Virus record (IMG/VR): IMGVR_UViG_3300037137_001673
Coordinates: 1-64,000 of that record
Source: a virus
DNA length: 64,000 bases
Reading direction: 5' to 3' (one strand)
The position numbers and the translations under genes were made by a program. Position 1 is the first letter of the stretch. The number at the start of each line of letters is the position of its first letter. Positions 1 to 64,000 of the stretch are shown piece after piece. The notes under the pieces are model-generated. The model had not been told where the DNA came from, did no database searches, and was given only the letters and a program-made list of their open reading frames with translations.

Positions 1-1041
1 ACTCTTCAAATAGATAATTTTGAACCAGTTGAATTAATTAAAGAACAAGATGAATTTAAGGACAGACTTGTTGAATTTTTTGATGAGGATGAAGAAGTAT
101 CTGCTCATGATTTAGCGGAAACTTACAAAGACGAAGTTCTCGGACAAGAAAGATTTATAGATGAACTCATTCACGATGCCATGATAACAAAAGACTTTAC
201 TAATATAATTGATTGGAATCAAGTAAAATTAGTTAAAGAAGAAGTTGAAGTGGTAGATGAAAAGTTTTTTAAAGCTTATCAAAAAAGACTTGAAAATTAT
301 CCTTTGATGGAAGTAAAACTTTTTGATTGGGAAACTTCGGTAAATGTTTCTTTAGTAGAAACTGAAACACAAAAGATTGTAAATACAACTGCTGTTGAGA
401 AAGCTAATGAACTTTGGAAAAAAGATGATTTTAAGGCAAAGTTTTCAGGAGCTGCCGCTACTTTTATAGAAGATGTAGAAGAAGGAACAGAGGAATTAAA
501 AGAAGTTTTTGAAACTTATCCTCAAATTTATTTCTTAAGCAATGCTGATAGAAAAGCCTTGCTAGGAAAGACAATTATTACTAATAAAGAACTTAAAGAA
601 AGCATGGATATTCTATTAAAAGGAATAGATTTGCTTTTTGAAAAGTTTGATCTTGCTGACTTGAAACAAGAATATCTTGTTGATCATGGTGCTTGTCCTG
701 AAGAGGAACATGAAAAGAAAGGAAAGAAGAAGCTTAGTAAGATGTATGCAAAAGATACTGACGCTGAAAATAATTTCGAAGATCCAGAAGCTAAAGGTAA
801 ACCTTCCAAAGAAGAAGAACCAGAGGAAAAAGAACCTAAAGAAAAGAAAGAACCTGCTCTTGAACTTTCTTCCGAAGAGCTGGGAAAACTAGCTTCTGAA
901 ATAAAGAAATTAGCAGATAAAGTTGAAGATGAAGGCTTGAAAGATAAATTATTGAGCATAGCTGAAAAGCTTCATAGTGGAAAAGAAGAAGGAACTAGAC
1001 CAGATGTTGTAAAAGAAGCTGTGTCTATTCTCTCACTTTAA
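1..1041 (+). CDS. C-terminal part of an acidic/lysine-rich protein of the capsid cassette (5' truncated)
   Basis: The frame is open from the first base, so the gene starts outside the window and 346 codons are visible; the ATG at 181 is internal. The first 220 or so residues are a mixed charged domain, followed by a lysine/glutamate-rich linker and a helical C-terminus. I do not recognise the family. It lies just before the prohead protease, where T4-like phages place portal and small core proteins, so a head-assembly role is an inference from position. The next gene begins 10 nt after the stop behind a good Shine-Dalgarno. Confidence 0.75.
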   Translation, partial: TLQIDNFEPVELIKEQDEFKDRLVEFFDEDEEVSAHDLAETYKDEVLGQERFIDELIHDAMITKDFTNIIDWNQVKLVKEEVEVVDEKFFKAYQKRLENYPLMEVKLFDWETSVNVSLVETETQKIVNTTAVEKANELWKKDDFKAKFSGAAATFIEDVEEGTEELKEVFETYPQIYFLSNADRKALLGKTIITNKELKESMDILLKGIDLLFEKFDLADLKQEYLVDHGACPEEEHEKKGKKKLSKMYAKDTDAENNFEDPEAKGKPSKEEEPEEKEPKEKKEPALELSSEELGKLASEIKKLADKVEDEGLKDKLLSIAEKLHSGKEEGTRPDVVKEAVSILSL

Positions 1042-1051
1042 GGAGAAAACA

Positions 1052-1525
1052 ATGAGAAAAATACTACTTAAGGAAGAATTTAGCAAAGAGCACTACAACG
1101 AAATAGCGGAACTAGCTAAAAAATATCATAATATTGAGCTTAAAAATTTAGTTTCTGATCTTGTTTCACTTGAAGAAAAAGAAAAGAAATTAGATACATT
1201 AAAATCAAAAGCTATTAATAGAGATCTTTCCGATAAAGAAGATAGAAATAAAAAAGAATATGAGCTAGCAATCTCTCACAAAAAAGATAAATTAAGAAGA
1301 GCTAATACTATAGCCCAGGAATTAAAAAAAGGAAAAGAAGAACCAGAAAAGGCTAGAGAAAAAATTGAGAAAAAAGCTGGAGCAGAGCCAGAAGTAAATC
1401 TTCGTAGAATTAGAACTATTGAGAGAGGACATGGCTTAAGATCTGAAAATTATAACTGGAAATCTAGAGTTAGATTTTATTTGTTAGGAGAAGGAATTAA
1501 ATCTTCTTCGAAAACAAGAGGCTAA
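1052..1525 (+). CDS. charged coiled-coil protein of the capsid cassette
   Basis: 157 residues, strongly charged (Lys/Glu/Arg), with long predicted helices up to about residue 115 and a basic tail. An AAGGAG Shine-Dalgarno precedes the ATG. It lies between the upstream acidic gene and the prohead protease, where T4-like phages keep small prohead-core proteins. Composition fits a core/scaffold accessory protein, but I see no motif that proves this. Confidence 0.7.
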   Translation: MRKILLKEEFSKEHYNEIAELAKKYHNIELKNLVSDLVSLEEKEKKLDTLKSKAINRDLSDKEDRNKKEYELAISHKKDKLRRANTIAQELKKGKEEPEKAREKIEKKAGAEPEVNLRRIRTIERGHGLRSENYNWKSRVRFYLLGEGIKSSSKTRG

Positions 1526-1527
1526 TT

Positions 1528-2121
1528 ATGGACACGACTCTTCTAGAAGATTTTAATCTTTTGGAACAATATTCAATACATAAGACTGAAAGTGCTACTC
1601 CAAATTATTATTTGCGTGGCATCTTTTCTCGTTGTGATGTTCCAAATAAAAACAAAAGAATTTATCCACGAACAGTAATGGAAGAAGCCATTAATCAAAT
1701 TCGTCCTCTTCTTGAGAAAAGAGGTCTAGTCGGTGAACTTGATCATCCTGCTACTCCAAAGATAAATGTTCGTGGAATTTCTCATGTAATAACAAAACTT
1801 GCAATGGCCCCAGATGGTGCTATTCTTGGTGAAGCAGAAGCAATAGATTCACATTTACAAAAATTAATGGATGCGCATGTTCGTCTAGGAGTTTCAACAA
1901 GAGGTCTTGGAAAAGTTGAATCTTATCATGGAAATCTTGGAGAAGGTTTTGTGCAAGTGCAACCGGGATATGAAATAAAAGCAATAGATATTGTTTTTGA
2001 TCCTTCACAAGGTTCTTTTCCAAATTATGTAAAAGAAGATGTGGAAGATCCTAAAATAATTTTAGGTTCAACCATGAAGTTTCGTAAAGTTTGGGAAGAT
2101 ATTTTTGGAGATAAAATATGA
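1528..2121 (+). CDS. 21: prohead core protein protease (T4 gp21-like)
   Basis: 197 residues. The family signature is visible: GELDHP with the catalytic His near residue 73, and LGVSTRGLG with the nucleophilic Ser near residue 123, as in T4 gp21-type serine maturation proteases. These cleave scaffold and capsid N-termini inside the prohead before DNA packaging. The gene starts 2 nt after the previous stop, and its TGA overlaps an ATG (ATGA at 2118) of the following frame, which suggests translational coupling. Order protease, unknown, scaffold, major capsid matches T4-like phages. Confidence 0.93.
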   Translation: MDTTLLEDFNLLEQYSIHKTESATPNYYLRGIFSRCDVPNKNKRIYPRTVMEEAINQIRPLLEKRGLVGELDHPATPKINVRGISHVITKLAMAPDGAILGEAEAIDSHLQKLMDAHVRLGVSTRGLGKVESYHGNLGEGFVQVQPGYEIKAIDIVFDPSQGSFPNYVKEDVEDPKIILGSTMKFRKVWEDIFGDKI

Positions 2122-2165
2122 ATATACTAGACCAAGACATGAGTTTTTTTAAAAAAGCAACTTAA
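2118..2165 (+). pseudogene. short frame closed by an in-frame TAA, continuous with the next gene
   Basis: The ATG overlaps the protease stop and has GGAG upstream. It encodes 15 residues (MNILDQDMSFFKKAT), then TAA at 2163-2165. The same frame stays open after the stop and runs without break into the gene starting at 2283. This looks like either a nonsense mutation in a longer gene (one C-to-T change in a CAA codon would do it) or a leader peptide. Which is true cannot be told from one sequence. Confidence 0.45.
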
Positions 2166-2282
2166 AAAATTATTGATGAAACTAAAGTTTTAAATAATCC
2201 AGATGCGAAAGTAGTTTGGAAAATAGCAGAAGGAATGATGAAAGTTTTAAACAAATACAAAAATCAGTTAGGAGAGGAAAAT

Positions 2283-2921
2283 ATGAAGGTAAATAATTAT
2301 GTAAATCTTTTTGAAATGGCTAGAGCTGATCTAGAAGGAGTAGTTGAAGTTGTAAAGTCTGGAGACTTTGATAAGGCTGCTTCTATGTATATTTCAAAAG
2401 CAAAAGCTAGAGGCTTAGATGCTAAGAAAGTAGTTATTGGACTCGGTTCAACATTTAGAAATTATGAAGATATGGGAACTGAAGAAATTAAACAACTTAA
2501 AGATAAAATAAAAGAAAAGCTGGGTGGAGAACTTCCTGAAAAAAAAGAAAAGAAAACTGCCGAAAAGAAAGAATCTTCTCCAGAAGAAAGAAAAGTACAT
2601 GCAGCAACTATTAAAACAGGAGCAGCTAAAAAAAAGGCTGAACTTATAAAAAAGCCAAAAGAAGCAGAGATGACAACTGAATCTTCTCAAGTGGCAAGGG
2701 GAAAAAGAATGAACTTAAGAGATGAAATTTTGTATAGGTCTGGAATGCTTCCTGAAGGTACTTACAAAAGAGATATAGAAGAAGGAATTGCAGGATCAGA
2801 GGGAGATCAAGCTGTAGCTGGAAATAAAGACGAGAAAAAGAAAAAGAAAGGCAAAAAAATAACTAAAAAAGTAGAAAAAGAAACAGATAGTGTATTATTT
2901 GCTAAGAGCAAAAAAGATTAA
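2283..2921 (+). CDS. lysine-rich protein between prohead protease and scaffold
   Basis: 212 residues from the ATG at 2283, chosen because GGAGAGG lies 7-12 nt upstream; an in-frame ATG at 2235 lacks this. The N-terminal 75 residues resemble a compact helical domain, then come a Lys/Glu linker and a lysine-rich C-terminus. I do not recognise the family. Its place in the cassette suggests an internal prohead-core or internal protein, possibly cut by the neighbouring protease. The frame extends upstream to an earlier stop codon at 2163. Confidence 0.75.
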   Translation: MKVNNYVNLFEMARADLEGVVEVVKSGDFDKAASMYISKAKARGLDAKKVVIGLGSTFRNYEDMGTEEIKQLKDKIKEKLGGELPEKKEKKTAEKKESSPEERKVHAATIKTGAAKKKAELIKKPKEAEMTTESSQVARGKRMNLRDEILYRSGMLPEGTYKRDIEEGIAGSEGDQAVAGNKDEKKKKKGKKITKKVEKETDSVLFAKSKKD

Positions 2922-3035
2922 ATAAAAGTAAAAGGTGTATTTTTTCGATATTGAAAAGATAATTTGGATGTTATCTCTCTTAATGAAGAGACCCACCTTT
3001 TAAACTATGTTAAAAATCAATATTGGAGGATTTAT

Positions 3036-3860
3036 ATGGCAGAAAACATGGAGAATATACTAGACAGAGACTTGGATTCTAATGAGGAACAAGCTATTAG
3101 AGAATCTCTTGAAACTTGGAGAGAAGAAGTCTATAACCAGCTTCTTGAAGAAGTTGAGCAACTTAAAGAAAGTAAACTTGAAGAGTTAGAAGAAGCAAAT
3201 GTCGAATTTAGGGAAACACTTAAAGAAGAATATGCTGATAAGATGATAAAAGCTCTTAATGAAATGAAAGAAGAACTTAGAGCAGAGGTTCTTTCAGAGG
3301 TTTATGAAAATAATCCTGAATTACAGATTCTAGAAAAAATTAAGGAAATTATAGCTCCTACTCTTAATGAAGAGTATCTAGGTAATGTATATGCTCAAGA
3401 GTTACAAACTCTTAAGGAAGAAAATATAGCACTTAAAGAACGAATGAGATTGGAAGAAGGAGCAAAGACATTAGCAGAACTCATTTCTCCTTATTCTGAA
3501 AAAACTCAAAATATTCTTCTTTCTTTAATAAAAGAAGGTGGTCCGGAAGAAGTTGCCGAACAATTTTATAATTTAATAGAAAATCTTGAATCTTTGGAAG
3601 AAGAAGACGAAGTTGAAGAAGACGAAGAGGACGAAGAAGAAGACGAAGAGGACGAAGAAGACGAAGAAGAAGAAGAAGAAGAAGAAGAAGAAGAAGAAGA
3701 CGAAAACGAAGAAGATGAAAACGAAGAAGAAGCCTCCGAGTCAACTGAAGAAGATTTTGAAACTTATATTAAAGAAGAAGTTCAAGGTGAAGAAAAACCA
3801 GCTGCTAAGAAAGGTAAATCTTTAAAAGACGAAATGAATAGACTAGCTGGTAATAAGTAA
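3036..3860 (+). CDS. prohead scaffold protein (T4 gp22-like by position and composition)
   Basis: 274 residues from the ATG at 3036, preceded by TTGGAGGA; the frame is open 24 codons further upstream but without a ribosome site. The protein is helical and very acidic, with an almost pure Glu/Asp tract near residues 185-235 encoded by GAA/GAC repeats, and ends in a basic tail. A helical acidic protein directly before the major capsid gene is typical of gp22-type scaffolds. Sequence similarity to gp22 is not obvious by eye, so the function rests on context and composition. Confidence 0.78.
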   Translation: MAENMENILDRDLDSNEEQAIRESLETWREEVYNQLLEEVEQLKESKLEELEEANVEFRETLKEEYADKMIKALNEMKEELRAEVLSEVYENNPELQILEKIKEIIAPTLNEEYLGNVYAQELQTLKEENIALKERMRLEEGAKTLAELISPYSEKTQNILLSLIKEGGPEEVAEQFYNLIENLESLEEEDEVEEDEEDEEEDEEDEEDEEEEEEEEEEEEDENEEDENEEEASESTEEDFETYIKEEVQGEEKPAAKKGKSLKDEMNRLAGNK

Positions 3861-3878
3861 AGGCATTTTTTATCGTTC

Positions 3879-3889
3879 TGTAAAGATAA
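3879..3889 (+). promoter_or_regulatory. TGTAAAG(A/T)TA element, putative late promoter of the capsid gene
   Basis: TGTAAAGATAA, 42 nt before the major capsid ATG, with a separate GGAGGG ribosome site in between. The same element recurs before at least nine other genes in the window. Confidence 0.5.
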
Positions 3890-3931
3890 AAAAGTGACTT
3901 ATAATTTTTTACATAAAAATGGAGGGACTCT

Positions 3932-5482
3932 ATGTATATAGATAAAGAAACAAGGATTCAACAGGAAAAAGATTTAGTCAATAGGTGGGAATGGCTCACT
4001 GATGGTGTTGATGACTATGAACAAAAGTTGAATACTTCTATTATTCTTGAAAATTCATATGACACAATGATTTCTGAGGGTCAAGTTACTGATGGTTGGC
4101 TAGAGTCAACAATTCTTAATGAAGATCTTCTTACCGAAGCTCCAACTATTAGTACGAGCTCTGGTTCAAATCTAATTCCAAAGGTTTTGTTTCCAATTAT
4201 TAGGCGTGTATATCCATCACTTATAGCAAATAAACTTGTTTCAGTACAACCAATTCAGGCTAGAACAGGTGTTATTTACTACATGATTTATACATTTACT
4301 AATACTAAGGGTGAAATAACAGCTGCTGATGAATATACTGGTGTAGGACAACAGGGTCTTCCTGCTTATGCCTCTTGGTATTCTGCTGAAAAACTTGGAC
4401 CATATACTGGAACAATAAGTACAACTGTTGGAGATTCAACTCACATTGCTACAGCTTCTGCTGCTACTTTCTTTGCTTATACCGCTGATACGGTAACTTT
4501 AAAGAGAATAGAAGTTTATAATACTAACCTTGGTTCAGCTTTTACTACAGCTACATGTTCTCTTGTCCAGAACGGACAAATTCAGGTTTGGTCAAACACC
4601 AACCTTGTTGGGAAAAATGTTTACTATGATATTGCTGGAAATATAGTATTGCGAAGATGCGCAGATTCAACTTCTGCTACAGCCTCTGTTCCTTGGAGAC
4701 CTGGACAATCAGTTGTTGCTTATATAGTATACAATCAAGAATCTAGTGTTAAAATTCCTGAAATGGAATTCAGCATTGGTTCAGATACAGTAGATACTAC
4801 TGAGCGTAAATTAAAGATCAGATGGACAAAGGAAGCCGAACAAGACATGAAGGCTTATCACAAGATTGATGTAGAAAGCGAACTTGTGAAAATGGCCTCT
4901 ATGGAAATGAATTATGAAATTGACCGTGAAATTATTCAGTTCACAGGCGACCAAGTTGTATCCGATCTATCCGTTGTCCATGACTGGACAGCAGATTCTC
5001 CTAATACAGGAAATAACTCAGCTGGTAACTATCTTGATAGACACCGAGCATTGACTCAAAAAATTTATCAAGTATCAGCAAAAATCGCACAGTATAACCG
5101 TTTGGGACCTGCTTCTTGGGCAGTTGTATCACCACAGGTTGCTGCACTTCTATCAATGCTACCTGATTTCAAGGGAGAAATAGCTGGTGGAACATTCGCA
5201 GTGTTTGAGGCTGGACAACTTGGAAGTGGTTTGAAGATTTTTGTAGACCCTAACAGATTTGGTACAGTTGCTAATGAAATCTTACTTGGATATAAGAATT
5301 CTAACACAACTTACGGAGCTGGAGTTGTATATGCACCATATACTAACTGGATTTCAGGACTTGTAACTGATCCTAATAGCTTTAACTCTGTCCGTGGATT
5401 CTTCACAAGGTACGCCTTAAAGAAGGTTCCTCGTGGTCAGTGGTTCTACGGAAAAGTAAGTCTCTTAAATTATGGAATTTAA
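3932..5482 (+). CDS. 23: major capsid protein (T4 gp23-like)
   Basis: 516 residues, starting behind GGAGGG. Features typical of gp23-type capsid proteins: a processed-looking N-terminus of about 60 residues, the segment LVSVQPIQARTGVIYYM near residue 100, a middle domain with a long Thr/Ala-rich insertion, the helix around ELVKMASMEMNYEIDREI and a C-terminus with APYTNWISGLVTDPNSF. It forms the capsid shell. It lies after protease and scaffold, as in T4, and is followed by a strong terminator. Confidence 0.93.
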   Translation: MYIDKETRIQQEKDLVNRWEWLTDGVDDYEQKLNTSIILENSYDTMISEGQVTDGWLESTILNEDLLTEAPTISTSSGSNLIPKVLFPIIRRVYPSLIANKLVSVQPIQARTGVIYYMIYTFTNTKGEITAADEYTGVGQQGLPAYASWYSAEKLGPYTGTISTTVGDSTHIATASAATFFAYTADTVTLKRIEVYNTNLGSAFTTATCSLVQNGQIQVWSNTNLVGKNVYYDIAGNIVLRRCADSTSATASVPWRPGQSVVAYIVYNQESSVKIPEMEFSIGSDTVDTTERKLKIRWTKEAEQDMKAYHKIDVESELVKMASMEMNYEIDREIIQFTGDQVVSDLSVVHDWTADSPNTGNNSAGNYLDRHRALTQKIYQVSAKIAQYNRLGPASWAVVSPQVAALLSMLPDFKGEIAGGTFAVFEAGQLGSGLKIFVDPNRFGTVANEILLGYKNSNTTYGAGVVYAPYTNWISGLVTDPNSFNSVRGFFTRYALKKVPRGQWFYGKVSLLNYGI

Positions 5483-5506
5483 TTACGGAGTTTAGTTAAA
5501 AAAAAT

Positions 5507-5532
5507 AGCCCGCAGAAATGCGGGCTTTTTTT
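5507..5532. terminator. bidirectional terminator between capsid gene and HNH gene
   Basis: AGCCCGCA/TGCGGGCT hairpin with a T-run on the plus side and an A-run on the other, between two convergent genes. Confidence 0.9.
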
Positions 5533-6019
5533 AGTAAATAGGTTTGTTCTTTTCTTTGTTTTCTTTATTTTTTTCGTGATGAAGACCATAATGACAATTA
5601 GGGCAGAGAAGATCGCATTTTTCTATTTCTTCTTTTAAGTGTTCTATACTAACTCCCAAATTAGCTACATTTCCTATATCAAATTTTTTGTTAGTTTCAT
5701 CTCTATGATGAAAATGTAATATTTGAGGCATTTTATTATAACCACAAATAGAACAACTTTTTCCTTCTTTAAAGCTTTCTCTTATTCTTGTTAGCTCTTC
5801 ATATCTTTCTTTTCTTTGTGCCATTGCTTCTTTAATATGTGCTCTATACCATCTTTTACATTTTAATTTATATTTTTCTGGGTTGTCAATTTCCCATTTT
5901 CTAGCATGAGCACGATTGCATTCTTTACATATTGTATCATATCCAAGATGCATCTTTTTGTGCTTAGTAAATTCTTCCAGTTCTTTTTCTTGTTTACAAA
6001 CTCTACAAATTCTTTTCAT
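5531..6019 (-). CDS. HNH homing endonuclease
   Basis: 162 residues. The N-terminus has paired cysteines (CRVC..., CKEC) of a zinc-binding finger. The C-terminal half has the HNH core: CSICGY, then FHHRD, and CPNCHYGLHH. Such stand-alone nucleases cut intron-less or variant alleles and spread by repair. It lies convergent to the capsid gene on the opposite strand, separated only by the terminator, a common landing place for phage homing genes. Confidence 0.85.
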   Translation of the reverse strand: MKRICRVCKQEKELEEFTKHKKMHLGYDTICKECNRAHARKWEIDNPEKYKLKCKRWYRAHIKEAMAQRKERYEELTRIRESFKEGKSCSICGYNKMPQILHFHHRDETNKKFDIGNVANLGVSIEHLKEEIEKCDLLCPNCHYGLHHEKNKENKEKNKPIY

Positions 6020-6066
6020 TTCATACTCCGTAATTTATTTTAAACTACGGATTGAATTTTGTCAAT

Positions 6067-6092
6067 AAAAAAAGCCCCGAAGAGCTTTTATT
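6067..6092 (-). terminator. minus-strand terminator
   Basis: On the minus strand AAAGCTC-TTC-GGGGCTTT is followed by a T-run, directly downstream of the lipoprotein gene ending at 6088. Confidence 0.7.
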
Positions 6093-6363
6093 TCTTTATT
6101 CTTTTGAAAATATATTCATTCCCATCAACTTTAGTTGTACTAAAAAGTTTTTCTGGGTCAGGTCCTGTAGCCTTAGTTATTGAAACAAGCTCCCACTTAT
6201 CTTTTGATAATTCATTCAATTCTTGCTCGGAAATTGTTCCTCTTCCATTAATAAAAATTGAATTACTATCGGTAATTCCTTTGAATACTGTTTTATATTC
6301 AAACTCTTTAGCACAACTAACTATTAAAAGAAACGCAAGAATAATTAAAAGTATTTTTTTCAT
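6088..6363 (-). CDS. small predicted lipoprotein
   Basis: 91 residues. Positively charged start, hydrophobic stretch, then a lipobox-like LIVSC near residue 17, so signal-peptidase II processing and membrane anchoring are likely. The mature part is a small domain of unknown function. It is the last gene of a minus-strand operon driven from further right. Phage lipoproteins of this kind are often superinfection-exclusion factors, but nothing here proves that. Confidence 0.7.
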   Translation of the reverse strand: MKKILLIILAFLLIVSCAKEFEYKTVFKGITDSNSIFINGRGTISEQELNELSKDKWELVSITKATGPDPEKLFSTTKVDGNEYIFKRIKK

Positions 6364-6675
6364 TTATTTCTCCTGCTTTTCGAAAGTGTCTCTCAATAAA
6401 TTCCAGTATTGAGTACCTCTAGAAGCGAATCTAAAAAGATCAATTTTTCTATTTTCTGAAATATAAATGTTTTCTTTATCTTTAAAATAGATAAGTTGAG
6501 CGCTATTTCCAAGAACATCTGTCAACTTTAATTTTGACTTCTTAGCCATTTCTTTTGCTAGATGATCTACGTCTTTGCTAGGAGCATATTCTATTCTATT
6601 TTCATAAAGAAGAATAATTCCTTCTTGAATGAAATTTTTGTCAAATTCTTCGCGTTTTTTAAACTGAATTTTCAT
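6364..6675 (-). CDS. hypothetical protein
   Basis: 103 residues, basic, no recognised motif or membrane segment. It abuts the lipoprotein gene (6363/6364) and follows the next gene by 9 nt, so the three are probably one operon. Confidence 0.65.
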   Translation of the reverse strand: MKIQFKKREEFDKNFIQEGIILLYENRIEYAPSKDVDHLAKEMAKKSKLKLTDVLGNSAQLIYFKDKENIYISENRKIDLFRFASRGTQYWNLLRDTFEKQEK

Positions 6676-6684
6676 TTAAATTAT

Positions 6685-7077
6685 TTATGACTTAATTTCT
6701 GCAGTATCAAAATCTACTTGATTGTAATATTTCTTTATAAGATCAACAGAAGTATTAATTACATCTTCGAAGTTTCCATCTAATTCTTTGAAGAATTCGT
6801 AATTTTTACCATTACTATTTTCAAGTTCTTCAATATTATCAAGGGTAATAGTTTTACCTTTTATGTCAACGCTTTCTTTAAAGAAAATCATTTTCCAAAT
6901 ATCTTTTCGAGAATCTTCTTTGTTATCATCAACGAGAAGAAAAGCGATATTGAAACCTTCTGGTGAATACCCAATTTCAAAATCATATTTTTCTTTAATT
7001 GCAGATTCTAGATTCTTGTTAGGAAAAGGAATTATCTCCTCAGATTCTTTTTTTGTGAAAACCAATTCTCTTTTCAT
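6685..7077 (-). CDS. hypothetical acidic protein
   Basis: 130 residues, acidic, predicted alpha/beta, no motif recognised. It is the first gene after a sigma-70-like promoter at 7101-7129, so it probably heads the 7077-6088 operon. Function unknown. Confidence 0.68.
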   Translation of the reverse strand: MKRELVFTKKESEEIIPFPNKNLESAIKEKYDFEIGYSPEGFNIAFLLVDDNKEDSRKDIWKMIFFKESVDIKGKTITLDNIEELENSNGKNYEFFKELDGNFEDVINTSVDLIKKYYNQVDFDTAEIKS

Positions 7078-7100
7078 TTCTATATTATTCCTCTTCTTTC

Positions 7101-7129
7101 ATTATAAGATATTTTTTGTTTTTTGTAAA
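7101..7129 (-). promoter_or_regulatory. sigma-70-like promoter
   Basis: On the minus strand TTTACA, 17 nt, TATAAT; reads into the gene starting at 7077. Confidence 0.75.
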
Positions 7130-7130
7130 G

Positions 7131-7340
7131 TTATAAGTTCGATGATTCACTTATTATAGATTTTGTTCCTAAAAGTATTCGGTTGCTTATATGTTTTTTT
7201 TTCCAATTCCCTGGAAAAAATTTATCATTACTTTCTAGAATTGAAGCTTTAAAAACTGAATTACTATTAGCAGAATCATAATCTACTAATATCCAAAGAT
7301 TATCATGATTTAAGCTTCTTGCAAATTTTCTATAATACAT
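7131..7340 (-). CDS. hypothetical small protein
   Basis: 69 residues. Its start overlaps the end of the AAA ATPase gene by 11 nt, which suggests translational coupling as last member of the ATPase/VWA operon. No domain recognised. Confidence 0.55.
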   Translation of the reverse strand: MYYRKFARSLNHDNLWILVDYDSANSNSVFKASILESNDKFFPGNWKKKHISNRILLGTKSIISESSNL

Positions 7341-8511
7341 AAGCTTTAGTATCTTTTGGTTTTTCGCCTTTAAGTGTTCCTGTAAGTTTATCTACTATTA
7401 TCTTTGTTAAGATAGTTTTGAAAAAACTTTTCCTTTTTTCTAAATCATAAGAAGGTATCATTGATGGAAGCTCAAAAGCATTATTGAATTTATAAATATT
7501 TATGTCGTCGCAAATTCCCTTTAGAACTGCATAAGAAATATCACAATTTTTTTCTTTAACAGTTTCGTAAATAAAATTTCTAGTCACTTCATCAAATTCT
7601 GGAAGGTAGATTACAAAAAATTGTTTTATATTTTCTTCTTTTGGTAATTCATATTGAATTACAGTATCAATTCTTCCTGGCCTTACAAAAGCACTATCAA
7701 AATTATTTATATGATTAGTTGTAAAAATAGAAACTACATCTTTTATTTCATCAATACCTTCAAGAATATTAAGAATGCTAGATAAAACAGAATTTGGAGT
7801 ATCTCCAGTTTTTTTTCTATCTAAAAGCATTGCATCAAAATCCTCAAAAACAAATATTTTTTTATCGGATGAGTAGTATCTTTCTTTTTCTTCAGCAAAT
7901 TCTTTTGGACTATGAAAGATATGAAATTCAATTTTATTTTTTAATGCCTGTTCTTTTAACCATCTTAAAGAAAGTGTTTTTCCGGTTCCGGGATGCCCAG
8001 TCAAAATTATTCCACGCTTAAGAGGTATTCTGTGTTCCAGACAGAATTTTCTAAAATCTTCATTTAAAAGAAAGTCAATTGTGTGTTTCTTTAGGTAATC
8101 AAAATCTAATCCAATGATTGGAAGATTGACTGAGGTAAAGTTTGCCTTTTCCTGTCGAATATGAAGTTCTTTAAGTATCCATTCCATTTCTTCAAATTTT
8201 GCAATTATGAAGTCGTAGGTGCGCTCGCGCGTGAATGGAGTAATGATCTTAAGAAATGTTTTATTACCAAGATGACAGATGTTGCAATCAGTAAGAAGTT
8301 CTTTTTCCAAAGAAAAATCTTGGTAAATAAGAACCTTTATTTCATTTGAGTAATTCAGACTAGGAACTTTAACTGGAAAGATTTTATCTACAAAGTTTTC
8401 ACTATTGGCAAAAAAACTTACTGCAACTTTATTTGTTCCTAGTGTTTCTTTAATGAATTCTTTGTAACTTTTTATTACAAAATACATTTCGTCGTTGTTA
8501 TAGTTTTCCAT
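7330..8511 (-). CDS. AAA ATPase
   Basis: 393 residues from the ATG at 8511, chosen because AAGGA lies 5 nt upstream and it avoids overlap with the VWA gene; an ATG at 8544 is also possible. Walker A GHPGTGKT is near residues 172-179, Walker B IFVFEDFD near 219-226, and the FVRPGRID box near 275-282, typical of classical AAA proteins such as the Bcs1 or FtsH type. No protease or membrane segment is seen. It follows a VWA/metallopeptidase gene and a MoxR-like ATPase gene, so a joint remodelling role is likely. Target unknown. Confidence 0.85.
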   Translation of the reverse strand: MENYNNDEMYFVIKSYKEFIKETLGTNKVAVSFFANSENFVDKIFPVKVPSLNYSNEIKVLIYQDFSLEKELLTDCNICHLGNKTFLKIITPFTRERTYDFIIAKFEEMEWILKELHIRQEKANFTSVNLPIIGLDFDYLKKHTIDFLLNEDFRKFCLEHRIPLKRGIILTGHPGTGKTLSLRWLKEQALKNKIEFHIFHSPKEFAEEKERYYSSDKKIFVFEDFDAMLLDRKKTGDTPNSVLSSILNILEGIDEIKDVVSIFTTNHINNFDSAFVRPGRIDTVIQYELPKEENIKQFFVIYLPEFDEVTRNFIYETVKEKNCDISYAVLKGICDDINIYKFNNAFELPSMIPSYDLEKRKSFFKTILTKIIVDKLTGTLKGEKPKDTKAYVL

Positions 8512-8518
8512 ATTTTCC

Positions 8519-10102
8519 TTATTCATAAATAATTGCATTTGCATCTTTATATAAGCAGTCAGTTGTTCTTGTAAAAAATAAAATGTTATTAGGACATTCT
8601 TTATATATTCCTAAATCTTTTATTTTCAGTTTTCCAAAGAATTGCCCATCTGTTAAAAATATTAAAAATGGAAGTTTCTTTTTATCAGGAATAACAAAGT
8701 TTATATCTTTCTCTTTTACATGAAAGTGTTCGTTTTTCTTTTCAAATATTTTATCAAAATATTGAAAAACTACTTGTGGAGTGGTTCCTCCTCCACCTCT
8801 TACTTTCTTTTTTCCAGAATTATATTTTTTCCAGTCTTGATGTTTATATTCTTCAAGGTTGCTAGTTATTTGCGTATCCCATTGAAGTGCGAGAACAGAT
8901 CCTGTTTTGGAAAATGAAAGCCATTTTGCCATTCCTTCAATTTCGGTAAAAAAAACTTCAAGTTCATCCTGTGACCCAAAGATACTTCCACTAGTGTCGA
9001 TTGCGAGGATGATATAGCTTTGCTGTTTGCAAATAGTTTCGATATGATGCTTACATAATATTCCATAACGACTCTTTGGGTTCCACGGATAAGTAATAAA
9101 GCTTTTCTTGTTTTCTTTTTTGCTAGAATTACGAGAAAAATATAAATTTAAATGTCTATTGAGAACACTTTTCCAATTTACTTTTGGTACTAGTAGTTTT
9201 TCGATAGTTTTTGTAAATCCACCAATTTCATTGCCAGCTACTTGTGGTAGATGTTTTTCCATTTCTTTGGCTTGCTGTACTAATTTTCTAGTGAAAATTT
9301 CAGATTCTATTTTTGTTTCTTCTGCTTCTTCCGTATTTTCATGAGGATTCATGATTGTTTGGTCTTCTGCTTCATCTCCATGATAAGCGTCTTCACCAAA
9401 TACTACAGGAGTAAGTTCTTTTGTTTTATATTGTTCTTTGTTTCCATGATTTTTTTTATTTTTTAGGTCATTAAACATTTCTTCTTTTGTCATGGTGTCA
9501 ATAGTATAATTTCCTTTTTCTATACCATCTATACGACCATATTTATCAGTTCCATTTACATGAATATAGCTTCCTATTTTCATAAGTTGTTTTTTTAAAT
9601 CTTCGTATTGCTGTCTAGCTTTTTCCAGAAGCCAGAAATAAAGTCTTTTTGTAGAAAAGGCATCTTTTCCTAGTCCAGAGTTTTCAGATTTAAATTCATT
9701 TGGAATTATAGCAGTTCCTTTAATAATTTCAGGTTTTAAATTATATGAAACATTCATTTTAGAAAGTTCTTCATTTATAATAGCATCCATTGCTATATTT
9801 AATAATTTTGGATTTGTTTTAAAATCTCTATAAATTTCAAGATGCTTTTTAAATATGTGAGACGCTTCATGAAGGAGTATAAAATAAATTTGATTTATGC
9901 TGAACTTATTAAAAATTTCTGGATCATAAATAAACTTAATTCTTTTATTTACAAAGGTGACAGCTGCTAGACCATTAACTTTTTCCATAAGTTTTTCTTC
10001 AGGAATAAAATCTGTGTTGATAATAAATAAATAAACTAGTGGTTCCTTATCCATAAGAAACATTGCTAATTTAGAAATTATCTCTGGTCTTTGGTTTGTC
10101 AT
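8519..10102 (-). CDS. metallopeptidase-like protein with C-terminal VWA domain (DUF2201-type)
   Basis: 527 residues. An HEASH motif near residues 78-82 fits an HExxH-like zinc site. The acidic middle is a linker, and a VWA-like domain begins around residue 365 with LAIDTSGSI, the metal-ion-dependent adhesion site. This domain pair is known from proteins encoded next to MoxR AAA ATPases, where the VWA protein acts as adaptor. Here its ATG overlaps the stop of the MoxR-like gene by one base and an AAA gene follows. Confidence 0.85.
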   Translation of the reverse strand: MTNQRPEIISKLAMFLMDKEPLVYLFIINTDFIPEEKLMEKVNGLAAVTFVNKRIKFIYDPEIFNKFSINQIYFILLHEASHIFKKHLEIYRDFKTNPKLLNIAMDAIINEELSKMNVSYNLKPEIIKGTAIIPNEFKSENSGLGKDAFSTKRLYFWLLEKARQQYEDLKKQLMKIGSYIHVNGTDKYGRIDGIEKGNYTIDTMTKEEMFNDLKNKKNHGNKEQYKTKELTPVVFGEDAYHGDEAEDQTIMNPHENTEEAEETKIESEIFTRKLVQQAKEMEKHLPQVAGNEIGGFTKTIEKLLVPKVNWKSVLNRHLNLYFSRNSSKKENKKSFITYPWNPKSRYGILCKHHIETICKQQSYIILAIDTSGSIFGSQDELEVFFTEIEGMAKWLSFSKTGSVLALQWDTQITSNLEEYKHQDWKKYNSGKKKVRGGGGTTPQVVFQYFDKIFEKKNEHFHVKEKDINFVIPDKKKLPFLIFLTDGQFFGKLKIKDLGIYKECPNNILFFTRTTDCLYKDANAIIYE

Positions 10103-11604
10103 TATGTAATTTTATCTTTGGGTGTCTTTATGTGAAGTTCCTTGTCCGATGTATAGTAAAAACCACTATATGAATTTTTATATTTTTGTGAAATTGTAAA
10201 AAGTATGTCATGTACTGCTCTAGCAATTTTATTTTTAGATTTATTAACTATTTGAATGAAGGCAGTTATATCTTCTACTGGAATATTTACATCCTCGATA
10301 AAAGTTGAAATACTTAAAGCAGCTAGTTTAATTTCTTCTGCTTTCATAGTTTTTTCTTCAACGGAGTCTAGATAATTTCCTGTACTGACAAGTAGATAAA
10401 GCATTACACCAGTTTTATCTTTAAGTGCTAGAATTTTTTCTCGCATTTTCTTATATTTAAAAATTATATCTTCTGGAATTATTCTGTTTTCTGCAAAATG
10501 AATATATCTGGTTATAATTTCTTTTACTATTCCTTTTCCATTAAGTCCAAATTCTGTAGTATGAAGAGCTAGAAATTCAATTTGATTTTCTGGACTTTGA
10601 AAGAAAATATCGAAACTTCGTTCTGTATTTCCAAAAACTTCTTTAGAGATTTGTTCGTATTCTTTCTTGTTCTCAAGTTTTTCAAATGCTTCAAGAGCAT
10701 CAAGTATCATATTGTCGCCAACTATAGTCCAAGACCTAGGAGAAGTAGTTCTTTCACTTCCTCCTTCATCTGGCCTAATTGTAACTGGAACTAGAAAGGG
10801 AGATTTATTTCCTTCCTCTAGCATTTTATCCATTACATAATACATGAGAATTGTTGGAACTCTATTTGAAAGAGTATATTGGTTTTCATCAAATGTAAAA
10901 TTATAAGTCTTTGAAGCAAAACTTCTCAACCAAGATTGTGCGTTATAGTCAAGAAATACAGTTCTGTGAAATCTCTCTGATGTTGCTGTATCCATTGAAT
11001 TAACTAAATTTAAGTTTTCAACTTGTTCTTGTGTTTTAAAATTTCCTGAGCCAATAATTAAAGTTCTTTCAGGTAGGCGATATTTTTCTGATTTACCAGT
11101 TTTCTCATTGAAATCTGCTGAACCACCTATTTCTCCAGTAAGAACTAAGTTCATTACTGCTGCCATTTTTTCGGAATCGGCTTTGTTGAATTCGTCGAGA
11201 TGTAGCACCCATACTCTATCGTCATCGCTAGGGGGAAGGATTGTTGGATGGGCGAGGCGTGTAACTTTCTTTCCGTTTCTCTTTTCAAGATATGGGAAAC
11301 CCTCAAACTCCTCGATTGGTATCTTTTGTATTTCGAGTTTATGATATATGCAATCCTCTTTTTCTGCTATTTCTTTACATATTTGAGTTTTTCCAACTCC
11401 TGTTGGACCGAAAATAAATATGCTATGGAAGTTTTCAAACTTTCTCTTGTTTTTGGTAAGTCTGATTAGGCGACTTATTTCATCCTGTAATTCTTCATAG
11501 GTAACTTCTACAGGTTTTAGGTTGAACTTTTTATCTTTGTTAAATTTGAACTTATTAAATCCAAAATTAATTTGTGTCTGAATGTCGTAAAGTGTATTAT
11601 CCAT
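10102..11604 (-). CDS. MoxR-like AAA+ ATPase
   Basis: 500 residues. Walker A GPTGVGKT is near residues 66-73 and Walker B VLHLDEFNKAD near 134-144; a C-terminal helical region follows. MoxR-family ATPases are chaperone-like and work with VWA proteins, here the next gene, whose start overlaps the stop of this one. A TTGACA/TATAAT promoter lies just upstream (11621-11649). The phage may use the pair to mature or dismantle a metal-dependent or large complex, but the substrate is not indicated. Confidence 0.88.
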   Translation of the reverse strand: MDNTLYDIQTQINFGFNKFKFNKDKKFNLKPVEVTYEELQDEISRLIRLTKNKRKFENFHSIFIFGPTGVGKTQICKEIAEKEDCIYHKLEIQKIPIEEFEGFPYLEKRNGKKVTRLAHPTILPPSDDDRVWVLHLDEFNKADSEKMAAVMNLVLTGEIGGSADFNEKTGKSEKYRLPERTLIIGSGNFKTQEQVENLNLVNSMDTATSERFHRTVFLDYNAQSWLRSFASKTYNFTFDENQYTLSNRVPTILMYYVMDKMLEEGNKSPFLVPVTIRPDEGGSERTTSPRSWTIVGDNMILDALEAFEKLENKKEYEQISKEVFGNTERSFDIFFQSPENQIEFLALHTTEFGLNGKGIVKEIITRYIHFAENRIIPEDIIFKYKKMREKILALKDKTGVMLYLLVSTGNYLDSVEEKTMKAEEIKLAALSISTFIEDVNIPVEDITAFIQIVNKSKNKIARAVHDILFTISQKYKNSYSGFYYTSDKELHIKTPKDKIT

Positions 11605-11620
11605 CAGTTTCTCTATTTTA

Positions 11621-11649
11621 ATTATATCAAAAAATTAGTTTCTTGTCAA
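11621..11649 (-). promoter_or_regulatory. sigma-70-like promoter of the MoxR/VWA/AAA operon
   Basis: Minus strand TTGACA, 17 nt, TATAAT, about 17 nt before the MoxR-like start; the -35 lies in the last codons of the GIY-YIG gene. Confidence 0.85.
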
Positions 11650-12341
11650 ATATTTTCAATATCATTTATTTTCTTTTTAATTTCTCTTGCAAGAAATTTA
11701 TCTTTATGAGTTTTGCTTATTTTCTGCTTGGTTTCTATTGAACGAGGTTTACCTTTATGCGCTTCACTCATTTTCTGTTTTGTTTCTATTGAGTGATGTT
11801 TACCTTTCATGTTAGAGGGTTTTATTTTATGTGCTTCGCTCATTTTTTTTCTTGTTTCTTTTGAGACAAATTTTCCTTTTTCTGTTTTGCTTATTTTCTT
11901 TATGGTTTCTTCTGAAGGACGTTTTCCATAATTATGATTTTTTTCACCTTTAGCTGCTTCACTTAGTTTCTTTTTATGTCTTTCCGTAAATTGTTTTCCA
12001 AAATTATGATTTTTTTCACCTTCTGTTGCTTTACTTATTTTTTTTATAGTTTCTTCACAATGATGTTTATTTTTATGTCCACCGCTATCAAGATTATATC
12101 CATTAGGAGAAATAGAATTGTATTTTTGTATATATTCTCGTTCTAAATCATCTAATTTTTCTTCTGGTATGTCTTCTATTAAAATTTTTTTGAAATTATT
12201 AATTGAGTATTCTCTTAAAGCAACTCCAATCAAAGAATGAGAATTTTGATGTTGTTTAAATCTTGTTTTAAACAGTCTACAGGTTTGTCCTACATAACAT
12301 TTACCATCAATTTTGTTTTCTAATATGTAAATTGTTCCCAT
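11646..12341 (-). CDS. GIY-YIG homing endonuclease with NUMOD3 repeats
   Basis: 231 residues. The GIY-YIG core opens the protein (GTIYILENKIDGKCYVGQT) with the conserved Glu in EREYI and Asn in NGYNL. The C-terminal half is about six NUMOD3-type DNA-binding repeats of the form KKMSEAHKGK. It is one of five intact close relatives here, all starting M-G-x-I-Y-I. It lies upstream of the MoxR operon, whose promoter overlaps its 3' end. Site-specific double-strand cutting and self-spread are expected from the family. Confidence 0.92.
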   Translation of the reverse strand: MGTIYILENKIDGKCYVGQTCRLFKTRFKQHQNSHSLIGVALREYSINNFKKILIEDIPEEKLDDLEREYIQKYNSISPNGYNLDSGGHKNKHHCEETIKKISKATEGEKNHNFGKQFTERHKKKLSEAAKGEKNHNYGKRPSEETIKKISKTEKGKFVSKETRKKMSEAHKIKPSNMKGKHHSIETKQKMSEAHKGKPRSIETKQKISKTHKDKFLAREIKKKINDIENI

Positions 12342-12347
12342 ACATTT

Positions 12348-12548
12348 TTACTTTTTTGTCAAATTTTTTAAAATCTTTTTCTTTTCCCAAGGGTCATAGT
12401 TGTAGACATCCTTATTTACAAATTCAACAATATATTTTAAGGATTTTATCATTATGTAACCCATACTTCCACCTTCATCTACATATTCGTGAATTTTTGG
12501 ATTAAAAACTTTAAATAAATGAGCGATTTGTTTTATTTTTATTCTCAT
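12348..12548 (-). CDS. hypothetical small protein
   Basis: 66 residues, basic, no motif recognised. A promoter-like TTGACG/TATTAT pair lies at 12557-12585, so the transcript would start almost at the ATG. It ends 6 nt before the GIY-YIG gene. Confidence 0.55.
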   Translation of the reverse strand: MRIKIKQIAHLFKVFNPKIHEYVDEGGSMGYIMIKSLKYIVEFVNKDVYNYDPWEKKKILKNLTKK

Positions 12549-12556
12549 TATTCTAT

Positions 12557-12585
12557 ATAATACCTATCTATTCATTTCTCGTCAA
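12557..12585 (-). promoter_or_regulatory. sigma-70-like promoter
   Basis: Minus strand TTGACG, 17 nt, TATTAT, immediately before the 66-residue gene. Confidence 0.65.
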
Positions 12586-12594
12586 ATTTTTTTT

Positions 12595-12605
12595 CGTAAA
12601 GATAA
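12595..12605 (+). promoter_or_regulatory. GTAAAG(A/T)TA element, 4 nt before ATG
   Basis: CGTAAAGATAA ends exactly 4 nt before the ATG at 12610; no Shine-Dalgarno is present. Putative late promoter giving a leaderless mRNA. Confidence 0.5.
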
Positions 12606-12609
12606 TTTT

Positions 12610-12795
12610 ATGTATGAATTAATCCAAATACAACCCAATGATAAATTACGCAAATTTATAATTAAAAACGAAGATAGAACTTGTGAGCTTGAAATTTCTA
12701 GAAGAGGTTCTTTTAAAGGAATAATCGAAAAAATTTATTCTAATGGTAAATATGAAGTAAGACTTCTAGAGATGATACAAGAAAGTAGGGAATAA
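12610..12795 (+). CDS. small hypothetical protein heading the tail region
   Basis: 61 residues, small beta-rich fold suggested by sequence, no motif recognised. It has no ribosome site but a GTAAAG element 4 nt upstream. Its stop is directly followed by the next ATG (12796), so the two genes are probably coupled. Confidence 0.6.
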   Translation: MYELIQIQPNDKLRKFIIKNEDRTCELEISRRGSFKGIIEKIYSNGKYEVRLLEMIQESRE

Positions 12796-15246
12796 ATGCC
12801 AACTTTAAGCGAAAAATTTAATTATATAGAATATAGTGACGCAACAGATTTTACAAATACTTCTGATGGAAGAATTCAACTTAAGCAATACTCTGATGAT
12901 TTGATATTCTACGCTCCTTTTGATGCTGTTATGGACGCCAAGTATTCTACTGGAGACCCAACTGCTGTTACAAGTGGTACTATCTCTATCACTAATTTTG
13001 GCGTGTTTGCTCAATATGCTTATTTTCAGAATAGCGGTCTAGCTCGTTATGATACTACAAACTTTGATAGTTTAACAAATGAAGGAACTGTAAATTTTAG
13101 GTTTAGAACAGGGTTTAATAACGATTCGGGCCAGCAAGATTTTCTTGGAACAAGTGTAACTCCAGGTGATACCAGATACTATTTTAAATTTTATGTAGGT
13201 GGAACTTTTACTGGAGCAGATAGTCAATGGGTTAGTTTAGTTCCAGGCGATACTATGGGTTCTATTAAAAATAAAATTTATGTAAAAGTAAATCCTTATA
13301 ATGCTGTTACTACACTATTACAAAATAATCAAATTAGAACAGTTGCTACAAATAATGGTGATAGTGTATTTTATTTACCTTCTACAGCAACTAATGATTT
13401 AATTGCTTTACTTGGAGGATTAGGCACTTCTGTTATACCAAATAGTCCTACTGCCACTTCTGTTGATTTTATGCAGTTCTATAATGGATTAAATAATAAC
13501 AGCAGAATAATTTTAACTCATACTGGTGATAGCTCCCATTTACAATTAAAAATGTATAGTTCTACTGGAACACTAGTTGTTGATGAAGATTTTGGAATTT
13601 GGTCCAATCACTATAATCAATGGTATGATTTTGAACTTGCTTGGAATTCTTCTATAGTACAACTTTTTATTGATGGAGTTTTATTTGGTGTAGCAATGAC
13701 TGGCTTTGCTAGAGGAAGTGGTAACTATCTTTATTTACAAACTAATGCAACTGATTTCTATAGATTTGATGAATTCATAGTTTATGATGTTCAAAAACAT
13801 TCTGGTACTTTTGTAGTTCCAACTCTTGCTCTTTCTGCCTATTCAACAGATAATCCTTACCTTGATATACATCTTGGTAAAAGCCCAAAACTTACAGAAG
13901 TTCAGGATTTAAATTTAATATGTTCTACTGGTTGTTATTTTGTGGTAGAAATTGGTGACGCTTGGTATTATTATATTGGTGGATCTTGGCAAGTATCTGA
14001 TGCTACTTTTGCGCAAAGTTCAACTCCAGATTTAATGGAAACAAAATTTACCAGTCTTCTATTTAATGAAAATTTAGATCTTACTATTAGGGTAATTTTT
14101 CACTCTGATGGAGTAGCAAATGTTTGGTTAAGTGAAATAGAAATTGTTACACTTCAAGGAACTTCTGTTCAAGCGGTAGTAACTGGATTTGTAAGTTTAT
14201 TGAGCCCTACAGATTTATCTACCAATTACAATATTTTACTATCGACTAATTTAGGTTCATCAACAGTTAATTGTTCTACTGGAGCTGGAAATGTAACTGC
14301 TGTAACTTTAAGTGAAATTAAAGCAGCAATTTTAGGTTCCTCAGTTCTGGGACTGGCAATTCCATCAGATGATGGGCTAGGACATTTAGTTTTAAAAACT
14401 TCTACTTATGGAGATAGTGCTTGGATTAGTGTAACAAATGCTGGAACTTTTGATGCACTTTCAATTATTTTTGGAGGAACTGCTTCTGCTATTGGAGTTA
14501 CTCCACAGGGTTCAAGTATTGATTATTCAGAACTTTTTAGATATGTGCGCTCAAAATTAGGAGAACCAACGCTTCCAGTAGAACTTACAGACGAACAACT
14601 TATGGATTGCCTAGCAGACGCTACATTCCACTACAACAGGTGGAGAAACTTCAAGGAAGAGTTAATTTACACAAGCCTATCTGGTGATGCCAAAAATGGT
14701 TACTTAATTCCTCCAGTTGTTGGTGGTGCAGATAATATACTAGAGATAATAGTAGCATCTCGCTATCCATATTCATTCTATGCTGGTAAGTCTGATGATA
14801 TAATTGGAAATCTTTATGTTCAGTCTATATTTCATAAATGGAAAAGCGCTGGTTTATTGTCCGATATATTATCTGATTATTATATGGTGATAAGTACAGC
14901 GGAAGACATAAACATAATTCTTGGAACTCAAGTTAAGTGGGAAATTATGAATGGTAGATTATTCATAACTCCTCCACCTAATTCTATGAATATAGGAATA
15001 AAATATAGAGGTGCTTTATCACCACAAGAAGTTGTTACTAATTACTGGGTGAGGAGAATGGTACTTGCTGAGGCAAAAGTAGTTCTGGGAAATATAAGAG
15101 ATACTTTCAAAAGTGGTATACCGGGAGGCACTGAGATGATAATGCTCCGTGGCGCTGAACTCATAGCAGAAGGCAAAGAAGAAAAAGATGCATTAATAGA
15201 AGAAATGAAAAAGTCCAGCGAACCGCTACTGTTTGATTGGTTTTAG
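12796..15246 (+). CDS. virion protein: LamG-like domain fused to a neck-type C-terminal domain
   Basis: 816 residues. The first 350 or so resemble a concanavalin/LamG-like jelly-roll (LIFYAPFD start, WYDFELAWNSSIVQLFIDGVLFG). A Ser/Thr-rich middle follows. From about residue 575 a different, helical domain begins (FRYVRSKLGEPTLPVELTDEQ..., TFHYNRWRNF), of a type seen in neck or head-completion proteins of large myophages. That assignment is from memory of family patterns and is moderate. The fusion suggests a displayed carbohydrate-binding module on a neck or connector protein. Confidence 0.72.
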   Translation: MPTLSEKFNYIEYSDATDFTNTSDGRIQLKQYSDDLIFYAPFDAVMDAKYSTGDPTAVTSGTISITNFGVFAQYAYFQNSGLARYDTTNFDSLTNEGTVNFRFRTGFNNDSGQQDFLGTSVTPGDTRYYFKFYVGGTFTGADSQWVSLVPGDTMGSIKNKIYVKVNPYNAVTTLLQNNQIRTVATNNGDSVFYLPSTATNDLIALLGGLGTSVIPNSPTATSVDFMQFYNGLNNNSRIILTHTGDSSHLQLKMYSSTGTLVVDEDFGIWSNHYNQWYDFELAWNSSIVQLFIDGVLFGVAMTGFARGSGNYLYLQTNATDFYRFDEFIVYDVQKHSGTFVVPTLALSAYSTDNPYLDIHLGKSPKLTEVQDLNLICSTGCYFVVEIGDAWYYYIGGSWQVSDATFAQSSTPDLMETKFTSLLFNENLDLTIRVIFHSDGVANVWLSEIEIVTLQGTSVQAVVTGFVSLLSPTDLSTNYNILLSTNLGSSTVNCSTGAGNVTAVTLSEIKAAILGSSVLGLAIPSDDGLGHLVLKTSTYGDSAWISVTNAGTFDALSIIFGGTASAIGVTPQGSSIDYSELFRYVRSKLGEPTLPVELTDEQLMDCLADATFHYNRWRNFKEELIYTSLSGDAKNGYLIPPVVGGADNILEIIVASRYPYSFYAGKSDDIIGNLYVQSIFHKWKSAGLLSDILSDYYMVISTAEDINIILGTQVKWEIMNGRLFITPPPNSMNIGIKYRGALSPQEVVTNYWVRRMVLAEAKVVLGNIRDTFKSGIPGGTEMIMLRGAELIAEGKEEKDALIEEMKKSSEPLLFDWF

Positions 15247-15261
15247 AGTTATTAGAGATTT

Positions 15262-15272
15262 TGTAAAGTTAT
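15262..15272 (+). promoter_or_regulatory. TGTAAAGTTAT element, 4 nt before ATG
   Basis: Ends 4 nt before the ATG at 15277; no Shine-Dalgarno. Confidence 0.5.
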
Positions 15273-15276
15273 TTAT

Positions 15277-16644
15277 ATGAATAAAAATGTTTTGGAGTAT
15301 ATAAAAAAAGCAAAAGAACAAAATTTTAGCGAAAGAAGTTTAATTAATGTTTTTGATGAAACTTGGAATAATTCTAGATCTGGAATTTCTATAGTAGCAG
15401 GTTCAACAGAAGTTATTAAGTATTTAAAAAGAAGGGGAATTTCTAATTTTTTAATTAAAAGTGCCTTAATTAAAAGTGACATTATGTTTAATTTATATGA
15501 AAGAGAAAAAGAAGAAATTTTATTTTTATTACCAACTGGAATAAAAGAAACAGAAAAAGAAATAAAAAATATGAAATCCGGAAGTAAAAAGTTAGAAAAT
15601 AAACCTTTAAAGTTAAAAGAATGGATAAGTGAAACTACAGAATATGAATATTTAGTTGATGCGCTAGGTCATAAAAAAAAGCTAGATTTTAATTCTCATT
15701 ACAAAAATTTTGCTAATGATAGAGCAATACCTTTAAATATTTTTATAGAAAAATCTTTATGGGAAAATTTAGATGAACACGAAGCAATAAATATTTTAAT
15801 TCAAGCAAAAAAGTGGCAATCTTTAATGTGGATTTTAGAAAAAGATTCTGGCTGGCAATTAGATAAAAATGATGAAGATAAAGTATTTAATTATTTAGCA
15901 GCAGAACCAAATTTTCATAAAGTTGGCTGGGGAGCATCTGAAATAGTTAAAGAAAGAATTAAAAATAGAGCAATGAATAGTCAGTCCCAGAAATTACAAA
16001 ATAAACCCTTAAAATTAGAAGGTAAAGTTAAACATATGAATGACTTAAGAAACTATTTAGACGATAAAGAAGAAGAACTACTAGACAAAGAACTTAAAGA
16101 AGATGTTTTTGGAGTAATAGGTTCTGCGCTAGGATATACAATTGGAGCAGCAGCGCTAGCTTTTGGTGGTACTCTTTTAATTATAGCTGGGAAGAAATAT
16201 GTCTTAAAAATGAGAGATTTATGGCAGAAAATTTTTAGCAGAAAAAAGAAACCAAATGTAGAAAGTAAAACTGCCGAACAAGTAATGCATGAGATTGAAA
16301 CAGATGCGAAAGTAAAATCAGAAAAAGCAAAAATTGAGGCTAAAAAAAGGGCTTATGAAGATAAACTACATGAAGTTTATTTAGCAATAGAGAATAAAGA
16401 TTTTAACAAAGCAAAAGAAGAGTTCTACCAAGTAGATAGAAATTTACAAAATAGTCCAGATGTTCATAAAGCAATAATTTTTGAAGTAACTAAAGTGTTA
16501 AAAGAACCACCACTTTATGTAAAATCACCCGGAAATACTTCTTATCAAGCAATTAAAAAATTATTAAATATAAGAGTGGCTAGAGCAGCAGCTTCAGCAG
16601 TGCAGCAAAGTTTAGTATCGGCTAGTGGTGGAGAAATTGAATAA
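15277..16644 (+). CDS. large hypothetical protein with one membrane-like segment
   Basis: 455 residues. Helical, charged N-terminal part; two copies of a short motif (KLENKPLKLKEW near residue 108 and KLQNKPLKLEGK near 242) suggest an internal duplication. A hydrophobic segment near residues 284-306 (ALGYTIGAAALAFGGTLLII) could cross a membrane, followed by a basic, coiled-coil C-terminus. No ribosome site, only the TGTAAAG element. No family recognised; a virion-carried or injected protein is possible. Confidence 0.68.
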   Translation: MNKNVLEYIKKAKEQNFSERSLINVFDETWNNSRSGISIVAGSTEVIKYLKRRGISNFLIKSALIKSDIMFNLYEREKEEILFLLPTGIKETEKEIKNMKSGSKKLENKPLKLKEWISETTEYEYLVDALGHKKKLDFNSHYKNFANDRAIPLNIFIEKSLWENLDEHEAINILIQAKKWQSLMWILEKDSGWQLDKNDEDKVFNYLAAEPNFHKVGWGASEIVKERIKNRAMNSQSQKLQNKPLKLEGKVKHMNDLRNYLDDKEEELLDKELKEDVFGVIGSALGYTIGAAALAFGGTLLIIAGKKYVLKMRDLWQKIFSRKKKPNVESKTAEQVMHEIETDAKVKSEKAKIEAKKRAYEDKLHEVYLAIENKDFNKAKEEFYQVDRNLQNSPDVHKAIIFEVTKVLKEPPLYVKSPGNTSYQAIKKLLNIRVARAAASAVQQSLVSASGGEIE

Positions 16645-16658
16645 TGATAAAGGGAACT

Positions 16659-16692
16659 TGTAAAGATAAATTTTGAGTTTATGTAAAGATAA
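16659..16692 (+). promoter_or_regulatory. two tandem TGTAAAGATAA elements
   Basis: Exact copies at 16659-16669 and 16682-16692, 23 nt apart, upstream of the gene at 16720, which has its own AGGAG site. Confidence 0.5.
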
Positions 16693-16719
16693 AGTAGAAT
16701 TTATTTATAGGAGAATAGT

Positions 16720-17184
16720 ATGGCTCTAACAGTTAACAATAAGGCAGATCGTGAAATTCTTTATAGATTGCTAGGAACAGCACAGGATGGAAGCTGGCAG
16801 GGTAAACCTGGGGATACAATGAAGTTGTGTCTCTATAAAGGTGGAAGAGCAATTGGTGTTGGAGATAGTAAGTATGGTCTCATAGAAAGTTCAGGATCTG
16901 GATATGCAAAAATTATTCTTGCTCCTAACTCTTGGGTAATTTCTACTACACTTCCCGCCAATGGTGATACTAATATGGCATCTTACGCCCAGCAGACATT
17001 CACCTACACTGGCGCTGACTCTGTTGCGGGATACTATATGTCAACTATGAGAATGCGTGGATCACTTACATCAGCAACTTCCGATAGCACAATTATGTGG
17101 AGGGAAGCATTCACAGATGGTCCATACATCATACCAGCTGGCGGTGGTACTATAAAAATTACTCCTCGCCTGATAATGAGGTAG
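16720..17184 (+). CDS. small structural protein
   Basis: 154 residues, beta-rich, with many Gly/Thr/Ser, starting behind AGGAG. Similar in composition and length to the protein at 25062-25511. Position among tail genes and composition suggest a virion surface or tail protein. A terminator follows. Confidence 0.65.
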   Translation: MALTVNNKADREILYRLLGTAQDGSWQGKPGDTMKLCLYKGGRAIGVGDSKYGLIESSGSGYAKIILAPNSWVISTTLPANGDTNMASYAQQTFTYTGADSVAGYYMSTMRMRGSLTSATSDSTIMWREAFTDGPYIIPAGGGTIKITPRLIMR

Positions 17185-17219
17185 TCTACGCCAACACCCA
17201 AACGATTTTTTTGAGGTTT

Positions 17220-17254
17220 AAGTCCATTTTTGCTTGACAAAAATGGACTTTTTT
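17220..17254 (+). terminator. terminator after structural gene
   Basis: AAGTCCATTTTTG/CAAAAATGGACTT hairpin followed by a T-run. Confidence 0.85.
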
Positions 17255-17262
17255 ATTATTAT
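17234..17262 (+). promoter_or_regulatory. sigma-70-like promoter inside the terminator hairpin
   Basis: TTGACA (in the loop and descending arm), 17 nt, TATTAT, ending 6 nt before the GIY-YIG ATG. It is the only clear TTGACA-type promoter I found on the plus strand. Confidence 0.65.
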
Positions 17263-17268
17263 AGTCAC

Positions 17269-17982
17269 ATGGGTACAATATATATTATAGAAAATAAAAT
17301 TAATGGAATGTGTTATGTGGGACAAACTACACAATCTTTTAATGATAGATTTAGGCAGCATAATCAATCGCATTCTTATATTGGAAATGCTTTACGCAAA
17401 CATGGAGTTGCTAATTTTAATAGGATATTACTAGAAAATATATCAGAAGATAAAATGGATGAAGTAGAAAAAGAATGTATTGTAAAATACAACGCTATTT
17501 ATCCTAATGGATATAATTTACAAGATGGTGGGTGTGGTAATAAGCATCAGCATCCAGAAACTAAACAAAAATTAAGTAAAATACAAGAAGGTAAAATGGT
17601 TGGTGAACTTAATCCCTTCTTCGGTAAGCATCACACTGATGAAAGTAACATGAAAAATGCTGCTGCACATACTGGTAAGATTGGTGGTATGAATGGAATT
17701 GCCCAAACTGATGAAGCTAGGCATCTTATGTCTATTGCTAAAAAAGGTAATACTTATAGGCGTGGTTCTCATCATACTGAAGAAGCAAAAGAGAAAAATC
17801 GTTTGGCTCATCTAGGTGTCATTCCTGTAAATAAAGGAATTCGTGTTCCACATTTGTGTCCAGTTTGTAAAAATCCAGTAAAAGAGAAATATGGTTTAAG
17901 GGGTGAGTTTCAAGGTTATCAAAAATCTTGTGGAAATTTTAATTATATAAAAAGTTTAAGAAAAGTTAAATTATTGGTTTAA
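17269..17982 (+). CDS. GIY-YIG homing endonuclease
   Basis: 237 residues from ATG 17269 (an in-frame upstream start at 17230 lies in the terminator and is unlikely). GIY-YIG core (GTIYIIENKINGMCYVGQT), conserved Glu (EKECI) and Asn (NGYNL), then NUMOD3-like repeats and a C-terminal zinc finger (CPVCKNPVKEKYG, closing at KSCGN). It sits between tail genes with a private promoter and terminator, so it is a self-contained cassette. No Shine-Dalgarno is evident. Confidence 0.92.
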   Translation: MGTIYIIENKINGMCYVGQTTQSFNDRFRQHNQSHSYIGNALRKHGVANFNRILLENISEDKMDEVEKECIVKYNAIYPNGYNLQDGGCGNKHQHPETKQKLSKIQEGKMVGELNPFFGKHHTDESNMKNAAAHTGKIGGMNGIAQTDEARHLMSIAKKGNTYRRGSHHTEEAKEKNRLAHLGVIPVNKGIRVPHLCPVCKNPVKEKYGLRGEFQGYQKSCGNFNYIKSLRKVKLLV

Positions 17983-18003
17983 GTATTATTTTTTTCATTA
18001 TTA

Positions 18004-18035
18004 AGAGCAATCATAATTGATTGCTCTTTTTTTTT
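18004..18035 (+). terminator. terminator after GIY-YIG gene (copy 1)
   Basis: AGAGCAATCA/TGATTGCTCT hairpin and T-run. The 35-nt segment is identical to that at 24876-24910. Confidence 0.92.
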
Positions 18036-18036
18036 C

Positions 18037-18047
18037 TGTAAAGTTAA
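18037..18047 (+). promoter_or_regulatory. TGTAAAGTTAA element
   Basis: 13 nt before an ATG at 18061, with GAGG between them. Confidence 0.45.
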
Positions 18048-18060
18048 TTTTGAGGTTTTA

Positions 18061-18175
18061 ATGAAATTATTTTATTTGGCATTACTAATTAATGAATTCT
18101 TTTAAGCAGGATTTAGATATGCCATGGTCGGTAATCAAGTTGCTTGAACATCACCGCAGCCCGAGATATGGATAG
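18061..18175 (+). other. two very short reading frames at the edge of the GC-richer fibre island
   Basis: 18061-18105 encodes 14 hydrophobic residues behind a TGTAAAG element and GAGG; 18119-18175 encodes 18 residues (MPWSVIKLLEHHRSPRYG) behind AGCAGG. The first is AT-rich like the genome and the second GC-rich like the island that follows. The first could be the stump of a gene replaced when the island arrived. Coding is not proven for either. Confidence 0.3.
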
Positions 18176-18185
18176 AGGAGAATAA

Positions 18186-18386
18186 ATGACAAAACCTGAG
18201 GCGATTACTTTTCTTAATACTATAACACCAACAACGGTGAGTATGGTAACTATTGATGCCGTGAAGTGGGCAGATTTCAAAACTACAGTGTTAGCGATAT
18301 TGGCCGATAACTCTTCTGATCCGAAATGGAAGGCGGCTGTTCTTGCTATGGATGCCATTGATAACGCTGCCGTAAAGTCAACGTAG
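18186..18386 (+). CDS. small hypothetical protein of the fibre island
   Basis: 66 residues, helical, behind GAGGAG. Base composition is GC-richer than the flanking phage genes. It ends 10 nt before the beta-helix gene. No family recognised; a fibre-associated or chaperone role would be a guess. Confidence 0.6.
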   Translation: MTKPEAITFLNTITPTTVSMVTIDAVKWADFKTTVLAILADNSSDPKWKAAVLAMDAIDNAAVKST

Positions 18387-18396
18387 GTACAGGTAG

Positions 18397-19845
18397 ATGA
18401 CTTACTATTGGGTTGCAGAACGCTATACGGGGGGGACAAAGAACGGAGGAGAATCTACCCCTTGGAATAATTGGGCTGGTATAAACTGGACTACTATTTC
18501 AACCGCACTCAGCTCGGACAGTGTAACAATTTATTTTGATTCTCGCGGGGATTGGTCAGCGCAAGGTTCTGTGGCCGTCGGGTCTTCGGGTAATGCGAGT
18601 TATCGCCTCTACCTTTTGGGGGATGCGAAGTATTGCACAGGTACCTCTACTGTCACATGGTTCACTGAGGATTCTCCAGGGGTTGGAAATACAGGAAACC
18701 GTGCGCTGTTTGGAGATACAATTTACACTGGGACTAACCGTGCTTACGTTACCATTAAGGGCTTTCATATCCAGACGCCTTCATACACTGGGGTAGGAGA
18801 CAATGGAGGTTCATCAGAAGTCAATACCTACATAACGGTTGATAATTGCTATGTGGAGGGACCGACAGGAGCAAGCCAACCGGGTATTAATTTCTCGCGC
18901 TTATCTACTGGGAGCCACGACATCATCGTTAGGTATTGCTATGTCTGGAAGTCAACAGCGGAAGCAGTATATATTGGGCACTCTTCAGAGATGGATAACT
19001 ATCTAACGGGAGTGATTGTCGAGTATAACACACTGGTAGATTGTGGGACTAGTGGCGAAGGTGACATAGACATCAAGCCAAATGTCGAAGCCCCCATCAT
19101 CCGATACAACACCCACTATGATACTTCTCTCGCCGCTGCTTCTTGTGGTGTAGCTTGCTATGCTGATAAGGCCGAGATATACGGCAATAAGTTCTATACA
19201 TTAAAAACGAAAGGCTCCGAGTGGGGTTGGGGCATCATGCTCACCAACTATGGTTCGGATGGGGGGACACGGAAAGTAATCACATCGTGTTTGATCTATA
19301 ACAATTTAATCTATTCAAATGAACTGGATGGGATTAAAATTGACGCTACGGGTGCTGGGGCTAACATGACCGGCATCAAGATCAATAGCAACGTTATAGC
19401 ATCGAATGCCAGATATGGAATTAGCACTGCTGTAGTTTCGACTATTACGATATCCGAGATGAAAAATAACATATTCTATAGCAATGTGAATTACGATGTT
19501 CAGTTTGTAAGTAGCGTGGTGATAACTTCGGCGAATAACAACTGCTGGTATCGCCCGAGTGGTAATAGTTGGTATTACCAAGGAGCAGCGCATACGTGGG
19601 CGGAATGGCAGGGGCATGGGTTTGATGCGGCGGGTGTGAACTCTGATCCACTATTTACCAATCCAGGCTCAGGTGTTTACACGTTGCAAGCGGGTTCTCC
19701 TGGATTAAATACAGGTGCCACTTTGGGATCACCATTCAATATAGACATTCTTGAAGTAGCGAGGCCCCAAGGAGCAGCATATGATATGGGGGCTTATGAA
19801 GCAGTATCGGGTAGCGGGACTAAATTCGTGATGGTGTTGAGGTAA
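18397..19845 (+). CDS. right-handed beta-helix fibre/tailspike-like protein
   Basis: 482 residues. Repeated short beta-strand turns (VTIKGFHIQTP, ITVDNCYVEG, IIVRYCYVWKS, VIVEYNTLVD) are typical of parallel beta-helix proteins, and the end has the AGSPGLNTG...DMGAYE pattern of polysaccharide-associated beta-helix proteins. Such proteins bind or cleave surface glycans. Codon use and GC content are clearly above those of the genome, which suggests recent acquisition. It is followed closely by two further fibre genes. Confidence 0.8.
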   Translation: MTYYWVAERYTGGTKNGGESTPWNNWAGINWTTISTALSSDSVTIYFDSRGDWSAQGSVAVGSSGNASYRLYLLGDAKYCTGTSTVTWFTEDSPGVGNTGNRALFGDTIYTGTNRAYVTIKGFHIQTPSYTGVGDNGGSSEVNTYITVDNCYVEGPTGASQPGINFSRLSTGSHDIIVRYCYVWKSTAEAVYIGHSSEMDNYLTGVIVEYNTLVDCGTSGEGDIDIKPNVEAPIIRYNTHYDTSLAAASCGVACYADKAEIYGNKFYTLKTKGSEWGWGIMLTNYGSDGGTRKVITSCLIYNNLIYSNELDGIKIDATGAGANMTGIKINSNVIASNARYGISTAVVSTITISEMKNNIFYSNVNYDVQFVSSVVITSANNNCWYRPSGNSWYYQGAAHTWAEWQGHGFDAAGVNSDPLFTNPGSGVYTLQAGSPGLNTGATLGSPFNIDILEVARPQGAAYDMGAYEAVSGSGTKFVMVLR

Positions 19846-19851
19846 TCAAAT

Positions 19852-21138
19852 ATGGCATTTACTGATTACGGTGGGATATTTGCTACCTTCCCTACCCTTG
19901 ATCCGGATGCGGGGGTCGATCCTGGCCTCGACGATGAGATTCATGCTCGGTCCTTCGCTTGCCCTGGAGCTGGGAATCAAGTAATTAACAAAATAGGGGC
20001 ATGGATTGAACGGGGGGCATCCCCTACAAAATGTCGCTTCCTCATTTATACGGATAGTTCGGGAAGCCCGGGTACTATAGTCGCGAACTCCCTGACGACT
20101 GAGGTGACTCTCTCCTTAGCAGCGTGGATTTCCTTCACCTACTCAACGAAACCCGTTCTGGTCGGGGGAACAACCTATTGGCTAGCAACGTGGGGAAGTT
20201 CAACGGGTGGCTTATACGACTTCTCGCCAGGGTACAGTGTCTTTACGGAATTCATCGGGAAGTATACGGCTCAAGTTTATAGTAGCGGCGGAACGCCATC
20301 GGGAGAATCATGGACAGACTTAAATAACCTAGTACAACTTGCGGCGGAGTACCAAGCGGAGGGTGGCGGAGGTGGGGGGGTTTACTCCCCTATTGGTTCT
20401 GCCACTACTTCTGGTTCTGCAACTACTTTTAGTGGTTTATTTATTATAGATGCAGAAACAGGTAACACAAATCAATTCACAGGGATTGCTCAGTCAGGAG
20501 CAACTACCTTTACTGCTCAAAGTGGAACTATTCTCCATGGATCATATAGTTTTCTTTCGCATTTTGCTGGAGCCTATGCCTATGCTTACGGATACAAGAA
20601 TCTTATTTCGAACTATACTGAACTTTATACAAGAATGTATTTTAGAATAGGATCGCTAGCTCTAACAAATGGTCAATATGTTCTACTTCTCACTATGATG
20701 AGCGGGGGAGAAGGTGGAACGGAAATGGCGCAATTTCGTCTCTATCAGAAAGCTACCAATCAGTATGGATATATGTACTGTTGCACGGATCAAACCGGAT
20801 TTCAGGTTAGAGTAAATAATAGTACGGTAGATGTTTTCAATCCCTCAGAAACTCACTATATTGAAGTACACACAAAAATTGGTACAACCGATGGAATTGA
20901 ATCATTGCTTATAGATGGCACTTCCGTTTATTCCGCAACCAACATTGATAATCATACTTATAATATGAATTGCGTCCAATGCGGGGTATTTAATGGTTCA
21001 ACTCCTACAAGTGGGGATGTATATACGGATGACTTGAAGATTTCTCAAACAGGCCCTATTGGAGCGTATCCTACAAGTGGTGTTAGTAGTATTATAACAA
21101 AAGTATTTAATTTTTTTCGAATGAGAAGAAATAGTTAA
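19852..21138 (+). CDS. chimeric fibre protein: GC-rich sandwich domain plus AT-rich LamG-like domain
   Basis: 428 residues. Residues 1-170 form a beta-sandwich domain (FACPGAGNQVINKIGAW, VLVGGTTYWLATW) related to a domain inside the 2249-residue protein. A run of glycines (around 20361-20382) joins it to SATTSGSATT and a LamG-like half (YIEVHTKIGTTDGIESLLID). Base composition drops sharply from GC-rich to AT-rich at this linker, so the gene looks like a fusion of two sources. Likely receptor-binding. Confidence 0.75.
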   Translation: MAFTDYGGIFATFPTLDPDAGVDPGLDDEIHARSFACPGAGNQVINKIGAWIERGASPTKCRFLIYTDSSGSPGTIVANSLTTEVTLSLAAWISFTYSTKPVLVGGTTYWLATWGSSTGGLYDFSPGYSVFTEFIGKYTAQVYSSGGTPSGESWTDLNNLVQLAAEYQAEGGGGGGVYSPIGSATTSGSATTFSGLFIIDAETGNTNQFTGIAQSGATTFTAQSGTILHGSYSFLSHFAGAYAYAYGYKNLISNYTELYTRMYFRIGSLALTNGQYVLLLTMMSGGEGGTEMAQFRLYQKATNQYGYMYCCTDQTGFQVRVNNSTVDVFNPSETHYIEVHTKIGTTDGIESLLIDGTSVYSATNIDNHTYNMNCVQCGVFNGSTPTSGDVYTDDLKISQTGPIGAYPTSGVSSIITKVFNFFRMRRNS

Positions 21139-22706
21139 TGGCGACATATTACATCGACCATGATGGTGGGAATGACGGGAGTGATGGCCTATCGGAAGGT
21201 GCTGCCAAGCTACATATTCCTGCTCTTTCAAATGGTGATTATGTAATTTTCAAGCGTGGTGTAGTTTATCCTCATATTTACACAACTACGGTAGCAAATT
21301 GCACCTTCACAGTTAATGTCTCTTGGGGGATAGGGCAGGCAGTTTGGGGTGCTAATTCTCTTACCGACGATTGGTTAGTATTTGTTAGGCATTCAGGAAC
21401 TGTTATAACAGGTTTATCAGCATCGCACGAGTTAAAGTTCACTGGTACTGGACTTAATAGAGGAACTATTGGCATTTTTCCTTCGTTGGGAGCAATATCA
21501 AGTATTACTGTAGCTTATGCGGAATTTCTAAATATAGCAGGGGCGGGAAAGTCAGAAGGAATTGGCGTTAAGATGGGCGTCACTGATTATTCTGCCGAGC
21601 TATCTACTGTAGTTGTTTCATACTGTTCATTTGACAATTGTTATAGCTATGGAGTTAAAATAAGTTCTGGAACTGGAAGTACACATGATTGCGATATTCA
21701 TCACAACACGTTTACTAATAACGGATCGGGTACCGATCTTCTTGAAACAAATATCAGCAGCAATCTTGGGAATGGTGCCTATGATAATTCATTCCATCAC
21801 AACACGTTGACTGCTGGTGTGAATAGCACAGATGGAATAGAAGTCAACAATTCTCCGAACAAGATCTACAACAATACATTTGATGGGTACAGGTATGCTC
21901 TAAGAATTGATCCGTCATACAATACGAACAAACACGGGATTATTGAATTATATAGTAATCTGATAAAGAACTCATCAGAACGGGGGATAAACTTTGGCGG
22001 GACAAGCACCGCGTTGGGTTATGTTTTAGCATATAACAACCTGTTTGAAAACAATGGAAGCTATGTTATAAACTTTCCAAGCACCGCCGATAATAATGAG
22101 TTTTACTTCAACTCTTTCTACCAGACAGGGGGACATACTTTCTGGTTCCAAGCGGGGGCAACGGGAAATATCGTAAAAAACAACATCGTATTCTCGACAG
22201 GGGATTGCTATGCCCAGGCCGATGCAACCTATAGTAATAATACCGAAAACTACAACATTTTTTATAGAGCAAGTGGAACGATAGTAACAGTAGGAGCCAG
22301 TAATTACACGATAACACAGCTTGCGGCATATCAAGCGGCAGCTACTCCTAATGGGGCGAATAGTCTATTTTCCAATCCTCAATATGTGGGGGCACCGAGT
22401 GATCTTACCATACCAACGGGAAGTCCGGCGAAGGATGCGGGGATAAATGTTGGGATTGCGGTAGATTATCTTGGTAATGCAAGACCCGTGGGGGCGGGGT
22501 ATGACATTGGAGCGTATGAATATAGTTCTGGTTCTAGTGATTACATTTATAACCCAAGAGGAAATGCTTTAACTTCTGGTTTTGCTGATATTTTTCGTAA
22601 CAACTATATTTATAATCCAAGGGGAAATATTTTAACTTCTGGTACTGCTTATTATTATAGAATTACAGGCCTAGGTCCTAGACTAGTCTTCTTTTTAAGA
22701 TACTAA
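21138..22706 (+). CDS. beta-helix fibre protein with C-terminal TSG repeats
   Basis: 522 residues; ATG shares its A with the previous TAA. Beta-helix pattern through residues 100-420 and the terminal GSPAKDAG...DIGAYE motif. The last 55 residues carry two copies of the repeat YIYNPRGNxLTSGxA, the same repeat that builds most of the 2249-residue protein, and this part returns to AT-rich DNA. The repeat may be an attachment or trimerisation module shared among fibres. Confidence 0.78.
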   Translation: MATYYIDHDGGNDGSDGLSEGAAKLHIPALSNGDYVIFKRGVVYPHIYTTTVANCTFTVNVSWGIGQAVWGANSLTDDWLVFVRHSGTVITGLSASHELKFTGTGLNRGTIGIFPSLGAISSITVAYAEFLNIAGAGKSEGIGVKMGVTDYSAELSTVVVSYCSFDNCYSYGVKISSGTGSTHDCDIHHNTFTNNGSGTDLLETNISSNLGNGAYDNSFHHNTLTAGVNSTDGIEVNNSPNKIYNNTFDGYRYALRIDPSYNTNKHGIIELYSNLIKNSSERGINFGGTSTALGYVLAYNNLFENNGSYVINFPSTADNNEFYFNSFYQTGGHTFWFQAGATGNIVKNNIVFSTGDCYAQADATYSNNTENYNIFYRASGTIVTVGASNYTITQLAAYQAAATPNGANSLFSNPQYVGAPSDLTIPTGSPAKDAGINVGIAVDYLGNARPVGAGYDIGAYEYSSGSSDYIYNPRGNALTSGFADIFRNNYIYNPRGNILTSGTAYYYRITGLGPRLVFFLRY

Positions 22707-22711
22707 TTTAA

Positions 22712-22722
22712 TGTAAAGTTAT
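22712..22722 (+). promoter_or_regulatory. TGTAAAGTTAT element, 4 nt before ATG
   Basis: Ends 4 nt before the ATG at 22727; no Shine-Dalgarno. Confidence 0.5.
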
Positions 22723-22726
22723 AATT

Positions 22727-23431
22727 ATGACATTTTTAAGACAGAGTACAGCAAAGACAGTAAGTTTTGGTCCATTCGTAAATAAAACTGATGGGACTAC
22801 GTTTCTAGCAGGTTTAGTATCTTCGCTAGATAATGGAACTACTGGAATTAAACTTTCTAAAAATGGTGCTGCTTTAACTATTAGACATGCAAGTGTTACA
22901 GCATCAACTTATGATACCTTTGGAAATTATAGAGTAACAATAGATACTACTGATACAAATACATTAGGCACTATGAAGATGCAGTATGGAGATACAGCAG
23001 TATGTCTAACTGTATGGGATGATTTTACAATTCTTCCATCTAATGTTTATGATTCACTAATTCTTGGTGGTGGATATTTAAAAACTGATATTAGGTGGAT
23101 AGCAGGAGATTCTGTAGCAAATAAACTAGTAACTGGTGATAGTGTTGCTAATAGAGTATGGGATATAACAAAAGCTAGTCATACAATATCTGGAACTTTT
23201 GGAGATCTAGCAACAAAAGCAGAAGTTGCTCATGCAGTAAGAGATGAAGTTATAGATAAAGGATATACTCTAGGACAACTCACTAGACTTATGGCAGCAG
23301 CATTGCTTGGAAAAGTTTCTGGTGGTGGCAGTAGTACGATCACCTTCCGTTCTATTGGAGATAGTATAAATATAATTACAACTACGGTTGATGCTAGTGG
23401 AAATAGGCTGACAACTACTTTAAGTCCATGA
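22727..23431 (+). CDS. phage fibre/structural protein (paralogue A)
   Basis: 234 residues. Begins TFLRQSTAKTVSFGPFVNKTDG and ends with a GLGQ-like helix (LGQLTRLMAAALLGKVSGGG) and ITFRSIGDS..VDASGNR, a pattern common to small virion proteins near fibre genes in many tailed phages. The gene at 23484 is a shorter paralogue. An insertion of about 55 residues distinguishes this copy. Start has the TGTAAAG element instead of a ribosome site. Confidence 0.75.
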   Translation: MTFLRQSTAKTVSFGPFVNKTDGTTFLAGLVSSLDNGTTGIKLSKNGAALTIRHASVTASTYDTFGNYRVTIDTTDTNTLGTMKMQYGDTAVCLTVWDDFTILPSNVYDSLILGGGYLKTDIRWIAGDSVANKLVTGDSVANRVWDITKASHTISGTFGDLATKAEVAHAVRDEVIDKGYTLGQLTRLMAAALLGKVSGGGSSTITFRSIGDSINIITTTVDASGNRLTTTLSP

Positions 23432-23468
23432 CGCTAACATAAATTTTATTTAATCATCCTAACTTCTC

Positions 23469-23479
23469 TGTAAAGTTAT
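23469..23479 (+). promoter_or_regulatory. TGTAAAGTTAT element, 4 nt before ATG
   Basis: Ends 4 nt before the ATG at 23484; no Shine-Dalgarno. Confidence 0.5.
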
Positions 23480-23483
23480 TAGT

Positions 23484-24026
23484 ATGAAATTCTTAAGATA
23501 TTCGACTGCATGTATAACTAATTTGGGTCCATTTGTAACTACAAGTAATGGCGACAGCGAAATGGTTGCCCTTACAATAGCACAAGCAGATGTAAGGATA
23601 AGTTATAATGGTGATTCATTTAGAACTGTAAATCATAACCAAGATGCTGTAAATCTTATTCATAACGAACATGGTTGGTATAAAGTAAAACTATCTACTA
23701 CTGATACTGGAACTTATGGAAATGTAGTTATTGCTTGCCACAAACCTGGAGCACTAGCAGTTTGGCAAGAATATGATGTTATTCCACAAATAATGTGGGA
23801 CTATATGTTCTCTGGTGGTTCAACGGTCGCAATACTGGATGATGTAGTTGAGGGTGCTTATACCATGAGACAAATTATGAAATTAATGGCAGCTGTATTA
23901 TATGGAAAGGCCGTTGGTGGAGGTACTACAAATGTGAAATTTAGGTCTCTTGCCGATGACGCGGATAGAGTTTCAGCTGTCGTAGATTCAAGTGGGAATC
24001 GTTCATTGGTTTCACTCGTTCCATAA
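23484..24026 (+). CDS. phage fibre/structural protein (paralogue B)
   Basis: 180 residues, paralogue of the preceding gene: same opening (KFLRYSTACITNLGPFVTTSNG) and same end (MRQIMKLMAAVLYGKAVGGG, VKFRSLADDADR, VDSSGNR). Tandem duplication followed by divergence is the simplest explanation. A virion role is inferred from the family and the fibre-gene context. Confidence 0.75.
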   Translation: MKFLRYSTACITNLGPFVTTSNGDSEMVALTIAQADVRISYNGDSFRTVNHNQDAVNLIHNEHGWYKVKLSTTDTGTYGNVVIACHKPGALAVWQEYDVIPQIMWDYMFSGGSTVAILDDVVEGAYTMRQIMKLMAAVLYGKAVGGGTTNVKFRSLADDADRVSAVVDSSGNRSLVSLVP

Positions 24027-24061
24027 ATTTTTCACCACATATATAGTGTTGTAGATTTTTT

Positions 24062-24092
24062 AAGAACCTTTCATATGAAAGGTTCTTTTATT
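24062..24092 (+). terminator. terminator before GIY-YIG cassette
   Basis: Perfect AAGAACCTTTCAT/ATGAAAGGTTCTT hairpin with T-rich tail. A very similar hairpin precedes the GIY-YIG remnant at 40668. Confidence 0.88.
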
Positions 24093-24103
24093 TAGGAAGT
24101 GAT

Positions 24104-24868
24104 ATGGGTACAATATATATTTTAGAAAATAAAATTAATGGTAAATGTTATGTTGGACAAACAATTCATTCATTTAATCAAAGATTTAGGCAACATCAAA
24201 ATTCGAATTATGCTATTGGTAATGCTTTGAGAAAATATGGTGTAGATAATTTTAATAAAATCTTAATAGAAGGTATACTAGAAGATAAAATGGATGAATT
24301 AGAAATTGAGTATATACAAAAATATAATTCTATTTTTCCCAATGGATATAATTTTGAAACTGGGTGGCATAAAAATAAGCATGCTTGTGAAGAAACTAAA
24401 AAAAGATTAAGTGAAGTAAATACAGGAAAACATCATTCACTAGAAACAAGAAAAAAGCAGAGTGAAATTAAAAAAGGAAAACATATTTCTATAGAGACGG
24501 AATTTAAAAAAGGAAAAGAAAATCTCCTTTTTGGAAAACATCTTGCAGAAGAAATTAAAGAGAAAATAAGTAAGTCAAATATCGGCAAGCGTCGTTCAGC
24601 AGAAACTATAAAAAATTTAAGTGAAAGTCATAAGGGACAAATTCCTTGGATGAAGGGTAAGCATCATACTGAAGAAGCAATTAAAAAAAATAGTGAAGCA
24701 CATAAAGGACAAATTCCTTATAATAAAGGTGCTCGTAGTATTAGAGCTTGTCCTATTTGCGGTAAGCAACGAAAAGAAAAACTTGTTAAGAGTAAATTTT
24801 GTGGTTATTTAGCAACTTGTGGAAATTTAATCTGTCTAAAAGAGTTAAGGAAGAAAAAAACTGCCTAA
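24104..24868 (+). CDS. GIY-YIG homing endonuclease with NUMOD3 repeats
   Basis: 254 residues behind AGGAAG. GIY-YIG core (GTIYILENKINGKCYVGQT), Glu in EIEYI, Asn in NGYNF, then NUMOD3-like repeats and a C-terminal zinc finger (CPICGKQRKEK, closing at LATCGN) like that of the 17269 gene. Enclosed by a terminator on each side; the downstream one is identical to that after the 17269 gene, which points to a common cassette. Confidence 0.92.
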   Translation: MGTIYILENKINGKCYVGQTIHSFNQRFRQHQNSNYAIGNALRKYGVDNFNKILIEGILEDKMDELEIEYIQKYNSIFPNGYNFETGWHKNKHACEETKKRLSEVNTGKHHSLETRKKQSEIKKGKHISIETEFKKGKENLLFGKHLAEEIKEKISKSNIGKRRSAETIKNLSESHKGQIPWMKGKHHTEEAIKKNSEAHKGQIPYNKGARSIRACPICGKQRKEKLVKSKFCGYLATCGNLICLKELRKKKTA

Positions 24869-24879
24869 AAGTTTAATTA

Positions 24880-24910
24880 AGAGCAATCATAATTGATTGC
24901 TCTTTTTTTT
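24880..24910 (+). terminator. terminator after GIY-YIG gene (copy 2)
   Basis: AGAGCAATCA/TGATTGCTCT hairpin and T-run, identical over 35 nt to the one at 18000-18034. Confidence 0.92.
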
Positions 24911-24911
24911 G

Positions 24912-24922
24912 CGTAAAGATAA
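24912..24922 (+). promoter_or_regulatory. CGTAAAGATAA element
   Basis: 16 nt before the ATG at 24939, with AAGGA between them. Confidence 0.45.
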
Positions 24923-24938
24923 TCATAAGGAATTTTAT

Positions 24939-25025
24939 ATGGATAAAAAAATAGTAGAAAAGAAAGAAGAAGTAAAAACTTCTGTGATTATAAATCTCCC
25001 AGTTTTAAATTCAAGGGGGAAGTAA
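24939..25025 (+). CDS. 28-residue peptide
   Basis: Starts behind AAGGA; lysine-rich first half, hydrophobic second half (SVIINLPVLNSRGK). Followed after 2 nt by another short frame. Coding is plausible from the ribosome site and the upstream element, but the function is unknown. Confidence 0.4.
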   Translation: MDKKIVEKKEEVKTSVIINLPVLNSRGK

Positions 25026-25027
25026 AT

Positions 25028-25081
25028 ATGGCTAGTTTAGTTTTAATGGAGAATAACAATTATGGCATCAATTATATATGA
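25028..25081 (+). CDS. 17-residue leader-like peptide overlapping the next gene
   Basis: ATG behind a strong AGGGGGAAG site; the frame (MASLVLMENNNYGINYI) stops at 25081, 20 nt inside the gene that starts at 25062. It may couple translation into that gene. Confidence 0.35.
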   Translation: MASLVLMENNNYGINYI

Positions 25082-25511
25082 TAGATTTTGGCTCTCACTT
25101 CCTGCGAAGCAGATTTCGTGGACGGGTGATTCCATCCAGTGCTCTCTAATAGATAGTACTTATGCACCTGTGAAAGCTGATAGTCTTTATCAATCTGGTA
25201 GAGATCCTTTTGATAGTGAAGTTACTGGAGCTGGATATACTAAACTTGGAAAACGTATTACTTCTCCTACTATAACTTTGGGAACAACTCCTATGGTTGC
25301 TGGTGGTGATACTACTAGACTTTATGCTGATAGTGTATGGTGGGCAGCATCTACTATTACTGCTAGATATGCAGTTTTGTGGGATGGAACTGATGCTACA
25401 TTAAAGCGTCTATTATGTTGCTTTGATTTTGGTGCTGATAAAACCAGTTCCAGTGGTACTTTTACTCTAGTATGGAATCAATTAGGAATTATAACCTTGC
25501 AGCAAGGGTAA
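25062..25511 (+). CDS. small structural protein
   Basis: 149 residues, beta-rich, with repeated GDS/ADS turns. Resembles the 154-residue protein at 16720 in size and composition, and both precede fibre genes. A role as virion decoration or fibre-base protein is inferred from context only. GGAG lies 13 nt upstream. Confidence 0.62.
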   Translation: MASIIYDRFWLSLPAKQISWTGDSIQCSLIDSTYAPVKADSLYQSGRDPFDSEVTGAGYTKLGKRITSPTITLGTTPMVAGGDTTRLYADSVWWAASTITARYAVLWDGTDATLKRLLCCFDFGADKTSSSGTFTLVWNQLGIITLQQG

Positions 25512-25528
25512 ATAATGTAGGTTAATAA

Positions 25529-27196
25529 ATGAGGAAAGATGTAAAAATTTGTATGGGTAGGAATGTTATTTTGTATGATACATTTGATGTTGTCGAAAGT
25601 GCAAGTGCGATAATTAGTAATGCCCGTCGAGTAATATGGCAAGGAAATGTTGGTGTGTACGGAGACATTCCGGCACGCAATACGATATTCGCCGACGTTA
25701 CGCAGGCTCCATACAACGCGGACAATACTGGTTCGGCTGATGCTACCTCTGCAATCCAAGCCGCTATAAATGCCTGTACGGCAGATCAGGTTGTCTACAT
25801 CCCCGCCGGCACATACAAGATTGGAACCTCAGCCGGTTTGAAAATAAAGTCAGGAATCACGGTACGCGGGGCTGGCAAGGGACAGACGATTCTGAAGGGG
25901 CCTGCGGGTTCTACTGCTGCGTATCTTGTTGGAATAATTGATTCACCAAGTTGGAATCAGACGACATACTGGGAAGCCGCGCGAACGGTTACGGCCGGAT
26001 TGGGGAAAGATTCAACCGCCGTCTCCGTAAATATCACAAGTTGGGCATCTGGTGACCTGATCTTGCTTGACCAGTTGGCTAATGCCGCTGGTGATCCGAT
26101 GATAACAAACATAGGAACGGAGGGTACGCTCAATTCTGGTAGAGATAGCGGGACTCGGTGTTTTGGACAAGTTGTGGAACTGGACTCAGTTTCCGCGGGA
26201 GTGGCAAATCTAAAGATTCCCATCTATTTCGGATTTGATATGGCGAAAACACCCCAAGCATCGAGGATGGTTAATTCCTATATTATCAGCAATGCAGGTC
26301 TTGAAGAATTGACCGTTGACAATTCTCTGAGTGTAGGGGCACCCCAGACTAACTATGGCACTATAATCCTGGCGTTTACCAAAAATTGTTGGCTTCTTAA
26401 TGTCGAAGTTAACACCGTTCGCAAAGTCGGCATTACGATAGAGATGTGCTACCGCGATACGATTCGGGGGTGTCAGGTACACAACTCATACTCATATGGA
26501 TCAAACGCCGGGTACGGCATTGGGTTTATTGAAAGTGTATCGGCTTGCTTAATCGAAAATAACAAACTCAACCACATTACGGTAGGCGTAATCTTACAGG
26601 GGGTCGCTTCGGGAAACGTAATTGCATACAACTACATCTACGATTTGCAATACACGGACAATTCATGGGTACGGAACGGAACGCTAACGCACGGCGGTCA
26701 TCCGCACATGAACTTGTTTGAGGGGAACTTGGTCGATGGTCCCAACATGGGGCATGATTTCTATTGGGGATCGTCGAGTCACAATACTCATCTGCGCAAC
26801 TATGTGGCAAAAGACCCAGCTCGGACGAATGCTCTTATGAATCTGGAACTTTGGAAAGGGCAGCAGTATCTGAACTTCGTCGGCGGTGTTTATGGCAACG
26901 GGAACGAGACAAGCTACCAGGAAACATCCTACGCAGGAAAGAACACCATTTATCTCGTAGACTATACGGATTCCGGCTCCCAGGACGGGCGCACTTTGGC
27001 AACTATACTTCGCCACGGGAACTGGGATGCCTTTGATAATGCGATTGTGTGGGATGCGGGGATTTCGAACCATGTGATCCCCGCTTCATATTATCTTGCC
27101 TCTAAACCGTCATGGTGGGGGTCGGGCATATGGCCTTCCATTGGTTCTGATTTGACACCGAGGAATAGTGGTATTCCTGCTTCGGGTCTAACCTAA
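25529..27196 (+). CDS. pectate-lyase-fold tailspike (depolymerase-like)
   Basis: 555 residues. After about 45 phage-like residues comes the pectate-lyase-3 type opening FADVTQAPYN, then TSAIQAAINACTADQVVYIPAGTYKIG, typical of tailspikes that degrade capsule or O-antigen. Beta-helix turns follow to about residue 430. The catalytic residues cannot be assigned by eye. DNA is GC-rich from about 25640 on while the first 100 nt are AT-rich, so a new spike seems to have been joined to a resident anchor. Confidence 0.85.
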   Translation: MRKDVKICMGRNVILYDTFDVVESASAIISNARRVIWQGNVGVYGDIPARNTIFADVTQAPYNADNTGSADATSAIQAAINACTADQVVYIPAGTYKIGTSAGLKIKSGITVRGAGKGQTILKGPAGSTAAYLVGIIDSPSWNQTTYWEAARTVTAGLGKDSTAVSVNITSWASGDLILLDQLANAAGDPMITNIGTEGTLNSGRDSGTRCFGQVVELDSVSAGVANLKIPIYFGFDMAKTPQASRMVNSYIISNAGLEELTVDNSLSVGAPQTNYGTIILAFTKNCWLLNVEVNTVRKVGITIEMCYRDTIRGCQVHNSYSYGSNAGYGIGFIESVSACLIENNKLNHITVGVILQGVASGNVIAYNYIYDLQYTDNSWVRNGTLTHGGHPHMNLFEGNLVDGPNMGHDFYWGSSSHNTHLRNYVAKDPARTNALMNLELWKGQQYLNFVGGVYGNGNETSYQETSYAGKNTIYLVDYTDSGSQDGRTLATILRHGNWDAFDNAIVWDAGISNHVIPASYYLASKPSWWGSGIWPSIGSDLTPRNSGIPASGLT

Positions 27197-27230
27197 GATG
27201 GAAAACTCATTACGGTGCTGAGGTAGAGAA

Positions 27231-27908
27231 ATGGCAGATTGGACTTATATAGCGTATACAAAGGGACAAAGCGAGGCATCTGCTAATTCTCTCGCTGGCG
27301 ATGTAGTGCTGAATTTAGCAGCAGGAGATTTACTGATTGCCATTGCTAAATGGGAGGGGACTTCGGACACTGCTACTTTTTCTGATGGTGGAAGTAATGC
27401 GCTCACAATGTCGGCGGCATTATTGCAGAGTGATCATTATTCGTCATTTGGATACAAAATAGGGGCATCCGCTAATGCCACCGCTACCATGACATTTTCT
27501 ACTGTCAGTAACCAAACGGCAAGATCAATGTTGCTTATACAAATAACTCCAGGAGCGGGTAATGTTTCTCTTGACGGAGGGCCGAACGGAGTTGGAGGAG
27601 GGATTGACCCTGATCCAGTATCACCAAACATAACGACAGCAGGAGCTAGCGTTATACTCTTGGGAGGGTTGGCGAATAGCTTCGGAAGGTCAATAACAAC
27701 TCCTCTCATTGGAGAATCAGCAGCAACGAGTCCTATTGACACGGGACGATATACTCATATGTTCTACCGTGTCGCAACGGGAACGAATATACATAGTCAA
27801 GCAACGTACAGTGCAAATACTAACTGGGGAGCATATGTTGTCGCATTCAAATTGGTAGCGGCCGGTGGTGACTTTACTGAACATCTACATACATTACTTA
27901 AGTTCTAG
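27231..27908 (+). CDS. fibre-associated beta-sandwich protein
   Basis: 225 residues. The central part (GDLLIAIAKWEG, FGYKIGASANATATMTF, GAGNVSLDGG, WGAYVVAFKLVA) matches, motif by motif, a domain inside the 2249-residue protein (GDLLVATSRWYP, IGYKIAATANVAATIRATW, APGYSVSLDQ, WGCQIISFKALA). So it is a stand-alone copy of a fibre module. Moderately GC-rich like the preceding spike gene. Confidence 0.72.
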   Translation: MADWTYIAYTKGQSEASANSLAGDVVLNLAAGDLLIAIAKWEGTSDTATFSDGGSNALTMSAALLQSDHYSSFGYKIGASANATATMTFSTVSNQTARSMLLIQITPGAGNVSLDGGPNGVGGGIDPDPVSPNITTAGASVILLGGLANSFGRSITTPLIGESAATSPIDTGRYTHMFYRVATGTNIHSQATYSANTNWGAYVVAFKLVAAGGDFTEHLHTLLKF

Positions 27909-27910
27909 TT

Positions 27911-27921
27911 TGTAAAGTTAT
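27911..27921 (+). promoter_or_regulatory. TGTAAAGTTAT element
   Basis: 16 nt before the ATG at 27938, with AGAAGG between them. Confidence 0.45.
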
Positions 27922-27937
27922 TCTAGAAGGTATAATT

Positions 27938-28765
27938 ATGGCTGTTACAACTTTGGATGCTGCTTTACAAGGTATGATGCTTCCCTCTGCTTTTTATAAG
28001 GCACAAGTTGGAACTCCTGTTGTTGGAACTATGTATTCCCAATGGGTAGCTCCCGGAAGTCCCGGAGCAGCAACTACTCTTCCCACTGGACTTTTAGCAG
28101 GACAATTTTTTACTTGTGCTGCTGCGCAAGTAGCTGGGCAACTAAAATTTTCTGCTGGTATTAGTGGTGATACTTTTTATCTAGCAAGATTTACTGGTGC
28201 TTCTAATACTACTGGAACATTAATTCTTGCTGATAGGATTTGGGGTGATTCAGTTTCTGGTGTTCCTGTTGGAACACAAACAATTTATTCAGGTTCTTTT
28301 CCTAGGTCTGCTGGAATTGGTGGTGGCGATAGTTCTGGTACTGGTGTTCAGTTAGCAATTGAAGTTTATGCTAGTATTGGTGCTACTGCTTGCACTCCAA
28401 AAGTTACTTATGTTAATTCTGCTGGTACTGCCGGAGATACAGGAACTGCTGCTTATGCAGTTCCTTCTTCTGCTGTTGCTGGAACTTTTATTCCTATTAA
28501 TTTAAAAGCAGGAGCATTTGGAGTAAGAAGTGTAACTGCTTACAATAATATGACTGCTAGAACGCAAGGTGGTGCCTTTGGAGTGGTAGCATATCGTCCA
28601 TTAGCATATGTACCTTGCAATGTAGCTGGAGTTGCTGGTGTAGTTGATTTCTTGACTAGTGGATTTCCAATTATGTTTCCCAATACCATTCCTTTTCTTA
28701 TTTGGATGGCTGGAACTGCTACTGTACCTGTAATTGCTGGTAGTTTTTATTGGTGTTGCGGATAA
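27938..28765 (+). CDS. structural protein (paralogue pair, copy 1)
   Basis: 275 residues, Gly/Ala/Thr-rich and beta-rich. Nearly identical blocks with the next gene (LLAGQFFTCAAAQ, FPRSAGIGGGDSSGTGVQL, TFIPINLKAGAFGV, FPIMFPNT, PFLIWMAGTATVPVI) show a tandem duplication. I do not recognise the family; abundant virion surface protein is likely from composition and context. Confidence 0.72.
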   Translation: MAVTTLDAALQGMMLPSAFYKAQVGTPVVGTMYSQWVAPGSPGAATTLPTGLLAGQFFTCAAAQVAGQLKFSAGISGDTFYLARFTGASNTTGTLILADRIWGDSVSGVPVGTQTIYSGSFPRSAGIGGGDSSGTGVQLAIEVYASIGATACTPKVTYVNSAGTAGDTGTAAYAVPSSAVAGTFIPINLKAGAFGVRSVTAYNNMTARTQGGAFGVVAYRPLAYVPCNVAGVAGVVDFLTSGFPIMFPNTIPFLIWMAGTATVPVIAGSFYWCCG

Positions 28766-28777
28766 AGGGAAATAACT

Positions 28778-29614
28778 TTGAGTATTACAACTATAAGTTC
28801 AGCAATTTCTTACATGTATGGTCCGCAAACATTTTTTAAAGTACCTACTCCTACTCCTGTTGTTGGAACTATGTATTCACTTTGGACCGCAGCAGGAATG
28901 CCCGGAGCAGGAACCATTCCTCCCACTGGACTTTTAGCAGGACAATTTTTTACTTGTGCTGCTGCGCAAATAACGGGACAAATATATTTTCAAAATCCTG
29001 CTGCTGGGGATACTACTTATTTAGCAAGATTTGCTGGGACTTGTAATACTTATGGAACATTAATTCTTGCTGATAGGATTTGGGGAGATTCAGTTTCTCC
29101 AGTTCGTATTGGAGCACAAGTAATAAATTCTGGTGCTTTTCCTAGGTCTGCTGGAATTGGTGGTGGCGATAGTTCTGGTACTGGTGTTCAGTTAGCAATT
29201 GAAGTTTATACAACCTTGGGTGCTGCTGCTGCTACTCCAAAAGTTTCCTATGTGCCCGTTGGTGGTTCCATGGGTTCAACTGGTGGAGATACAGGAGCTG
29301 CTGCTTACGCTGTACCTGCTACTGCTGCTGCTGGAACTTTTATTCCTATTAATTTAAAAGCAGGAGCATTTGGAGTGAAAGCAGTTACTGCTTACAATAA
29401 CATGACTACTAAAACTTCTGGTGTTCTAGGTTTGGTTGCTTATCGTCCATTAGCATATATTCCTTGTTCGGCACCGGAAATTTATGGAGTAGCAGATTGC
29501 TTAACTGGTGGATTTCCGATTATGTTTCCTAATACCGTTCCAATGTTAATATGGATGGCTGGAACTGCTACTGTTCCTGTAATTTCAGGCCAGTTTCAAT
29601 TTACTCAAAATTAA
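28778..29614 (+). CDS. structural protein (paralogue pair, copy 2)
   Basis: 278 residues with a TTG start 12 nt after the previous stop, behind AGGGA. Long DNA-level identity with copy 1 in several blocks indicates recent duplication or gene conversion. The N-terminal 20 residues and the variable loops differ most. Confidence 0.7.
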   Translation: MSITTISSAISYMYGPQTFFKVPTPTPVVGTMYSLWTAAGMPGAGTIPPTGLLAGQFFTCAAAQITGQIYFQNPAAGDTTYLARFAGTCNTYGTLILADRIWGDSVSPVRIGAQVINSGAFPRSAGIGGGDSSGTGVQLAIEVYTTLGAAAATPKVSYVPVGGSMGSTGGDTGAAAYAVPATAAAGTFIPINLKAGAFGVKAVTAYNNMTTKTSGVLGLVAYRPLAYIPCSAPEIYGVADCLTGGFPIMFPNTVPMLIWMAGTATVPVISGQFQFTQN

Positions 29615-29624
29615 TGGGAATGTT

Positions 29625-29930
29625 ATGGAAAAAATTTATGTAGGAATAGGAAGAATAACTGCTTCTGCTCCTGCGCAATTTTCAATTTACACAAAACATT
29701 TTATTTACAATCCATTTGTAAATCCTGTTACTTATAATTTTTTCATTTACAAAATTTTAGAAAATAAAAAAACTGCTGAAACATTCCCTATACCACAGGG
29801 AAATACTACTTGTATAAATTCTATTTCAATAGTTTCTGGTTCTGGTCCGCCTGTAAATAATTTTATTTATAATGTTGAAAATTCTTATCGTTTTAATCCT
29901 TTATCAATAGGAGCAAATAATGGCTTCTAA
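29625..29930 (+). CDS. small fibre-linked protein
   Basis: 101 residues. Contains FIYNP and FIYNV segments that resemble the repeat unit of the next gene, whose start it overlaps by 11 nt. Probably translationally coupled to it. Function unknown; perhaps a short relative or detached piece of the repeat protein. Confidence 0.55.
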   Translation: MEKIYVGIGRITASAPAQFSIYTKHFIYNPFVNPVTYNFFIYKILENKKTAETFPIPQGNTTCINSISIVSGSGPPVNNFIYNVENSYRFNPLSIGANNGF

Positions 29931-32900
29931 TGGTTTAGGAAAATTTCCATTTAAAAGTTCTTGGTTTACTACTACCGAAATAATTAATGATGATGATTTT
30001 TGCGATATAGATCATCCATTAAAAAATATATTACAGACCTTCCTATTTGGTGCAGAGGCTGTATATAAAACTTATAATGCTACTGGAAGTTCTGTTACTT
30101 CTGGACTTGCTACTACTTCTGTAGATACTAAAAACTTTATATATAATGCTACTGGAAGTTCATCAACCTCTGGTTCTGCAGATAAATATCGCTGGTCTAA
30201 TTATACAGGATCAGGAACTGCAACTACTTCTGGACTTGCTACTACTTCTAAAACTACAAATACAAAAGAAACTATCTCTACTTTAAAAGCTAAAGGCGTT
30301 CTTTTTGGAACATTAGCTTCTACTCAAAAAAGTGTTACTCTTAACCAAGTTACAATACTTACAGGTAAAGGAAAACTTTACGAACCTACCGTAAAAGTTA
30401 ATTACAGCTACAACGCAACTGGAAGAGTTAATACTTCTGGATTTGCTAATAAAGTTGGTACTTGGCAAGTTGCCTATTTACCAAGAAATTTCTTCCCTAT
30501 TTATATTCCTAGAAATTATTTTACAGATATTTATGAAAGACTTTGTTTTGGATTTGGTTCTATAATTACTTCTGGAATTGCTACTACTTCTAAAACTGAT
30601 GCTGCTGCTTCTAATTTCACTTATAACGCCACTGGAAGTTCATCAACCTCTGGTTCTGCAGATAAATATCGCTGGTCTAATTATACAGGATCAGGAACTG
30701 CAACTACTTCTGGTTCAGCAGATAAATATCGCTGGTCTAATTATACTGGAAGTGGAACTGTAACTACTTCTGGGCTTGCTACTACTCAAAGAGATTTTAC
30801 TTATAATCCAACTGGAACTGCAACTACTTCTGGACTTGCTACTACTTCTATAGGAACAAAGAATTTTATTTATAACGCTACTGGAAGTTCATCAACTTCT
30901 GGTTCTGCAGATAAATATCGCTGGTCTAATTATACTGGAAGTGGAACTGTAACTACTTCTGGATTTACTACTACTCAAAGAGATTTTACTTATAACGCTA
31001 CTGGAACTGCAACTACTTCTGGTTCTGCAGATAAATATCGCTGGTCTAATTATACAGGATCAGGAACTGCAACTACTTCTGGTTCAGCAGATAAATATCG
31101 CTGGTCTAATTATACTGGAAGTGGAACTGTAACTACTTCTGGACTTGCTACTACTTCTGCAGATACAAAGAATTTCATTTATAACGCTACTGGAACTGCA
31201 ACTACTTCTGGACTTGCTACTACTGAAGGTGCCACTACTCTTTCATATTTTGGCTATCAGGATGGAACAGATCAATTATCCATAGGAGCAGCACTTGCTA
31301 GAAAAGGAGCAGGATATGTTTGTCCTGGAACTGGATCGCAAGCAGTAAAAGAACTTTCTGTGCAAATTATTTCTGGAACTACTAATATTAGATTAGGTAT
31401 TTATAATGTAGCTGGAAATCTTATTTTACAGACTTCTAAAAAATCAACTACTGGACCTGGTTGGCTATCTTGGAATGAAAATGAATTAACTTGGTTTATT
31501 CAATCAACTATAATTGGTGGAACTACTTATAAACTTGCAATTGCTAATGATGAAACTTTTGTTATTGCTGGAAACTCAAGTGCGGGAACACTAAATTATA
31601 ATTTAGGAGATTATACAGCAGCTCTACCAGATCCAGAACCAGCTAGTAGTACTACTGGAGGTGAATATAATATAAAGTGTGGAGTTACTTCTACTGATTA
31701 TACAATGGCTTGTGCTGGTTCTGGAACTGCAACTACTTCTGGGCTTGCTACTACTTCTGTAGATACAAAGAATTTCATTTATAACGCCACTGGAAGTTCT
31801 GTTACTTCTGGACTTGCTACTACTTCTGTAGATACTAAAAACTTTATATATAATGCTACTGGAAGTTCATCAACCTCTGGTTCTGCAGATAAATATCGCT
31901 GGTCTAATTATACAGGATCAGGAACTGCAACTACTTCTGGACTTGGTTCTGTTTCATTAGATACTAAGAATTTTACTTATAATGCAACTGGAAGTTCAAC
32001 TACTTCTGGTTCTGCAGATAAATATCGCTGGTCTAATTATACAGGATCAGGAACTGCAACTACTTCTGGACTTGCTACTACTGAAGGTGCGATTTATACC
32101 AAAACTTACGATCCAATTGGAAGTTCAACTACCTCTGGACTTGCTACTACTTCTGTAGATACAAAGAATTTCATTTATAATGCTGTTGGAAGTTCATCAA
32201 CTTCTGGTTCTGCAGATAAATATCGCTGGTCTAATTATACTGGAAGTGGAACTGTAACTACTTCTGGATTTACTACTACTCAAAGAGATTTTACTTATAA
32301 CGCTACTGGAAGTTCATCAACTTCTGGACTTGCTACTACTTCTGTAGATACTAAAAACTTTATTTATAACGCTACTGGAACTGCAACTACTTCTGGTTCT
32401 GCAGATAAATATCGCTGGTCTAATTATACTGGAAGTGGAACTGCAACTACTTCTGGGCTTGGTTCTGTTTCATTAGATACTAAGAATTTTACTTATAATG
32501 CAACTGGAAGTTCAACTACTTCTAAATTTGCTCCTACTTCATTAGATACTAAAAACTTTATTTATAATGCTACTGGAAGTTCTGTTACTTCTGGGCTTGC
32601 CACTACTTCTATAGGAACAAAGAATTTTATATATAATGCTACTGGAAGTTCATCAACTTCTGGTACTGCAGATAAATACCATTGGTCTAATTATACAGGT
32701 TCTGGAACTGTAACTACTTCTGGTAGTGCTGATTATATAGGTCCAGCTAGAATTTATAATACTACTGGAGGAATATTAACTTCTGGAACTGCTAATTATG
32801 TAGTACCAAAATTTATATTTATAGCAACAGCACAGGGAGTTGTCGATGAATATACTACTACAGTAGATTGTTCTACTACTTTAAATATTCAGGAAGGTGA

Positions 32901-35900
32901 TTTACTTGTAGCGACAAGTAGGTGGTATCCATCTACCTTATGGTCATCAGTTGCAGAAATTGGAGGTGCTAATAATTTCACATTGCTAATATTGCTTAAT
33001 AATGGAGCTAGCAATCATTACGAACAGATTGGTTATAAAATTGCTGCTACTGCCAATGTTGCCGCTACAATTAGAGCAACTTGGAACGCGAATACTTTTT
33101 GGAAAAATTTAATTGTTTTTCAGTTTAGACCTGCCCCTGGTTATTCAGTTTCTCTAGATCAAAATGTTAGCACTGCAAATGATGGATTGACTTGGCAAAC
33201 ACCAAATATTACAACTACCGACTTAGATGAAGTAGTATGTGCGATGGTTGCTCATTACCCATATGAGAATTATCCACCTGTTCAAATTGCTGGTACTAAT
33301 GCCGATCTTTATGTAAATGGTCCTTCTGGTGCTTTTGGTTTAAGCCAATTAAGTTATAGCATCTTTACTAGTATACAAACTGACATTTATGCTACTGGAA
33401 CTTTCTCTTATCAGACAGATTTGTGGGGTTGCCAGATAATATCATTTAAGGCACTAGCAGAACATATCTACAATCCTACTGGAATTGTAAATACTTCTGG
33501 ACTTGCTACTACTGTAGGAAATACAAACCCTGTATATATTGCTAATGGAATTGTAAATACTTCTGGACTTGCTACTACTGAAGAATTTAATGCTTATGTT
33601 TATAACGCAACTGGAAGTGTAAATACTACTGGTTTTGCCTCGTTTAGTAGAGATACTATTTACAATGCAATTGGAACAGTAAATACTTCTGGATTTGCTA
33701 TAACTATAGGTTCTATAGCTGGTATATGGAATGCTACAGGAACTGTAAATACTTCTGGATTTGCTACAACTGAAGAACTTGATGCTTATATTTGCAATCC
33801 AGTAGGAAGTGTAAATACTTCTGGAACTGCACAAATTACTCATAGTAATTACATTTATAATCCTACTGGAAGCATAATAACTTCTGGATTTGCCTTAGTT
33901 TCATCTGTTAGTGTTCCTTTTAGAATGCCTGATTTGATAGGTAAAGGAATTCTTTTTGGAGCACCAGCAACTAAAAATAGTGTTACTCTTAATCAAAATA
34001 CTGCTTTTAAAAGTATAGGAAAAATTTATACTCCTACAGTAGTTATTTATCCTACTCGTATTTATATAGCAAGAGGTGGAGTTGCTACTTCTGGTATTGC
34101 TCGCGTTAATTTTAGAAATTACACTTACAACGCAACTGGAAGTGTAAATACTTCTGGTGTTGCTAGAACTATTTTTAAAAATTTTATTTACAATGGAACT
34201 GGAAGAGTAAATACTTCTGGTTTTGCTCTAACTATTGGTGCCTATAAACCAATTGGTTACTGGCCTATTTACTACTGGGCAATTTACTGGCCTATACATT
34301 ACTGGCCTGATTCAATGCCTACTGCTAATTATGTTTATGGCGCATTAGGAATTGTAAATACTTCTGGTGTTGCTGAAACAATTGGTCCTGTTGTTAAAAC
34401 TTACAGTGCAACTGGAAGAATAAATACTTCTGGTTTTGCTACCACACAACAAGGTTATATCTATAATCCTACTGGAAGAGTAAATACTTCTGGTTTTGCA
34501 GCAGGAATTATTTTTAATAACTATCAAAATGTCTTTAATGGAACTGGAAGGATAAGTACTTCTGGATTTGCTTTAACTATAGCAGTTAATGCTCCTTTTA
34601 AATTAACTACTTTAATAGGTAAGGGAATTCTTTTTGGAACTTTAGCTGGCACTGATATTTATCTAAAATCAAATGCAGCATTAAAGAGTTTTGGAAAACT
34701 TTACTCACCTATAGTTACTATTACCGCTACAGGTTATACTTATAATCCTACTGGAAGAGTTTTTACTTCTGGATTTGCTACAACTATAACTTCTGGTTAT
34801 TCCAAGACTTACAATCCAACAGGAAGGGTATTAACTTCTAAATTTGCTCCTACTTCTGTAGATACTAAAAACTTTATTTATAATGCTACTGGAAGTTCAT
34901 CAACTTCTGGACTAGCAACTACTTTTGTATCTAAAGATTTTATTTATAATGCTACTGGAAGAGTTAATACTTCTGGACTAGCAACTACTTTTGTATCTAA
35001 AGATTTTATTTATAATGCTATTGGAATTGTAAATACTTCTGGATTTGCCACAATTTTGTTAAGCACTAGATACTTTATTTATAGTGCAGAAGTAGCAATT
35101 GTTATTACTTCTGGCTTTGCTACAACTTTATTAGTTACAAAAAATTTTGTTTATAATACTTCTGGAACTATTTTAACTTCTGGGTTTGCTTCTACAATTG
35201 GAAATATAACTGCCACTTATAATCCTACTGGAAGAATAAATACTTCTGGAATTGCTACAACTGTACTAGGCACTTCTAATCAAATTTATAATCCTACTGG
35301 AAGAATAAATACTTCTGGATTTGCTACTATACAACAAGGTTATATTTATAATGTAACTGGAAGAATAAATACTTCTGGATTTGCTACTACTTTATTAAAT
35401 ACTTTGACTCCAGTTTATAACACTACTGGAAGTGTATTAACTTCTGGATTTGCTATAACTTCGTTAAGTACAAGAAATTTCACGTATAATACTACTGGAA
35501 GAATAAATACTTCTGGAATTGCTACAACTGTACTAGGCACTTCTAATCAAATTTATAATCCTACTGGAAAAATAAATACTTCTGGACTTGCTACTACTTT
35601 AATAAGTTATAAGAACTTTATTTATAACGCAACTGGAATTATAAATACTTCTGGACTTGCTACAACTAATAAAAATATTTATTCTCAATCTTATAATGCA
35701 ACTGGAAGGGTAAATACTTCTGGTTTTGCCCTCGCTTTTGAATTTAATAATTATACTTACGAACCAAAAGGAAGTTCCACTACTTCTGGATTTGCTAGAA
35801 CTTTAATAAATGCAAAGAACTTTATTTACAACGCAACTGGAAATATAAATACTTCTGGAACTCTTACTTTAGTAATTTCTTTCTTTGTAGTATTTTATGT

Positions 35901-36669
35901 AGCAATCGGAACAGTAAATACTTCTGGACTTGCTACTACTTTAATAAGTTATAAGAACTTTATTTACAATGCAATCGGAACAGTAAATACTTCTGGACTT
36001 GCTACAACTTTATTAAATACAAAGAATTTTGTATATAATGGTACCGGAAGAATTCTTACTGCTGGATCTGCTAGTATAACTACATCTGTATTTATTCAAG
36101 CCTATATATCAATAGTAACTATAAGAACTTCTGGTCTTGCTACTACTTTAATAAGCTATAAGAATTTTATTTATAACGCAACTGGAATTATAAATACTTC
36201 TGGATTTGCTAGAACTACAGAATTTGCTTTATATACTTTTAATACTACTGGAATTATAAATACTTCTGGAACAGCACAGTATCAACGAGGATTTATTTAT
36301 AAAGGAATTGGAATAATTAGAGCTAGTGGTAAAGCAAGTTCAGTTGGTTACATAACTGCTATTTATATAGGAAGAGGAACAATTAGAACCAGTGGATTTG
36401 CTCCTACTGGAAAGAACGAACATTCTTATATAGGAAATGGAATAATTCATACTTCTGGATTTGCTAAAACATCTCGTAAGAGAAAACGCTTTATTTCTTT
36501 CACGGAAGTAGTTGGTGACACAAGTATAAATTACTTTAATCTATTTACAGGGAAAGTTAAAGTAGGTTCTACAGAAATTAGAAAATTATTAAAGGGAAAA
36601 AATTCTGGTAGAGAGGCTGACTTTTCTTATTTTGATGAATGGACCAAAGGCGATGGACGAAAAGAATGA
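29920..36669 (+). CDS. giant repeat protein (2249 residues), fibre or adhesin-like
   Basis: Starts behind AGGAG. Most of the protein is dozens of units built on FxYNxTGxxxTSGxATT; the first third alternates them with about 11 copies of SADKYRWSNYTGSG that are almost identical at DNA level. Two non-repeat domains interrupt: near residues 440-590 (related to the first domain of the 19852 gene) and near 970-1190 (related to the 27231 protein). The last 75 residues are basic and unlike the repeats, a possible anchor. No signal peptide. Likely a very long tail fibre or virion surface filament. Confidence 0.8.
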   Translation: MASNGLGKFPFKSSWFTTTEIINDDDFCDIDHPLKNILQTFLFGAEAVYKTYNATGSSVTSGLATTSVDTKNFIYNATGSSSTSGSADKYRWSNYTGSGTATTSGLATTSKTTNTKETISTLKAKGVLFGTLASTQKSVTLNQVTILTGKGKLYEPTVKVNYSYNATGRVNTSGFANKVGTWQVAYLPRNFFPIYIPRNYFTDIYERLCFGFGSIITSGIATTSKTDAAASNFTYNATGSSSTSGSADKYRWSNYTGSGTATTSGSADKYRWSNYTGSGTVTTSGLATTQRDFTYNPTGTATTSGLATTSIGTKNFIYNATGSSSTSGSADKYRWSNYTGSGTVTTSGFTTTQRDFTYNATGTATTSGSADKYRWSNYTGSGTATTSGSADKYRWSNYTGSGTVTTSGLATTSADTKNFIYNATGTATTSGLATTEGATTLSYFGYQDGTDQLSIGAALARKGAGYVCPGTGSQAVKELSVQIISGTTNIRLGIYNVAGNLILQTSKKSTTGPGWLSWNENELTWFIQSTIIGGTTYKLAIANDETFVIAGNSSAGTLNYNLGDYTAALPDPEPASSTTGGEYNIKCGVTSTDYTMACAGSGTATTSGLATTSVDTKNFIYNATGSSVTSGLATTSVDTKNFIYNATGSSSTSGSADKYRWSNYTGSGTATTSGLGSVSLDTKNFTYNATGSSTTSGSADKYRWSNYTGSGTATTSGLATTEGAIYTKTYDPIGSSTTSGLATTSVDTKNFIYNAVGSSSTSGSADKYRWSNYTGSGTVTTSGFTTTQRDFTYNATGSSSTSGLATTSVDTKNFIYNATGTATTSGSADKYRWSNYTGSGTATTSGLGSVSLDTKNFTYNATGSSTTSKFAPTSLDTKNFIYNATGSSVTSGLATTSIGTKNFIYNATGSSSTSGTADKYHWSNYTGSGTVTTSGSADYIGPARIYNTTGGILTSGTANYVVPKFIFIATAQGVVDEYTTTVDCSTTLNIQEGDLLVATSRWYPSTLWSSVAEIGGANNFTLLILLNNGASNHYEQIGYKIAATANVAATIRATWNANTFWKNLIVFQFRPAPGYSVSLDQNVSTANDGLTWQTPNITTTDLDEVVCAMVAHYPYENYPPVQIAGTNADLYVNGPSGAFGLSQLSYSIFTSIQTDIYATGTFSYQTDLWGCQIISFKALAEHIYNPTGIVNTSGLATTVGNTNPVYIANGIVNTSGLATTEEFNAYVYNATGSVNTTGFASFSRDTIYNAIGTVNTSGFAITIGSIAGIWNATGTVNTSGFATTEELDAYICNPVGSVNTSGTAQITHSNYIYNPTGSIITSGFALVSSVSVPFRMPDLIGKGILFGAPATKNSVTLNQNTAFKSIGKIYTPTVVIYPTRIYIARGGVATSGIARVNFRNYTYNATGSVNTSGVARTIFKNFIYNGTGRVNTSGFALTIGAYKPIGYWPIYYWAIYWPIHYWPDSMPTANYVYGALGIVNTSGVAETIGPVVKTYSATGRINTSGFATTQQGYIYNPTGRVNTSGFAAGIIFNNYQNVFNGTGRISTSGFALTIAVNAPFKLTTLIGKGILFGTLAGTDIYLKSNAALKSFGKLYSPIVTITATGYTYNPTGRVFTSGFATTITSGYSKTYNPTGRVLTSKFAPTSVDTKNFIYNATGSSSTSGLATTFVSKDFIYNATGRVNTSGLATTFVSKDFIYNAIGIVNTSGFATILLSTRYFIYSAEVAIVITSGFATTLLVTKNFVYNTSGTILTSGFASTIGNITATYNPTGRINTSGIATTVLGTSNQIYNPTGRINTSGFATIQQGYIYNVTGRINTSGFATTLLNTLTPVYNTTGSVLTSGFAITSLSTRNFTYNTTGRINTSGIATTVLGTSNQIYNPTGKINTSGLATTLISYKNFIYNATGIINTSGLATTNKNIYSQSYNATGRVNTSGFALAFEFNNYTYEPKGSSTTSGFARTLINAKNFIYNATGNINTSGTLTLVISFFVVFYVAIGTVNTSGLATTLISYKNFIYNAIGTVNTSGLATTLLNTKNFVYNGTGRILTAGSASITTSVFIQAYISIVTIRTSGLATTLISYKNFIYNATGIINTSGFARTTEFALYTFNTTGIINTSGTAQYQRGFIYKGIGIIRASGKASSVGYITAIYIGRGTIRTSGFAPTGKNEHSYIGNGIIHTSGFAKTSRKRKRFISFTEVVGDTSINYFNLFTGKVKVGSTEIRKLLKGKNSGREADFSYFDEWTKGDGRKE

Positions 36670-36687
36670 TAAAAGGAATTAAGTAAT

Positions 36688-37485
36688 ATGTTGGACTGGA
36701 TAAACTTTATCAATCAGGCATATATTAATTTTTCAGCACCTCAACTAAAAATCTTTAAGCTGGATAAAGTAAGAACACAAAAAGACCCAGTTTATGTAGA
36801 AGAACAATTTTCTAGGATTTTTCTACCACCTTTTAACATTAGAGGATTTCATTTAGACAACACTTGGAAACAATTACTTGGTGGATTGATGCCTTACCGA
36901 GAAGAAGAAGACAACATACAATTTGTAATAAATTTTCAAAATATGGTACAGACAATTCGTAAATTAAAATATATGCATGTTGCTGAAATTCATATTACTT
37001 ATACTGGTAAAGGAATTCCTTTCGCTTCTAATTTAAATGGACTTTTCTTAATTAAAGTTGATGGAATTATTGTTGGAAGTTTCTCACTTGATTATATAGC
37101 ATATAATACTATCACTAAATTAGGAACAGCAATTGGTGATTTAACCAACTTCACAGTAACTTTAACAGGACAAAATGATGCTAGTTTAAATCTTGTTGAT
37201 TTTGCGGAAATAAATTTTAAAAATAGAGAACTTCTGGTTTATTCTATTGATGGTGCTTATTTAAACATAAATGATGTAATTGAAGCTGGAGATTTAGTAC
37301 TTACAAATAAATGGCGATTGTATGAAGTTCTTAACTGTAACCCTTCAGGGGATATGCTTTGGGATTATGTAACATACACCCTATCCTGTAATTTAGCAAA
37401 ATTAGATCAAGCAGTTTTACCTGGAGATTATAATGCACAAATTAAAATTCATCAGTTGAATTTACCTAGGACTTTGAGGGAATAG
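36688..37485 (+). CDS. tail/neck protein of unknown type
   Basis: 265 residues, mixed alpha/beta, AT-rich like the core genome. It abuts the next gene (one base between stop and ATG), which resembles a tail-completion protein, and lies shortly before the tail sheath. A neck or baseplate role follows from position only. Confidence 0.62.
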   Translation: MLDWINFINQAYINFSAPQLKIFKLDKVRTQKDPVYVEEQFSRIFLPPFNIRGFHLDNTWKQLLGGLMPYREEEDNIQFVINFQNMVQTIRKLKYMHVAEIHITYTGKGIPFASNLNGLFLIKVDGIIVGSFSLDYIAYNTITKLGTAIGDLTNFTVTLTGQNDASLNLVDFAEINFKNRELLVYSIDGAYLNINDVIEAGDLVLTNKWRLYEVLNCNPSGDMLWDYVTYTLSCNLAKLDQAVLPGDYNAQIKIHQLNLPRTLRE

Positions 37486-37486
37486 T

Positions 37487-38107
37487 ATGGCAGAACGACT
37501 AGAACACTTTATGATGCGTAACTATAGTAAAGCAATAAAAGAATGGTTGGAGAAAACTGTTTCTCTATCCCGTTACCCAAATAACCAGAATGTTCAAGTT
37601 ACTTACATGACACCAGAAAGAGCATTTGCTAAATACCTTTATCCAGTAGTGAATGGACAAAATGTTGCACCAATAATTACTTTTATGCTAATTGATTTCA
37701 CTTATGGAGAAAATGAAAATTCTCTAGGATTTACAAATGATGTTATTCGTTATACAAATTCTAAAGTAGTAAGATATGTTAAACCTTTGCTAGTTTATAA
37801 ACTCAATTATCAACTTTCCATAAATACAATTATGCAATCCGATTGTGATGTTATGATGTATCAAATAATGAGTAATGCTTCTAAAAATAGAAAAGCAGCA
37901 GTAGCAGTAGACGGGCAGTGGGCAGAAATAATGGCTGGAAATCCTCGAAATGAAATAGCACTTGAACCCGGAGATGCTCAAGATAAAATTTGTAGATATG
38001 GGATGGATTTAACAATTCCAAGGGCTTACTTACCAAGAGATTTCTTTGAGCGTTCACCTATACTTTCTAGCGACTTTGATGTTGAAACAGTTACAGATAT
38101 CACATAG
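37487..38107 (+). CDS. putative tail completion / sheath terminator protein (gp15-like by context)
   Basis: 206 residues behind GAGGGA. Conserved-looking segments VTYMTPERAFAKYLYPVVNGQ and PIITFMLIDFTYGENENSLG fit small neck or tail-completion proteins of T4-type myophages, but the match is from general pattern, not a firm motif. It lies upstream of the tail sheath gene, separated by an inserted GIY-YIG gene and a small frame. Confidence 0.6.
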   Translation: MAERLEHFMMRNYSKAIKEWLEKTVSLSRYPNNQNVQVTYMTPERAFAKYLYPVVNGQNVAPIITFMLIDFTYGENENSLGFTNDVIRYTNSKVVRYVKPLLVYKLNYQLSINTIMQSDCDVMMYQIMSNASKNRKAAVAVDGQWAEIMAGNPRNEIALEPGDAQDKICRYGMDLTIPRAYLPRDFFERSPILSSDFDVETVTDIT

Positions 38108-38129
38108 ATGATAAAGAAGGTATTTATAT

Positions 38130-38615
38130 TTGGGAACAATTTATATACTAGAAAATAAAGTTAATGGTAAGTATTACGTAGGGCAAACTACTCAAGTATT
38201 TTATAAAAGAATGCGAGAACATTGTAAAAATAAAAAATTTTATATTGGGAATGCTTTAAGGAAATATGGAGAAGAGAATTTTTCCAAATTACTTCTTGAG
38301 AATGTTCCAGATGAAGAACTTAATTACTGGGAAATTCATTATATACAAGAATGTAATTCTGTTTCTCCATTTGGGTATAATTTAACCTATGGTGGAGAAA
38401 GTGGAAGAAAATCAGAAGAAACTAGAAAGAAAATGAGTGAAGAACATAAAGGTGAAAAAAATCATATGTTTGGAAAACATCCTACAGAAGAATATAAAAA
38501 GAAATTGAGTGAAGCACATAAAGGACAAATTCCTTGGAATAAAGGAAAGCGTTATACAGAAGAAGATAAATTAAAAATGAGTCGTTACAAAAAAACCGTT
38601 GTTTCTATTACATAG
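38130..38615 (+). CDS. GIY-YIG homing endonuclease (TTG start)
   Basis: 161 residues. The codon that is ATG in its relatives is TTG here, with GAAGG 6 nt upstream. Core GTIYILENKVNGKYYVGQT, Glu in EIHYI, Asn in GYNL, then only three NUMOD3-like repeats, so it is the shortest intact copy. It lies between a tail-completion-type gene and a small frame before the tail sheath. The weaker start may lower its expression. Confidence 0.88.
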   Translation: MGTIYILENKVNGKYYVGQTTQVFYKRMREHCKNKKFYIGNALRKYGEENFSKLLLENVPDEELNYWEIHYIQECNSVSPFGYNLTYGGESGRKSEETRKKMSEEHKGEKNHMFGKHPTEEYKKKLSEAHKGQIPWNKGKRYTEEDKLKMSRYKKTVVSIT

Positions 38616-38617
38616 AT

Positions 38618-38803
38618 ATGAGTATGCAGTATAAAATTAGTAATTTAACATATCAAAGTATAAGAGTTTTCATTGAAAACAAGGAGTATATAATTCCTGG
38701 AAGGAATGATGTGATAGAAAATTTTATTACAGTGGAAGCAATTAATGAAGATGTTAAAAATCTAGCCACAAAAGGTCTATTAAAGTATAAACAACTAAAA
38801 TAG
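38618..38803 (+). CDS. small hypothetical protein before tail sheath
   Basis: 61 residues, no recognised motif; no clear ribosome site. It starts 2 nt after the GIY-YIG stop, so it may depend on translation of that gene. A role in tail assembly is only a positional guess. Confidence 0.5.
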   Translation: MSMQYKISNLTYQSIRVFIENKEYIIPGRNDVIENFITVEAINEDVKNLATKGLLKYKQLK

Positions 38804-38880
38804 TTCCTACCTATAATTCTACGAAGACAAGGCGGTTTTTGTGTCACCATGTTTTTGTCAATAAATGCCTTTTTCTCCAA

Positions 38881-38891
38881 TGTAAAGATAA
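38881..38891 (+). promoter_or_regulatory. TGTAAAGATAA element of the tail sheath gene
   Basis: 28 nt before the ATG at 38920, with a separate AGGAGG site. Confidence 0.5.
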
Positions 38892-38919
38892 AGAAGTATT
38901 TTAAATAGGAGGAAATGAT

Positions 38920-40581
38920 ATGGCAAAAAGCCCTTCAATAACAATTTTTGAGCAGGATAAATCATCCTATACAGTAACTTCAGCACAGACTATTCTAGCA
39001 CTGGTTGGATATGCTACAAAAGGTATCATAAATACAGTAAAGTCAATAGCTTCAAAAACTGATTTCTTAAAAGCTTATGGAAATCCATCAACTACTTCCC
39101 CTTGGGGTTCTCTAACTGCTCTAAGAGGTTTCAACCAAACAGGTCAAGTTTTATTTGTTAGAGTTGGAAATTTAGCTGCTGGTGATTCTTCTACTTGGCT
39201 TTCTTATGCCGAGAGGGTAATAAGAGGATATAAATTTACTAACTCAGCTGATTCAATTAAAATTTTATTTCAAGCAAAAGAATATGGTTCAGCTTTAAAT
39301 GGTTCTTATGTTACTTTTACTCAACGAAGTAATCCTATTAATGGTGATAGTATTTATGATCTTAAATATTATTATGGTGGAAATTTACAAGAGACTTATT
39401 CTGCCATTAGTTTTAAAATTGGAGATTCTAGATTTTTCCCAACACTAATAAATGCTCTTCCTGAAAATGGTGGTTCTAACTGGCTTTCAATCCAATATAA
39501 AGTCTGGAGTGGTGACTCAAGAGTTAGAGCAGTACCCGCTTCTACAACTGGAACAGTTACTACTTATTATTTGGGGCAATCTTCTGGATATGGTGATTCA
39601 AATATTGCTCAATCTTGGAGAGGTGATAGTTGGCAAGCAGCAAGACCTGGAATGACAACTTGGTATACTTTTAGAACTGGTAAAGATGGAATTCTTCTAA
39701 ATTCTGGAGATACATTGTTTACTAATCAATTAGCTACATCTGCAGCTTTAGCAAATCAAGAAATGTGGGACTATCATATTCTTGCTTGCCCTGACAATGG
39801 AAATTCTGCAGTAGCAGATGCTGGTATTGCTCTAGCTGAATATAGAAAAGATTTCTTATTTTTGGTAGATCCTCCTTTTGGAAAGACAACAACTAATGTT
39901 ACTGCTTGGCATAATGGAACTGGTTCTCAAGGTAGAACTACCGTACTTAATAGTTCTTATGCTGCTACTTGGTGGCCTTGGCTTAAAGACTATAATCCGA
40001 TAGCTGGACAATATGTGTGGTCTCCTCCTTCTACTTTCATAGCTGAAAAATTACTTGAAGTAGATAAGAATTATGGACCTTGGTATGCACCAGCTGGTGA
40101 TATAAGGGGAAAAATTCTAGCTTACGATTATGAGACTTCACCTTCTTTAAGTGACAGAGAAGTGCTTTATGGTGATTTAAATGCCGTTAACCCAATAGTA
40201 AATTTTGCAGTAAAAGGTCTAGAAGTTTATGGACAGAAGACATTATTACGAGCAACTACTGCTCTTAATAGACTTAATGTTAGAAGAATGGTAATCTATG
40301 TTAAGAAGTTAATTAAGAAGGCAATGGATGGAATTGTATTTGAGCCACATAATGCTGACAGTTGGGCAAGGGCTAGAACGATTATTAACAGCATACTTGA
40401 ACCTGTAAGACAAGCAAATGGACTAGCAGACTACAAAGTAACTATTGATGATAATACTAATACTCCTGATTTAATAGCTCAAAGTATTATGAAAGGAATT
40501 ATACAACTTGTTCCAGTTGGAACAATTGAAATCATAGAATTGACTATGCAAATTAAAGCAGCGGGATCATCAATTTCATAA
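38920..40581 (+). CDS. 18: contractile tail sheath protein (T4 gp18-like)
   Basis: 553 residues behind AGGAGG. N-terminal pattern SPSITIFEQDKSSYTVTSAQ, then LALVGYATKG and LTALRGFNQTGQVLFVRVGN; C-terminal segments VNPIVNFAVKGLEVYGQKTL, NVRRMVIYVKKLIKKAM and VPVGTIEIIELTMQIKA are typical of phage tail sheath proteins. It forms the contractile sheath around the tail tube. Followed by a terminator and a GIY-YIG remnant. The tube gene is not in this window directly after it, unlike T4. Confidence 0.93.
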   Translation: MAKSPSITIFEQDKSSYTVTSAQTILALVGYATKGIINTVKSIASKTDFLKAYGNPSTTSPWGSLTALRGFNQTGQVLFVRVGNLAAGDSSTWLSYAERVIRGYKFTNSADSIKILFQAKEYGSALNGSYVTFTQRSNPINGDSIYDLKYYYGGNLQETYSAISFKIGDSRFFPTLINALPENGGSNWLSIQYKVWSGDSRVRAVPASTTGTVTTYYLGQSSGYGDSNIAQSWRGDSWQAARPGMTTWYTFRTGKDGILLNSGDTLFTNQLATSAALANQEMWDYHILACPDNGNSAVADAGIALAEYRKDFLFLVDPPFGKTTTNVTAWHNGTGSQGRTTVLNSSYAATWWPWLKDYNPIAGQYVWSPPSTFIAEKLLEVDKNYGPWYAPAGDIRGKILAYDYETSPSLSDREVLYGDLNAVNPIVNFAVKGLEVYGQKTLLRATTALNRLNVRRMVIYVKKLIKKAMDGIVFEPHNADSWARARTIINSILEPVRQANGLADYKVTIDDNTNTPDLIAQSIMKGIIQLVPVGTIEIIELTMQIKAAGSSIS

Positions 40582-40620
40582 GAAACGCCAACGACAACTC
40601 ATATATGTTATTATAAGTTT

Positions 40621-40650
40621 AAGAACCTTCTTAACAGAAGGTTCTTTTAT
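40621..40650 (+). terminator. terminator after tail sheath gene
   Basis: AAGAACCTTC/GAAGGTTCTT hairpin and T-rich tail; near copy of the terminator at 24062. Confidence 0.85.
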
Positions 40651-40667
40651 TTTAATGAGTAATATAT

Positions 40668-40718
40668 ATGGGAATTATTTATATATTGGAAATTAAAATA
40701 AAAAGCCCCTCTTTTTGA
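40668..40718 (+). pseudogene. remnant of a GIY-YIG endonuclease (N-terminal 11 codons)
   Basis: ATG followed by GIIYILEIKI matches the first residues of the other GIY-YIG proteins (MGTIYILENKI), then the frame runs into the next terminator and stops. The upstream hairpin and the ATG spacing also match the 24104 cassette. So a full cassette once stood here and was deleted. Confidence 0.75.
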
Positions 40719-40732
40719 GGGGCTTATTTTTT
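40703..40732. terminator. bidirectional terminator between convergent blocks
   Basis: AAGCCCCTC/GAGGGGCTT hairpin with T-rich flank on the plus side and A-rich flank on the other. Confidence 0.88.
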
Positions 40733-42317
40733 AGTTATATGTTATGAGAGAAAAACTATTAGGTATAAATGTTATTAAAGCATTACAGCAATAATTATAT
40801 GAAAATGAAAATTCTAGAAATAATTGTTCCTTATCTATTTCTTCAGCTAGACAAGTTTTACAGATAATTTCTTCATTGTCAAGAGTTATTAAGTAACCTT
40901 CTGGAACATTGGAGAAAATTGTTCTGCAAGAATTACAGATTTCAATATCTTCTTCAGTTTCTTTAAGACATTCTACACAAATCCATTTTTTAGTATCTTT
41001 AAAAGAAAAAAGTTTAGATTTTAGTTCAGTTTTTTCACAAGTATCACAAACTGTATAAAAAGTATCAAAACAATGTTGACAAACTCTTGTATTTTTTGTG
41101 TCTAATCTTGAAGTATCTATCCACATTTCAGTATTACATATATGACATTGTACTACTCTTTCTCTGTAGCATTTATCACACATAATTCTTCCATCAAAAG
41201 TATGGGATATGCTTTCTATATAATATGTGCACGTGCTACAATACTGTCCTGAAACTTTTTCTATATTTATTTTTTCATCTATGAGATGTGTTAATCCATA
41301 TTTGTAAACAAATATAGAACTTCCATCTATAAAAAGATTGCCTCTATTTTTGTCTATGTAAGAATAATGTCCTGCTGAAGCAGTTCCTTCAATATAATAT
41401 CTTCCATTATAATTACTAAATTTACTATAATCAATATAAATAAAACAACTTTTTTTATTTTTGAAATATAGAAAATCTATTGGATGTTTAGAACAAAATT
41501 TTTCTTGTTTTACAAAAGGAAGTTTTGTTGTATTTCTTATAACTTCTTGTTCTAGAATTTCAGAAGGGAAGAAACGAATTAAATTTAGATCGTTATACTT
41601 ATTTAGTATTATCCAAGATCTAGAATTAAAAGCATCAGTCTTCATTCCATGATAAATTTTTTTGCTACCATCCGTAACATAAAGCATTGCTCTATTTGGA
41701 TCTCCAACAAGTCCAGGAAGTCCGCTCCAATAAGAACCACTGAAATTACTTTCAAGGTTAATACAAGAACTCCACTTTTCTCCGGAAGCAGATAGAAACC
41801 AGTCAGCAAAATTTAAGGAGAAAACTATTTCTATTCCGCTTGAAGGAAGCTTATAAACTCCTACTTTATTAAGAGCATTTATAATTTCTTGTTCTAGACA
41901 TTCTATATCATAAGTATTTTTAGAATTAAAATTATCAATTCCAGTGATACGACTGGCGGATGCTTCATGAGAAAGATAATAGTCAAGAATTACTTTCTTT
42001 AATTTTAAAGTCCTTCCTTTAAGAGTAAATTTATTGCTTCTAAAATTTGAATATTGAATATTGGTTTCTAGACAAAAAGAAGTAAAAAACTTTCTGAATA
42101 AGGTCCAGCCTTTGTCAAATTTTTCTAAAAATTCTTCTGGAATTTTATATCGAATTCTTAAGTCTGGAGAATTTTTAAAAATTTCTTTATAGAAATTATC
42201 TGTAACTGGTTCGTAAATTCTTTTTTTAAAAACTTTTAAACTTTCTTCTTCAAGGCAAAAGTGATTTGTAACCAATTCTTCGATAATTTCTAGATTCTTA
42301 ATGTCAGTTTCATTCAT
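40731..42317 (-). CDS. unknown protein family, zinc-ribbon array C-terminus (paralogue 1 of 3)
   Basis: 528 residues. Shares with the genes at 42318 and 45589 a core containing SLNFADWFLSASGEKWSSC, YWSGLPGLVGDPNRAMLY and VTDGSKK near residues 185-235, and the N-terminal helical domain. The C-terminal 180 residues hold many CxxC pairs (CSTC, CDKC, CHIC, CQHC, CDTC, CVEC, CNSC, CKTC), a tandem zinc-binding array. I do not recognise the family. It overlaps no neighbour and starts right after the next gene's stop. Confidence 0.75.
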   Translation of the reverse strand: MNETDIKNLEIIEELVTNHFCLEEESLKVFKKRIYEPVTDNFYKEIFKNSPDLRIRYKIPEEFLEKFDKGWTLFRKFFTSFCLETNIQYSNFRSNKFTLKGRTLKLKKVILDYYLSHEASASRITGIDNFNSKNTYDIECLEQEIINALNKVGVYKLPSSGIEIVFSLNFADWFLSASGEKWSSCINLESNFSGSYWSGLPGLVGDPNRAMLYVTDGSKKIYHGMKTDAFNSRSWIILNKYNDLNLIRFFPSEILEQEVIRNTTKLPFVKQEKFCSKHPIDFLYFKNKKSCFIYIDYSKFSNYNGRYYIEGTASAGHYSYIDKNRGNLFIDGSSIFVYKYGLTHLIDEKINIEKVSGQYCSTCTYYIESISHTFDGRIMCDKCYRERVVQCHICNTEMWIDTSRLDTKNTRVCQHCFDTFYTVCDTCEKTELKSKLFSFKDTKKWICVECLKETEEDIEICNSCRTIFSNVPEGYLITLDNEEIICKTCLAEEIDKEQLFLEFSFSYNYCCNALITFIPNSFSLITYN

Positions 42318-43556
42318 TTAATAATTCTCTTCTTCATCCCCATATCCATCGTCTTCATCATAATAGGAATCATTTCTTTCGTAGAAATCTGCTATTTTTT
42401 TAAGACGATTTCCTTTAGTTTCAGTTTTCCAAACTTTCCCATTGATTAAGCGCTTTAAGCCACCACTATAATTAAATCCCTCATCTGTATAATTAGGCTT
42501 TTTGTCTTCTTTTCTAGAATATGAAGAACTACCACTTCCTCTAACATATCTACCATAAGTTCCAAATTTATGATGTTCTGCTACATTTTTGTTAGCCATT
42601 TTAATAGACAAGTTATCAAAATAGATTGAGTTAAGAAATTCCCCGTTAGTAATTTTATGCCAGAATAATTCAATGTAATATCTTCCAATATAGCTTTCTG
42701 GATGGCAATCTTCATCATTTCCATAAAATTTTATATTGAAAGCTTTTTCTGTCATATTGGTTATTCCTAAATAGTTAGGATATTCCCTAACCATTGTAAG
42801 AAAAGTTTTATTTATTGTATCTTTGGATTTAGATCTTATAATCGTAACCCAGCTTCTAGATATAATTCTATCAACTATTATACCATTATAATTTTTCTTA
42901 ACTCCATCGGTGATATAGACCATCGCCCTATTTTTATCTCCAACAAGTCCAGGTAATCCACTCCAGAAAGCTCTTTCGTAAGAACTATCCAAAGAAATAC
43001 ATGAAGTCCATTTTTCTCCAGCAGAACACAAAAACCAGTCAGCAAAATTTAGAGAAAAAACAATTTCGAGTTTTTTGTTAGGTATTTTCATTGTTCCTAT
43101 TTTCTCTAAAAGGATTCTTATTTTTTTTGTGATAGTCTCTTCATTAATAGTTTCATAATAGCCAAATCCAAGATCTTTTGTGGCGTATGAAATATTTTTA
43201 ATATAAAAATCTTCAATAACTTTCTTTATTTTTACTTCTTGTCCATTAATTGTTATTTTATTTTTTTTATAATGATTATAATTTATTTTATTTTTTTCGA
43301 TAAAATAAGAAAAGTTTTCCTGAAATATTTTCCATCCATTATCAAATTGTTCCACAAGTTTTTCATCAAGCGGTATTCTTTTGCGAAAATCTTTTTTTTC
43401 TCCAATTATTTCTTTAAATTCTTTTGCGATAAGTGGTTCATAGAATAATCTGTATTTAAAAAGTTTAAGGCTCTCGTCGGTTAAAGAAAAATGATTTTTT
43501 ACAAGATAAAAAATCTTGAATTTATTTTTTAGGTCTTGAAATTCAGTTTCGGGCAT
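42318..43556 (-). CDS. unknown protein family, no zinc array (paralogue 2 of 3)
   Basis: 412 residues behind GGGAG. Same core as its neighbours (SLNFADWFLCSAGEKWTSC, YWSGLPGLVGDKNRAMVY, ITDGVKK) but the zinc array is absent; instead the C-terminus is polar and acidic. A TTTACA/TATACT promoter lies just upstream at 43578-43606. Comparing this copy with the other two separates the core function from the zinc module. Confidence 0.72.
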   Translation of the reverse strand: MPETEFQDLKNKFKIFYLVKNHFSLTDESLKLFKYRLFYEPLIAKEFKEIIGEKKDFRKRIPLDEKLVEQFDNGWKIFQENFSYFIEKNKINYNHYKKNKITINGQEVKIKKVIEDFYIKNISYATKDLGFGYYETINEETITKKIRILLEKIGTMKIPNKKLEIVFSLNFADWFLCSAGEKWTSCISLDSSYERAFWSGLPGLVGDKNRAMVYITDGVKKNYNGIIVDRIISRSWVTIIRSKSKDTINKTFLTMVREYPNYLGITNMTEKAFNIKFYGNDEDCHPESYIGRYYIELFWHKITNGEFLNSIYFDNLSIKMANKNVAEHHKFGTYGRYVRGSGSSSYSRKEDKKPNYTDEGFNYSGGLKRLINGKVWKTETKGNRLKKIADFYERNDSYYDEDDGYGDEEENY

Positions 43557-43577
43557 TATACTCCCTTTCTATCTTTA

Positions 43578-43606
43578 AGTATAACATTTTTTTTGATTTT
43601 TGTAAA
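43578..43606 (-). promoter_or_regulatory. sigma-70-like promoter
   Basis: Minus strand TTTACA, 17 nt, TATACT, before the 43556 gene. Confidence 0.75.
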
Positions 43607-43640
43607 TTTTTTAAGTTTTAAAATTTTTGGAGTTTAATTA

Positions 43641-43919
43641 TTATTGTCTAGCAAACATTTTTGGATCTAAAACAGTAGATAGATTAGTTTCATTTTTTAT
43701 AGGATTTTTAGGATCTATTAAGTTAATTTTTGTATCTGTGTTTTTTAACACAGGTGATTGACTTACTGATAGTATAATTTCAGTTTTTGGATTTTTGAAA
43801 CTAGTTTCACTGAAAATAGTTCCAGTTTTTGGATCTTTAATTGCTGAAGGGGCAATGTCTATTTCTGGAACTTTTGCTAAATCAATAGAAGTATTTATAG
43901 TTACTGGTTTATCTGCCAT
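43641..43919 (-). CDS. small hypothetical protein with short repeats
   Basis: 92 residues behind GAGGA. Contains recurring DPKTGTIFSE/NPKTEIILS/DPKNPIKNE units, an extended repeat-like protein without hydrophobic segments. Function unknown. Confidence 0.6.
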   Translation of the reverse strand: MADKPVTINTSIDLAKVPEIDIAPSAIKDPKTGTIFSETSFKNPKTEIILSVSQSPVLKNTDTKINLIDPKNPIKNETNLSTVLDPKMFARQ

Positions 43920-43941
43920 AGAAGTCCTCTATAGAGTATCT

Positions 43942-44253
43942 TTACTCATCTTCCAGTTCGTCTTCTGGTTCTTCATCATCTTTATCTAAATCTCCCATTG
44001 TAATTTTTTCATTAGTCAGTTTATTGTAAGACTTTATTAAATACTTTGTGTCATAGTAAGAAATTTCGTCAATTAACATGGAAGATATTTCTTCCATTAA
44101 TTCTGCTTCTTTGCTAGGAGCACTGGAACTTACAGAACTTTCTGTAATTCTTTCTTCTTCTGGAAAAACCCAGTTCCAGTATTTTACTAAATCTTTTTTA
44201 GATAGTAATTTTATCTTTTCTTCTATTGTAGAGATTACATCATCAATTGTCAT
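43942..44253 (-). CDS. small acidic protein
   Basis: 103 residues behind AGGAG; helical, with a very acidic C-terminal tail (last 20 residues mostly Asp/Glu). Acidic phage proteins may mimic DNA or bind host proteins, but no such role is shown here. Confidence 0.62.
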   Translation of the reverse strand: MTIDDVISTIEEKIKLLSKKDLVKYWNWVFPEEERITESSVSSSAPSKEAELMEEISSMLIDEISYYDTKYLIKSYNKLTNEKITMGDLDKDDEEPEDELEDE

Positions 44254-44280
44254 ATAAAACTCCTAGTTGGTATATAAGTG

Positions 44281-44412
44281 TTAATTATTTTTAAAGATAA
44301 GAAATATTGCCACTATTCCTAGTCCAGTCAACATTACTGCTACCACTGGAAAAAAACCAGCTATTAAAAGACCTGCTATTATAGCACATCCAATGCCTAT
44401 ACTTCGTTGCAT
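44281..44412 (-). CDS. 43-residue membrane protein
   Basis: Starts behind AAGGAAG, overlapping the end of the peptidase gene by 16 nt. Two hydrophobic stretches (GCAIIAGLLIAGFFPVVAV and LTGLGIVAIFLIF) suggest a small integral membrane protein. Function unknown. Confidence 0.6.
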   Translation of the reverse strand: MQRSIGIGCAIIAGLLIAGFFPVVAVMLTGLGIVAIFLIFKNN

Positions 44413-45539
44413 ATTTCTTCCTTATGTTTAGAAGGAGTGGGAACATCAGTTGGTTTTGAGTGGTGTTCTTCTTCTTCGAAATTTTCGTCAAAACCTATTG
44501 GCATTTGTTCTTCGTCTTCTAAATTTTTTAAAATTTCGTCTATATTTCCATCCATTTCTCTATTTATCATTTCAGAATATTCGATATTATCATCTTCCGT
44601 TAGTAAATCCTCATAAGTAAGAATTTCTTTTCTTAATTGTCCCATGCAATCTAAACAAATAAAGTCATTACAAACTTTTGAGAAAATTGTTTGTACCTTT
44701 TCAGTATTACAAAACATACAAATTTCACCAATATATTCTGCTGAGGTATAGGCTGGAATTTCTATATTTCTTGTTTTATTTAAAATTGGACGATATCCAA
44801 GTCCATAATATGTATTATGAAAACAACTTTTTGGAGCTTCAAATTTTTCTTTTACATTTTTTATAATTGCATGTGTGAAATCCATAGCAACTTTAAGATC
44901 GTTAATATCAACAAATTCTGATTTTGAGTGAGGATTATAATAACCAACGCTTAAATTGGCACAACTAATTTGCTCGCTTAAAAAATTTGCATCCGAGAAA
45001 CAGCCAATTCCTTGTTTATAACCAAATACTCTACCTATTTCTAGAAGAGTTTTTTCAAATTCTTCAGTTCCATAATTATTATTGGCACAAATAATATCTT
45101 GATAACCTTTTCTATCAAGAACTAGTCCATAAGGAATATCAATTAATTTTTGAGTTATCATGAAATGTTTAATTCCATTTCCTCCGCATTCTTCTTCTAC
45201 GGAAAAAACAAAATTACATAAGTTCTGGCAAGCTAAAGTTAAAGCTATAAAAATTCCACACTTATCATCTCCTCCAATTACACCATAACCACTTAAAATA
45301 TTTCCTCTTATTTTAATAAATTTAACTAAAGTAGCATCTATTTCATCTTGAACTGTATCCATATGCGCAGAAAGTAGCGGAACATTTTTTTTGGAGATGT
45401 TGTATATGTTACCACACTTATCAGTCCAATGAGGAATGTCATACTTTTTAAGCACTTCCCTTATTACACTAGCCATTTGTGTTTCTTTTTTTGTTCTTGC
45501 TGGAGTTTGGAAAATTTTTTCCAGTAATTTGAGATCCAT
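44397..45539 (-). CDS. M20/M42-like metallopeptidase
   Basis: 380 residues from the ATG at 45539, which has AAGGA upstream and lies after the predicted transcription start; an in-frame ATG at 45560 overlaps the -10 box. Metal-ligand motifs fit co-catalytic zinc aminopeptidases: SAHMDTV near residue 66, GVIGGDDKCG, and VEEECGG. A C-terminal pair CMFC...CLDC may add a zinc ribbon, then an acidic tail follows. Peptidases of this type are unusual in phages; a substrate is not indicated. Confidence 0.82.
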   Translation of the reverse strand: MDLKLLEKIFQTPARTKKETQMASVIREVLKKYDIPHWTDKCGNIYNISKKNVPLLSAHMDTVQDEIDATLVKFIKIRGNILSGYGVIGGDDKCGIFIALTLACQNLCNFVFSVEEECGGNGIKHFMITQKLIDIPYGLVLDRKGYQDIICANNNYGTEEFEKTLLEIGRVFGYKQGIGCFSDANFLSEQISCANLSVGYYNPHSKSEFVDINDLKVAMDFTHAIIKNVKEKFEAPKSCFHNTYYGLGYRPILNKTRNIEIPAYTSAEYIGEICMFCNTEKVQTIFSKVCNDFICLDCMGQLRKEILTYEDLLTEDDNIEYSEMINREMDGNIDEILKNLEDEEQMPIGFDENFEEEEHHSKPTDVPTPSKHKEEICNEV

Positions 45540-45559
45540 TATTGTTCCTTCATTTTTCA

Positions 45560-45588
45560 AGTATATAAATTTATTTCTTTCTTGTCAA
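45560..45588 (-). promoter_or_regulatory. sigma-70-like promoter of the peptidase gene
   Basis: Minus strand TTGACA, 17 nt, TATACT. Confidence 0.8.
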
Positions 45589-47079
45589 TTATTCGTGGTC
45601 TTTATGTAATTTAATTCCCTTTTCACAGGCGCAAGCATAACAATAAATATGTCCTGTTTTTGTTTTTACTTTGTCTTTTATATTGCCTACAAGTTTCCCA
45701 CAAGAAGAACAATTTGCATACTTTTCATAAAAACATATTTCACAAATAATATTTCCTTTTGGATCTTTTTTGTTAATGCCATTTTTTAGACTTACTTCTT
45801 CACTACAACAGTAGCAATCAGTGTATCCTTCATGATAGCAATTTTCACAATAATAAATACCACGCTTGTCTATATATTTATCTTCGTTGTGGTAAGCATC
45901 ATCACAATTATTACAGGTGAAAAAAGCTTCTCTATAACAGTTTTCGCAATAAACATCGTTGCCATCTGGCCCATAAAAGGCATGGTTTTCATCTATCATT
46001 CTTCCACAATTAGTGCATTCATATCCACTATCTTCGCAACTTGAAAGATTTTTTCCTTGTGAGATTAATCCTTTAAGTCCTGCGCCACGCCAATTAAAAA
46101 TTCTATTTTCATTTATTTCACCATTTGGTGCTATGTGATTATAACCATGATGGCCGAAACGAAGATATAAGTCTTTACACAAACCGAAACTATCCTGAAA
46201 TACACCAGCACTATTTCCATTTTTATATTTAATTAAATCTACTGGATATTTGCTTTGAAAATTTCTAGTAGTTTCATCTTCATGATTAAAAGTAAGTTTT
46301 GTTATTTTGTTAATTTCTGAAATTTTTATTAGAGAATTAGGATAAAATCTAACTATATGCATTTCATTTTTATTGCTTAAAAGAACCCAACTTCTAGCCA
46401 AAAATCTATCAACCTTAATATTGCAGTAACTTTTTTGCGCACCATCAGTTAGATAAATCATTGCCCTATTCTTATCTCCAACTAGGCCAGGCAATCCGCT
46501 CCAATAATTTCCATCATAGTCACTATCCAGAGAAATACAGGAAGTCCATTTTTCTCCAGTAGAACAGAGAAACCAATCAGCAAAATCAAGAGTTAAAACA
46601 ATTTCAAGTTTTCCTTTAGAAAGTTTATTTGCTCCGATTTGATTCATTGTATCGTCAAATTTTTTTTTCATTTGTTTGCGATAAAACTCTTCGTTATCGC
46701 TTGAGTAACAATGGATACCAAATACTTGGCAAGCTTCACGAATAGGCAGTTTTTTTAGAAAATACTCTTCCATAAATTTAACAAGTTTGCGTTCGTTCTT
46801 ATCAACAGTAATTTTATTGTTGAAGAAATTTTCATATTTTACATTAAAATTTAGAATGAAACCAGAAAACCAGTTCTTAAATAATTGCCAGCCTTCATCA
46901 AATCTTGAACAATCAAATCCATCAACTGGAAAACGCACTCTCAAATCATTTTTGATAAATTTTTTATAGGTTTCATCAATGAATGGATCAAAGAGATAGT
47001 TTTGGAATTTTTTTAGTCCTTCTTCGCTAAAAGCAAAGTATTCTTTTACCAGATCAAAAATAATTTCTTTGTTACCCAT
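45589..47079 (-). CDS. unknown protein family, zinc-ribbon array C-terminus (paralogue 3 of 3)
   Basis: 496 residues. Core TLDFADWFLCSTGEKWTSC, YWSGLPGLVGDKNRAMIY, LTDGAQKSY, followed by RFLARSWVLL. From about residue 360 a dense array of CxxC pairs, including CENCYREAFFTCNNC and CENCYHEGYTDCYCC, resembles stacked LIM/RING-like zinc ribbons. The RNA ligase gene lies 1 nt upstream. Function unknown; zinc arrays suggest nucleic-acid or protein binding. Confidence 0.75.
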   Translation of the reverse strand: MGNKEIIFDLVKEYFAFSEEGLKKFQNYLFDPFIDETYKKFIKNDLRVRFPVDGFDCSRFDEGWQLFKNWFSGFILNFNVKYENFFNNKITVDKNERKLVKFMEEYFLKKLPIREACQVFGIHCYSSDNEEFYRKQMKKKFDDTMNQIGANKLSKGKLEIVLTLDFADWFLCSTGEKWTSCISLDSDYDGNYWSGLPGLVGDKNRAMIYLTDGAQKSYCNIKVDRFLARSWVLLSNKNEMHIVRFYPNSLIKISEINKITKLTFNHEDETTRNFQSKYPVDLIKYKNGNSAGVFQDSFGLCKDLYLRFGHHGYNHIAPNGEINENRIFNWRGAGLKGLISQGKNLSSCEDSGYECTNCGRMIDENHAFYGPDGNDVYCENCYREAFFTCNNCDDAYHNEDKYIDKRGIYYCENCYHEGYTDCYCCSEEVSLKNGINKKDPKGNIICEICFYEKYANCSSCGKLVGNIKDKVKTKTGHIYCYACACEKGIKLHKDHE

Positions 47080-47080
47080 A

Positions 47081-48232
47081 TTACACTCTTACCATTGCTT
47101 TTTGTGGAAAATTCAAAATTAAGGATTTGGTAATCCTTTTAGGTAATTCTCTTTTAAGTTCTTTTACTAGAAGTTTCTTATTTACAGGAATTTTTGTAAT
47201 AGTAGAATCAATTTCGCTTGCTAAATCTTTTATAGAAATTTTTACGAGCATTGAAAGAATTTTGTAAATGTTTGATTCAGTCATTTGGATATTTTTTATA
47301 TCCAATTCATGCTTCCAGTAAATTGTCCTTGCTTCCGTGCAAAACTTATCTAAAATACTTCCGGCTATAGTATATACTAAAACATCACTATTCTTATAAA
47401 TGAAAGAAGTTTCTTTCTTAATTGAATTTGATGAATTAAAAATTCTTTTTTCTACAAAGGGAGAGTTAGTTACTTTAGCAATTAATCTTGAGGAATATTC
47501 TGAGTCTTCAATAAAAGGTCTTATAATAATTCCCTCCATTAATTGTCCTGGAAGTTCAGAAGTCATAGAAACTGCATTTGCTAGTTTTTTAATTTCTTCT
47601 TCATCAAAATTTATTAATTTAATCAATGGAACATGAAGAAGTTCAACAGATTCCATTAAATTAGAAAAATCATCCCAGCACATCCAGTTTTCATTAAGAA
47701 AGATGTCATGAAAATAAATTGCTTTTGAACTGGAAGATTTAAAATAAGAAATCTCTTTAGAAATTTCATTGTTTATAAGTTCTCCAAATAAACAAAATGG
47801 GACAGAAATTTTTTCTGCTAACTTAATAAATTCATCCTTGTAATTTACAAGTGATTTTATCATAAATTGACTTTCCAAATCATCTTTTAAGTTTCCCCAA
47901 CGATTTCCAAATTTATAAGTTTTTCCATCGAACATTACACGAATACTTAAGCCACGTAATTTTTCTAATACTACAATGGCTCGTTTATCAAATTTTTCAC
48001 AAAGTTCATCATTTAGTTCTTCCACTCTTGCTATAGCTTTATCATTGGATTTATTTGTAAAACCAGTCTCCCAACCATTTCTTCTACAATAACCTTCATA
48101 ATAATCATCATCGTAGTTATATGGATAATTATTTGGGTTAGTTACTGTTGTAGCTGGGACATTTTGTGTTTGTATTTGATTAATTGGTTCAGGCATTTGT
48201 TTTCTTTTTTTAAAAAATCTTCGTGTAGTCAT
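47081..48232 (-). CDS. RNA ligase, Rnl2-like (RNA_ligase family)
   Basis: 383 residues. Nucleotidyltransferase motifs in order: motif I EKLRGLSIRV near residue 89 (lysine nucleophile present, but Arg where Asp is usual in KxDG), motif III CLFGELIN, motif IV MEGIIIRP, motif V RLIAKVTNSPF. Such ligases seal nicked RNA, for example tRNAs cut by host anticodon nucleases, which fits the nearby tRNA island. An N-terminal proline/asparagine-rich stretch of about 45 residues is extra. A terminator precedes the gene. Confidence 0.8.
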   Translation of the reverse strand: MTTRRFFKKRKQMPEPINQIQTQNVPATTVTNPNNYPYNYDDDYYEGYCRRNGWETGFTNKSNDKAIARVEELNDELCEKFDKRAIVVLEKLRGLSIRVMFDGKTYKFGNRWGNLKDDLESQFMIKSLVNYKDEFIKLAEKISVPFCLFGELINNEISKEISYFKSSSSKAIYFHDIFLNENWMCWDDFSNLMESVELLHVPLIKLINFDEEEIKKLANAVSMTSELPGQLMEGIIIRPFIEDSEYSSRLIAKVTNSPFVEKRIFNSSNSIKKETSFIYKNSDVLVYTIAGSILDKFCTEARTIYWKHELDIKNIQMTESNIYKILSMLVKISIKDLASEIDSTITKIPVNKKLLVKELKRELPKRITKSLILNFPQKAMVRV

Positions 48233-48235
48233 AAT

Positions 48236-48262
48236 AAAAAAGAGGGCTTTTCACCCTCTTTT
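48236..48262 (-). terminator. minus-strand terminator
   Basis: AAGAGGG/CCCTCTT hairpin with a T-run on the minus strand, between the 48276 gene and the RNA ligase gene. Confidence 0.85.
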
Positions 48263-48275
48263 GTTCTATGTGGGC

Positions 48276-48593
48276 TTAAGCATCAATTAGTTTGACAAAT
48301 AGATGGTAGGCGCGCACAAGTACTTTATCTTCTTTATTAAGGGTAAAAGTAACGGTAAATGTTTTCGCATTTAGTTTTAGAACTATGCCTTCTACTACAT
48401 CCTCTTTATACCTAAAAACAATTTTGTTTCCAGGTTTAATAGTATTTCTAGCTAGTTCGGCATTTTCATCAGAGTTTTGTATTTCCAAAGCTCTTTTTGC
48501 TGCTTTCTTTTCTTTAATTATTTTATTTATTTCTGCCTTAAGTTCGTTTAGGTTTTCAATAGACAAAATATCAAAATCAATTTTTGTAGCCAT
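48276..48593 (-). CDS. hypothetical protein with KOW-like C-terminus
   Basis: 105 residues behind AAAGGAG. Coiled-coil N-terminus (to about residue 45), then a small beta domain (KPGNKIVFRYKEDVVEGIVLKL) that resembles a KOW/SH3-like barrel. Promoter at 48627-48655. Function unknown; RNA or ribosome contact is possible. Confidence 0.65.
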   Translation of the reverse strand: MATKIDFDILSIENLNELKAEINKIIKEKKAAKRALEIQNSDENAELARNTIKPGNKIVFRYKEDVVEGIVLKLNAKTFTVTFTLNKEDKVLVRAYHLFVKLIDA

Positions 48594-48626
48594 AATAAGA
48601 AAACTCCTTTATTAGTTTCTATCTAT

Positions 48627-48655
48627 ATTATAAAATATTTTTTGATTTTTGTAAA
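48627..48655 (-). promoter_or_regulatory. sigma-70-like promoter
   Basis: Minus strand TTTACA, 17 nt, TATAAT, before the 48593 gene. Confidence 0.8.
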
Positions 48656-48665
48656 TTGTTTTAGA

Positions 48666-48818
48666 TTAGTATTTATTTATTCTAGGATAACCATTTTTGA
48701 AATAGATAGTTAAATAATAATAAGAATAACAATCTTTTTTAAAAACTGCTACTCTAGCATTACTTTTATTAGAAGCATAAGTAAAAATTAGAGATAGAGT
48801 AATTATTTGTTGTTTCAT
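48666..48818 (-). CDS. 50-residue hypothetical protein after tRNA-Glu
   Basis: Frame starting 7 nt after the tRNA-Glu 3' end, without a Shine-Dalgarno. Contains a hydrophobic N-terminus (QIITLSLIFTYA) like a short signal sequence and a tyrosine-rich middle. Weakly supported. Confidence 0.4.
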   Translation of the reverse strand: MKQQIITLSLIFTYASNKSNARVAVFKKDCYSYYYLTIYFKNGYPRINKY

Positions 48819-48824
48819 TAATTT

Positions 48825-48896
48825 AAGGGCTAGGGAAGGTTGAACTCCGCATCTAAACCTTGAAAGGGTTTTGACCTACCTTTAGTCGATAGCCCC
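48825..48896 (-). tRNA. tRNA-Glu (anticodon TTC), copy 1
   Basis: Acceptor GGGGCTA/TAGCCCT, D arm with GGTAG, anticodon stem AAACC/GGTTT around CTTTCAA, T loop TTCAACC with a G-U closing pair. No encoded CCA. A second Glu tRNA is at 63425. Confidence 0.85.
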
Positions 48897-48902
48897 ATCT
48901 AT

Positions 48903-49085
48903 TTAAGCTTCTGTTCCGTATTTATCTCTACAGAATTTTTCTGCTTCAACTACTCTTTCCTTTATTTTTTCGTAATCCATTCCAGCTACTTTGATACTCC
49001 AAGTATAACCTTTTGTATTTCTAGTAACTTCCATTGAGTGATAAGTTTCTCCAGCTTTTAAAGCTGCTTCATAAGCATCAGACAT
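48903..49085 (-). CDS. 60-residue hypothetical protein
   Basis: Starts behind AAGGAGA, downstream of a TTGACA/TATACT promoter, and ends 7 nt before tRNA-Glu, so the tRNA is probably co-transcribed. Charged and helical, with a WSIKVAGMDYEKIKERV segment. No family recognised. Confidence 0.68.
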   Translation of the reverse strand: MSDAYEAALKAGETYHSMEVTRNTKGYTWSIKVAGMDYEKIKERVVEAEKFCRDKYGTEA

Positions 49086-49103
49086 ATAAGTCTCCTTTTT
49101 AAT

Positions 49104-49132
49104 AGTATAATTTAATTATTTATTCTTGTCAA
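49104..49132 (-). promoter_or_regulatory. sigma-70-like promoter
   Basis: Minus strand TTGACA, 17 nt, TATACT, directly after the terminator of the large RNA. Confidence 0.82.
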
Positions 49133-49162
49133 ATAAAAATAGCTGACGTAACGACGCCAGCT
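49133..49162 (-). terminator. terminator of large RNA 1
   Basis: Minus strand AGCTGGCGT/ACGTCAGCT hairpin followed by ATTTTTATTT. Confidence 0.85.
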
Positions 49163-50078
49163 TATCGTTCGAACTTTCCCGAAAGTCATATGTCTTTCCA
49201 TATGTCAAAAGTCTTTCCTTCTGCCAGACAAGTTGCGCTAGTAAAATAACATACTATACAGCAACTATGTCCCATTTTAACTTCAAGGTATACTAAGCAC
49301 TGCTGTGACTTCCATGTTCAGAAACATCGCTATATTAGTAATAGGTTGTTTAACTGTGAAAGTAGCTAGCGTGGCGGTTCACCGAAGAAATGGTTTACGG
49401 GTTCACAAAGATTTGAACTCTGAACTTCTGGGTTGGAGCCAGAAATGTTGCCAATTACACTATGAACCCATTAGTGGAGGAACGGCTGACAAATAATAAC
49501 TCACTTGGCAACCACCCCTCCAAGCCCCTCTACACCTAATAGCCGAAGCTAAATTCGGGACAAGGCATTTTGATTAACTTACAAATAATATAAGTCAATC
49601 TTTTAATCTCTAACTTCAATCTTTTCTCATAATTATTCTTTACAATATATATATAATAAATTTTTTAACTAGGCGGCGGAATACCTGTAGTCATACTACA
49701 CCTTTTCTTTGTATTAGGCCAGTTGTTTTAATAGTTTCCGTTCGTGGAAGCAGCACGGCTAGTCTTTTTCCTAGTAGTCAGGACCTGTTCTTTCGTGTGG
49801 GTTCCCGCACTCGGATACGATAACGGTTGTATCGGGCGATGAAATTTTTATCCTTCTAATTATTCATACAAGGTCGTCATTCCCTTTCGACTGGGCTTCT
49901 CAATTGTAGTGTGAGAAGTAGCACTTACTTCTTTCTCAAATCCTTCCATTCCTTTTTGGAAATGTAGGTATGAGTTCCTGCTTTTACCGAACGTCTAGCA
50001 GCCTCATCATAAATACGGGTAATGTCTTTCGTTTCAATGTTCTTGATGCATTTCATCAGTTATTCCTCCATGCTTTCT
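49135..50078 (-). ncRNA. large structured noncoding RNA 1 with embedded tRNA-Trp
   Basis: About 0.94 kb without a credible gene, bounded by a TATAAT promoter at 50085-50113 and a terminator at 49133-49162. Many strong hairpins (for example GTGTGGG/CCCGCAC near 49797, CCGAA/TTCGG near 49542, GTAGT/ACTAC near 49695). Its 3' end carries the segment TGAC-hairpin-TGACT..CGGG-AAAGTTC that recurs, with compensatory changes in the hairpin, in the RNA at 61838-63009. A tRNA-Trp lies inside. Large phage RNAs such as GOLLD and ROOL are known near phage tRNA genes; membership is not shown. Confidence 0.65.
49398..49469 (-). tRNA. tRNA-Trp (CCA)
   Basis: Acceptor GGGTTCA/TGAACCC, anticodon stem TCTGG/CCAGA around CTCCAAC, T arm CAGAG-TTCAAAT-CTTTG, discriminator G. 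Lies within the large RNA 1 transcript. Confidence 0.92.
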
Positions 50079-50084
50079 TTCATT

Positions 50085-50113
50085 ATTATATCATAATTTT
50101 TGATTTTTGTAAA
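50085..50113 (-). promoter_or_regulatory. sigma-70-like promoter of large RNA 1
   Basis: Minus strand TTTACA, 17 nt, TATAAT; the predicted start is near 50078. Confidence 0.82.
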
Positions 50114-50118
50114 GTTTT

Positions 50119-50192
50119 TACTGGGAGAGAGATTTGAACTCTCATGACACTTATTTTGAGTAAGCGAAGTTTGCCAATTACTTCATCCCAGC
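50119..50192 (-). tRNA. tRNA with Leu anticodon CAA but short variable loop
   Basis: Acceptor GCTGGGA/TCCCAGT, D stem AAGT/ACTT, anticodon stem GCTTA/TAAGT around CTCAAAA, 5-nt variable loop GTCAT, T arm GAGAG-TTCAAAT-CTCTC, A73. Bacterial Leu tRNAs normally have a long variable arm, so charging identity is uncertain. Confidence 0.85.
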
Positions 50193-50446
50193 TTGTTATA
50201 TTTTTCAAAAGCGATTTGTCCCCACCAAGTTCTTTTTTGTGCTTCTACTTGTTTTGAAATTATATGTTCTTCGATAATTCCTTTTTTCAAAGTTTCAAAA
50301 AACATTCCAGCTCCAGATAGAAATTCTTTTGCTCCTTCATATGGAGTTAAACTTGCTTCTTTGTATAGAGAAAAAATTATGTCATCTAATTTTACAAAAA
50401 TTTCTCCACCTATATTTATATGAATGAAATTGTGGTCCATAGGCAT
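50183..50446 (-). CDS. hypothetical protein ending inside tRNA
   Basis: 87 residues behind GAGGT. No family recognised. Its TGA stop (50183-50185) is U8-G9-A10 of the tRNA that follows, so gene and tRNA overlap by 10 nt. It lies between two tRNA genes. Confidence 0.65.
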   Translation of the reverse strand: MPMDHNFIHINIGGEIFVKLDDIIFSLYKEASLTPYEGAKEFLSGAGMFFETLKKGIIEEHIISKQVEAQKRTWWGQIAFEKYNKLG

Positions 50447-50460
50447 TTACTTTACCTCAT

Positions 50461-50547
50461 TGCGCAAGAAAGGAATTGAACCTTCACGCCCCTTACGGAA
50501 CACGAGACTCTCATTCTCGTATGGCTACCAGATTACATCACTTGCGC
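50461..50547 (-). tRNA. tRNA-Leu (GAG), class II
   Basis: Acceptor GCGCAAG/CTTGCGC, anticodon stem CGAGA/TCTCG around ATGAGAG, long variable arm (about 17 nt with CC/GG pairing), T loop TTCAATT, A73. Confidence 0.9.
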
Positions 50548-50550
50548 GTT

Positions 50551-50625
50551 TGCGAGCAAAAGGAGTTGAACCTTCAAAAAGTAGATTCTAAATCTACCGC
50601 GTCTAGCCAGTTGCGCCATGCTCGC
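50551..50625 (-). tRNA. tRNA with Leu anticodon TAG but short variable loop
   Basis: Acceptor GCGAGCA/TGCTCGC, D stem GCG/CGC, anticodon stem GTAGA/TCTAC around TTTAGAA, variable loop TTTTT, T arm GAAGG-TTCAACT-CCTTT, A73. Adjacent to the class II Leu tRNA. Confidence 0.87.
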
Positions 50626-50630
50626 ATAAT

Positions 50631-51077
50631 TTAAAGATTTTCTAATTCGTTATTAAACCCATCGAAATCTGCTCTTTCAATTTTAAAAGCAATAATTTCT
50701 TTAAGATCAAATTTCTCATGAGAGTAAATAAATACAAATACAAAAGGGGAATCTTCTGTTGTAATTACTCTCCAGATATAACTTTTTTCTTTGAAGTAAA
50801 CTAAATTAATAATTGAACCTTCTACTTTTTCAGCAAAAATTTTTGCTACATGAAGAACTCCTCCATTGGCAGAAATTATTTTAGTTCCCTCAACTTCGAA
50901 AACTCCGCTAACTCCATAATCACTTATAATGGTATTTCCACCATCAAAAGAATGATACATTTTGTCCCATGTTCCTTGAAAAACTTTGTCAAATTCTTTA
51001 ACTTCAACAATCTTTGGCTGAGAAAAAATTGTAAATGATAAGAAGAGGAACAATAAAATGGAAAAAATCTTTTTCAT
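50631..51077 (-). CDS. predicted secreted protein
   Basis: 148 residues. N-terminal signal peptide: KK, hydrophobic ILLFLFLSFTIF, then a small-residue site before QPKIVEV near residue 20. The rest is beta-rich without cysteines. Lies between tRNA genes. Possibly periplasmic or surface acting, for example in exclusion of other phages; unproven. Confidence 0.68.
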   Translation of the reverse strand: MKKIFSILLFLFLSFTIFSQPKIVEVKEFDKVFQGTWDKMYHSFDGGNTIISDYGVSGVFEVEGTKIISANGGVLHVAKIFAEKVEGSIINLVYFKEKSYIWRVITTEDSPFVFVFIYSHEKFDLKEIIAFKIERADFDGFNNELENL

Positions 51078-51090
51078 AAAAAATCCTTAT

Positions 51091-51165
51091 TAGCGGAGGA
51101 GAGATTCGAACTCTCACTGACATCCTTTTAAGGGACGTGCCTCCTGCCAGTTGGGCTACTCCGCC
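51091..51165 (-). tRNA. tRNA with Leu anticodon TAA but short variable loop
   Basis: Acceptor GGCGGAG/CTCCGCT, anticodon stem CGTCC/GGATG around CTTAAAA, 5-nt variable loop TCAGT, T arm GAGAG-TTCGAAT-CTCTC, A73. Third Leu-anticodon tRNA with a class I body. Confidence 0.88.
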
Positions 51166-51821
51166 AAGTTAAAACTTACATTATTTTTAAACATTATATT
51201 TCTTATTCTAGCATAATTTCCTGCTTTAGGGGTTAATCCTGCTTTTATCAACAATTGTCTTATATTTTTAGTTTCACTTAATAACTCTATAATCTTTTCT
51301 TCACTTACCTGTATTTTACCTTTTCCTAAATTTCTCGCTCTAAAAGTATCAGATTGTGAATGACAATTAGGACAAAGAAATTCTAAGTTTTCTAATCTGT
51401 TGTCATTGTTAAATCCATTTTTATGCTCTAGTTCTAGAACTAATTTTTCTTCTTTCCAGATTCCTTCATTTCCACATTTTCTACATTTATATGGAATTAA
51501 GTTATATTTTATTAAATAATGTTTTAATCTACAAATTGCTATAAAAGAATTTGCTGAAAATATTTTATCTTTAGGAATTTTAGTTTTTATTCTTTCATCG
51601 TCAAAAAATGTTTTTCCCTTATTCCAACTAATTACTTTTTTAGTCTTTATACATTTTGTTAAATATTCTATTGATGCTCTACCTTCTTTGTGAGCTTTGC
51701 TAAGCCCTTCACTATTTTTTTTTCTATTAACTGGACATTGAGTATTCCACTTTTCACAGGTATTTCTTCCTGACTTATTTATAAATCTTGCTTCTTTTCC
51801 ACAACCATATTCGCATAGCAT
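51156..51821 (-). CDS. HNH homing endonuclease with N-terminal zinc finger
   Basis: 221 residues behind GGAGG. N-terminal Cys cluster (MLCEYGCGKEA), a KTKKVISWNKGKTF segment, then the HNH core: CRKCGNEG, LELEHKNGFNNDNRLENLEFLCPNCHSQ, and a C-terminal helix-turn-helix-like part (IRQLLIKAGL). Its TAG stop is positions 8-10 of the following tRNA. Located among tRNA genes, which such nucleases often target. Confidence 0.88.
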   Translation of the reverse strand: MLCEYGCGKEARFINKSGRNTCEKWNTQCPVNRKKNSEGLSKAHKEGRASIEYLTKCIKTKKVISWNKGKTFFDDERIKTKIPKDKIFSANSFIAICRLKHYLIKYNLIPYKCRKCGNEGIWKEEKLVLELEHKNGFNNDNRLENLEFLCPNCHSQSDTFRARNLGKGKIQVSEEKIIELLSETKNIRQLLIKAGLTPKAGNYARIRNIMFKNNVSFNLAE

Positions 51822-51896
51822 AAACTGCCTCCAAAAGTATCTTTACTGGCAATAACTATATATGCTATAACTATGCTCCTACCATTTTATAAAAAA

Positions 51897-51962
51897 AGGG
51901 ATGTAAAGGATTCTAACCTTCAACTTACTTTGATGTAAATTTTTCTTTTAAACTAACATCCC
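51897..51962 (-). tRNA. degenerate tRNA-like sequence (CAA?)
   Basis: Acceptor GGGATGT/ACATCCC and a T-arm AAGG-TTAGAAT-CCTT are present, but the D loop lacks GG and the anticodon loop (ATCAAA between TTTAC and GTAAG) has only 6 nt. Probably decayed or very unusual. Confidence 0.45.
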
Positions 51963-52082
51963 TATCAAGAACAACTCATTTTCAGTGAGGTCAAGATGCG
52001 TCCATCCTTTTACATCTTCACGTTCTAAGCCATTTAACCCATTGCTACGGAAGAAAGAGCGTTCTATCTTATTTAACTTTCC
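51948..52082 (-). pseudogene. open frame without start codon between two tRNA genes
   Basis: About 44 codons with protein-like content (GLEREDVKGWTHLDLTENEL near the end), no ATG/GTG/TTG at a sensible place, ending with TAA inside the next tRNA-like gene as other genes here do. It may be the 3' end of a gene whose start was replaced by tRNA-Phe. Coding is uncertain. Confidence 0.28.
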
Positions 52083-52084
52083 TA

Positions 52085-52158
52085 GCCCGAAGTGTTTGAA
52101 TCGAACAAACGACCGCTTGGTCTTCAGCCAAGCGCTCTACCAACTGAGCTAACTCCGG
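52085..52158 (-). tRNA. tRNA-Phe (GAA)
   Basis: Acceptor CCGGAGT/CTTCGGG, D arm GCTC-AGTTGGTA-GAGC, anticodon stem CTTGG/CCAAG around CTGAAGA, T arm TTTGT-TCGATTC-AAACA. Confidence 0.93.
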
Positions 52159-52161
52159 AAA

Positions 52162-52237
52162 GGGAGATTGACGAGGATTGAACTCGCATGATTCCTTGCT
52201 CCACAGGCAAGTGGCTTACCATTAGCCCACAATCTCC
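52162..52237 (-). tRNA. tRNA-His (GTG)
   Basis: Acceptor GGAGATT/AATCTCC, D arm GGGC-TAATGGTAA-GCC, anticodon stem CTTGC/GCAAG around CTGTGGA, T loop TTCAATC, C73 as usual for His. Confidence 0.92.
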
Positions 52238-52242
52238 AAGTA

Positions 52243-52313
52243 AGCCCTAGGTTAGAGTCGAACTAACTTTAATAGTTTACCGAACTATCGTTCTGCCGTT
52301 AAACTACAAGGGC
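52243..52313 (-). tRNA. tRNA-Thr (GGT), C33
   Basis: Acceptor GCCCTTG/CTAGGGC (one mismatch), anticodon stem ATAGT/ACTAT around TCGGTAA, so position 33 is C, T arm GTTAG-TTCGACT-CTAAC. Confidence 0.85.
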
Positions 52314-52913
52314 ATTTTCTTTTATTTTTATTATTTCTATGTTTTTTATGTTTATTAAATTTTGATGTATTTCTCTATGGCAATTAGAGCATACAAGAAT
52401 ACATTTATTTGCTTCTTCTATTAATTTAAACTTAGATTTTTCTAAACCATTACCACTTATTAAAAATTTTTTTTCATTTTTATTTTTATGATGAAAATCT
52501 AGAGCACTAAAACATTTATTGTATCCACAAACTTGACATTTACCCCCTTTTAAATCTGTTAATTTTCTTCTTATTTTTTTGCTTCTTGTATCTGTATATT
52601 TGTTAAAATTTTTAGCATTTATTCCATATGCTTGTGGACGATTTTTATCAAAGCATTCTTTACATAAATTTTCAGCACTTTTAGACATTCTACTACCACA
52701 AATTTTACAAATCTTTTTAATTTTTTTTATTTTATATCTATCTTCTTCATATCCTTTTTTAAGAGTTAAAGCTCTTTTAAAATTCATTTCATCCGATTGT
52801 ATTCTTTTATTAGAACAACTTCTAGAACAAAATCTCAAAGGATAATTTTTTGTGTGGTATTTATCCTTTCTCCAATCTTCAAAAAATTCCTTACCACAAC
52901 TTTCACAATTCAT
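52299..52913 (-). CDS. HNH endonuclease with multiple zinc-binding pairs
   Basis: 204 residues. N-terminal CESCGKEFF and CSRSC, a second pair CKICGS...CKEC, then the HNH core CQVCGYNKC, ALDFHHKNKNEKKF, CSNCHREIHQ. The last codons (A-L-V-V-stop) lie inside the 5' end of tRNA-Thr. The start is preceded by a long hairpin that can mask the ribosome site (52916-52968). Probably a mobile nuclease. Confidence 0.85.
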   Translation of the reverse strand: MNCESCGKEFFEDWRKDKYHTKNYPLRFCSRSCSNKRIQSDEMNFKRALTLKKGYEEDRYKIKKIKKICKICGSRMSKSAENLCKECFDKNRPQAYGINAKNFNKYTDTRSKKIRRKLTDLKGGKCQVCGYNKCFSALDFHHKNKNEKKFLISGNGLEKSKFKLIEEANKCILVCSNCHREIHQNLINIKNIEIIKIKENALVV

Positions 52914-52915
52914 AA

Positions 52916-52968
52916 TTGAACTCTCCCATATATATATTTACTACATTCAATAATATATATGAGTTCAA
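52916..52968 (-). promoter_or_regulatory. RBS-masking hairpin before the HNH gene
   Basis: TTGAACTC/GAGTTCAA outer stem and CATATATAT/ATATATATG inner stem flank the GGGAGAG ribosome site, part of which pairs in the outer stem. T4 homing genes such as I-TevI are known to be silenced early by RBS hairpins. Confidence 0.5.
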
Positions 52969-52992
52969 TTCTACCTACTGAGTTATAGTAGC
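52968..52992 (-). other. 5'-half tRNA remnant (acceptor strand and D arm)
   Basis: GCTACTA-TA-ACTCAGTAGGTAGAAT reads as the first 25 nt of a tRNA, but no matching anticodon arm or 3' acceptor strand follows; the HNH hairpin and gene begin instead. The radical SAM gene ends at its positions 8-10. Confidence 0.5.
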
Positions 52993-54929
52993 ATTCTTTC
53001 ACAATTATAAATATAGTTCCCATTTTTATAAGAGAACCAAACTACTTCTTCATACCAATCTTCCCAGTTTAACCACCTAATTTTAGAGCAGAGAATTTTA
53101 TATTGAACCTCTTTTTCCACTAGCTCAATTTCAATTCCTCTCAAAATTGCTTGGTAACACTCCCATATATTATAACTTAAATTTAAATTCTTGTCAAATC
53201 CTTGAAATGGTAGTTTTAAAAGAGTTTTATTTAATAATAAACTTTCGTGAAGTAGTTTTTCAAAACCAAAAGTATCTATTTTTGTTAAATAATCTGTAAG
53301 TATCTTTTCTGCTTCTACATAAAACTCATTTAATCTATTACTTTTAATTATGTCAATAAATTTATATTCATCAGTAGGCCACCAGATATTTAACCATTCT
53401 TTTGATTCACAATGAGGAATTTCTCCATTTTGTGTTTCCAATGCTTTTTTAGTAAAAAAAGAAATTATTTCTTCAAAAATTCCTGTAGATTTATTTTCAG
53501 TAAAAATTTCAGCTAATTTTCTAAAACTTATTCCATAAAATTTATTTAGAATAACAAATGGAATTTGTAGAAGTTTATTAAAGTGTAAAAGAGAAATTAC
53601 CCAAGCAAAAACTTTTGCCTTTATCCAGTCTTCTCTAGTTAAAGTATTTGTTGATGTTACTACTAATTCATTTTCAAAAACTTCTTCTACAGAAAGACTT
53701 CCGTGCCGATTAACAAGTTTCTTTTCCATTATATCAAAACTATATTTTTCTTGATATTCAATTCTTCCCATTTCAGCATTAGGGAGAATATTTAAATCTG
53801 AAAAAGTAATTCTGTTATGTTGTCCGTTTTCTATTATTTCTGAAATTCCATTTACATAAGAATCGTAAGTTTCTTCTGGCAGTCCTAAAATAATGTCTGT
53901 AAAAGCATCCACTCCAATGTTAGTTAATTTCTGTTTTACTTCTTTGAAGTGATTAATTTTCATATTTATTCTTTTTATTGCTTTTAAGGTATCTTCATTT
54001 GTAGATTGAAGGGAAAGAGAAATTGTAGTATTTAATCCAGCTTCTGCTAATAATTTGTAAGTATTATAAGTGTGTTCCTTAAAGTTTTTAGTGCTTTGAA
54101 CTGATATTCCTTCTGGATAACCAAACTTTATTTTATTATCTGCTACAAATTTAATAATTTCATAATCTCTTTCCAGCATTCCAAAATTAGAATCACAGCA
54201 AGTTATAAACTCAATTTTATTATTCTTGAACCATTCTACTTCTTTATAAAGTCTTTCCATGCCAAAAGTAAAAACTCTATTTTGTGTGGCAGAACCCCAG
54301 TCACAATAAGTGCAAGAAAAAGGACAACCTCTATTGGTTTCCCAAAGAGCAATCCAATTTACTTTTGGATTTGCTTTTATTAGTGGCTGGAAGATTTCTT
54401 CTAAAAATGGAGATGGAATACTATTTATTTCAAAAATTCTTGGAGGGTATTGAGAAAGTATTACTTCATTGTTTTTGTCTAAATAATTTATTCCGGAAAT
54501 TTCTCTCCAGTTACGATTAAAAAGATTTTTTAAAATTAAAGTAAAAGTTATTTCTCCATTACCAAGACAAGCCAAATTAACTTGAGGATTTTCTCTTAAA
54601 AATTTTTCTACTTTATCACAAGAAATTCCTGGTCCACCAAAAACGGTTATTACATTAGAATCTCTTTTTTTTAATAGTCTTGCTATTTCTAAAGAAATTC
54701 TTGTATTCCAAGTGTATAAACTAAAAAAAATTATCTCTGCACCAGATAATTCTCTTACTGCTTCTTTTAATGGAATTCTTTTATAGATTGGCAAAAGAAA
54801 TTCAAAATCACTTACATTATCTAAATACTTTTCAGCATATGCTTGTAATAATCCTAACGAATATGGCAAATACTCTTGATTAAAAAAAGAAGTATTTATC
54901 TGAACCATTCCTACTTTAATTTTTTGCAT
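52983..54929 (-). CDS. B12-binding-type radical SAM protein
   Basis: 648 residues behind AAAGGAG. N-terminal Rossmann-like cobalamin-binding-type domain (residues 1-150, VFGGPGISCDKV), then the radical SAM cluster motif RGCPFSCTYCDWGS with CxxxCxxC near residue 200 and a TIM-barrel region with LSLQSTNEDTLKAIKR. A helical domain of about 250 residues follows. Such enzymes do methyl transfers or ring rearrangements using SAM and cobalamin. Placement in the tRNA island hints at RNA modification or a host-metabolite role; not proven. TAA stop lies in a tRNA remnant. Confidence 0.85.
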   Translation of the reverse strand: MQKIKVGMVQINTSFFNQEYLPYSLGLLQAYAEKYLDNVSDFEFLLPIYKRIPLKEAVRELSGAEIIFFSLYTWNTRISLEIARLLKKRDSNVITVFGGPGISCDKVEKFLRENPQVNLACLGNGEITFTLILKNLFNRNWREISGINYLDKNNEVILSQYPPRIFEINSIPSPFLEEIFQPLIKANPKVNWIALWETNRGCPFSCTYCDWGSATQNRVFTFGMERLYKEVEWFKNNKIEFITCCDSNFGMLERDYEIIKFVADNKIKFGYPEGISVQSTKNFKEHTYNTYKLLAEAGLNTTISLSLQSTNEDTLKAIKRINMKINHFKEVKQKLTNIGVDAFTDIILGLPEETYDSYVNGISEIIENGQHNRITFSDLNILPNAEMGRIEYQEKYSFDIMEKKLVNRHGSLSVEEVFENELVVTSTNTLTREDWIKAKVFAWVISLLHFNKLLQIPFVILNKFYGISFRKLAEIFTENKSTGIFEEIISFFTKKALETQNGEIPHCESKEWLNIWWPTDEYKFIDIIKSNRLNEFYVEAEKILTDYLTKIDTFGFEKLLHESLLLNKTLLKLPFQGFDKNLNLSYNIWECYQAILRGIEIELVEKEVQYKILCSKIRWLNWEDWYEEVVWFSYKNGNYIYNCERMLL

Positions 54930-54957
54930 ATAACTCCTTTGACTTTATTTATGCTAT

Positions 54958-55028
54958 AGCCATCTGCTAGAATCAAACTAGCATCTTATTTGTACGAAAA
55001 ATTGATTTTATCATTAAACTAAGATGGC
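54958..55028 (-). tRNA. tRNA-Thr (CGT)
   Basis: Acceptor GCCATCT/AGATGGC, T arm GCTAG-TTTGATT-CTAGC. Anticodon stem AATTT/AAATA has an A-A mismatch around loop TTCGTAC. The reading CGT depends on this stem choice. Confidence 0.75.
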
Positions 55029-55038
55029 GTGAAATGTG

Positions 55039-55167
55039 TTATAAAACTTTATTAAAATAATGTTTAATTATTGTCTTTTTTTCTTTAATGAGAAACTTTA
55101 GACTAGCAGTAAAATATCCAAGATAAAATGTCCCTGGAATAATTAAAAATAACCACCAAGGACTCAT
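55039..55167 (-). CDS. 42-residue membrane protein
   Basis: Starts behind AAAAGGAA. MSPWWLFLIIPGTFYLGYF is a single membrane segment, followed by a basic tail. First of a run of small envelope proteins; function unknown. Confidence 0.6.
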   Translation of the reverse strand: MSPWWLFLIIPGTFYLGYFTASLKFLIKEKKTIIKHYFNKVL

Positions 55168-55170
55168 ATT

Positions 55171-55476
55171 TTATTCCTTTTCAGCTATTTCTTCTGCTAT
55201 AACAATTGCTGGACCAATTATATCTATCTTTTTATTGCTTACAGTAAATAGAATCATCACGTCTCCATTTTCACTTCTATCAGCTATGAAACACTTTCCA
55301 GTTTTTTCCCATAGAAGTTTTCCATCTATATTAGAATAAACTTTAATATTCCTAACTAGTCCTCCATTGTATCCAGTATCCTTCTGCTTATTCCACATCG
55401 CCGTTTGGGATGGGTTACAAGCAATAAAACTAAAGACTAGCAGAATTGCTAGAACTACGAACAGGAATTTTCTCAT
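55171..55476 (-). CDS. small predicted lipoprotein
   Basis: 101 residues. Signal sequence with lipobox FSFIAC near residue 20, then a small beta-rich domain. Start overlaps the stop of the upstream membrane-protein gene (ATGA). Probably anchored in the cell envelope. Confidence 0.7.
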   Translation of the reverse strand: MRKFLFVVLAILLVFSFIACNPSQTAMWNKQKDTGYNGGLVRNIKVYSNIDGKLLWEKTGKCFIADRSENGDVMILFTVSNKKIDIIGPAIVIAEEIAEKE

Positions 55477-55742
55477 AACTTCTTTTCCTTCTTTTTGTTT
55501 ATTTGTTTCTTGATTTCTTGGTTAATTGCTCCAAGTGGACTAGCTCCAAAAATCTTTGCTGGTATATACCAAATAGGCATTGTGATTATCGACCACTTCA
55601 TTGTGAAGAAAATCAAATAACCTAGAGCGGGAATACACAAGAATGCGTAAGCCCACCATTGTGAGAATACCCAAATGTCAACCTGAAAGGTTGCCCATAG
55701 GAAATTCACATACGCTAAAAGAATTTCCAAAAATTCCATCAT
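55473..55742 (-). CDS. small membrane protein
   Basis: 89 residues, two hydrophobic segments (YVNFLWATFQVDIWVFSQWW and YAFLCIPALGYLIFFTMKW) and a lysine-rich C-terminus that would be cytoplasmic. Overlaps both neighbouring genes by 4 nt, so tightly coupled to them. Confidence 0.68.
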   Translation of the reverse strand: MMEFLEILLAYVNFLWATFQVDIWVFSQWWAYAFLCIPALGYLIFFTMKWSIITMPIWYIPAKIFGASPLGAINQEIKKQINKKKEKKL

Positions 55743-56215
55743 TTCTTCACCTCTCTTACAAATTCAAATAATTTCATTATATTTTTAATAGGAGAAATTT
55801 TCTCCTCATTAAAAAATTCTTCTATATTCTCAAAATACTTTTTTACATAACCATCTACAAATCCATTTAAAATTACTTCAGAGTTTTTATTAAGAACCTT
55901 TTTTTCATAGATGGCCCAACTTAAAAAATTTGCTATATCTTTTTTTCTTTTGATGAAATTGTCAAATTGAATAGTCCAGTAATCTTTTTTTCCAGTATAA
56001 TGCCTTACTCTAATCCAGCCATTTATAGAAACTTCTTTTATTAGTTCTTCTCTAGCTTTTCCTTCCGTATATAATTTTTCTTTATATTTCTTGTAAGTGT
56101 TTTCTATTATTTCTTTAGTTATTCCAAATTTTTCAGGATGATAAATTATGTCACTGATATGACTATCAGTTGTCATGTCAGTTATTTCTTTATTTTTTAT
56201 CCAATAACCTTTCAC
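55739..56215 (-). CDS. hypothetical protein (GTG start)
   Basis: 158 residues. GTG start overlaps the previous stop (GTGA). Charged, mixed alpha/beta, with a WIRVRHYTGKKDYWTIQFDNF segment. No family recognised. Part of the 56527-55039 small-gene operon. Confidence 0.65.
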   Translation of the reverse strand: MKGYWIKNKEITDMTTDSHISDIIYHPEKFGITKEIIENTYKKYKEKLYTEGKAREELIKEVSINGWIRVRHYTGKKDYWTIQFDNFIKRKKDIANFLSWAIYEKKVLNKNSEVILNGFVDGYVKKYFENIEEFFNEEKISPIKNIMKLFEFVREVKK

Positions 56216-56370
56216 TTTTTATTCCTTGCTTCATGCTCTTCCTTAATTATGCAGTCAGAACAAATACAAGTTTCTTCTGCTATTTCAATAGTAAGAAGTT
56301 TTTTGTCTTCTTTACTTAATTCTTGCCATAACTCTTTACCGCAAGAACAAAAAAATTTAACTTTTCCCAT
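56212..56370 (-). CDS. 52-residue zinc-finger-like protein
   Basis: Two Cys pairs (CSCG near residue 8 and CICSDC near 36) suggest one zinc ribbon. Overlaps both neighbouring genes. Function unknown. Confidence 0.58.
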   Translation of the reverse strand: MGKVKFFCSCGKELWQELSKEDKKLLTIEIAEETCICSDCIIKEEHEARNKK

Positions 56371-56527
56371 TTTTTTCTTTCATTTCTATTTTAAACTCAT
56401 TATTAAATGGAACGAAAACTGAATTAGTGCCAAGAACGGAATAAATCCAACCACCAGACACTCTTAAAATTTGCATATTTTCATCAATTATTACTTGGTG
56501 AATTTTCATTCCATAGATGTTTTCCAT
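56357..56527 (-). CDS. 56-residue hypothetical protein
   Basis: Starts behind AAAGGA, 14 nt after tRNA-Tyr. Beta-rich N-terminal part (HQVIIDENMQILRVSGGWIY), lysine-rich end. Overlaps the next gene by 14 nt. Confidence 0.58.
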   Translation of the reverse strand: MENIYGMKIHQVIIDENMQILRVSGGWIYSVLGTNSVFVPFNNEFKIEMKEKNGKS

Positions 56528-56541
56528 TTGTTTTCCTTTAG

Positions 56542-56629
56542 TGGGCTGGGTAGGACTCGAACCTACGGTGTTTTGTCTGAGACGCTTGATTTACAGTCAA
56601 GGGGATTCGCCACTATCCTTAACCAACCC
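56542..56629 (-). tRNA. tRNA-Tyr (GTA), class II
   Basis: Acceptor GGGTTGG/CCAGCCC, anticodon stem CTTGA/TCAAG around CTGTAAA, long variable arm with GTC/GAC stem, T arm GTAGG-TTCGAGT-CCTAC, A73. Confidence 0.93.
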
Positions 56630-57011
56630 TAAATTCTTCATATTTCTCATATAAGGTAATAGAATTTATATTATTTAATTTTTCCACAGGTATAAAATAT
56701 TCTTCGTCATCTTCCGTTAAAATAAATAGATAATCACAAGAATTTTTTTCAAATTTCTTAGCATAATTAAAACTTTGATTTCCTCCAGTGGTTCTTAAAG
56801 ATGCTTTATAATTGCCATTAGATTGTTTGCTGGTGGTAGTTTTTACTTGTACTTTTAAAAGTTTTTTTTCTAATTCTACAATTAAATCATATCCTTGATT
56901 ATCATTTAAAGGTATGCTTACTGTAATTCCATTACTTGTAAAATACTTTATAGCAGAACCTATTCCTGCTAATCCTTTGTCTTTACTATTTTTATGTTTT
57001 GAAAGTTTCAT
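56619..57011 (-). CDS. PD-(D/E)XK homing-type endonuclease
   Basis: 130 residues. IPLNDNQGYDLIVELEKKLLKVQVKTT contains the Asp and the Gln-Val-Lys of a PD-(D/E)XK core (near residues 42 and 55-57), as in I-Ssp6803I-like nucleases. Stand-alone, between tRNA genes. The start has no Shine-Dalgarno but a TGTAAAGATAA element 4 nt upstream. The TAA stop lies inside tRNA-Tyr. It may cleave tRNA-gene alleles, as family members do. Confidence 0.78.
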   Translation of the reverse strand: MKLSKHKNSKDKGLAGIGSAIKYFTSNGITVSIPLNDNQGYDLIVELEKKLLKVQVKTTTSKQSNGNYKASLRTTGGNQSFNYAKKFEKNSCDYLFILTEDDEEYFIPVEKLNNINSITLYEKYEEFRVG

Positions 57012-57015
57012 AAAT

Positions 57016-57026
57016 TTATCTTTACA
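57016..57026 (-). promoter_or_regulatory. TGTAAAGATAA element on the minus strand, 4 nt before ATG
   Basis: Same element and same 4-nt spacing as several plus-strand genes; the endonuclease gene has no Shine-Dalgarno. Confidence 0.5.
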
Positions 57027-57081
57027 TAAGAGAGTATAATACTCTTTTTATACAGACCGCCGACAAAATTATTTCCCAAAG

Positions 57082-57237
57082 AAAGATAGTCGCTTGCCAT
57101 AGTTACATATTGTGCTAGCCGTTTATCTAACACACCACTTGTTAAAATGGAGCAAGCCCCTTCACACTTAACTAATTCAAAATCTAGTAACTTGTCATTG
57201 TTGAATCAGAATCGCACTTGGGAGTCGACTATCTTTT
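57082..57237 (-). ncRNA. structured noncoding RNA closed by an 11-bp stem
   Basis: AAAGATAGTCG near 57237 pairs perfectly with CGACTATCTTT near 57082, enclosing about 135 nt with further hairpins (ATTCAA/TTGAAT, CACTTG/CAAGTG type pairings). No convincing gene. Directly downstream of tRNA-Ser and probably on the same transcript. No known family recognised. Confidence 0.5.
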
Positions 57238-57240
57238 TTA

Positions 57241-57325
57241 CGGAAGCGCAGCGATTTGAACGCTGAAAGGTTTCACCCTCGTCCGGGTTCAGACCGGATG
57301 GACTACCAGATTATCCCACGCTTCC
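57241..57325 (-). tRNA. tRNA-Ser (TGA), class II, C33
   Basis: Acceptor GGAAGCG/CGCTTCC, anticodon stem TCCGG/CCGGA around TCTGAAC (C at 33), long variable arm, T arm CAGCG-TTCAAAT-CGCTG, G73. Confidence 0.9.
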
Positions 57326-57375
57326 ATTAAGCAATTTTCTTTTTATCTTTCCGTTCTTTTTTCTCTTGTCTTTTT

Positions 57376-57404
57376 ATTATACCAGATTTTTCTTTTTCTG
57401 TCAA
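57376..57404 (-). promoter_or_regulatory. sigma-70-like promoter before tRNA-Ser
   Basis: Minus strand TTGACA, 17 nt, TATAAT, between the GIY-YIG gene end and tRNA-Ser. Confidence 0.85.
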
Positions 57405-57411
57405 TTTTCGC

Positions 57412-58056
57412 CTAAGCCAATTTAATTTTTTTTCTTTTTCTATTTGCTTCACTTATTTTCTTTCTAGTTTCTTCTGAAAAAACTTGGAGTTTTCTTTTTT
57501 CTTTAATTTTTTGTTTAGTTTCTTCCGAGTGATGCTTACCAAACATATTATTTTCTTCACCAATTTTTGCTTCACTCATTTTCTTTTTACTTTCTTCTGA
57601 ATGATGCTTGCCGAGCATACCATTTCCATTCTTCTTTTGTAGTTCGCTCATTTTCTTTATAGTTTCTTCTGAATGAGTTTTGCCTTCATGCGCTTTACTC
57701 ATTTTCCTTTTACTTTCTTCAGAATGGGTTCTTTTTCTATTTGCTTCACTTATCTTCCTTTTATGTTCTTTGTGAAGGTGTTTGTTTTTGTGCCCTCCAC
57801 TCTCAAAATTATATCCATTAGGAAAGATGCTATTACATTCTTGTATGTAATGCGTTTCCCAATAGTCAAGTTCTTTTTCTGGAACACTTTCTAATAAAAG
57901 TTTATCGAAATTATCACTTCCATATTTTTGTATTGCTTTTCCAGTTAAAGAGTTGGAATGTTGGTGACTTCTAAATCTTTTTTTAAAAGTTTGTGTTGTT
58001 TGTCCTATATAACACTTATCGTTTTTTCTATTTCTTAATATATAAATTATTCCCAT
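57412..58056 (-). CDS. GIY-YIG homing endonuclease with NUMOD3 repeats
   Basis: 214 residues. Core GIIYILRNRKNDKCYIGQT, Glu in ETHYI, Asn in NGYNF, then six NUMOD3-like repeats (KKMSEAKIGEENN...). Its ATG lies at the base of a hairpin whose loop holds AGGAG. Located between tRNA-Ser and tRNA-Val. Confidence 0.92.
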   Translation of the reverse strand: MGIIYILRNRKNDKCYIGQTTQTFKKRFRSHQHSNSLTGKAIQKYGSDNFDKLLLESVPEKELDYWETHYIQECNSIFPNGYNFESGGHKNKHLHKEHKRKISEANRKRTHSEESKRKMSKAHEGKTHSEETIKKMSELQKKNGNGMLGKHHSEESKKKMSEAKIGEENNMFGKHHSEETKQKIKEKRKLQVFSEETRKKISEANRKRKKIKLA

Positions 58057-58080
58057 ATATAGTCTCCTATAACTATATAT
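58055..58080 (-). promoter_or_regulatory. RBS-presenting hairpin before GIY-YIG gene
   Basis: ATATATAGT/ACTATATAT stem with loop TATAGGAG; the ATG directly follows the stem. Could hide the start codon in long transcripts. Confidence 0.55.
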
Positions 58081-58088
58081 GTCGCGAG

Positions 58089-58162
58089 TTGCGGATTGTT
58101 AGAGTTGAACTAACGACTTTTTGCGTGTCGAGCAAATACTCTACCACTAAGTTAAACCCGCA
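58089..58162 (-). tRNA. tRNA-Val (GAC), C33
   Basis: Acceptor TGCGGGT/ATCCGCA, D arm with GTGGTAGAG, anticodon stem TTTGC/GCAAA around TCGACAC (C at 33), T arm GTTAG-TTCAACT-CTAAC, A73. Confidence 0.86.
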
Positions 58163-58164
58163 TT

Positions 58165-58240
58165 TCGGAGTAGCTGGGTACGATCCAGCAAGTCTTCGCG
58201 TTCGAAGCGCGAGATTTTATCCAATTTAAACTATACTCCG
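58165..58240 (-). tRNA. tRNA-Arg (TCG)
   Basis: Acceptor CGGAGTA/TACTCCG, anticodon stem TCGCG/CGCGA around CTTCGAA, T stem GCTGG/CCAGC with atypical loop ATCGTAC. Confidence 0.87.
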
Positions 58241-58248
58241 GAAAAAAT

Positions 58249-58338
58249 AAAAGGTGCATAAAATTTCACTGAGACAATTGAGTAATCAATTATCTATAGA
58301 AGCCCCTATCGTAAAAATGATAGGAAATGCACCTTTTT
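58249..58338 (-). ncRNA. small structured RNA / terminator
   Basis: AAAAGGTGCAT near 58338 pairs with ATGCACCTTTT near 58249 and encloses two hairpins (CCTATC/GATAGG and AATTGA/TCAATT); a T-run follows, so it also acts as a terminator. Downstream of tRNA-Ala. Confidence 0.55.
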
Positions 58339-58364
58339 CAGATATGTTTTTAAAGAGGATACCG

Positions 58365-58466
58365 CCTCTATTATATTTTATAAAAGGGCTGGCTCGCAAC
58401 TGCTGAGCCAACTGGCTATTTATTAGGCCCCTGCGGTCTGCCAGCGTGCCGAGGTTCCACGCCCTA
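58365..58466 (-). ncRNA. structured spacer downstream of tRNA-Ala
   Basis: GC-rich for this genome, with hairpins GCGTG/CACGC, TGGCTC/GAGCCA and GAGG/CCTC. No reading frame of note. Could be a processed spacer or a small RNA. Confidence 0.35.
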
Positions 58467-58540
58467 TGGAGATAAAGAGAATCGAACTCTTAACCTACAG
58501 ACTGCCAGCCTGTTGCTCTGCCATATTGAGCTATATCCCC
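58467..58540 (-). tRNA. tRNA-Ala (GGC)
   Basis: Acceptor GGGGATA/TATCTCC, D arm GCTC-AATATGGCA-GAGC, anticodon stem ACAGG/TCTGT around CTGGCAG, T loop TTCGATT, A73. Confidence 0.9.
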
Positions 58541-58550
58541 GTTATTAAAC

Positions 58551-58802
58551 TTATCCCGATGGACCTGACCCAGTAATCAACTCTTCTGATTTACATTTAC
58601 TACATCTATAAACACAATAACTACCATTCAATTCTCCAGTGCTTTTCCATCTGTGTTTGCATTTTGAATTATAGTTGTGCTTTTTATCAAAGAAATATTT
58701 TTTTGGAGATAAAAACATCATTGCTATTACTACTAACATTCCTAGAAACATTATCCCTAGAAACATTATCAATATCAAACTCAGAATTATTGTCAACATC
58801 AT
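58551..58802 (-). CDS. membrane protein with zinc-ribbon tail
   Basis: 83 residues from ATG 58802 (AAAGGA upstream); an in-frame ATG 4 codons earlier lacks a ribosome site. One long hydrophobic segment (residues 3-35) and a C-terminal CKHRW...CVYRCSKCKSEE zinc ribbon. Function unknown. Confidence 0.62.
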   Translation of the reverse strand: MMLTIILSLILIMFLGIMFLGMLVVIAMMFLSPKKYFFDKKHNYNSKCKHRWKSTGELNGSYCVYRCSKCKSEELITGSGPSG

Positions 58803-58827
58803 TGTTCCTTTCATTCATTTTACCATA

Positions 58828-59088
58828 TTAGAAAATTCCCTGTTGAATGAAGTATCTAAACAATCTGCCACGACTTTTAATCCATTCAATAGAAATTCCA
58901 ATTGCTGATTTTAGTCCTTTAGGTTTGCCTATTTCTGTATCTTGGAAATCATAAGCAGCTGGACACATATCGCAAGGTTTTTCATTAATTTCACCATACC
59001 CAGCATTGCAGCAATTGTTTTTACATTTCCAGCATACAACCATCCAAGTTTTACAAAGTAAACAGTATTCCCATTTGTATGGGTTCAC
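58828..59088 (-). CDS. small cysteine-rich protein (GTG start)
   Basis: 86 residues; GTG start overlaps the Pth2 stop. Nine cysteines in pairs (CLLCKTWMVVCWKCKNNCC..., CDMC) suggest one or two zinc sites in the first 45 residues, followed by a basic tail. Coupled to Pth2 translation. Function unknown. Confidence 0.65.
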   Translation of the reverse strand: MNPYKWEYCLLCKTWMVVCWKCKNNCCNAGYGEINEKPCDMCPAAYDFQDTEIGKPKGLKSAIGISIEWIKSRGRLFRYFIQQGIF

Positions 59089-59480
59089 AGCAGTTTCAAT
59101 TCTCCTGTTATTGCATCTATTTTTTCTTCTTCATCTGGACCTATTGCTATACAAGTATTTGTAGGCATTCCATGAAATTCTGTAAGCCCGTTATCTTTAA
59201 TAAGAGCATTAGGAATTTTTGCTTCAAAAGCTTTTTTCTGTATTTCTAGAAGTTCTTCTTCGCTATTAACACCAACTACAATTTTAGTAAAAGAACCATC
59301 TCCATAATTCATCCATTTAATCATGGGTTCAGGTATATTAAATATTTCAAATCTGTCATGGTCAGTCCATTCTGCCATATCGAAAAACACTTTCATTGAG
59401 GCATGAGCTACCTGTGCGGCAAGTTTTCCTTTCCGCATATTTAAATCTTTACGAACTACTATTACTTGTTTTACGCTCAT
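59085..59480 (-). CDS. pth2: peptidyl-tRNA hydrolase, Pth2 family
   Basis: 131 residues, the usual family length. Signature segments: KQVIVVRKDLNMRKGKLAAQ with VAHAS, then KIVVGVNSEEELLEIQKKA, KDNGLTEF and TCIAIGP...IDAITGELKLL. Pth2 enzymes, typical of archaea and eukaryotes, release tRNA from stalled peptidyl-tRNA. In a phage with over 20 tRNAs it would recycle tRNA during heavy late translation. Downstream of a tRNA cluster and coupled to a Cys-rich gene. Confidence 0.9.
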   Translation of the reverse strand: MSVKQVIVVRKDLNMRKGKLAAQVAHASMKVFFDMAEWTDHDRFEIFNIPEPMIKWMNYGDGSFTKIVVGVNSEEELLEIQKKAFEAKIPNALIKDNGLTEFHGMPTNTCIAIGPDEEEKIDAITGELKLL

Positions 59481-59598
59481 GTTTTTCTAAAAATTACCAT
59501 TAAAGCTTCAGCTGTTATATTAAGCCCTCTACTAGCTATATATTTTCCAAGTTTTGAATTAAATAAATAAACTATATTTTTAATTTTGTTATTTATAG

Positions 59599-59671
59599 AG
59601 GGATAGATAGGAATCGAACCTACAAAATGATGGGTTGCAATCATCCGCCTTTGCCATTCAGCCACTATCCC
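59599..59671 (-). tRNA. tRNA-Cys (GCA)
   Basis: Acceptor GGGATAG/CTATCCC, anticodon loop TTGCAAC, T arm GTAGG-TTCGATT-CCTAT, U73 as in Cys tRNAs. The stem-closing pair is A-C. Confidence 0.9.
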
Positions 59672-59743
59672 ATTGGACCTTGCGTGATTTGAACACGCCT
59701 GAATTTCTCGGTGCAAGCGAGACGACCACCCTAGCAGTCCCAA
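59672..59743 (-). tRNA. tRNA-Ala (TGC)
   Basis: Acceptor TTGGGAC/GGTCCAA (one mismatch), anticodon stem TCTCG/CGAGA around CTTGCAC, T arm GCGTG-TTCAAAT-CACGC. Abuts tRNA-Cys without spacer. Confidence 0.8.
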
Positions 59744-59752
59744 AGCCCTATT

Positions 59753-59830
59753 CTCCGGCGGCTGGACTCGGACCAGCGACCCTTTGTTTAACAGACAAAC
59801 GCTTTTATCTACCATCTGAGCTACGCCGGA
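59753..59830 (-). tRNA. tRNA-Asn (GTT)
   Basis: Acceptor TCCGGCG/CGCCGGA, D arm GCTC-AGATGGTA.., anticodon stem TTTGT/ACAAA around CTGTTAA, T arm GCTGG-TCCGAGT-CCAGC, G73. Confidence 0.93.
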
Positions 59831-59841
59831 AAGTTTTCAAT

Positions 59842-59922
59842 AGCTAATAGTAGGATTTGAACCCACGGTGTTTGTATTCTTGCTTACAAAGCAAGCCCAT
59901 TCGACCACTCTGGCATATTAGC
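59842..59922 (-). tRNA. tRNA with Thr anticodon TGT on a class II-like body
   Basis: Acceptor GCTAATA/TATTAGC, Ser-like D arm CCAGAGTGGTCGAATGG, anticodon stem CTTGC/GCAAG around TTTGTAA, 12-nt variable region AATACAAACACC without a stem, T arm GTGGG-TTCAAAT-CCTAC. Amino-acid identity is uncertain (Thr by anticodon, Ser by shape). Confidence 0.8.
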
Positions 59923-59927
59923 AATAG

Positions 59928-59998
59928 AGCGACATGTCAGACTTAAACTGACCTCTCTAGCTTGGAAGGCTAGGGCACAATCTCTATACCAATGTCGC
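59928..59998 (-). tRNA. tRNA-Gly (TCC)
   Basis: Acceptor GCGACAT/ATGTCGC, anticodon stem CTAGC/GCTAG around CTTCCAA, T arm GTCAG-TTTAAGT-CTGAC. Confidence 0.92.
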
Positions 59999-60001
59999 AT
60001 A

Positions 60002-60074
60002 CGGAGTTGATGGGTGACACTCCCACTATTTCAAGATTGACAATCTTGCGGCTCTGTTGACTGCCTCCAACTCC
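60002..60074 (-). tRNA. tRNA-Asp (GTC) with atypical D and T loops
   Basis: Acceptor GGAGTTG/CAACTCC, anticodon stem CAAGA/TCTTG around TTGTCAA, G73. T stem GTGGG/CCCAT encloses AGTGTCA instead of TTCRANN, and the D loop lacks GG. Confidence 0.85.
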
Positions 60075-60078
60075 AAAC

Positions 60079-60216
60079 TTATTTCTTCTTAAATATGCCT
60101 TTGATTTTATTCCATAGCCATGCTGCTGCATCAGCAATTGCTTTCATAACTACATCACCAGCATACTTACCAACGAAAAATGCTATAACTACTAATGCTA
60201 ACCAAATCAACCACAT
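60079..60216 (-). CDS. 45-residue membrane protein
   Basis: MWLIWLALVVIAFFVGKYAG membrane segment, then an amphipathic helix with a basic end (WLWNKIKGIFKKK). Starts behind AGAGG with a TTGACA/TAAGAT promoter upstream, so it heads the transcript of the tRNA cluster that follows. Holin-like size, but no evidence for that role. Confidence 0.62.
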   Translation of the reverse strand: MWLIWLALVVIAFFVGKYAGDVVMKAIADAAAWLWNKIKGIFKKK

Positions 60217-60234
60217 ATATTGCCTCTTTTATTT

Positions 60235-60263
60235 ATCTTAACATTTAATTTAATTTTTGTCAA
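60235..60263 (-). promoter_or_regulatory. sigma-70-like promoter of the 60074-58249 tRNA/Pth2 segment
   Basis: Minus strand TTGACA, 17 nt, TAAGAT, before the 45-residue membrane protein. Confidence 0.78.
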
Positions 60264-60265
60264 GC

Positions 60266-60604
60266 TTACATGTGCCAGCTTAAAACCTTTTCTCCATAAT
60301 CAGCTGGACTTCCTGCTAGCAAATCAAGCAATTCTTTTCTTGAACCGCCAACATTAGTTAGCAAGCAAAATAGGATTGTAGAAAAAATAAGACAGGCCAT
60401 AAATGTAGGCAAGAACACAATTATTGATTCTGATTTTTTCATAACCAAAATACAAATAATTATGAGAGAAACAAAATAAATAATTTCTAGTAAAAAACTA
60501 TGAGTTGCCCCACCAATAAATACTCCACCAATATATCCAATAATGGCTGGAACAAGCAATCCTATTAGAAGAACGCCTACTGCTTTCCCTAAAAAATTAT
60601 CCAT
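60266..60604 (-). CDS. multi-pass membrane protein
   Basis: 112 residues from ATG 60604 (AAGGAAAGG upstream); an in-frame ATG 15 codons earlier overlaps the previous gene. Three hydrophobic segments (residues 5-35, 38-60, 62-85). Function unknown. Confidence 0.66.
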   Translation of the reverse strand: MDNFLGKAVGVLLIGLLVPAIIGYIGGVFIGGATHSFLLEIIYFVSLIIICILVMKKSESIIVFLPTFMACLIFSTILFCLLTNVGGSRKELLDLLAGSPADYGEKVLSWHM

Positions 60605-60615
60605 TTTTCCTTTCC

Positions 60616-60966
60616 TTAGTCCCACAAATAAAACATGTATTTTACACAAAGCTTTTCTGCTTTTCGCATTCTTTCTTTGTTTTCATCCATTTCTTTCCAG
60701 TCATCCCTAATGAGTAGTTTCACAAACCACAGCATTTCCTTAAGAACATCAGTGTAAGCTTTGTCCCCATTGACATCTCCCAGTTTTTCAAACTCACTAG
60801 GAAATCCATAGTGATTATGGATTAGGTGAGTAAGTCTAGGAACAATCCATTTACACATTGCTATACCAAAATCCCATACTTCATCATTAGAATAACCACG
60901 AGTTATTTTTTGATAGAGTAGTTTAATTTTATAAGTAATGCTTTTACCAAAATATCCAATACGCAT
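60616..60966 (-). CDS. hypothetical protein
   Basis: 116 residues, basic, helical, with WDFGIAMCKWIVPRLTHLIHNHYG and WKEMDENKERMRKAEKL. No family recognised. Downstream of tRNA-Ser(GCT) by 17 nt. Confidence 0.65.
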   Translation of the reverse strand: MRIGYFGKSITYKIKLLYQKITRGYSNDEVWDFGIAMCKWIVPRLTHLIHNHYGFPSEFEKLGDVNGDKAYTDVLKEMLWFVKLLIRDDWKEMDENKERMRKAEKLCVKYMFYLWD

Positions 60967-60983
60967 ATTTTTTTCCTTTTTAC

Positions 60984-61073
60984 CGGAAAGTAAGAGATTT
61001 GAACTCTTGAACCTTGTTTAAGGGTTGCGGCGTTAGCGGTGCCGTGGTTTTAGCCAGACTCACCCAACTTTCC
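60984..61073 (-). tRNA. tRNA-Ser (GCT), class II, C33
   Basis: Acceptor GGAAAGT/ACTTTCC, anticodon loop CCGCTAA (C at 33, stem with an A-C pair), variable arm AACC/GGTT, T arm AAGAG-TTCAAAT-CTCTT, G73. Confidence 0.85.
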
Positions 61074-61077
61074 TAAT

Positions 61078-61254
61078 TTAAATTTCCTTTAATTTCTGTA
61101 TTTCAGTTTTTTCTTCTTTGCTGATTTCTTCGATGAGTATTTCATTAACGAGTTCATTAAAGGTAATGTCTCGTCTGTGTGCTTCTCTTGCTAGAAAGAG
61201 AAATTCTTCATCGCTTATTTCAACCTCTACATTAACCATTTTTTCCTCGTTCAT
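61078..61254 (-). CDS. 58-residue ribbon-helix-helix-like protein
   Basis: VNVEVEISDEEFLFLAREAHRRDITFNELVNEILIEEI resembles a ribbon-helix-helix fold (strand, helix, turn, helix), typical of small DNA-binding regulators. Overlaps the upstream frame by 23 nt. Ends 5 nt before tRNA-Ser. Confidence 0.58.
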   Translation of the reverse strand: MNEEKMVNVEVEISDEEFLFLAREAHRRDITFNELVNEILIEEISKEEKTEIQKLKEI

Positions 61255-61378
61255 TTATTGCTCCTTCTTGAAGTATATAATTTGTCCAGAACCATCCTTT
61301 AATAAAACTATAATAATAAGTCTTTTTTTCAATTATTAAAAAGTTAAACATCTTGGATAAATAAATAACTTTATCCAT
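61232..61378 (-). CDS. 48-residue hypothetical protein
   Basis: Abuts the 61379 gene and overlaps the RHH-like gene. Aromatic-rich middle (KKTYYYSFIKGWFWTNYIL). No motif recognised. Confidence 0.48.
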   Translation of the reverse strand: MDKVIYLSKMFNFLIIEKKTYYYSFIKGWFWTNYILQEGAINERGKNG

Positions 61379-61570
61379 TTATTTAGTATCTCCAGTTGTT
61401 ACTTCTATATTTAATATATCTATATTTACAACTATGTAAGAACTATCGCCAGCTTTTACCTTTGCTAAAGTCATCTTATCTTGTAAATTCCAAACTTCTT
61501 CAATAGTTCCATTGAAATTTATATAAGATACTTTTTTATTTACTAATTTTTCTGCTTCTTCTAATTTCAT
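61379..61570 (-). CDS. 63-residue hypothetical protein
   Basis: Small beta-rich protein (KVSYINFNGTIEEVWNLQ..., SSYIVVNIDILNIEV). Abuts the gene upstream. Part of the 61741-60266 operon. Confidence 0.58.
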   Translation of the reverse strand: MKLEEAEKLVNKKVSYINFNGTIEEVWNLQDKMTLAKVKAGDSSYIVVNIDILNIEVTTGDTK

Positions 61571-61741
61571 TTATTTATTTTTCTTCTCAAGAGAGGAAAG
61601 TAATTCATCAACTTCGGAAGCTAGATAAACTTCTGTATGTCTCTCGTTATGGAAAGCATGGGCAATAATCATTGCTGGAGTCATGTCTTTGTAGGCTTCT
61701 ACTAAACAAGTATCTGCCCAATATAACTTCAATTTATTCAT
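61571..61741 (-). CDS. 56-residue hypothetical protein
   Basis: Starts behind AGGAG; first gene after the promoter at 61760-61788. Contains MTPAMIIAHAFHNERHTEVYLAS. No family recognised. Confidence 0.6.
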   Translation of the reverse strand: MNKLKLYWADTCLVEAYKDMTPAMIIAHAFHNERHTEVYLASEVDELLSSLEKKNK

Positions 61742-61759
61742 TTCCTAACTCCTAAAATA

Positions 61760-61788
61760 ATTATATCACAAATTTTGATTTTTGTAAA
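61760..61788 (-). promoter_or_regulatory. sigma-70-like promoter
   Basis: Minus strand TTTACA, 17 nt, TATAAT, before the 61741 gene and after the terminator of large RNA 2. Confidence 0.85.
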
Positions 61789-61832
61789 TAACTATTCACG
61801 AAAACCGCCCTTCTGCCACATATATCTTAGAC

Positions 61833-61880
61833 AAAAAAATGGGCACCAGGCTTGCCTACAAGAGCTTACCCAGCACCCAT
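61833..61880 (-). terminator. terminator of large RNA 2
   Basis: Minus strand TGGGTGC.../GGTGCCCA hairpin followed by seven T residues. Confidence 0.75.
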
Positions 61881-63009
61881 ACGGAACTTTCCCCGTAGTC
61901 ATTGTGTCTTTTCCACAACGTCAGTGTAAAAGGTCTGGAAGGTAATTTATTTTTAAGTGTAAATTTCCACTACCACGAAACCACTCCCCGTATCTTTTTC
62001 GAGGCGTCACTTCCATTTACGATGATGGTTGCCTAACGGATACTTTATCAGTCACCTAGTCTTCCCTAGGAGCCATACACATAAACCTTTTCGCTGGCGA
62101 TCAACCCAGCAGTTTTTATTGCTTCGTTCCATATTTAATGATAGGGGAGGCAATAAGATCGCAATTGGTGCGAAGCATCCGCATACGCAGGTGACATTCG
62201 ACAAAAGCGAACTGGTAGGGTCCAGAGTCGAACTGGAATCATTCACCTTATGAGAGTGACAATCTACCATTAATATACCCTACTACGAAAATGCGAAGAG
62301 AAACGACCGTATCAAGAGAGCATCGAACGAAGTAACCGCATCAATTACAGCGCCTAGCTCTTGGTGGATTCTCAATTAATGAACGCCTTACGGCAGGTCA
62401 TTCTAAAAAAGAGAGAGAAAAAAATGGGTAGGATTAACATTTACCTACAAAGTAGATTCACTTTCAGATTATTCAGCCACTACACCCACTCCTCCGTCGA
62501 GAAGGGGCTTGTATGTAGGAAGGATTGAGTACCTTCAAGTCAGGCAGTGAGTAGTGCCATTATAATGGCTCAGGGATTTCTGCCCTTCTCCTTACTAGTT
62601 GTGCGAACCCCAAGGGTTGTACGACCCCCAACTAGCTTTCGTGCTTTATCTGCGCAGCGAACTTCTAGCTCTCACCAGTTCTTCACTGACAAGACGCCTT
62701 ATCCACCTCAATGGATTGTTCGGCAACCAAATTTTTCTCTCAAATTTAAAAGAACTATACAACTATTGCCCTTTAGACAATAGAAGATCTGTTCCCACAC
62801 ATGGTGGGTCAGGTTTTAATCGTTCTGACTTTCGCACAGAACTGGGCGACTGCGTCTCTACCGCAATTTTAACCTTAAAGTAGTTTCACCACCATCTAGG
62901 CTGTCCACTACTAAAATTACAAAATAAAGGAACAAGGATTTGAAAGACGAGATGCCCGAAGGCGATAACATTTACAGTGTTGATAACGCCTTTTCATTCA
63001 GTTCCTTAT
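61838..63009 (-). ncRNA. large structured noncoding RNA 2 with embedded tRNA-Met
   Basis: About 1.17 kb without a credible gene, GC-richer than its surroundings, with its own promoter (63016-63044) and terminator. Many hairpins, for example GGGGCTTG..CTCC types near 62500 and CTAGTTG/CAACTAG near 62600-62635. Near its 3' end (61884-61923) it shares with large RNA 1 the pattern TGAC, hairpin, TGACT, CGGG, AAAGTTC; the hairpin is TTGTG/CACAA here and ATATG/CATAT there. A tRNA-Met sits inside. Resembles large phage RNAs such as GOLLD or ROOL in size and setting only. Confidence 0.68.
62214..62283 (-). tRNA. tRNA-Met-type (CAT)
   Basis: Acceptor GTAGGGT/ACCCTAC, anticodon stem TCACT/GGTGA around CTCATAA, T arm TCCAG-TTCGACT-CTGGA. 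Initiator, elongator or Ile (modified C34) type cannot be decided by eye. Embedded in large RNA 2. Confidence 0.9.
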
Positions 63010-63015
63010 ATTATT

Positions 63016-63044
63016 ATCTTATCACAATGATTGAAAATTGTCAA
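63016..63044 (-). promoter_or_regulatory. sigma-70-like promoter of large RNA 2
   Basis: Minus strand TTGACA, 17 nt, TAAGAT. Confidence 0.8.
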
Positions 63045-63412
63045 TCATCTTCTGTTTCAATTTCCTGTGTGGCAAGATATGAAGTTGTATTTGACAAATA
63101 GGATTGCGACCAACCCCATTGATCTTCAACATAATTTATAGCATCTTGCTCGGAAAGCTTTATTTCTTTTCTTGTGTCTATTGTTACAAAACGAATTGCT
63201 CTATCGTAATCATTTACATGTTCTTCTGGAACTGGCAGAGTAAAAAATACTCTCAACTTTTTTCCAGAAGAAATATTGTCAATGTTCTGCTTTAAAACTT
63301 CTATTGCTTTTTGTTTATAAAGAGCAACCGCTTTTACAAACTTTTCATGATGTTCGTCTCTATTTTTTACTAGTATAGAAATAAGCACATTCTTTTCTAT
63401 CATTAAATCCAT
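63041..63412 (-). CDS. hypothetical protein
   Basis: 123 residues behind AAGGAG. Helical N-terminus, then KLRVFFTLPVPEEHVNDYDRAIRFVTIDTRKEIKL with a WGWSQSYL segment and an acidic tail. I do not recognise a named family. It follows tRNA-Glu by 12 nt and its 3' end overlaps the -35 of the large RNA promoter. Confidence 0.7.
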   Translation of the reverse strand: MDLMIEKNVLISILVKNRDEHHEKFVKAVALYKQKAIEVLKQNIDNISSGKKLRVFFTLPVPEEHVNDYDRAIRFVTIDTRKEIKLSEQDAINYVEDQWGWSQSYLSNTTSYLATQEIETEDD

Positions 63413-63424
63413 ACATTCTCCTTA

Positions 63425-63500
63425 TAGGGCTTATCAGATTTGAACTGATGATTTTAAGATTGAAAATCTTACGTCCTAGACCAAGCTAGACGAAAGCCCC
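63425..63500 (-). tRNA. tRNA-Glu (TTC), copy 2
   Basis: Acceptor GGGGCTT/AAGCCCT, anticodon stem TAAGA/TCTTA around TTTTCAA, T arm ATCAG-TTCAAAT-CTGAT. Differs from copy 1 at many positions, so not a recent duplicate. Confidence 0.88.
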
Positions 63501-63655
63501 ATGTTCGATATAAATAGATTGGATGACATATTGCCAGTCGACGGGCAGTTAGTCAGTTGCCCAATCACCTTCTGTGGAATAGTCCCGTTAAGCCATATAG
63601 ACCTTGACTATCAGGTATTAGAACTATCGTCCTAATTTTAGCCGTCGCACATATA
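63501..63655 (-). ncRNA. structured spacer between tRNA genes
   Basis: No reading frame. GATTGG/CCAATC closes a hairpin-bearing domain (GGGCA/TGCCC inside). Possibly an unrecognised small RNA or highly diverged tRNA-like element. Confidence 0.35.
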
Positions 63656-63754
63656 CGTTCTTAAGGAATCGAACCGAAATTTCCTAGCTGAGTGGCTAGG
63701 CGTCCTGAAATTTCCAGACGAATGTCCTTTGATTTACTCCATTAGACGAAGAAC
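63656..63754 (-). tRNA. irregular class II tRNA, probably Ser (GGA)
   Basis: Acceptor GTTCTT/AAGAAC, D stem GTCT/GGAC, variable arm CCTAGC/GCTAGG, T loop TTCGATT, G73. The anticodon region CGTCT-GGAAATTTCA-GGACG gives a 10-nt loop; GGAAATTTC occurs twice in the gene. Confidence 0.55.
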
Positions 63755-63760
63755 GCTCGA

Positions 63761-63875
63761 TGGAAACGGTAGGGGTTGAACCTACATTTACTCAGTGGAT
63801 ACTGTCGCTCACACTTTTCTTTACTGCCCTGAATTCTTGTTTTAGATCTAAACTTAATTCATTTCAGTCGTTTCC
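63761..63875 (-). ncRNA. tRNA-like RNA without an anticodon arm
   Basis: Acceptor GGAAACG/CGTTTCC and a perfect T arm GTAGG-TTCAACC-CCTAC, but the 84 nt between them form an ACTG/CAGT-closed domain with a TTTAGATCTAAA palindrome and a CAGT-ATCC-ACTG hairpin instead of D and anticodon arms. Confidence 0.55.
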
Positions 63876-63879
63876 GTTA

Positions 63880-63957
63880 AAAGAGAGAATACTTATAGGG
63901 GCTTAACCTATCATACATCTACTTTAATAGCTACAGAAAAGTAGGTATTCTCTCTTT
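63880..63957 (-). ncRNA. small three-way-junction RNA at transcript start
   Basis: AAAGAGAGAATAC pairs with GTATTCTCTCTTT (13 bp) and encloses CTACTTT/AAAGTAG and ATAGG/CCTAT hairpins. First element after the promoter at 63965-63993. Confidence 0.5.
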
Positions 63958-63964
63958 ACTTTTT

Positions 63965-63993
63965 ATTATATCACAATTTTTGTTTTTCGTCAA
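63965..63993 (-). promoter_or_regulatory. sigma-70-like promoter of the right-end tRNA cluster
   Basis: Minus strand TTGACG, 17 nt, TATAAT; the predicted start lies at the small three-way-junction RNA. Confidence 0.85.
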
Positions 63994-64000
63994 ATTAAAA

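What the first reader, a model, noticed from the sequence alone, without database searches (positions are those of the whole stretch)
49135..63009. Two related kilobase-scale RNAs with embedded tRNAs and a covarying 3' hairpin
The regions 49135-50078 and 61838-63009 both have a private promoter, no genes, an embedded tRNA (Trp, Met) and a terminator. Just before each terminator lies TGAC, a hairpin with loop GAAAGA/GAAAAGA, then TGACT, CGGG and AAAGTTC. The hairpin stem is ATATG/CATAT in one and TTGTG/CACAA in the other, so pairing is kept while sequence changes. This is strong evidence for a conserved RNA fold. Large phage RNAs (GOLLD, ROOL) occur near tRNA genes and form big assemblies; these could be members or a new class that carries tRNAs.
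Basis: partly seen in the sequence, partly recalled or inferred. Interest (0 to 1): 0.88.

Follow-up and report, generated by a model that had tools for sequence, protein, structure and literature searches.

The report
Uncatalogued tRNA-island RNA in phage
One of the two gene-free stretches in this phage holds a roughly 350-base folded RNA of a kind missing from the RNA catalogue, shared with Lak and 735-kilobase giant phages and usually lying among their tRNA genes, while the second stretch is not shown to be related.

Summary
The window is part of a 76-kb record of a T4-like myovirus with at least 30 tRNA genes. Region B (minus strand, 63012 to 61838) is gene-free, with its own promoter, a tRNA-Met and a terminator. 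Its core, 62757 to 62405, belongs to a conserved structured RNA family that Rfam does not hold as such. I found about 21 distinct members, including Prevotella Lak megaphages, the 735-kb huge phage and many IMG/VR contigs; 21 of 29 loci lie within 2.5 kb of tRNA genes, several 4-5 nt from one. A profile built without the window or Lak finds this core at E = 5e-7. Covariation is strong (35 of 56 pairs, 0 of 500 shuffles). The family is probably related to the "manA" RNA (sub-threshold end-to-end hits; manA also abuts a tRNA in cyanophage S-SSM7) and shares one hairpin module with ROOL. It is not GOLLD. Region A is not a member: it carries a 43-codon ORF, and only a ~40-nt 3' motif links it to B, found nowhere else. 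Best reading: a stable trans-acting phage RNA made within the tRNA island; its action is unknown.

The parts
63016..63044 (-). sigma-70-like promoter of unit B (TTGACA-17-TAAGAT, TG before the second hexamer)
   Evidence: consensus match only
62758..63012 (-). 5' extension of the B RNA upstream of the conserved core; its first helix strand GGAACU (63005-63000) can pair with AGUUCC (61888-61883) just before the terminator
   Evidence: fold; no homologue found
62405..62757 (-). conserved core: member of a manA-related phage tRNA-island RNA family
   Evidence: nhmmer profile without window/Lak E 4.9e-7; CM R2 without window 43.9 bits E 8.5e-7; covariation; own MFE fold reproduces the consensus
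62727..62741 (-). 5' strand of closing helix P1 (GAGAGAAAAAUUUGG), pairs with 62427-62413
62519..62536 (-). hairpin GAAGG-UACUCAAU-CCUUC, the module shared with Lak RNA and ROOL
62469..62484 (-). UGUAG (pairs with CUACA 62518-62514) followed by UGGCUGAAUAA, a conserved junction
62428..62448 (-). terminal hairpin GUAGGUAAAUGUUAAUCCUAC of the core, the manA-like GGUA...AAUCC hairpin
62413..62427 (-). 3' strand of closing helix P1 (CCAUUUUUUUCUCUC)
62212..62285 (-). tRNA-Met(CAU), 133 nt downstream of the core, same transcription unit
61883..61923 (-). 3' motif of B: TGAC, hairpin GTTGTG-GAAAAGA-CACAA, TGACTACGGGGAAAGTTCC
61836..61880 (-). terminator of B (13-bp stem, then U7)
   Evidence: sequence
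50085..50113 (-). promoter-like site upstream of region A (TTTACA-17-TATAAT)
49925..50056 (-). 43-codon ORF at the start of region A (MKCIKNIETKDITRIYDEAARRSVKAGTHTYISKKEWKDLRKK) with GGAGG before the ATG; no family match
   Evidence: sequence
49135..49924 (-). noncoding part of region A; no homologue found
49397..49470 (-). tRNA-Trp(CCA) in region A
49171..49207 (-). 3' motif of A: hairpin CATATG-GAAAGA-CATATG then ACTTTCGGGAAAGTTC, preceded by a second GAAAGA-loop hairpin
49141..49162 (-). terminator of A

Best explanation
Region B is a promoter-driven phage transcript of about 1.17 kb in the tRNA island. Its core (62757-62405) is a member of a conserved structured RNA family that is a probable relative of manA RNA and shares one hairpin and junction module with ROOL. 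Proposed mechanism: the transcript is made with the tRNA operon; tRNA-processing enzymes cut out tRNA-Met and leave a stable folded RNA; the closed domain, with its conserved exposed loops, works in trans, most likely by RNA-RNA (loop-loop) contacts as in ROOL and GOLLD, rather than as a leader that switches a downstream gene. Shown by computation: the conserved fold, the homology, the promoter and terminator motifs and the tRNA-island location. Inferred: transcription, processing, trans-action, multimer formation. Region A is a separate unit (small ORF, structured spacer, tRNA-Trp) that shares only a 3' terminal motif.
For: Homology: an nhmmer profile of 13 members chosen without the window, Lak or loci fetched with the shared GAAGG motif hits 62736-62418(-) over profile positions 22-323 of 325, E 4.9e-7 in 684 kb, next best E 2.9; 500 shuffles of the core reach at most 3.1 bits against 27.0. 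CM R2 without the window: 43.9 bits, E 8.5e-7, next window hit 14.2 bits. Structure: 95.2% of cells paired, 35 of 56 pairs with changes on both sides, 0/500 shuffles, and slid controls lose it; 21 distinct sequences of the 3' module give 12 of 15 pairs with changes on both sides; the window's core alone folds to the consensus. Family breadth: L199-Lak 76% over 233 nt, E 4e-32; the 5'-module model R3 hits contigs fetched only by a 3' pattern, down to E 3e-22. Trans-acting location: 21 of 29 members have tRNAs within 2.5 kb, L242, L250 and L271 only 4-5 nt from one; in the window the next element downstream is tRNA-Met. GC is 0.44 in B against 0.34 for the genome.
Against: No expression data. 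The 5' extension (63012-62758) and the 3' part with the tRNA and the 3' motif have no homologues, so the one-RNA status of the 1.17 kb rests on one sequence. The 5' module model R3 scores the window weakly (17.9 bits, E 0.21). manA was proposed as cis-regulatory (PMC2864571). Multimer formation is only an analogy with ROOL. Eight members show no tRNA nearby, some near contig ends.
Confidence: 0.72

Rival explanations
1. The core is a manA-type cis-regulatory element (riboswitch candidate) that controls what follows it, here tRNA-Met or a downstream gene.
For: Sub-threshold manA hits in 8 family members (18-31 bits). manA was described as lying in potential 5' UTRs (PMC2864571). In P-SSM2 and P-SSM4 it lies among protein genes.
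Against: In the window, Lak, L242, L250 and L271 no coding gene follows directly, only tRNAs; the nearest gene after B lies beyond its terminator. Even true manA abuts tRNA-Gly in S-SSM7.
Confidence: 0.15
2. One reading: A and B are two members of one kilobase-scale RNA class that carries tRNAs, defined by the common 3' hairpin motif.
For: Shared 3' motif at the same place before the terminator; each unit holds one tRNA; A folds better than shuffles and both are richer in GC than the genome.
Against: A shows no match to the family (8.6 bits), ROOL, GOLLD or manA; A begins with an ORF; the motif is found in no other locus. It could be a 3' stability element carried by unrelated transcripts.
Confidence: 0.1
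3. The core is a divergent ROOL RNA that would assemble into a ROOL-like cage.
For: R2 hits ROOL of L206, L211, L214 and L217 at about 31 bits; same hairpin GAAGGUANUCAAUCCUUC and following CUACA...UGUAG UGGCUGAAUA; same tRNA-island niche.
Against: The Rfam ROOL model finds nothing in B at E <= 10. Those ROOLs were fetched by that very motif, and the independent profile matches ROOL only there (E 0.002). The core is ~350 nt against 574 positions in the ROOL model.
Confidence: 0.08
4. The regions are ordinary non-functional spacers of a tRNA operon, kept only for processing.
For: Many spacers in this phage and its relatives are unconserved; noncoding fold scores are only slightly better than coding ones.
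Against: Strong cross-phage homology and covariation of the B core. This rival may hold for A.
Confidence: 0.03

Closest known systems
manA RNA (Rfam RF01745)
   Same: 5' GUGACUGAAUAA-hairpin-UAAgG start, 3' hairpin GGUA..CAGGAAUCC, closing helix around the domain; T4-like phages; in S-SSM7 directly upstream of a tRNA.
   Different: Family members score 18-31 bits against a cut-off of 55.2; they hold a central part with the GAAGG hairpin and junction that manA lacks; about 300-350 nt against 192; mostly in tRNA islands rather than 5' UTRs.
ROOL RNA (Rfam RF03087)
   Same: Hairpin GAAGGUANUCAAUCCUUC followed by CUACA...UGUAG UGGCUGAAUA; tRNA-island location.
   Different: No ROOL model match in the window; different 5' and 3' ends; similarity limited to the motif by which the ROOL loci were fetched.
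GOLLD RNA (Rfam RF02032)
   Same: Large phage RNA of tRNA islands, some carrying a tRNA in the linker (PMC12286853).
   Different: No GOLLD match in B or in ten related records over the cut-off; no sequence similarity to the GOLLD of L216.
Noncoding RNA in the tRNA clusters of Prevotella Lak megaphages and in the 735-kb phage LR756501
   Same: Direct members of the same family as the B core.
   Different: About 300 nt, without the window's inserts and 5' extension; these records carry no annotation in the collection.

Membership tests
tRNA-island RNA family described here (Lak / LR756501 / L199 type) | Match to a profile of members that leaves the window out | tested here: met
   nhmmer E 4.9e-7; CM R2 E 8.5e-7
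tRNA-island RNA family described here (Lak / LR756501 / L199 type) | Consensus helices P1, P2 hairpin, GAAGG hairpin, junction stem and terminal hairpin form in the window sequence | tested here: met
   43 of 51 scorable pairs; own MFE shows these helices
tRNA-island RNA family described here (Lak / LR756501 / L199 type) | Location near tRNA genes | tested here: met
   tRNA-Met 133 nt downstream; 21 of 29 members near tRNAs
manA (RF01745) | Score at or above the gathering cut-off (55.2 bits) | tested here: not met
   21.9 bits; best family member 31.1 bits
manA (RF01745) | 5' GUGACUGAAUAA and 3' GGUA...AAUCC hairpin inside a closing helix | tested here: met
   (window has GUUGCCGAACAA at the 5' end, a diverged form); weak profile hits at both ends of the P-SSM4 manA
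ROOL (RF03087) | Match to the Rfam model | tested here: not met
   no match up to E 10
ROOL (RF03087) | Octameric RNA cage | not testable with these tools
   needs cryo-EM or native gels
GOLLD (RF02032) | Conserved 3' region as in the Rfam model | tested here: not met
   no match in G000 up to E 10
Region A as a member of the same family | Match to family model R1 | tested here: not met
   8.6 bits with filters off

The most novel reading that the evidence does not exclude
The manA 'riboswitch candidate', the Lak-type tRNA-island RNA and ROOL belong to one old clan of trans-acting phage RNAs that share a junction and hairpin module; the window holds an expanded, kilobase-scale member with a tRNA inside the same folded transcript, which may assemble into a multimer.
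Probability: 0.3. Interest if true: 0.87.

Novelty: new variant of a known kind. Interest (0 to 1): 0.7.

Why it matters
Large phage RNAs of unknown function (GOLLD, ROOL) became a topic once they were seen to form RNA-only cages. Here is a further conserved family, present in Lak and 735-kb phages and in a T4-like phage, that Rfam does not list and that links the tRNA-island RNAs to manA, so far called a riboswitch candidate. It gives alignments and models that can be tested at once in phages with known hosts, and suggests that manA should be re-examined as a free RNA.

Tried and rejected
GOLLD and ROOL in the window by Rfam at E <= 10 and by GOLLD search of ten related records: none. Exact pattern for the A/B 3' motif in IMG/VR: none; relaxed search in 2.3 Mb of loci: only A and B. 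blastn of A and B in the phage collection: A gives tRNA-Trp matches and weak chance-level ones; B gives the 27-30 nt Lak match that opened the case. Direct DNA comparison with the nearest relatives (MCP 54-70% identical): no useful match; their noncoding regions are unrelated in sequence. Local fold z-scores: only a mild excess in noncoding DNA. U-run after the terminal hairpin as a terminator of B: rejected, it is the 3' strand of P1. Last IMG/VR scan with GTAGTGGCTGAATAAT: ten chance hits, at most 16 bits in R1, a useful negative control. Comparison of A and of the B flanks with ROOL, GOLLD, manA and family members: nothing beyond one AT-rich chance match. ROOL in phages and plasmids by blastn to get unselected ROOLs: none usable.
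Full report
What the window is. The window is bases 1-64000 of a 75,970-base virus record. Major head protein (PHROG 138), tail sheath, RNA ligase and many homing endonucleases mark a T4-like myovirus. At least 30 tRNA genes lie on the minus strand between 49 and 71 kb. Relatives with a 54-70% identical head protein, and more distant ones found with a peptidase of the same region, have similar tRNA islands, including contigs of 201 and 208 kb, but their noncoding DNA is not alignable with regions A and B.

Check of the observation. Both regions exist as described, on the minus strand. A promoter-like site, one tRNA and a terminator are found for each. Region A starts with a 43-codon ORF behind GGAGG (50056-49925), so it is not gene-free. 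The common 3' motif is real as sequence: whole-length A-B similarity is matched by 4 of 300 shuffles, the 3' ends alone by none of 1000. The covariation claim rests on two pairs in two sequences. The motif was found in no third place.

The lead. blastn of region B against phage genomes gave a 27-30 nt match to ten Lak megaphage genomes, in unannotated DNA. In Lak this is a noncoding stretch between tRNA genes. Similarity continues beyond the seed: hairpin GAAGGUANUCAAUCCUUC, then UGUAGUGRCUGAAUAAU. The Lak stretch also matches the 735-kb phage LR756501. Two pattern scans of IMG/VR brought further members, for example L199, L198 and L208, several inside tRNA clusters.

The family. Alignment A5 of eight members including the window (62765-62412) gives an RNAalifold consensus of 56 pairs, 35 with changes on both sides. 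Counting on the named structure gives 95.2% of cells paired and a covariation score of 0.634 against 0.227 in shuffles (0 of 500 reach it); sliding the partners by 1-3 columns drops pairing to 38-45%. A scan for the terminal-hairpin loop in IMG/VR and for a central motif in bacterial genomes raised the 3' module to 29 hits, 21 distinct, with 12 of 15 pairs changed on both sides. The 5'-module model R3, which does not contain the fetch pattern of that IMG/VR scan, scored many of those contigs down to E 3e-22, and the bacterial-bin contig L308 at 2e-25 (L307 and L308 were fetched by a motif inside the 5' module). The family is therefore real and structured.

Is the window a member? Models without the window were used to avoid circularity. 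R2 (3' module) hits 62546-62418 at 43.9 bits, E 8.5e-7; the next hit in the window has 14.2 bits. R3 (5' module) gives a weak hit (17.9 bits, E 0.21) at 62739-62620, directly upstream and colinear. Because Lak was found with a piece of B, I also built a sequence profile from 13 members, leaving out the window, Lak and everything fetched with the GAAGG motif. It hits 62736-62418 over almost the whole profile at E 4.9e-7 in 684 kb, next best E 2.9. Shuffles of the core reach 3.1 bits against 27.0. The core folded alone shows the family helices, including P1 between GAGAGAAAAAUUUGG and CCAUUUUUUUCUCUC.

Relation to named RNAs. Rfam holds no family that covers these members at its cut-off. The manA model matches eight of them below threshold, mostly end to end (18-31 bits, cut-off 55.2). 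True manA RNAs of P-SSM2, P-SSM4 and S-SSM7 share the 5' GUGACUGAAUAA with most family members and a 3' hairpin of the form GGUA..CAGGAAUCC (P-SSM4), and the independent profile places weak hits at both ends of the P-SSM4 copy. The manA of S-SSM7 ends one base before tRNA-Gly, the same context as L242, L250 and L271. I take manA as a probable compact relative. ROOL loci L206, L211 and L217 carry the GAAGG hairpin and junction; R2 scores them at about 31 bits, but they were fetched by that motif and the independent profile sees only the motif, so a shared module is shown, common descent is not. GOLLD is excluded by the searches made.

Mechanism. Shown here by computation: conserved fold, location in tRNA islands, promoter and terminator motifs of B. 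Inferred: B is transcribed as one unit, tRNA-Met is cut out, and the remaining RNA is stable and works in trans. A leader role is less likely because tRNAs, not protein genes, follow. Loop-loop multimers are proposed by analogy with ROOL and GOLLD (PMC12286853), not shown. That phage tRNAs can lie in such RNAs is stated for GOLLD in the same paper.

Region A. It does not match the family, ROOL, GOLLD or manA. Its fold is better than shuffles (z -3.85), but that stretch includes the tRNA, the terminator and the ORF. I treat it as a separate unit with a structured spacer.

Limits. No expression data; IMG/VR was scanned by exact patterns, so the family's true size is unknown; the 5' and 3' thirds of B have no homologues; model E-values are rough.

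Noticed in passing
L084:18749-18828 (minus): Relative G011 has a tmRNA-like gene of only about 80 nt (Rfam tmRNA 59.7 bits) that seems to lack the tag domain; G024 has similar short sequences (L185 near 2945-3030).
   Followed up: no
L182:17520-17810: Relative G023 (201-kb contig) appears by eye to carry a full-length tmRNA gene in its tRNA island.
   Followed up: no
L084:18450-18560 and L085:6480-7590 (minus): Relative G011 has four similar promoter-driven ~130-nt RNAs (AGATTRGTTTTGAGTT...GTTCAATGTTC...AATCT) with closing stems and U-runs.
   Followed up: no
L005:6100-7800 (record 69.1-70.8 kb): A run of short gene-free units, each behind its own strong promoter (TTGACA..TATAAT) and several with long closing stems, next to tRNAs.
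   Followed up: no
L216:2784-3119 (minus): A 385-kb IMG/VR contig has an RNase P RNA-like sequence (86 bits, cut-off 100), a GOLLD RNA and many tRNAs close together.
   Followed up: no
L189:1118-1303: In Lak-A1 a tRNA-Thr gene is split by an insert that itself holds a weak tRNA match; in Lak-B2 (L190:1234-1306) a full-length tRNA precedes the family RNA at the corresponding place.
   Followed up: no
L307:125-428 and L308:3524-3828: The RNA also lies in two contigs binned as bacterial MAGs (one called Bacteroidales); L307 has 17 tRNAs in 8 kb, so it may be a huge phage in the bin.
   Followed up: partly
L210:1586-1683 and 2069-2166: Two copies of the 3' module about 480 nt apart in one tRNA-rich contig (28.8-32 bits in R1).
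   Followed up: no

What the first reader, a model, noticed from the sequence alone, without database searches (positions are those of the whole stretch)
50119..51165. Leu-anticodon tRNAs (CAA, TAG, TAA) with short variable loops
Three tRNAs with Leu anticodons have 5-nt variable loops although bacterial Leu tRNAs have long arms; a normal class II Leu(GAG) lies between them. All three keep A73. Either they are charged by a phage-tolerant LeuRS contact, or they are charged with another amino acid and re-assign Leu codons, for example to toxify or diversify proteins.
Basis: partly seen in the sequence, partly recalled or inferred. Interest (0 to 1): 0.75.

Follow-up and report, generated by a model that had tools for sequence, protein, structure and literature searches.

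The report
Phage leucine tRNAs lacking long arm
Three virus-encoded leucine tRNAs lack the long side arm that textbooks give to bacterial leucine tRNAs, but they keep the features the leucine-charging enzyme is known to read, and the same short form is common in phages and a housekeeping gene in mycobacteria, so they most likely just carry leucine.

Summary
Confirmed: tRNAs with anticodons CAA (50119-50192), UAG (50550-50626) and UAA (51090-51166) have 5-nt variable loops and A73; Leu(GAG) between them is class II. The premise that bacterial tRNALeu always has a long arm is wrong. Short-arm tRNALeu(UAA/CAA) is a chromosomal gene in 55 of 61 sampled Mycobacteriaceae; in one complete genome the two are the only UUA/UUG readers. 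Among viral contigs about a quarter of Leu tRNAs are short (10/41 in a Leu-neutral sample), against 0 of 140 Ser and Tyr tRNAs. The short form keeps the E. coli LeuRS identity set (A73, A14, A15-U48, G18G19, A20a): 91% of short, 90% of long, at most 36% of any other isotype. All three window tRNAs have it (UAG with its A one place on, at 20b). UUA, UUG and CUA in the virus's own proteins sit at Leu columns as often as CUU does. A relative of this phage has a long-arm Leu(UAG) that is the best match of the short one here. Most likely they are ordinary leucine acceptors; recoding is not supported. A short-loop tRNALeu in a horizontally acquired tRNA cluster is already in print. Aminoacylation itself was not tested.

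The parts
50119..50192 (-). tRNA-Leu(CAA), class I shape, 5-nt variable loop GUCAU, A73, G1:U72
   Evidence: (48.4 bits); isotype model gives Leu
50461..50547 (-). tRNA-Leu(GAG), class II, 17-nt variable region, same LeuRS identity set
   Evidence: isotype model gives Leu
50550..50626 (-). tRNA-Leu(UAG), class I shape, 5-nt variable loop UUUUU, A73; 2 nt from Leu(GAG)
   Evidence: (54.7 bits); isotype model gives Leu; best match among the tRNAs of relatives G002 and G003 is the long-arm Leu(UAG) of G002, 75% body identity
51090..51166 (-). tRNA-Leu(UAA), class I shape, 5-nt variable loop UCAGU (the CAGU motif of chromosomal actinobacterial short tRNALeu), A73, G1:U72
   Evidence: (53.3 bits); isotype model ambiguous between Ala and Leu, but 3:70 is C-G

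Best explanation
The three genes encode working leucine tRNAs whose long variable arm has been replaced by a 5-nt loop. Bacterial LeuRS reads A73, the A15-U48 Levitt pair, G18G19, A20a and the D-loop/T-loop contacts, and does not need the long arm or the anticodon, so the host LeuRS charges them with leucine. They then read UUG, CUA and UUA as part of the phage's large tRNA set, alongside a class II Leu(GAG). Arm loss is tolerated for Leu but not for Ser or Tyr. Shown here: structure, identity set, kinship with long-arm Leu tRNAs, breadth, and codon meaning in the phage's own proteins. Inferred: charging by the unknown host's LeuRS, expression, and use in infection.
For: Identity set complete in 91% of 139 viral short Leu, 90% of 135 long Leu, at most 36% of other isotypes. 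In the window A73, A14, A15-U48 and G18G19 hold in all three and A20a in CAA and UAA; in UAG the A is at 20b. Published: E. coli tRNALeu variants lacking anticodon arm and long variable arm stay active, and A73, A15-U48, G18G19 and A20a are determinants (PMC9976931). Mycolicibacter sp. MYC123: short UAA and CAA are its only UUA/UUG readers, with long GAG, UAG, CAG. 55 of 61 Mycobacteriaceae have the short gene, 0 of 120 genomes of the phylum sampled around a Massilia genome. Leu 10/41 short in a Leu-neutral viral sample; Ser 0/97 and Tyr 0/43 over all samples. Nearest non-short class of short Leu is long Leu in 89/139, and reciprocally 115/135. Isotype model blind to anticodon and arm, trained with bacterial chromosomal Leu included: 115/139 viral short Leu called Leu, 3/400 false calls. 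Relative G002 has long Leu(UAG) and Leu(UAA) plus short Leu(CAA). Homologue residues at TTA/TTG/CTA codons are 63/55/60% Leu against 58% at CTT. G3:U70 never seen in viral Leu tRNAs.
Against: The window Leu(UAA) is placed by the isotype model slightly nearer Ala than Leu (-1.0 against -2.5). With long-arm phage Leu alone as training set only 80 of 139 short Leu are called Leu. Window CAA and UAA bodies match no tRNA of the relatives well. The host is unknown, so its LeuRS could not be examined. No expression or charging data exist for these genes.
Confidence: 0.9

Rival explanations
1. The tRNAs are charged with another amino acid and recode UUA, UUG and CUA to diversify or poison proteins.
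For: Class I shape; isotype model slightly prefers Ala for the UAA gene. Mistranslating tRNAs with unusual arms are known elsewhere (nematode nev-tRNAs, PMC4300185, abstract).
Against: The codons are common in the phage's own genes (TTA 407, CTA 170, TTG 113 of 15,541 codons) and lie at Leu columns. No G3:U70. LeuRS identity set intact. Same shape is a housekeeping Leu tRNA in mycobacteria.
Confidence: 0.03
2. The arm was lost because it is a liability: host nucleases, toxins or competing binders that recognise the long arm act on class II tRNAs, so short tRNALeu keeps phage translation going under attack. Charging is still with leucine (a reason for the shape, compatible with the best explanation).
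For: Isolated phages of Erwinia and E. coli carry the short form, and short-form queries hit tRNA-Leu genes of Salmonella and Vibrio phages, while 0 of 120 genomes of the phylum sampled around a Massilia genome match one short-form pattern. A long variable loop is a recognition handle for at least one tRNA toxin, MenT3 (PMC11541572). An RNA ligase lies beside the tRNA region.
Against: MenT3 prefers tRNASer and acts poorly on tRNALeu. Mycobacteria have the short form as housekeeping genes. Most phage Leu tRNAs are still long. Nothing here links short arms to any defence system.
Confidence: 0.12
3. They are decaying or unexpressed tRNA genes kept by hitch-hiking with homing endonucleases.
For: HNH and GIY-YIG genes lie among the tRNAs; two tRNA-like matches that ARAGORN does not call are nearby.
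Against: Stems are intact; across 139 viral short Leu tRNAs 96 to 99% of stem pairs are standard; identity set conserved at 91%.
Confidence: 0.04

Closest known systems
Chromosomal short-variable-loop tRNALeu(UAA) and tRNALeu(CAA) of Mycobacteriaceae and other Actinomycetota
   Same: 5-nt variable loop, A73, AAYUGGCAG D loop, A15-U48, Leu UUR anticodons; CAGU variable-loop motif shared with the window UAA gene
   Different: Chromosomal single genes of GC-rich bacteria; the window genes lie in an AT-rich phage tRNA cluster and include UAG
tRNALeu(TAG) with short variable loop in the tRNA cluster, thought horizontally acquired, of the Mycobacterium mucogenicum clade (PMC6582537)
   Same: Short variable loop on a Leu(TAG) in a cluster holding an HNH gene, beside a normal long-arm copy elsewhere
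   Different: Integrated in a bacterial chromosome; sequences not compared here
Short tRNA-Leu genes of Erwinia phage phiEa21-4 (Ounavirinae) and Escherichia phage 4MG (Vequintavirinae)
   Same: Several Leu anticodons with 5-nt loops in one phage; A73 and A15-U48 in phiEa21-4, with G1:U72 in two of its three
   Different: Genomes of 85 and 149 kb, known enterobacterial hosts, CCA encoded in the gene
Human mitochondrial tRNALeu(UUR)
   Same: No long arm, recognised by LeuRS through A73 and A14 (PMC9976931)
   Different: Organelle system; partly unfolded anticodon branch

Membership tests
tRNALeu (leucine isoacceptors) | Discriminator A73 | tested here: met
   A73 in all three
tRNALeu (leucine isoacceptors) | A15-U48 Levitt pair, U8 and A14 | tested here: met
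   A15/U48 and U8/A14 in all three
tRNALeu (leucine isoacceptors) | G18G19 and A20a in D loop | tested here: met
   G18G19 in all three; A20a in CAA and UAA; in UAG the A is one place on, at 20b
tRNALeu (leucine isoacceptors) | Leu anticodon | tested here: met
   CAA, UAG, UAA
tRNALeu (leucine isoacceptors) | Overall body like other tRNALeu (isotype model without anticodon and arm) | tested here: inconclusive
   CAA and UAG give Leu; UAA gives Ala -1.0, Leu -2.5
tRNALeu (leucine isoacceptors) | Charged with leucine by LeuRS | not testable with these tools
   No aminoacylation data
Class II tRNA | Variable region of 10 nt or more | tested here: not met
   5 nt in all three
tRNAAla (considered because of the isotype score of the UAA gene) | G3:U70 | tested here: not met
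   C3-G70 in UAA; U3-A70 in CAA; G3-C70 in UAG

The most novel reading that the evidence does not exclude
Arm loss in phage tRNALeu is adaptive: because LeuRS, unlike SerRS and TyrRS, does not need the arm, phages can shed it and escape host nucleases, toxins or other factors that recognise long-arm tRNAs, giving phages of hosts that lack the short form a tRNALeu their hosts do not have.
Probability: 0.12. Interest if true: 0.65.

Novelty: new member of a known kind. Interest (0 to 1): 0.33.

Why it matters
It removes a supposed recoding signal and corrects a textbook rule that misleads annotation: a short variable loop does not argue against leucine identity. The wider survey gives a natural test of synthetase rules: Leu tRNAs shed the arm often, Ser and Tyr never in 140 cases, as expected if LeuRS ignores the arm while SerRS and probably TyrRS need it. 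I did not find the pattern in phages, as opposed to single cases, described in the open-access papers searched; that search was limited.

Tried and rejected
Recoding through AlaRS (G3:U70 looked for, absent). Codon reassignment in the phage (homologue columns: Leu). A phage LeuRS: no class I synthetase domain PF00133 in the 75,970-base record, though the record may be a fragment. Chance or pseudogene: rejected on Rfam scores and stem integrity. Phylum-wide scan around a Mycolicibacter genome with a strict pattern (13 of 149) undercounts because the pattern demands TTGG, so the family-level scan with a second pattern was used. Literature searches with 'short variable loop', 'extra arm' and tRNA-Leu plus phage returned nothing direct; PMC6582537 came up. 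The phage T5 record NC_005859 is not held.

Full report
Observation. ARAGORN places tRNA-Leu(CAA) at 50119-50192, Leu(GAG) at 50461-50547, Leu(UAG) at 50550-50626 and Leu(UAA) at 51090-51166, all on the minus strand. Parsing the cloverleaves gives variable regions of 5, 17, 5 and 5 nt and A73 in all four. Rfam tRNA scores are 48.4 (CAA), 54.7 (UAG) and 53.3 (UAA) bits. The window is 64 kb of a 75,970-base virus record with about 30 tRNA genes, one-third G+C, distantly related in its major head protein (31-33% identity) to two uncultured phages of 484 and 595 kb.

Is the shape unusual? In the first 80 loci ARAGORN found 89 short Leu tRNAs in 53 contigs, with anticodons CAA, UAA, UAG, GAG and CAG. 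To avoid selecting on Leu, a third scan was anchored on tRNA-Arg(UCU): of 41 Leu tRNAs in those loci 10 are short, in 8 contigs. Over all samples none of 97 Ser and none of 43 Tyr tRNAs is short. Isolated phages have the kind too: Erwinia phage phiEa21-4 has three and Escherichia phage 4MG, host K-12 MG1655, has two. Searches with short-tRNALeu queries hit annotated tRNA-Leu genes in Felix-like phages of E. coli and Salmonella, in Vibrio phage KVP40, Bacillus phage P59, mycobacteriophages and Streptomyces phages; the arm length of those was not checked one by one.

Bacteria. The same pattern in GTDB contigs found short Leu(UAA) and Leu(CAA) in chromosomes of Mycobacterium, Nocardia, Rhodococcus, Corynebacterium, Bifidobacterium and Streptomyces (CAA), among others. 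In Mycolicibacter sp. MYC123 all 45 tRNAs were read: Leu has five genes, UAA and CAA short, GAG, UAG and CAG long. The short ones are therefore its only dedicated readers of UUA and UUG and must carry leucine. The gene is present in 55 of 61 sampled Mycobacteriaceae and in 0 of 120 genomes of the phylum sampled around a Massilia genome (Pseudomonadota, going by that locus's title). The MenT3 paper lists M. tuberculosis tRNALeu-2, 3 and 5 as the ones with a long loop, which fits.

Identity. For E. coli the review PMC9976931 gives A73, A15-U48, G18G19 and A20a as determinants and reports that variants missing anticodon arm and long variable arm stay active. All three window tRNAs have A73, A14, A15-U48 and G18G19; A20a is present in CAA and UAA and sits at 20b in UAG. 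Over viral tRNAs the whole set is met by 91% of 139 short Leu, 90% of 135 long Leu and at most 36% (Arg) of any other isotype; both Leu sets were mostly fetched with the same D-loop pattern, which did not ask for A14 or A15. G3:U70 occurs in none of the viral Leu tRNAs.

Kinship. By body identity, leaving out anticodon and arm, the nearest non-short class of short Leu tRNAs is long Leu in 89 of 139, and the nearest class of long Leu other than itself is short Leu in 115 of 135. A position-weight isotype model without anticodon or arm, trained on long-arm phage Leu alone, of 139 short ones Leu against 3 false calls in 400; adding bacterial chromosomal Leu to training raises it to 115. Window CAA and UAG come out as Leu; UAA is near a tie between Ala and Leu. 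Short Leu loops form their own set: G46 in 21% against 76% of other 5-nt loops, and a CAGU motif shared by bacterial and viral members and by the window UAA gene.

Relatives. The head protein found 21 relatives at 54-70% identity. One, G002, has 29 tRNA matches with long Leu(UAG), long Leu(UAA) and short Leu(CAA); another, G003, has long UAG and UAA. The best match of the window's short UAG among these tRNAs is the long UAG of G002, at 75% body identity. So the same isoacceptor occurs with and without the arm in one phage group.

Codon meaning. TTA, CTA and TTG make up 690 of 1,131 Leu codons in the window's larger ORFs. Against homologues from the relatives, Leu is found in 63, 60 and 55% of paired residues at these codons, 58% at CTT and 4-17% at Ile codons. 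This argues strongly against wholesale reassignment; low-level mistranslation it could not see.

Verdict. They are most likely plain leucine tRNAs that lack a part LeuRS does not need. A short-loop tRNALeu(TAG) in a tRNA cluster thought to be horizontally acquired in the M. mucogenicum clade was reported in 2019 (PMC6582537), and a 2008 study remarks that several Sec, Ser, Tyr and Leu tRNAs have short arms (PMC2265525), so the kind is known. What seems not to be spelled out in the papers searched is how common it is in phages and that there it is confined to Leu. Why some phages carry the short form while their hosts apparently do not is open; escape from arm-recognising factors is possible but untested.

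Noticed in passing
window 59842-59922 (-): tRNA-Thr(UGU) with a 12-nt variable region, a Ser-like D arm and U73, the mirror image of the Leu case; similar long-arm Thr(UGU) with U73 in L228 and L058.
   Followed up: partly
L040, L057, L062, L064, L077, L089, L092, L101, L112, L120, L134, L145, L146, L191, L207, L264: Many viral contigs carry tRNA-Ile(UAU) with a 21-25-nt variable arm whose loop has a conserved AGAT motif; PMC6582537 reports a tRNA-Ile(TAT) in the same cluster as the short Leu(TAG), but its arm length was not looked up.
   Followed up: no
L570:15361 and L075, L108, L184, L198: tRNA-Asn(GUU) with a 14-17-nt variable region in phages, one of them a relative of the window phage.
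   Followed up: no
window 48825-48896 (-) and 51897-51962 (-): Two tRNA matches that ARAGORN does not call: one with a UUC anticodon loop and U73 (41 bits), one degenerate with a poor D arm (39 bits).
   Followed up: partly
window 47081-48232 (-), 59085-59480 (-), 52983-54929 (-): RNA ligase (PF09414), peptidyl-tRNA hydrolase PTH2 and a radical SAM protein with a B12-binding domain in or beside the tRNA region.
   Followed up: no
window 29920-36669 (+): A 2,249-residue protein made largely of short repeats such as YNATGSSSTSGLATT, without Pfam match.
   Followed up: no
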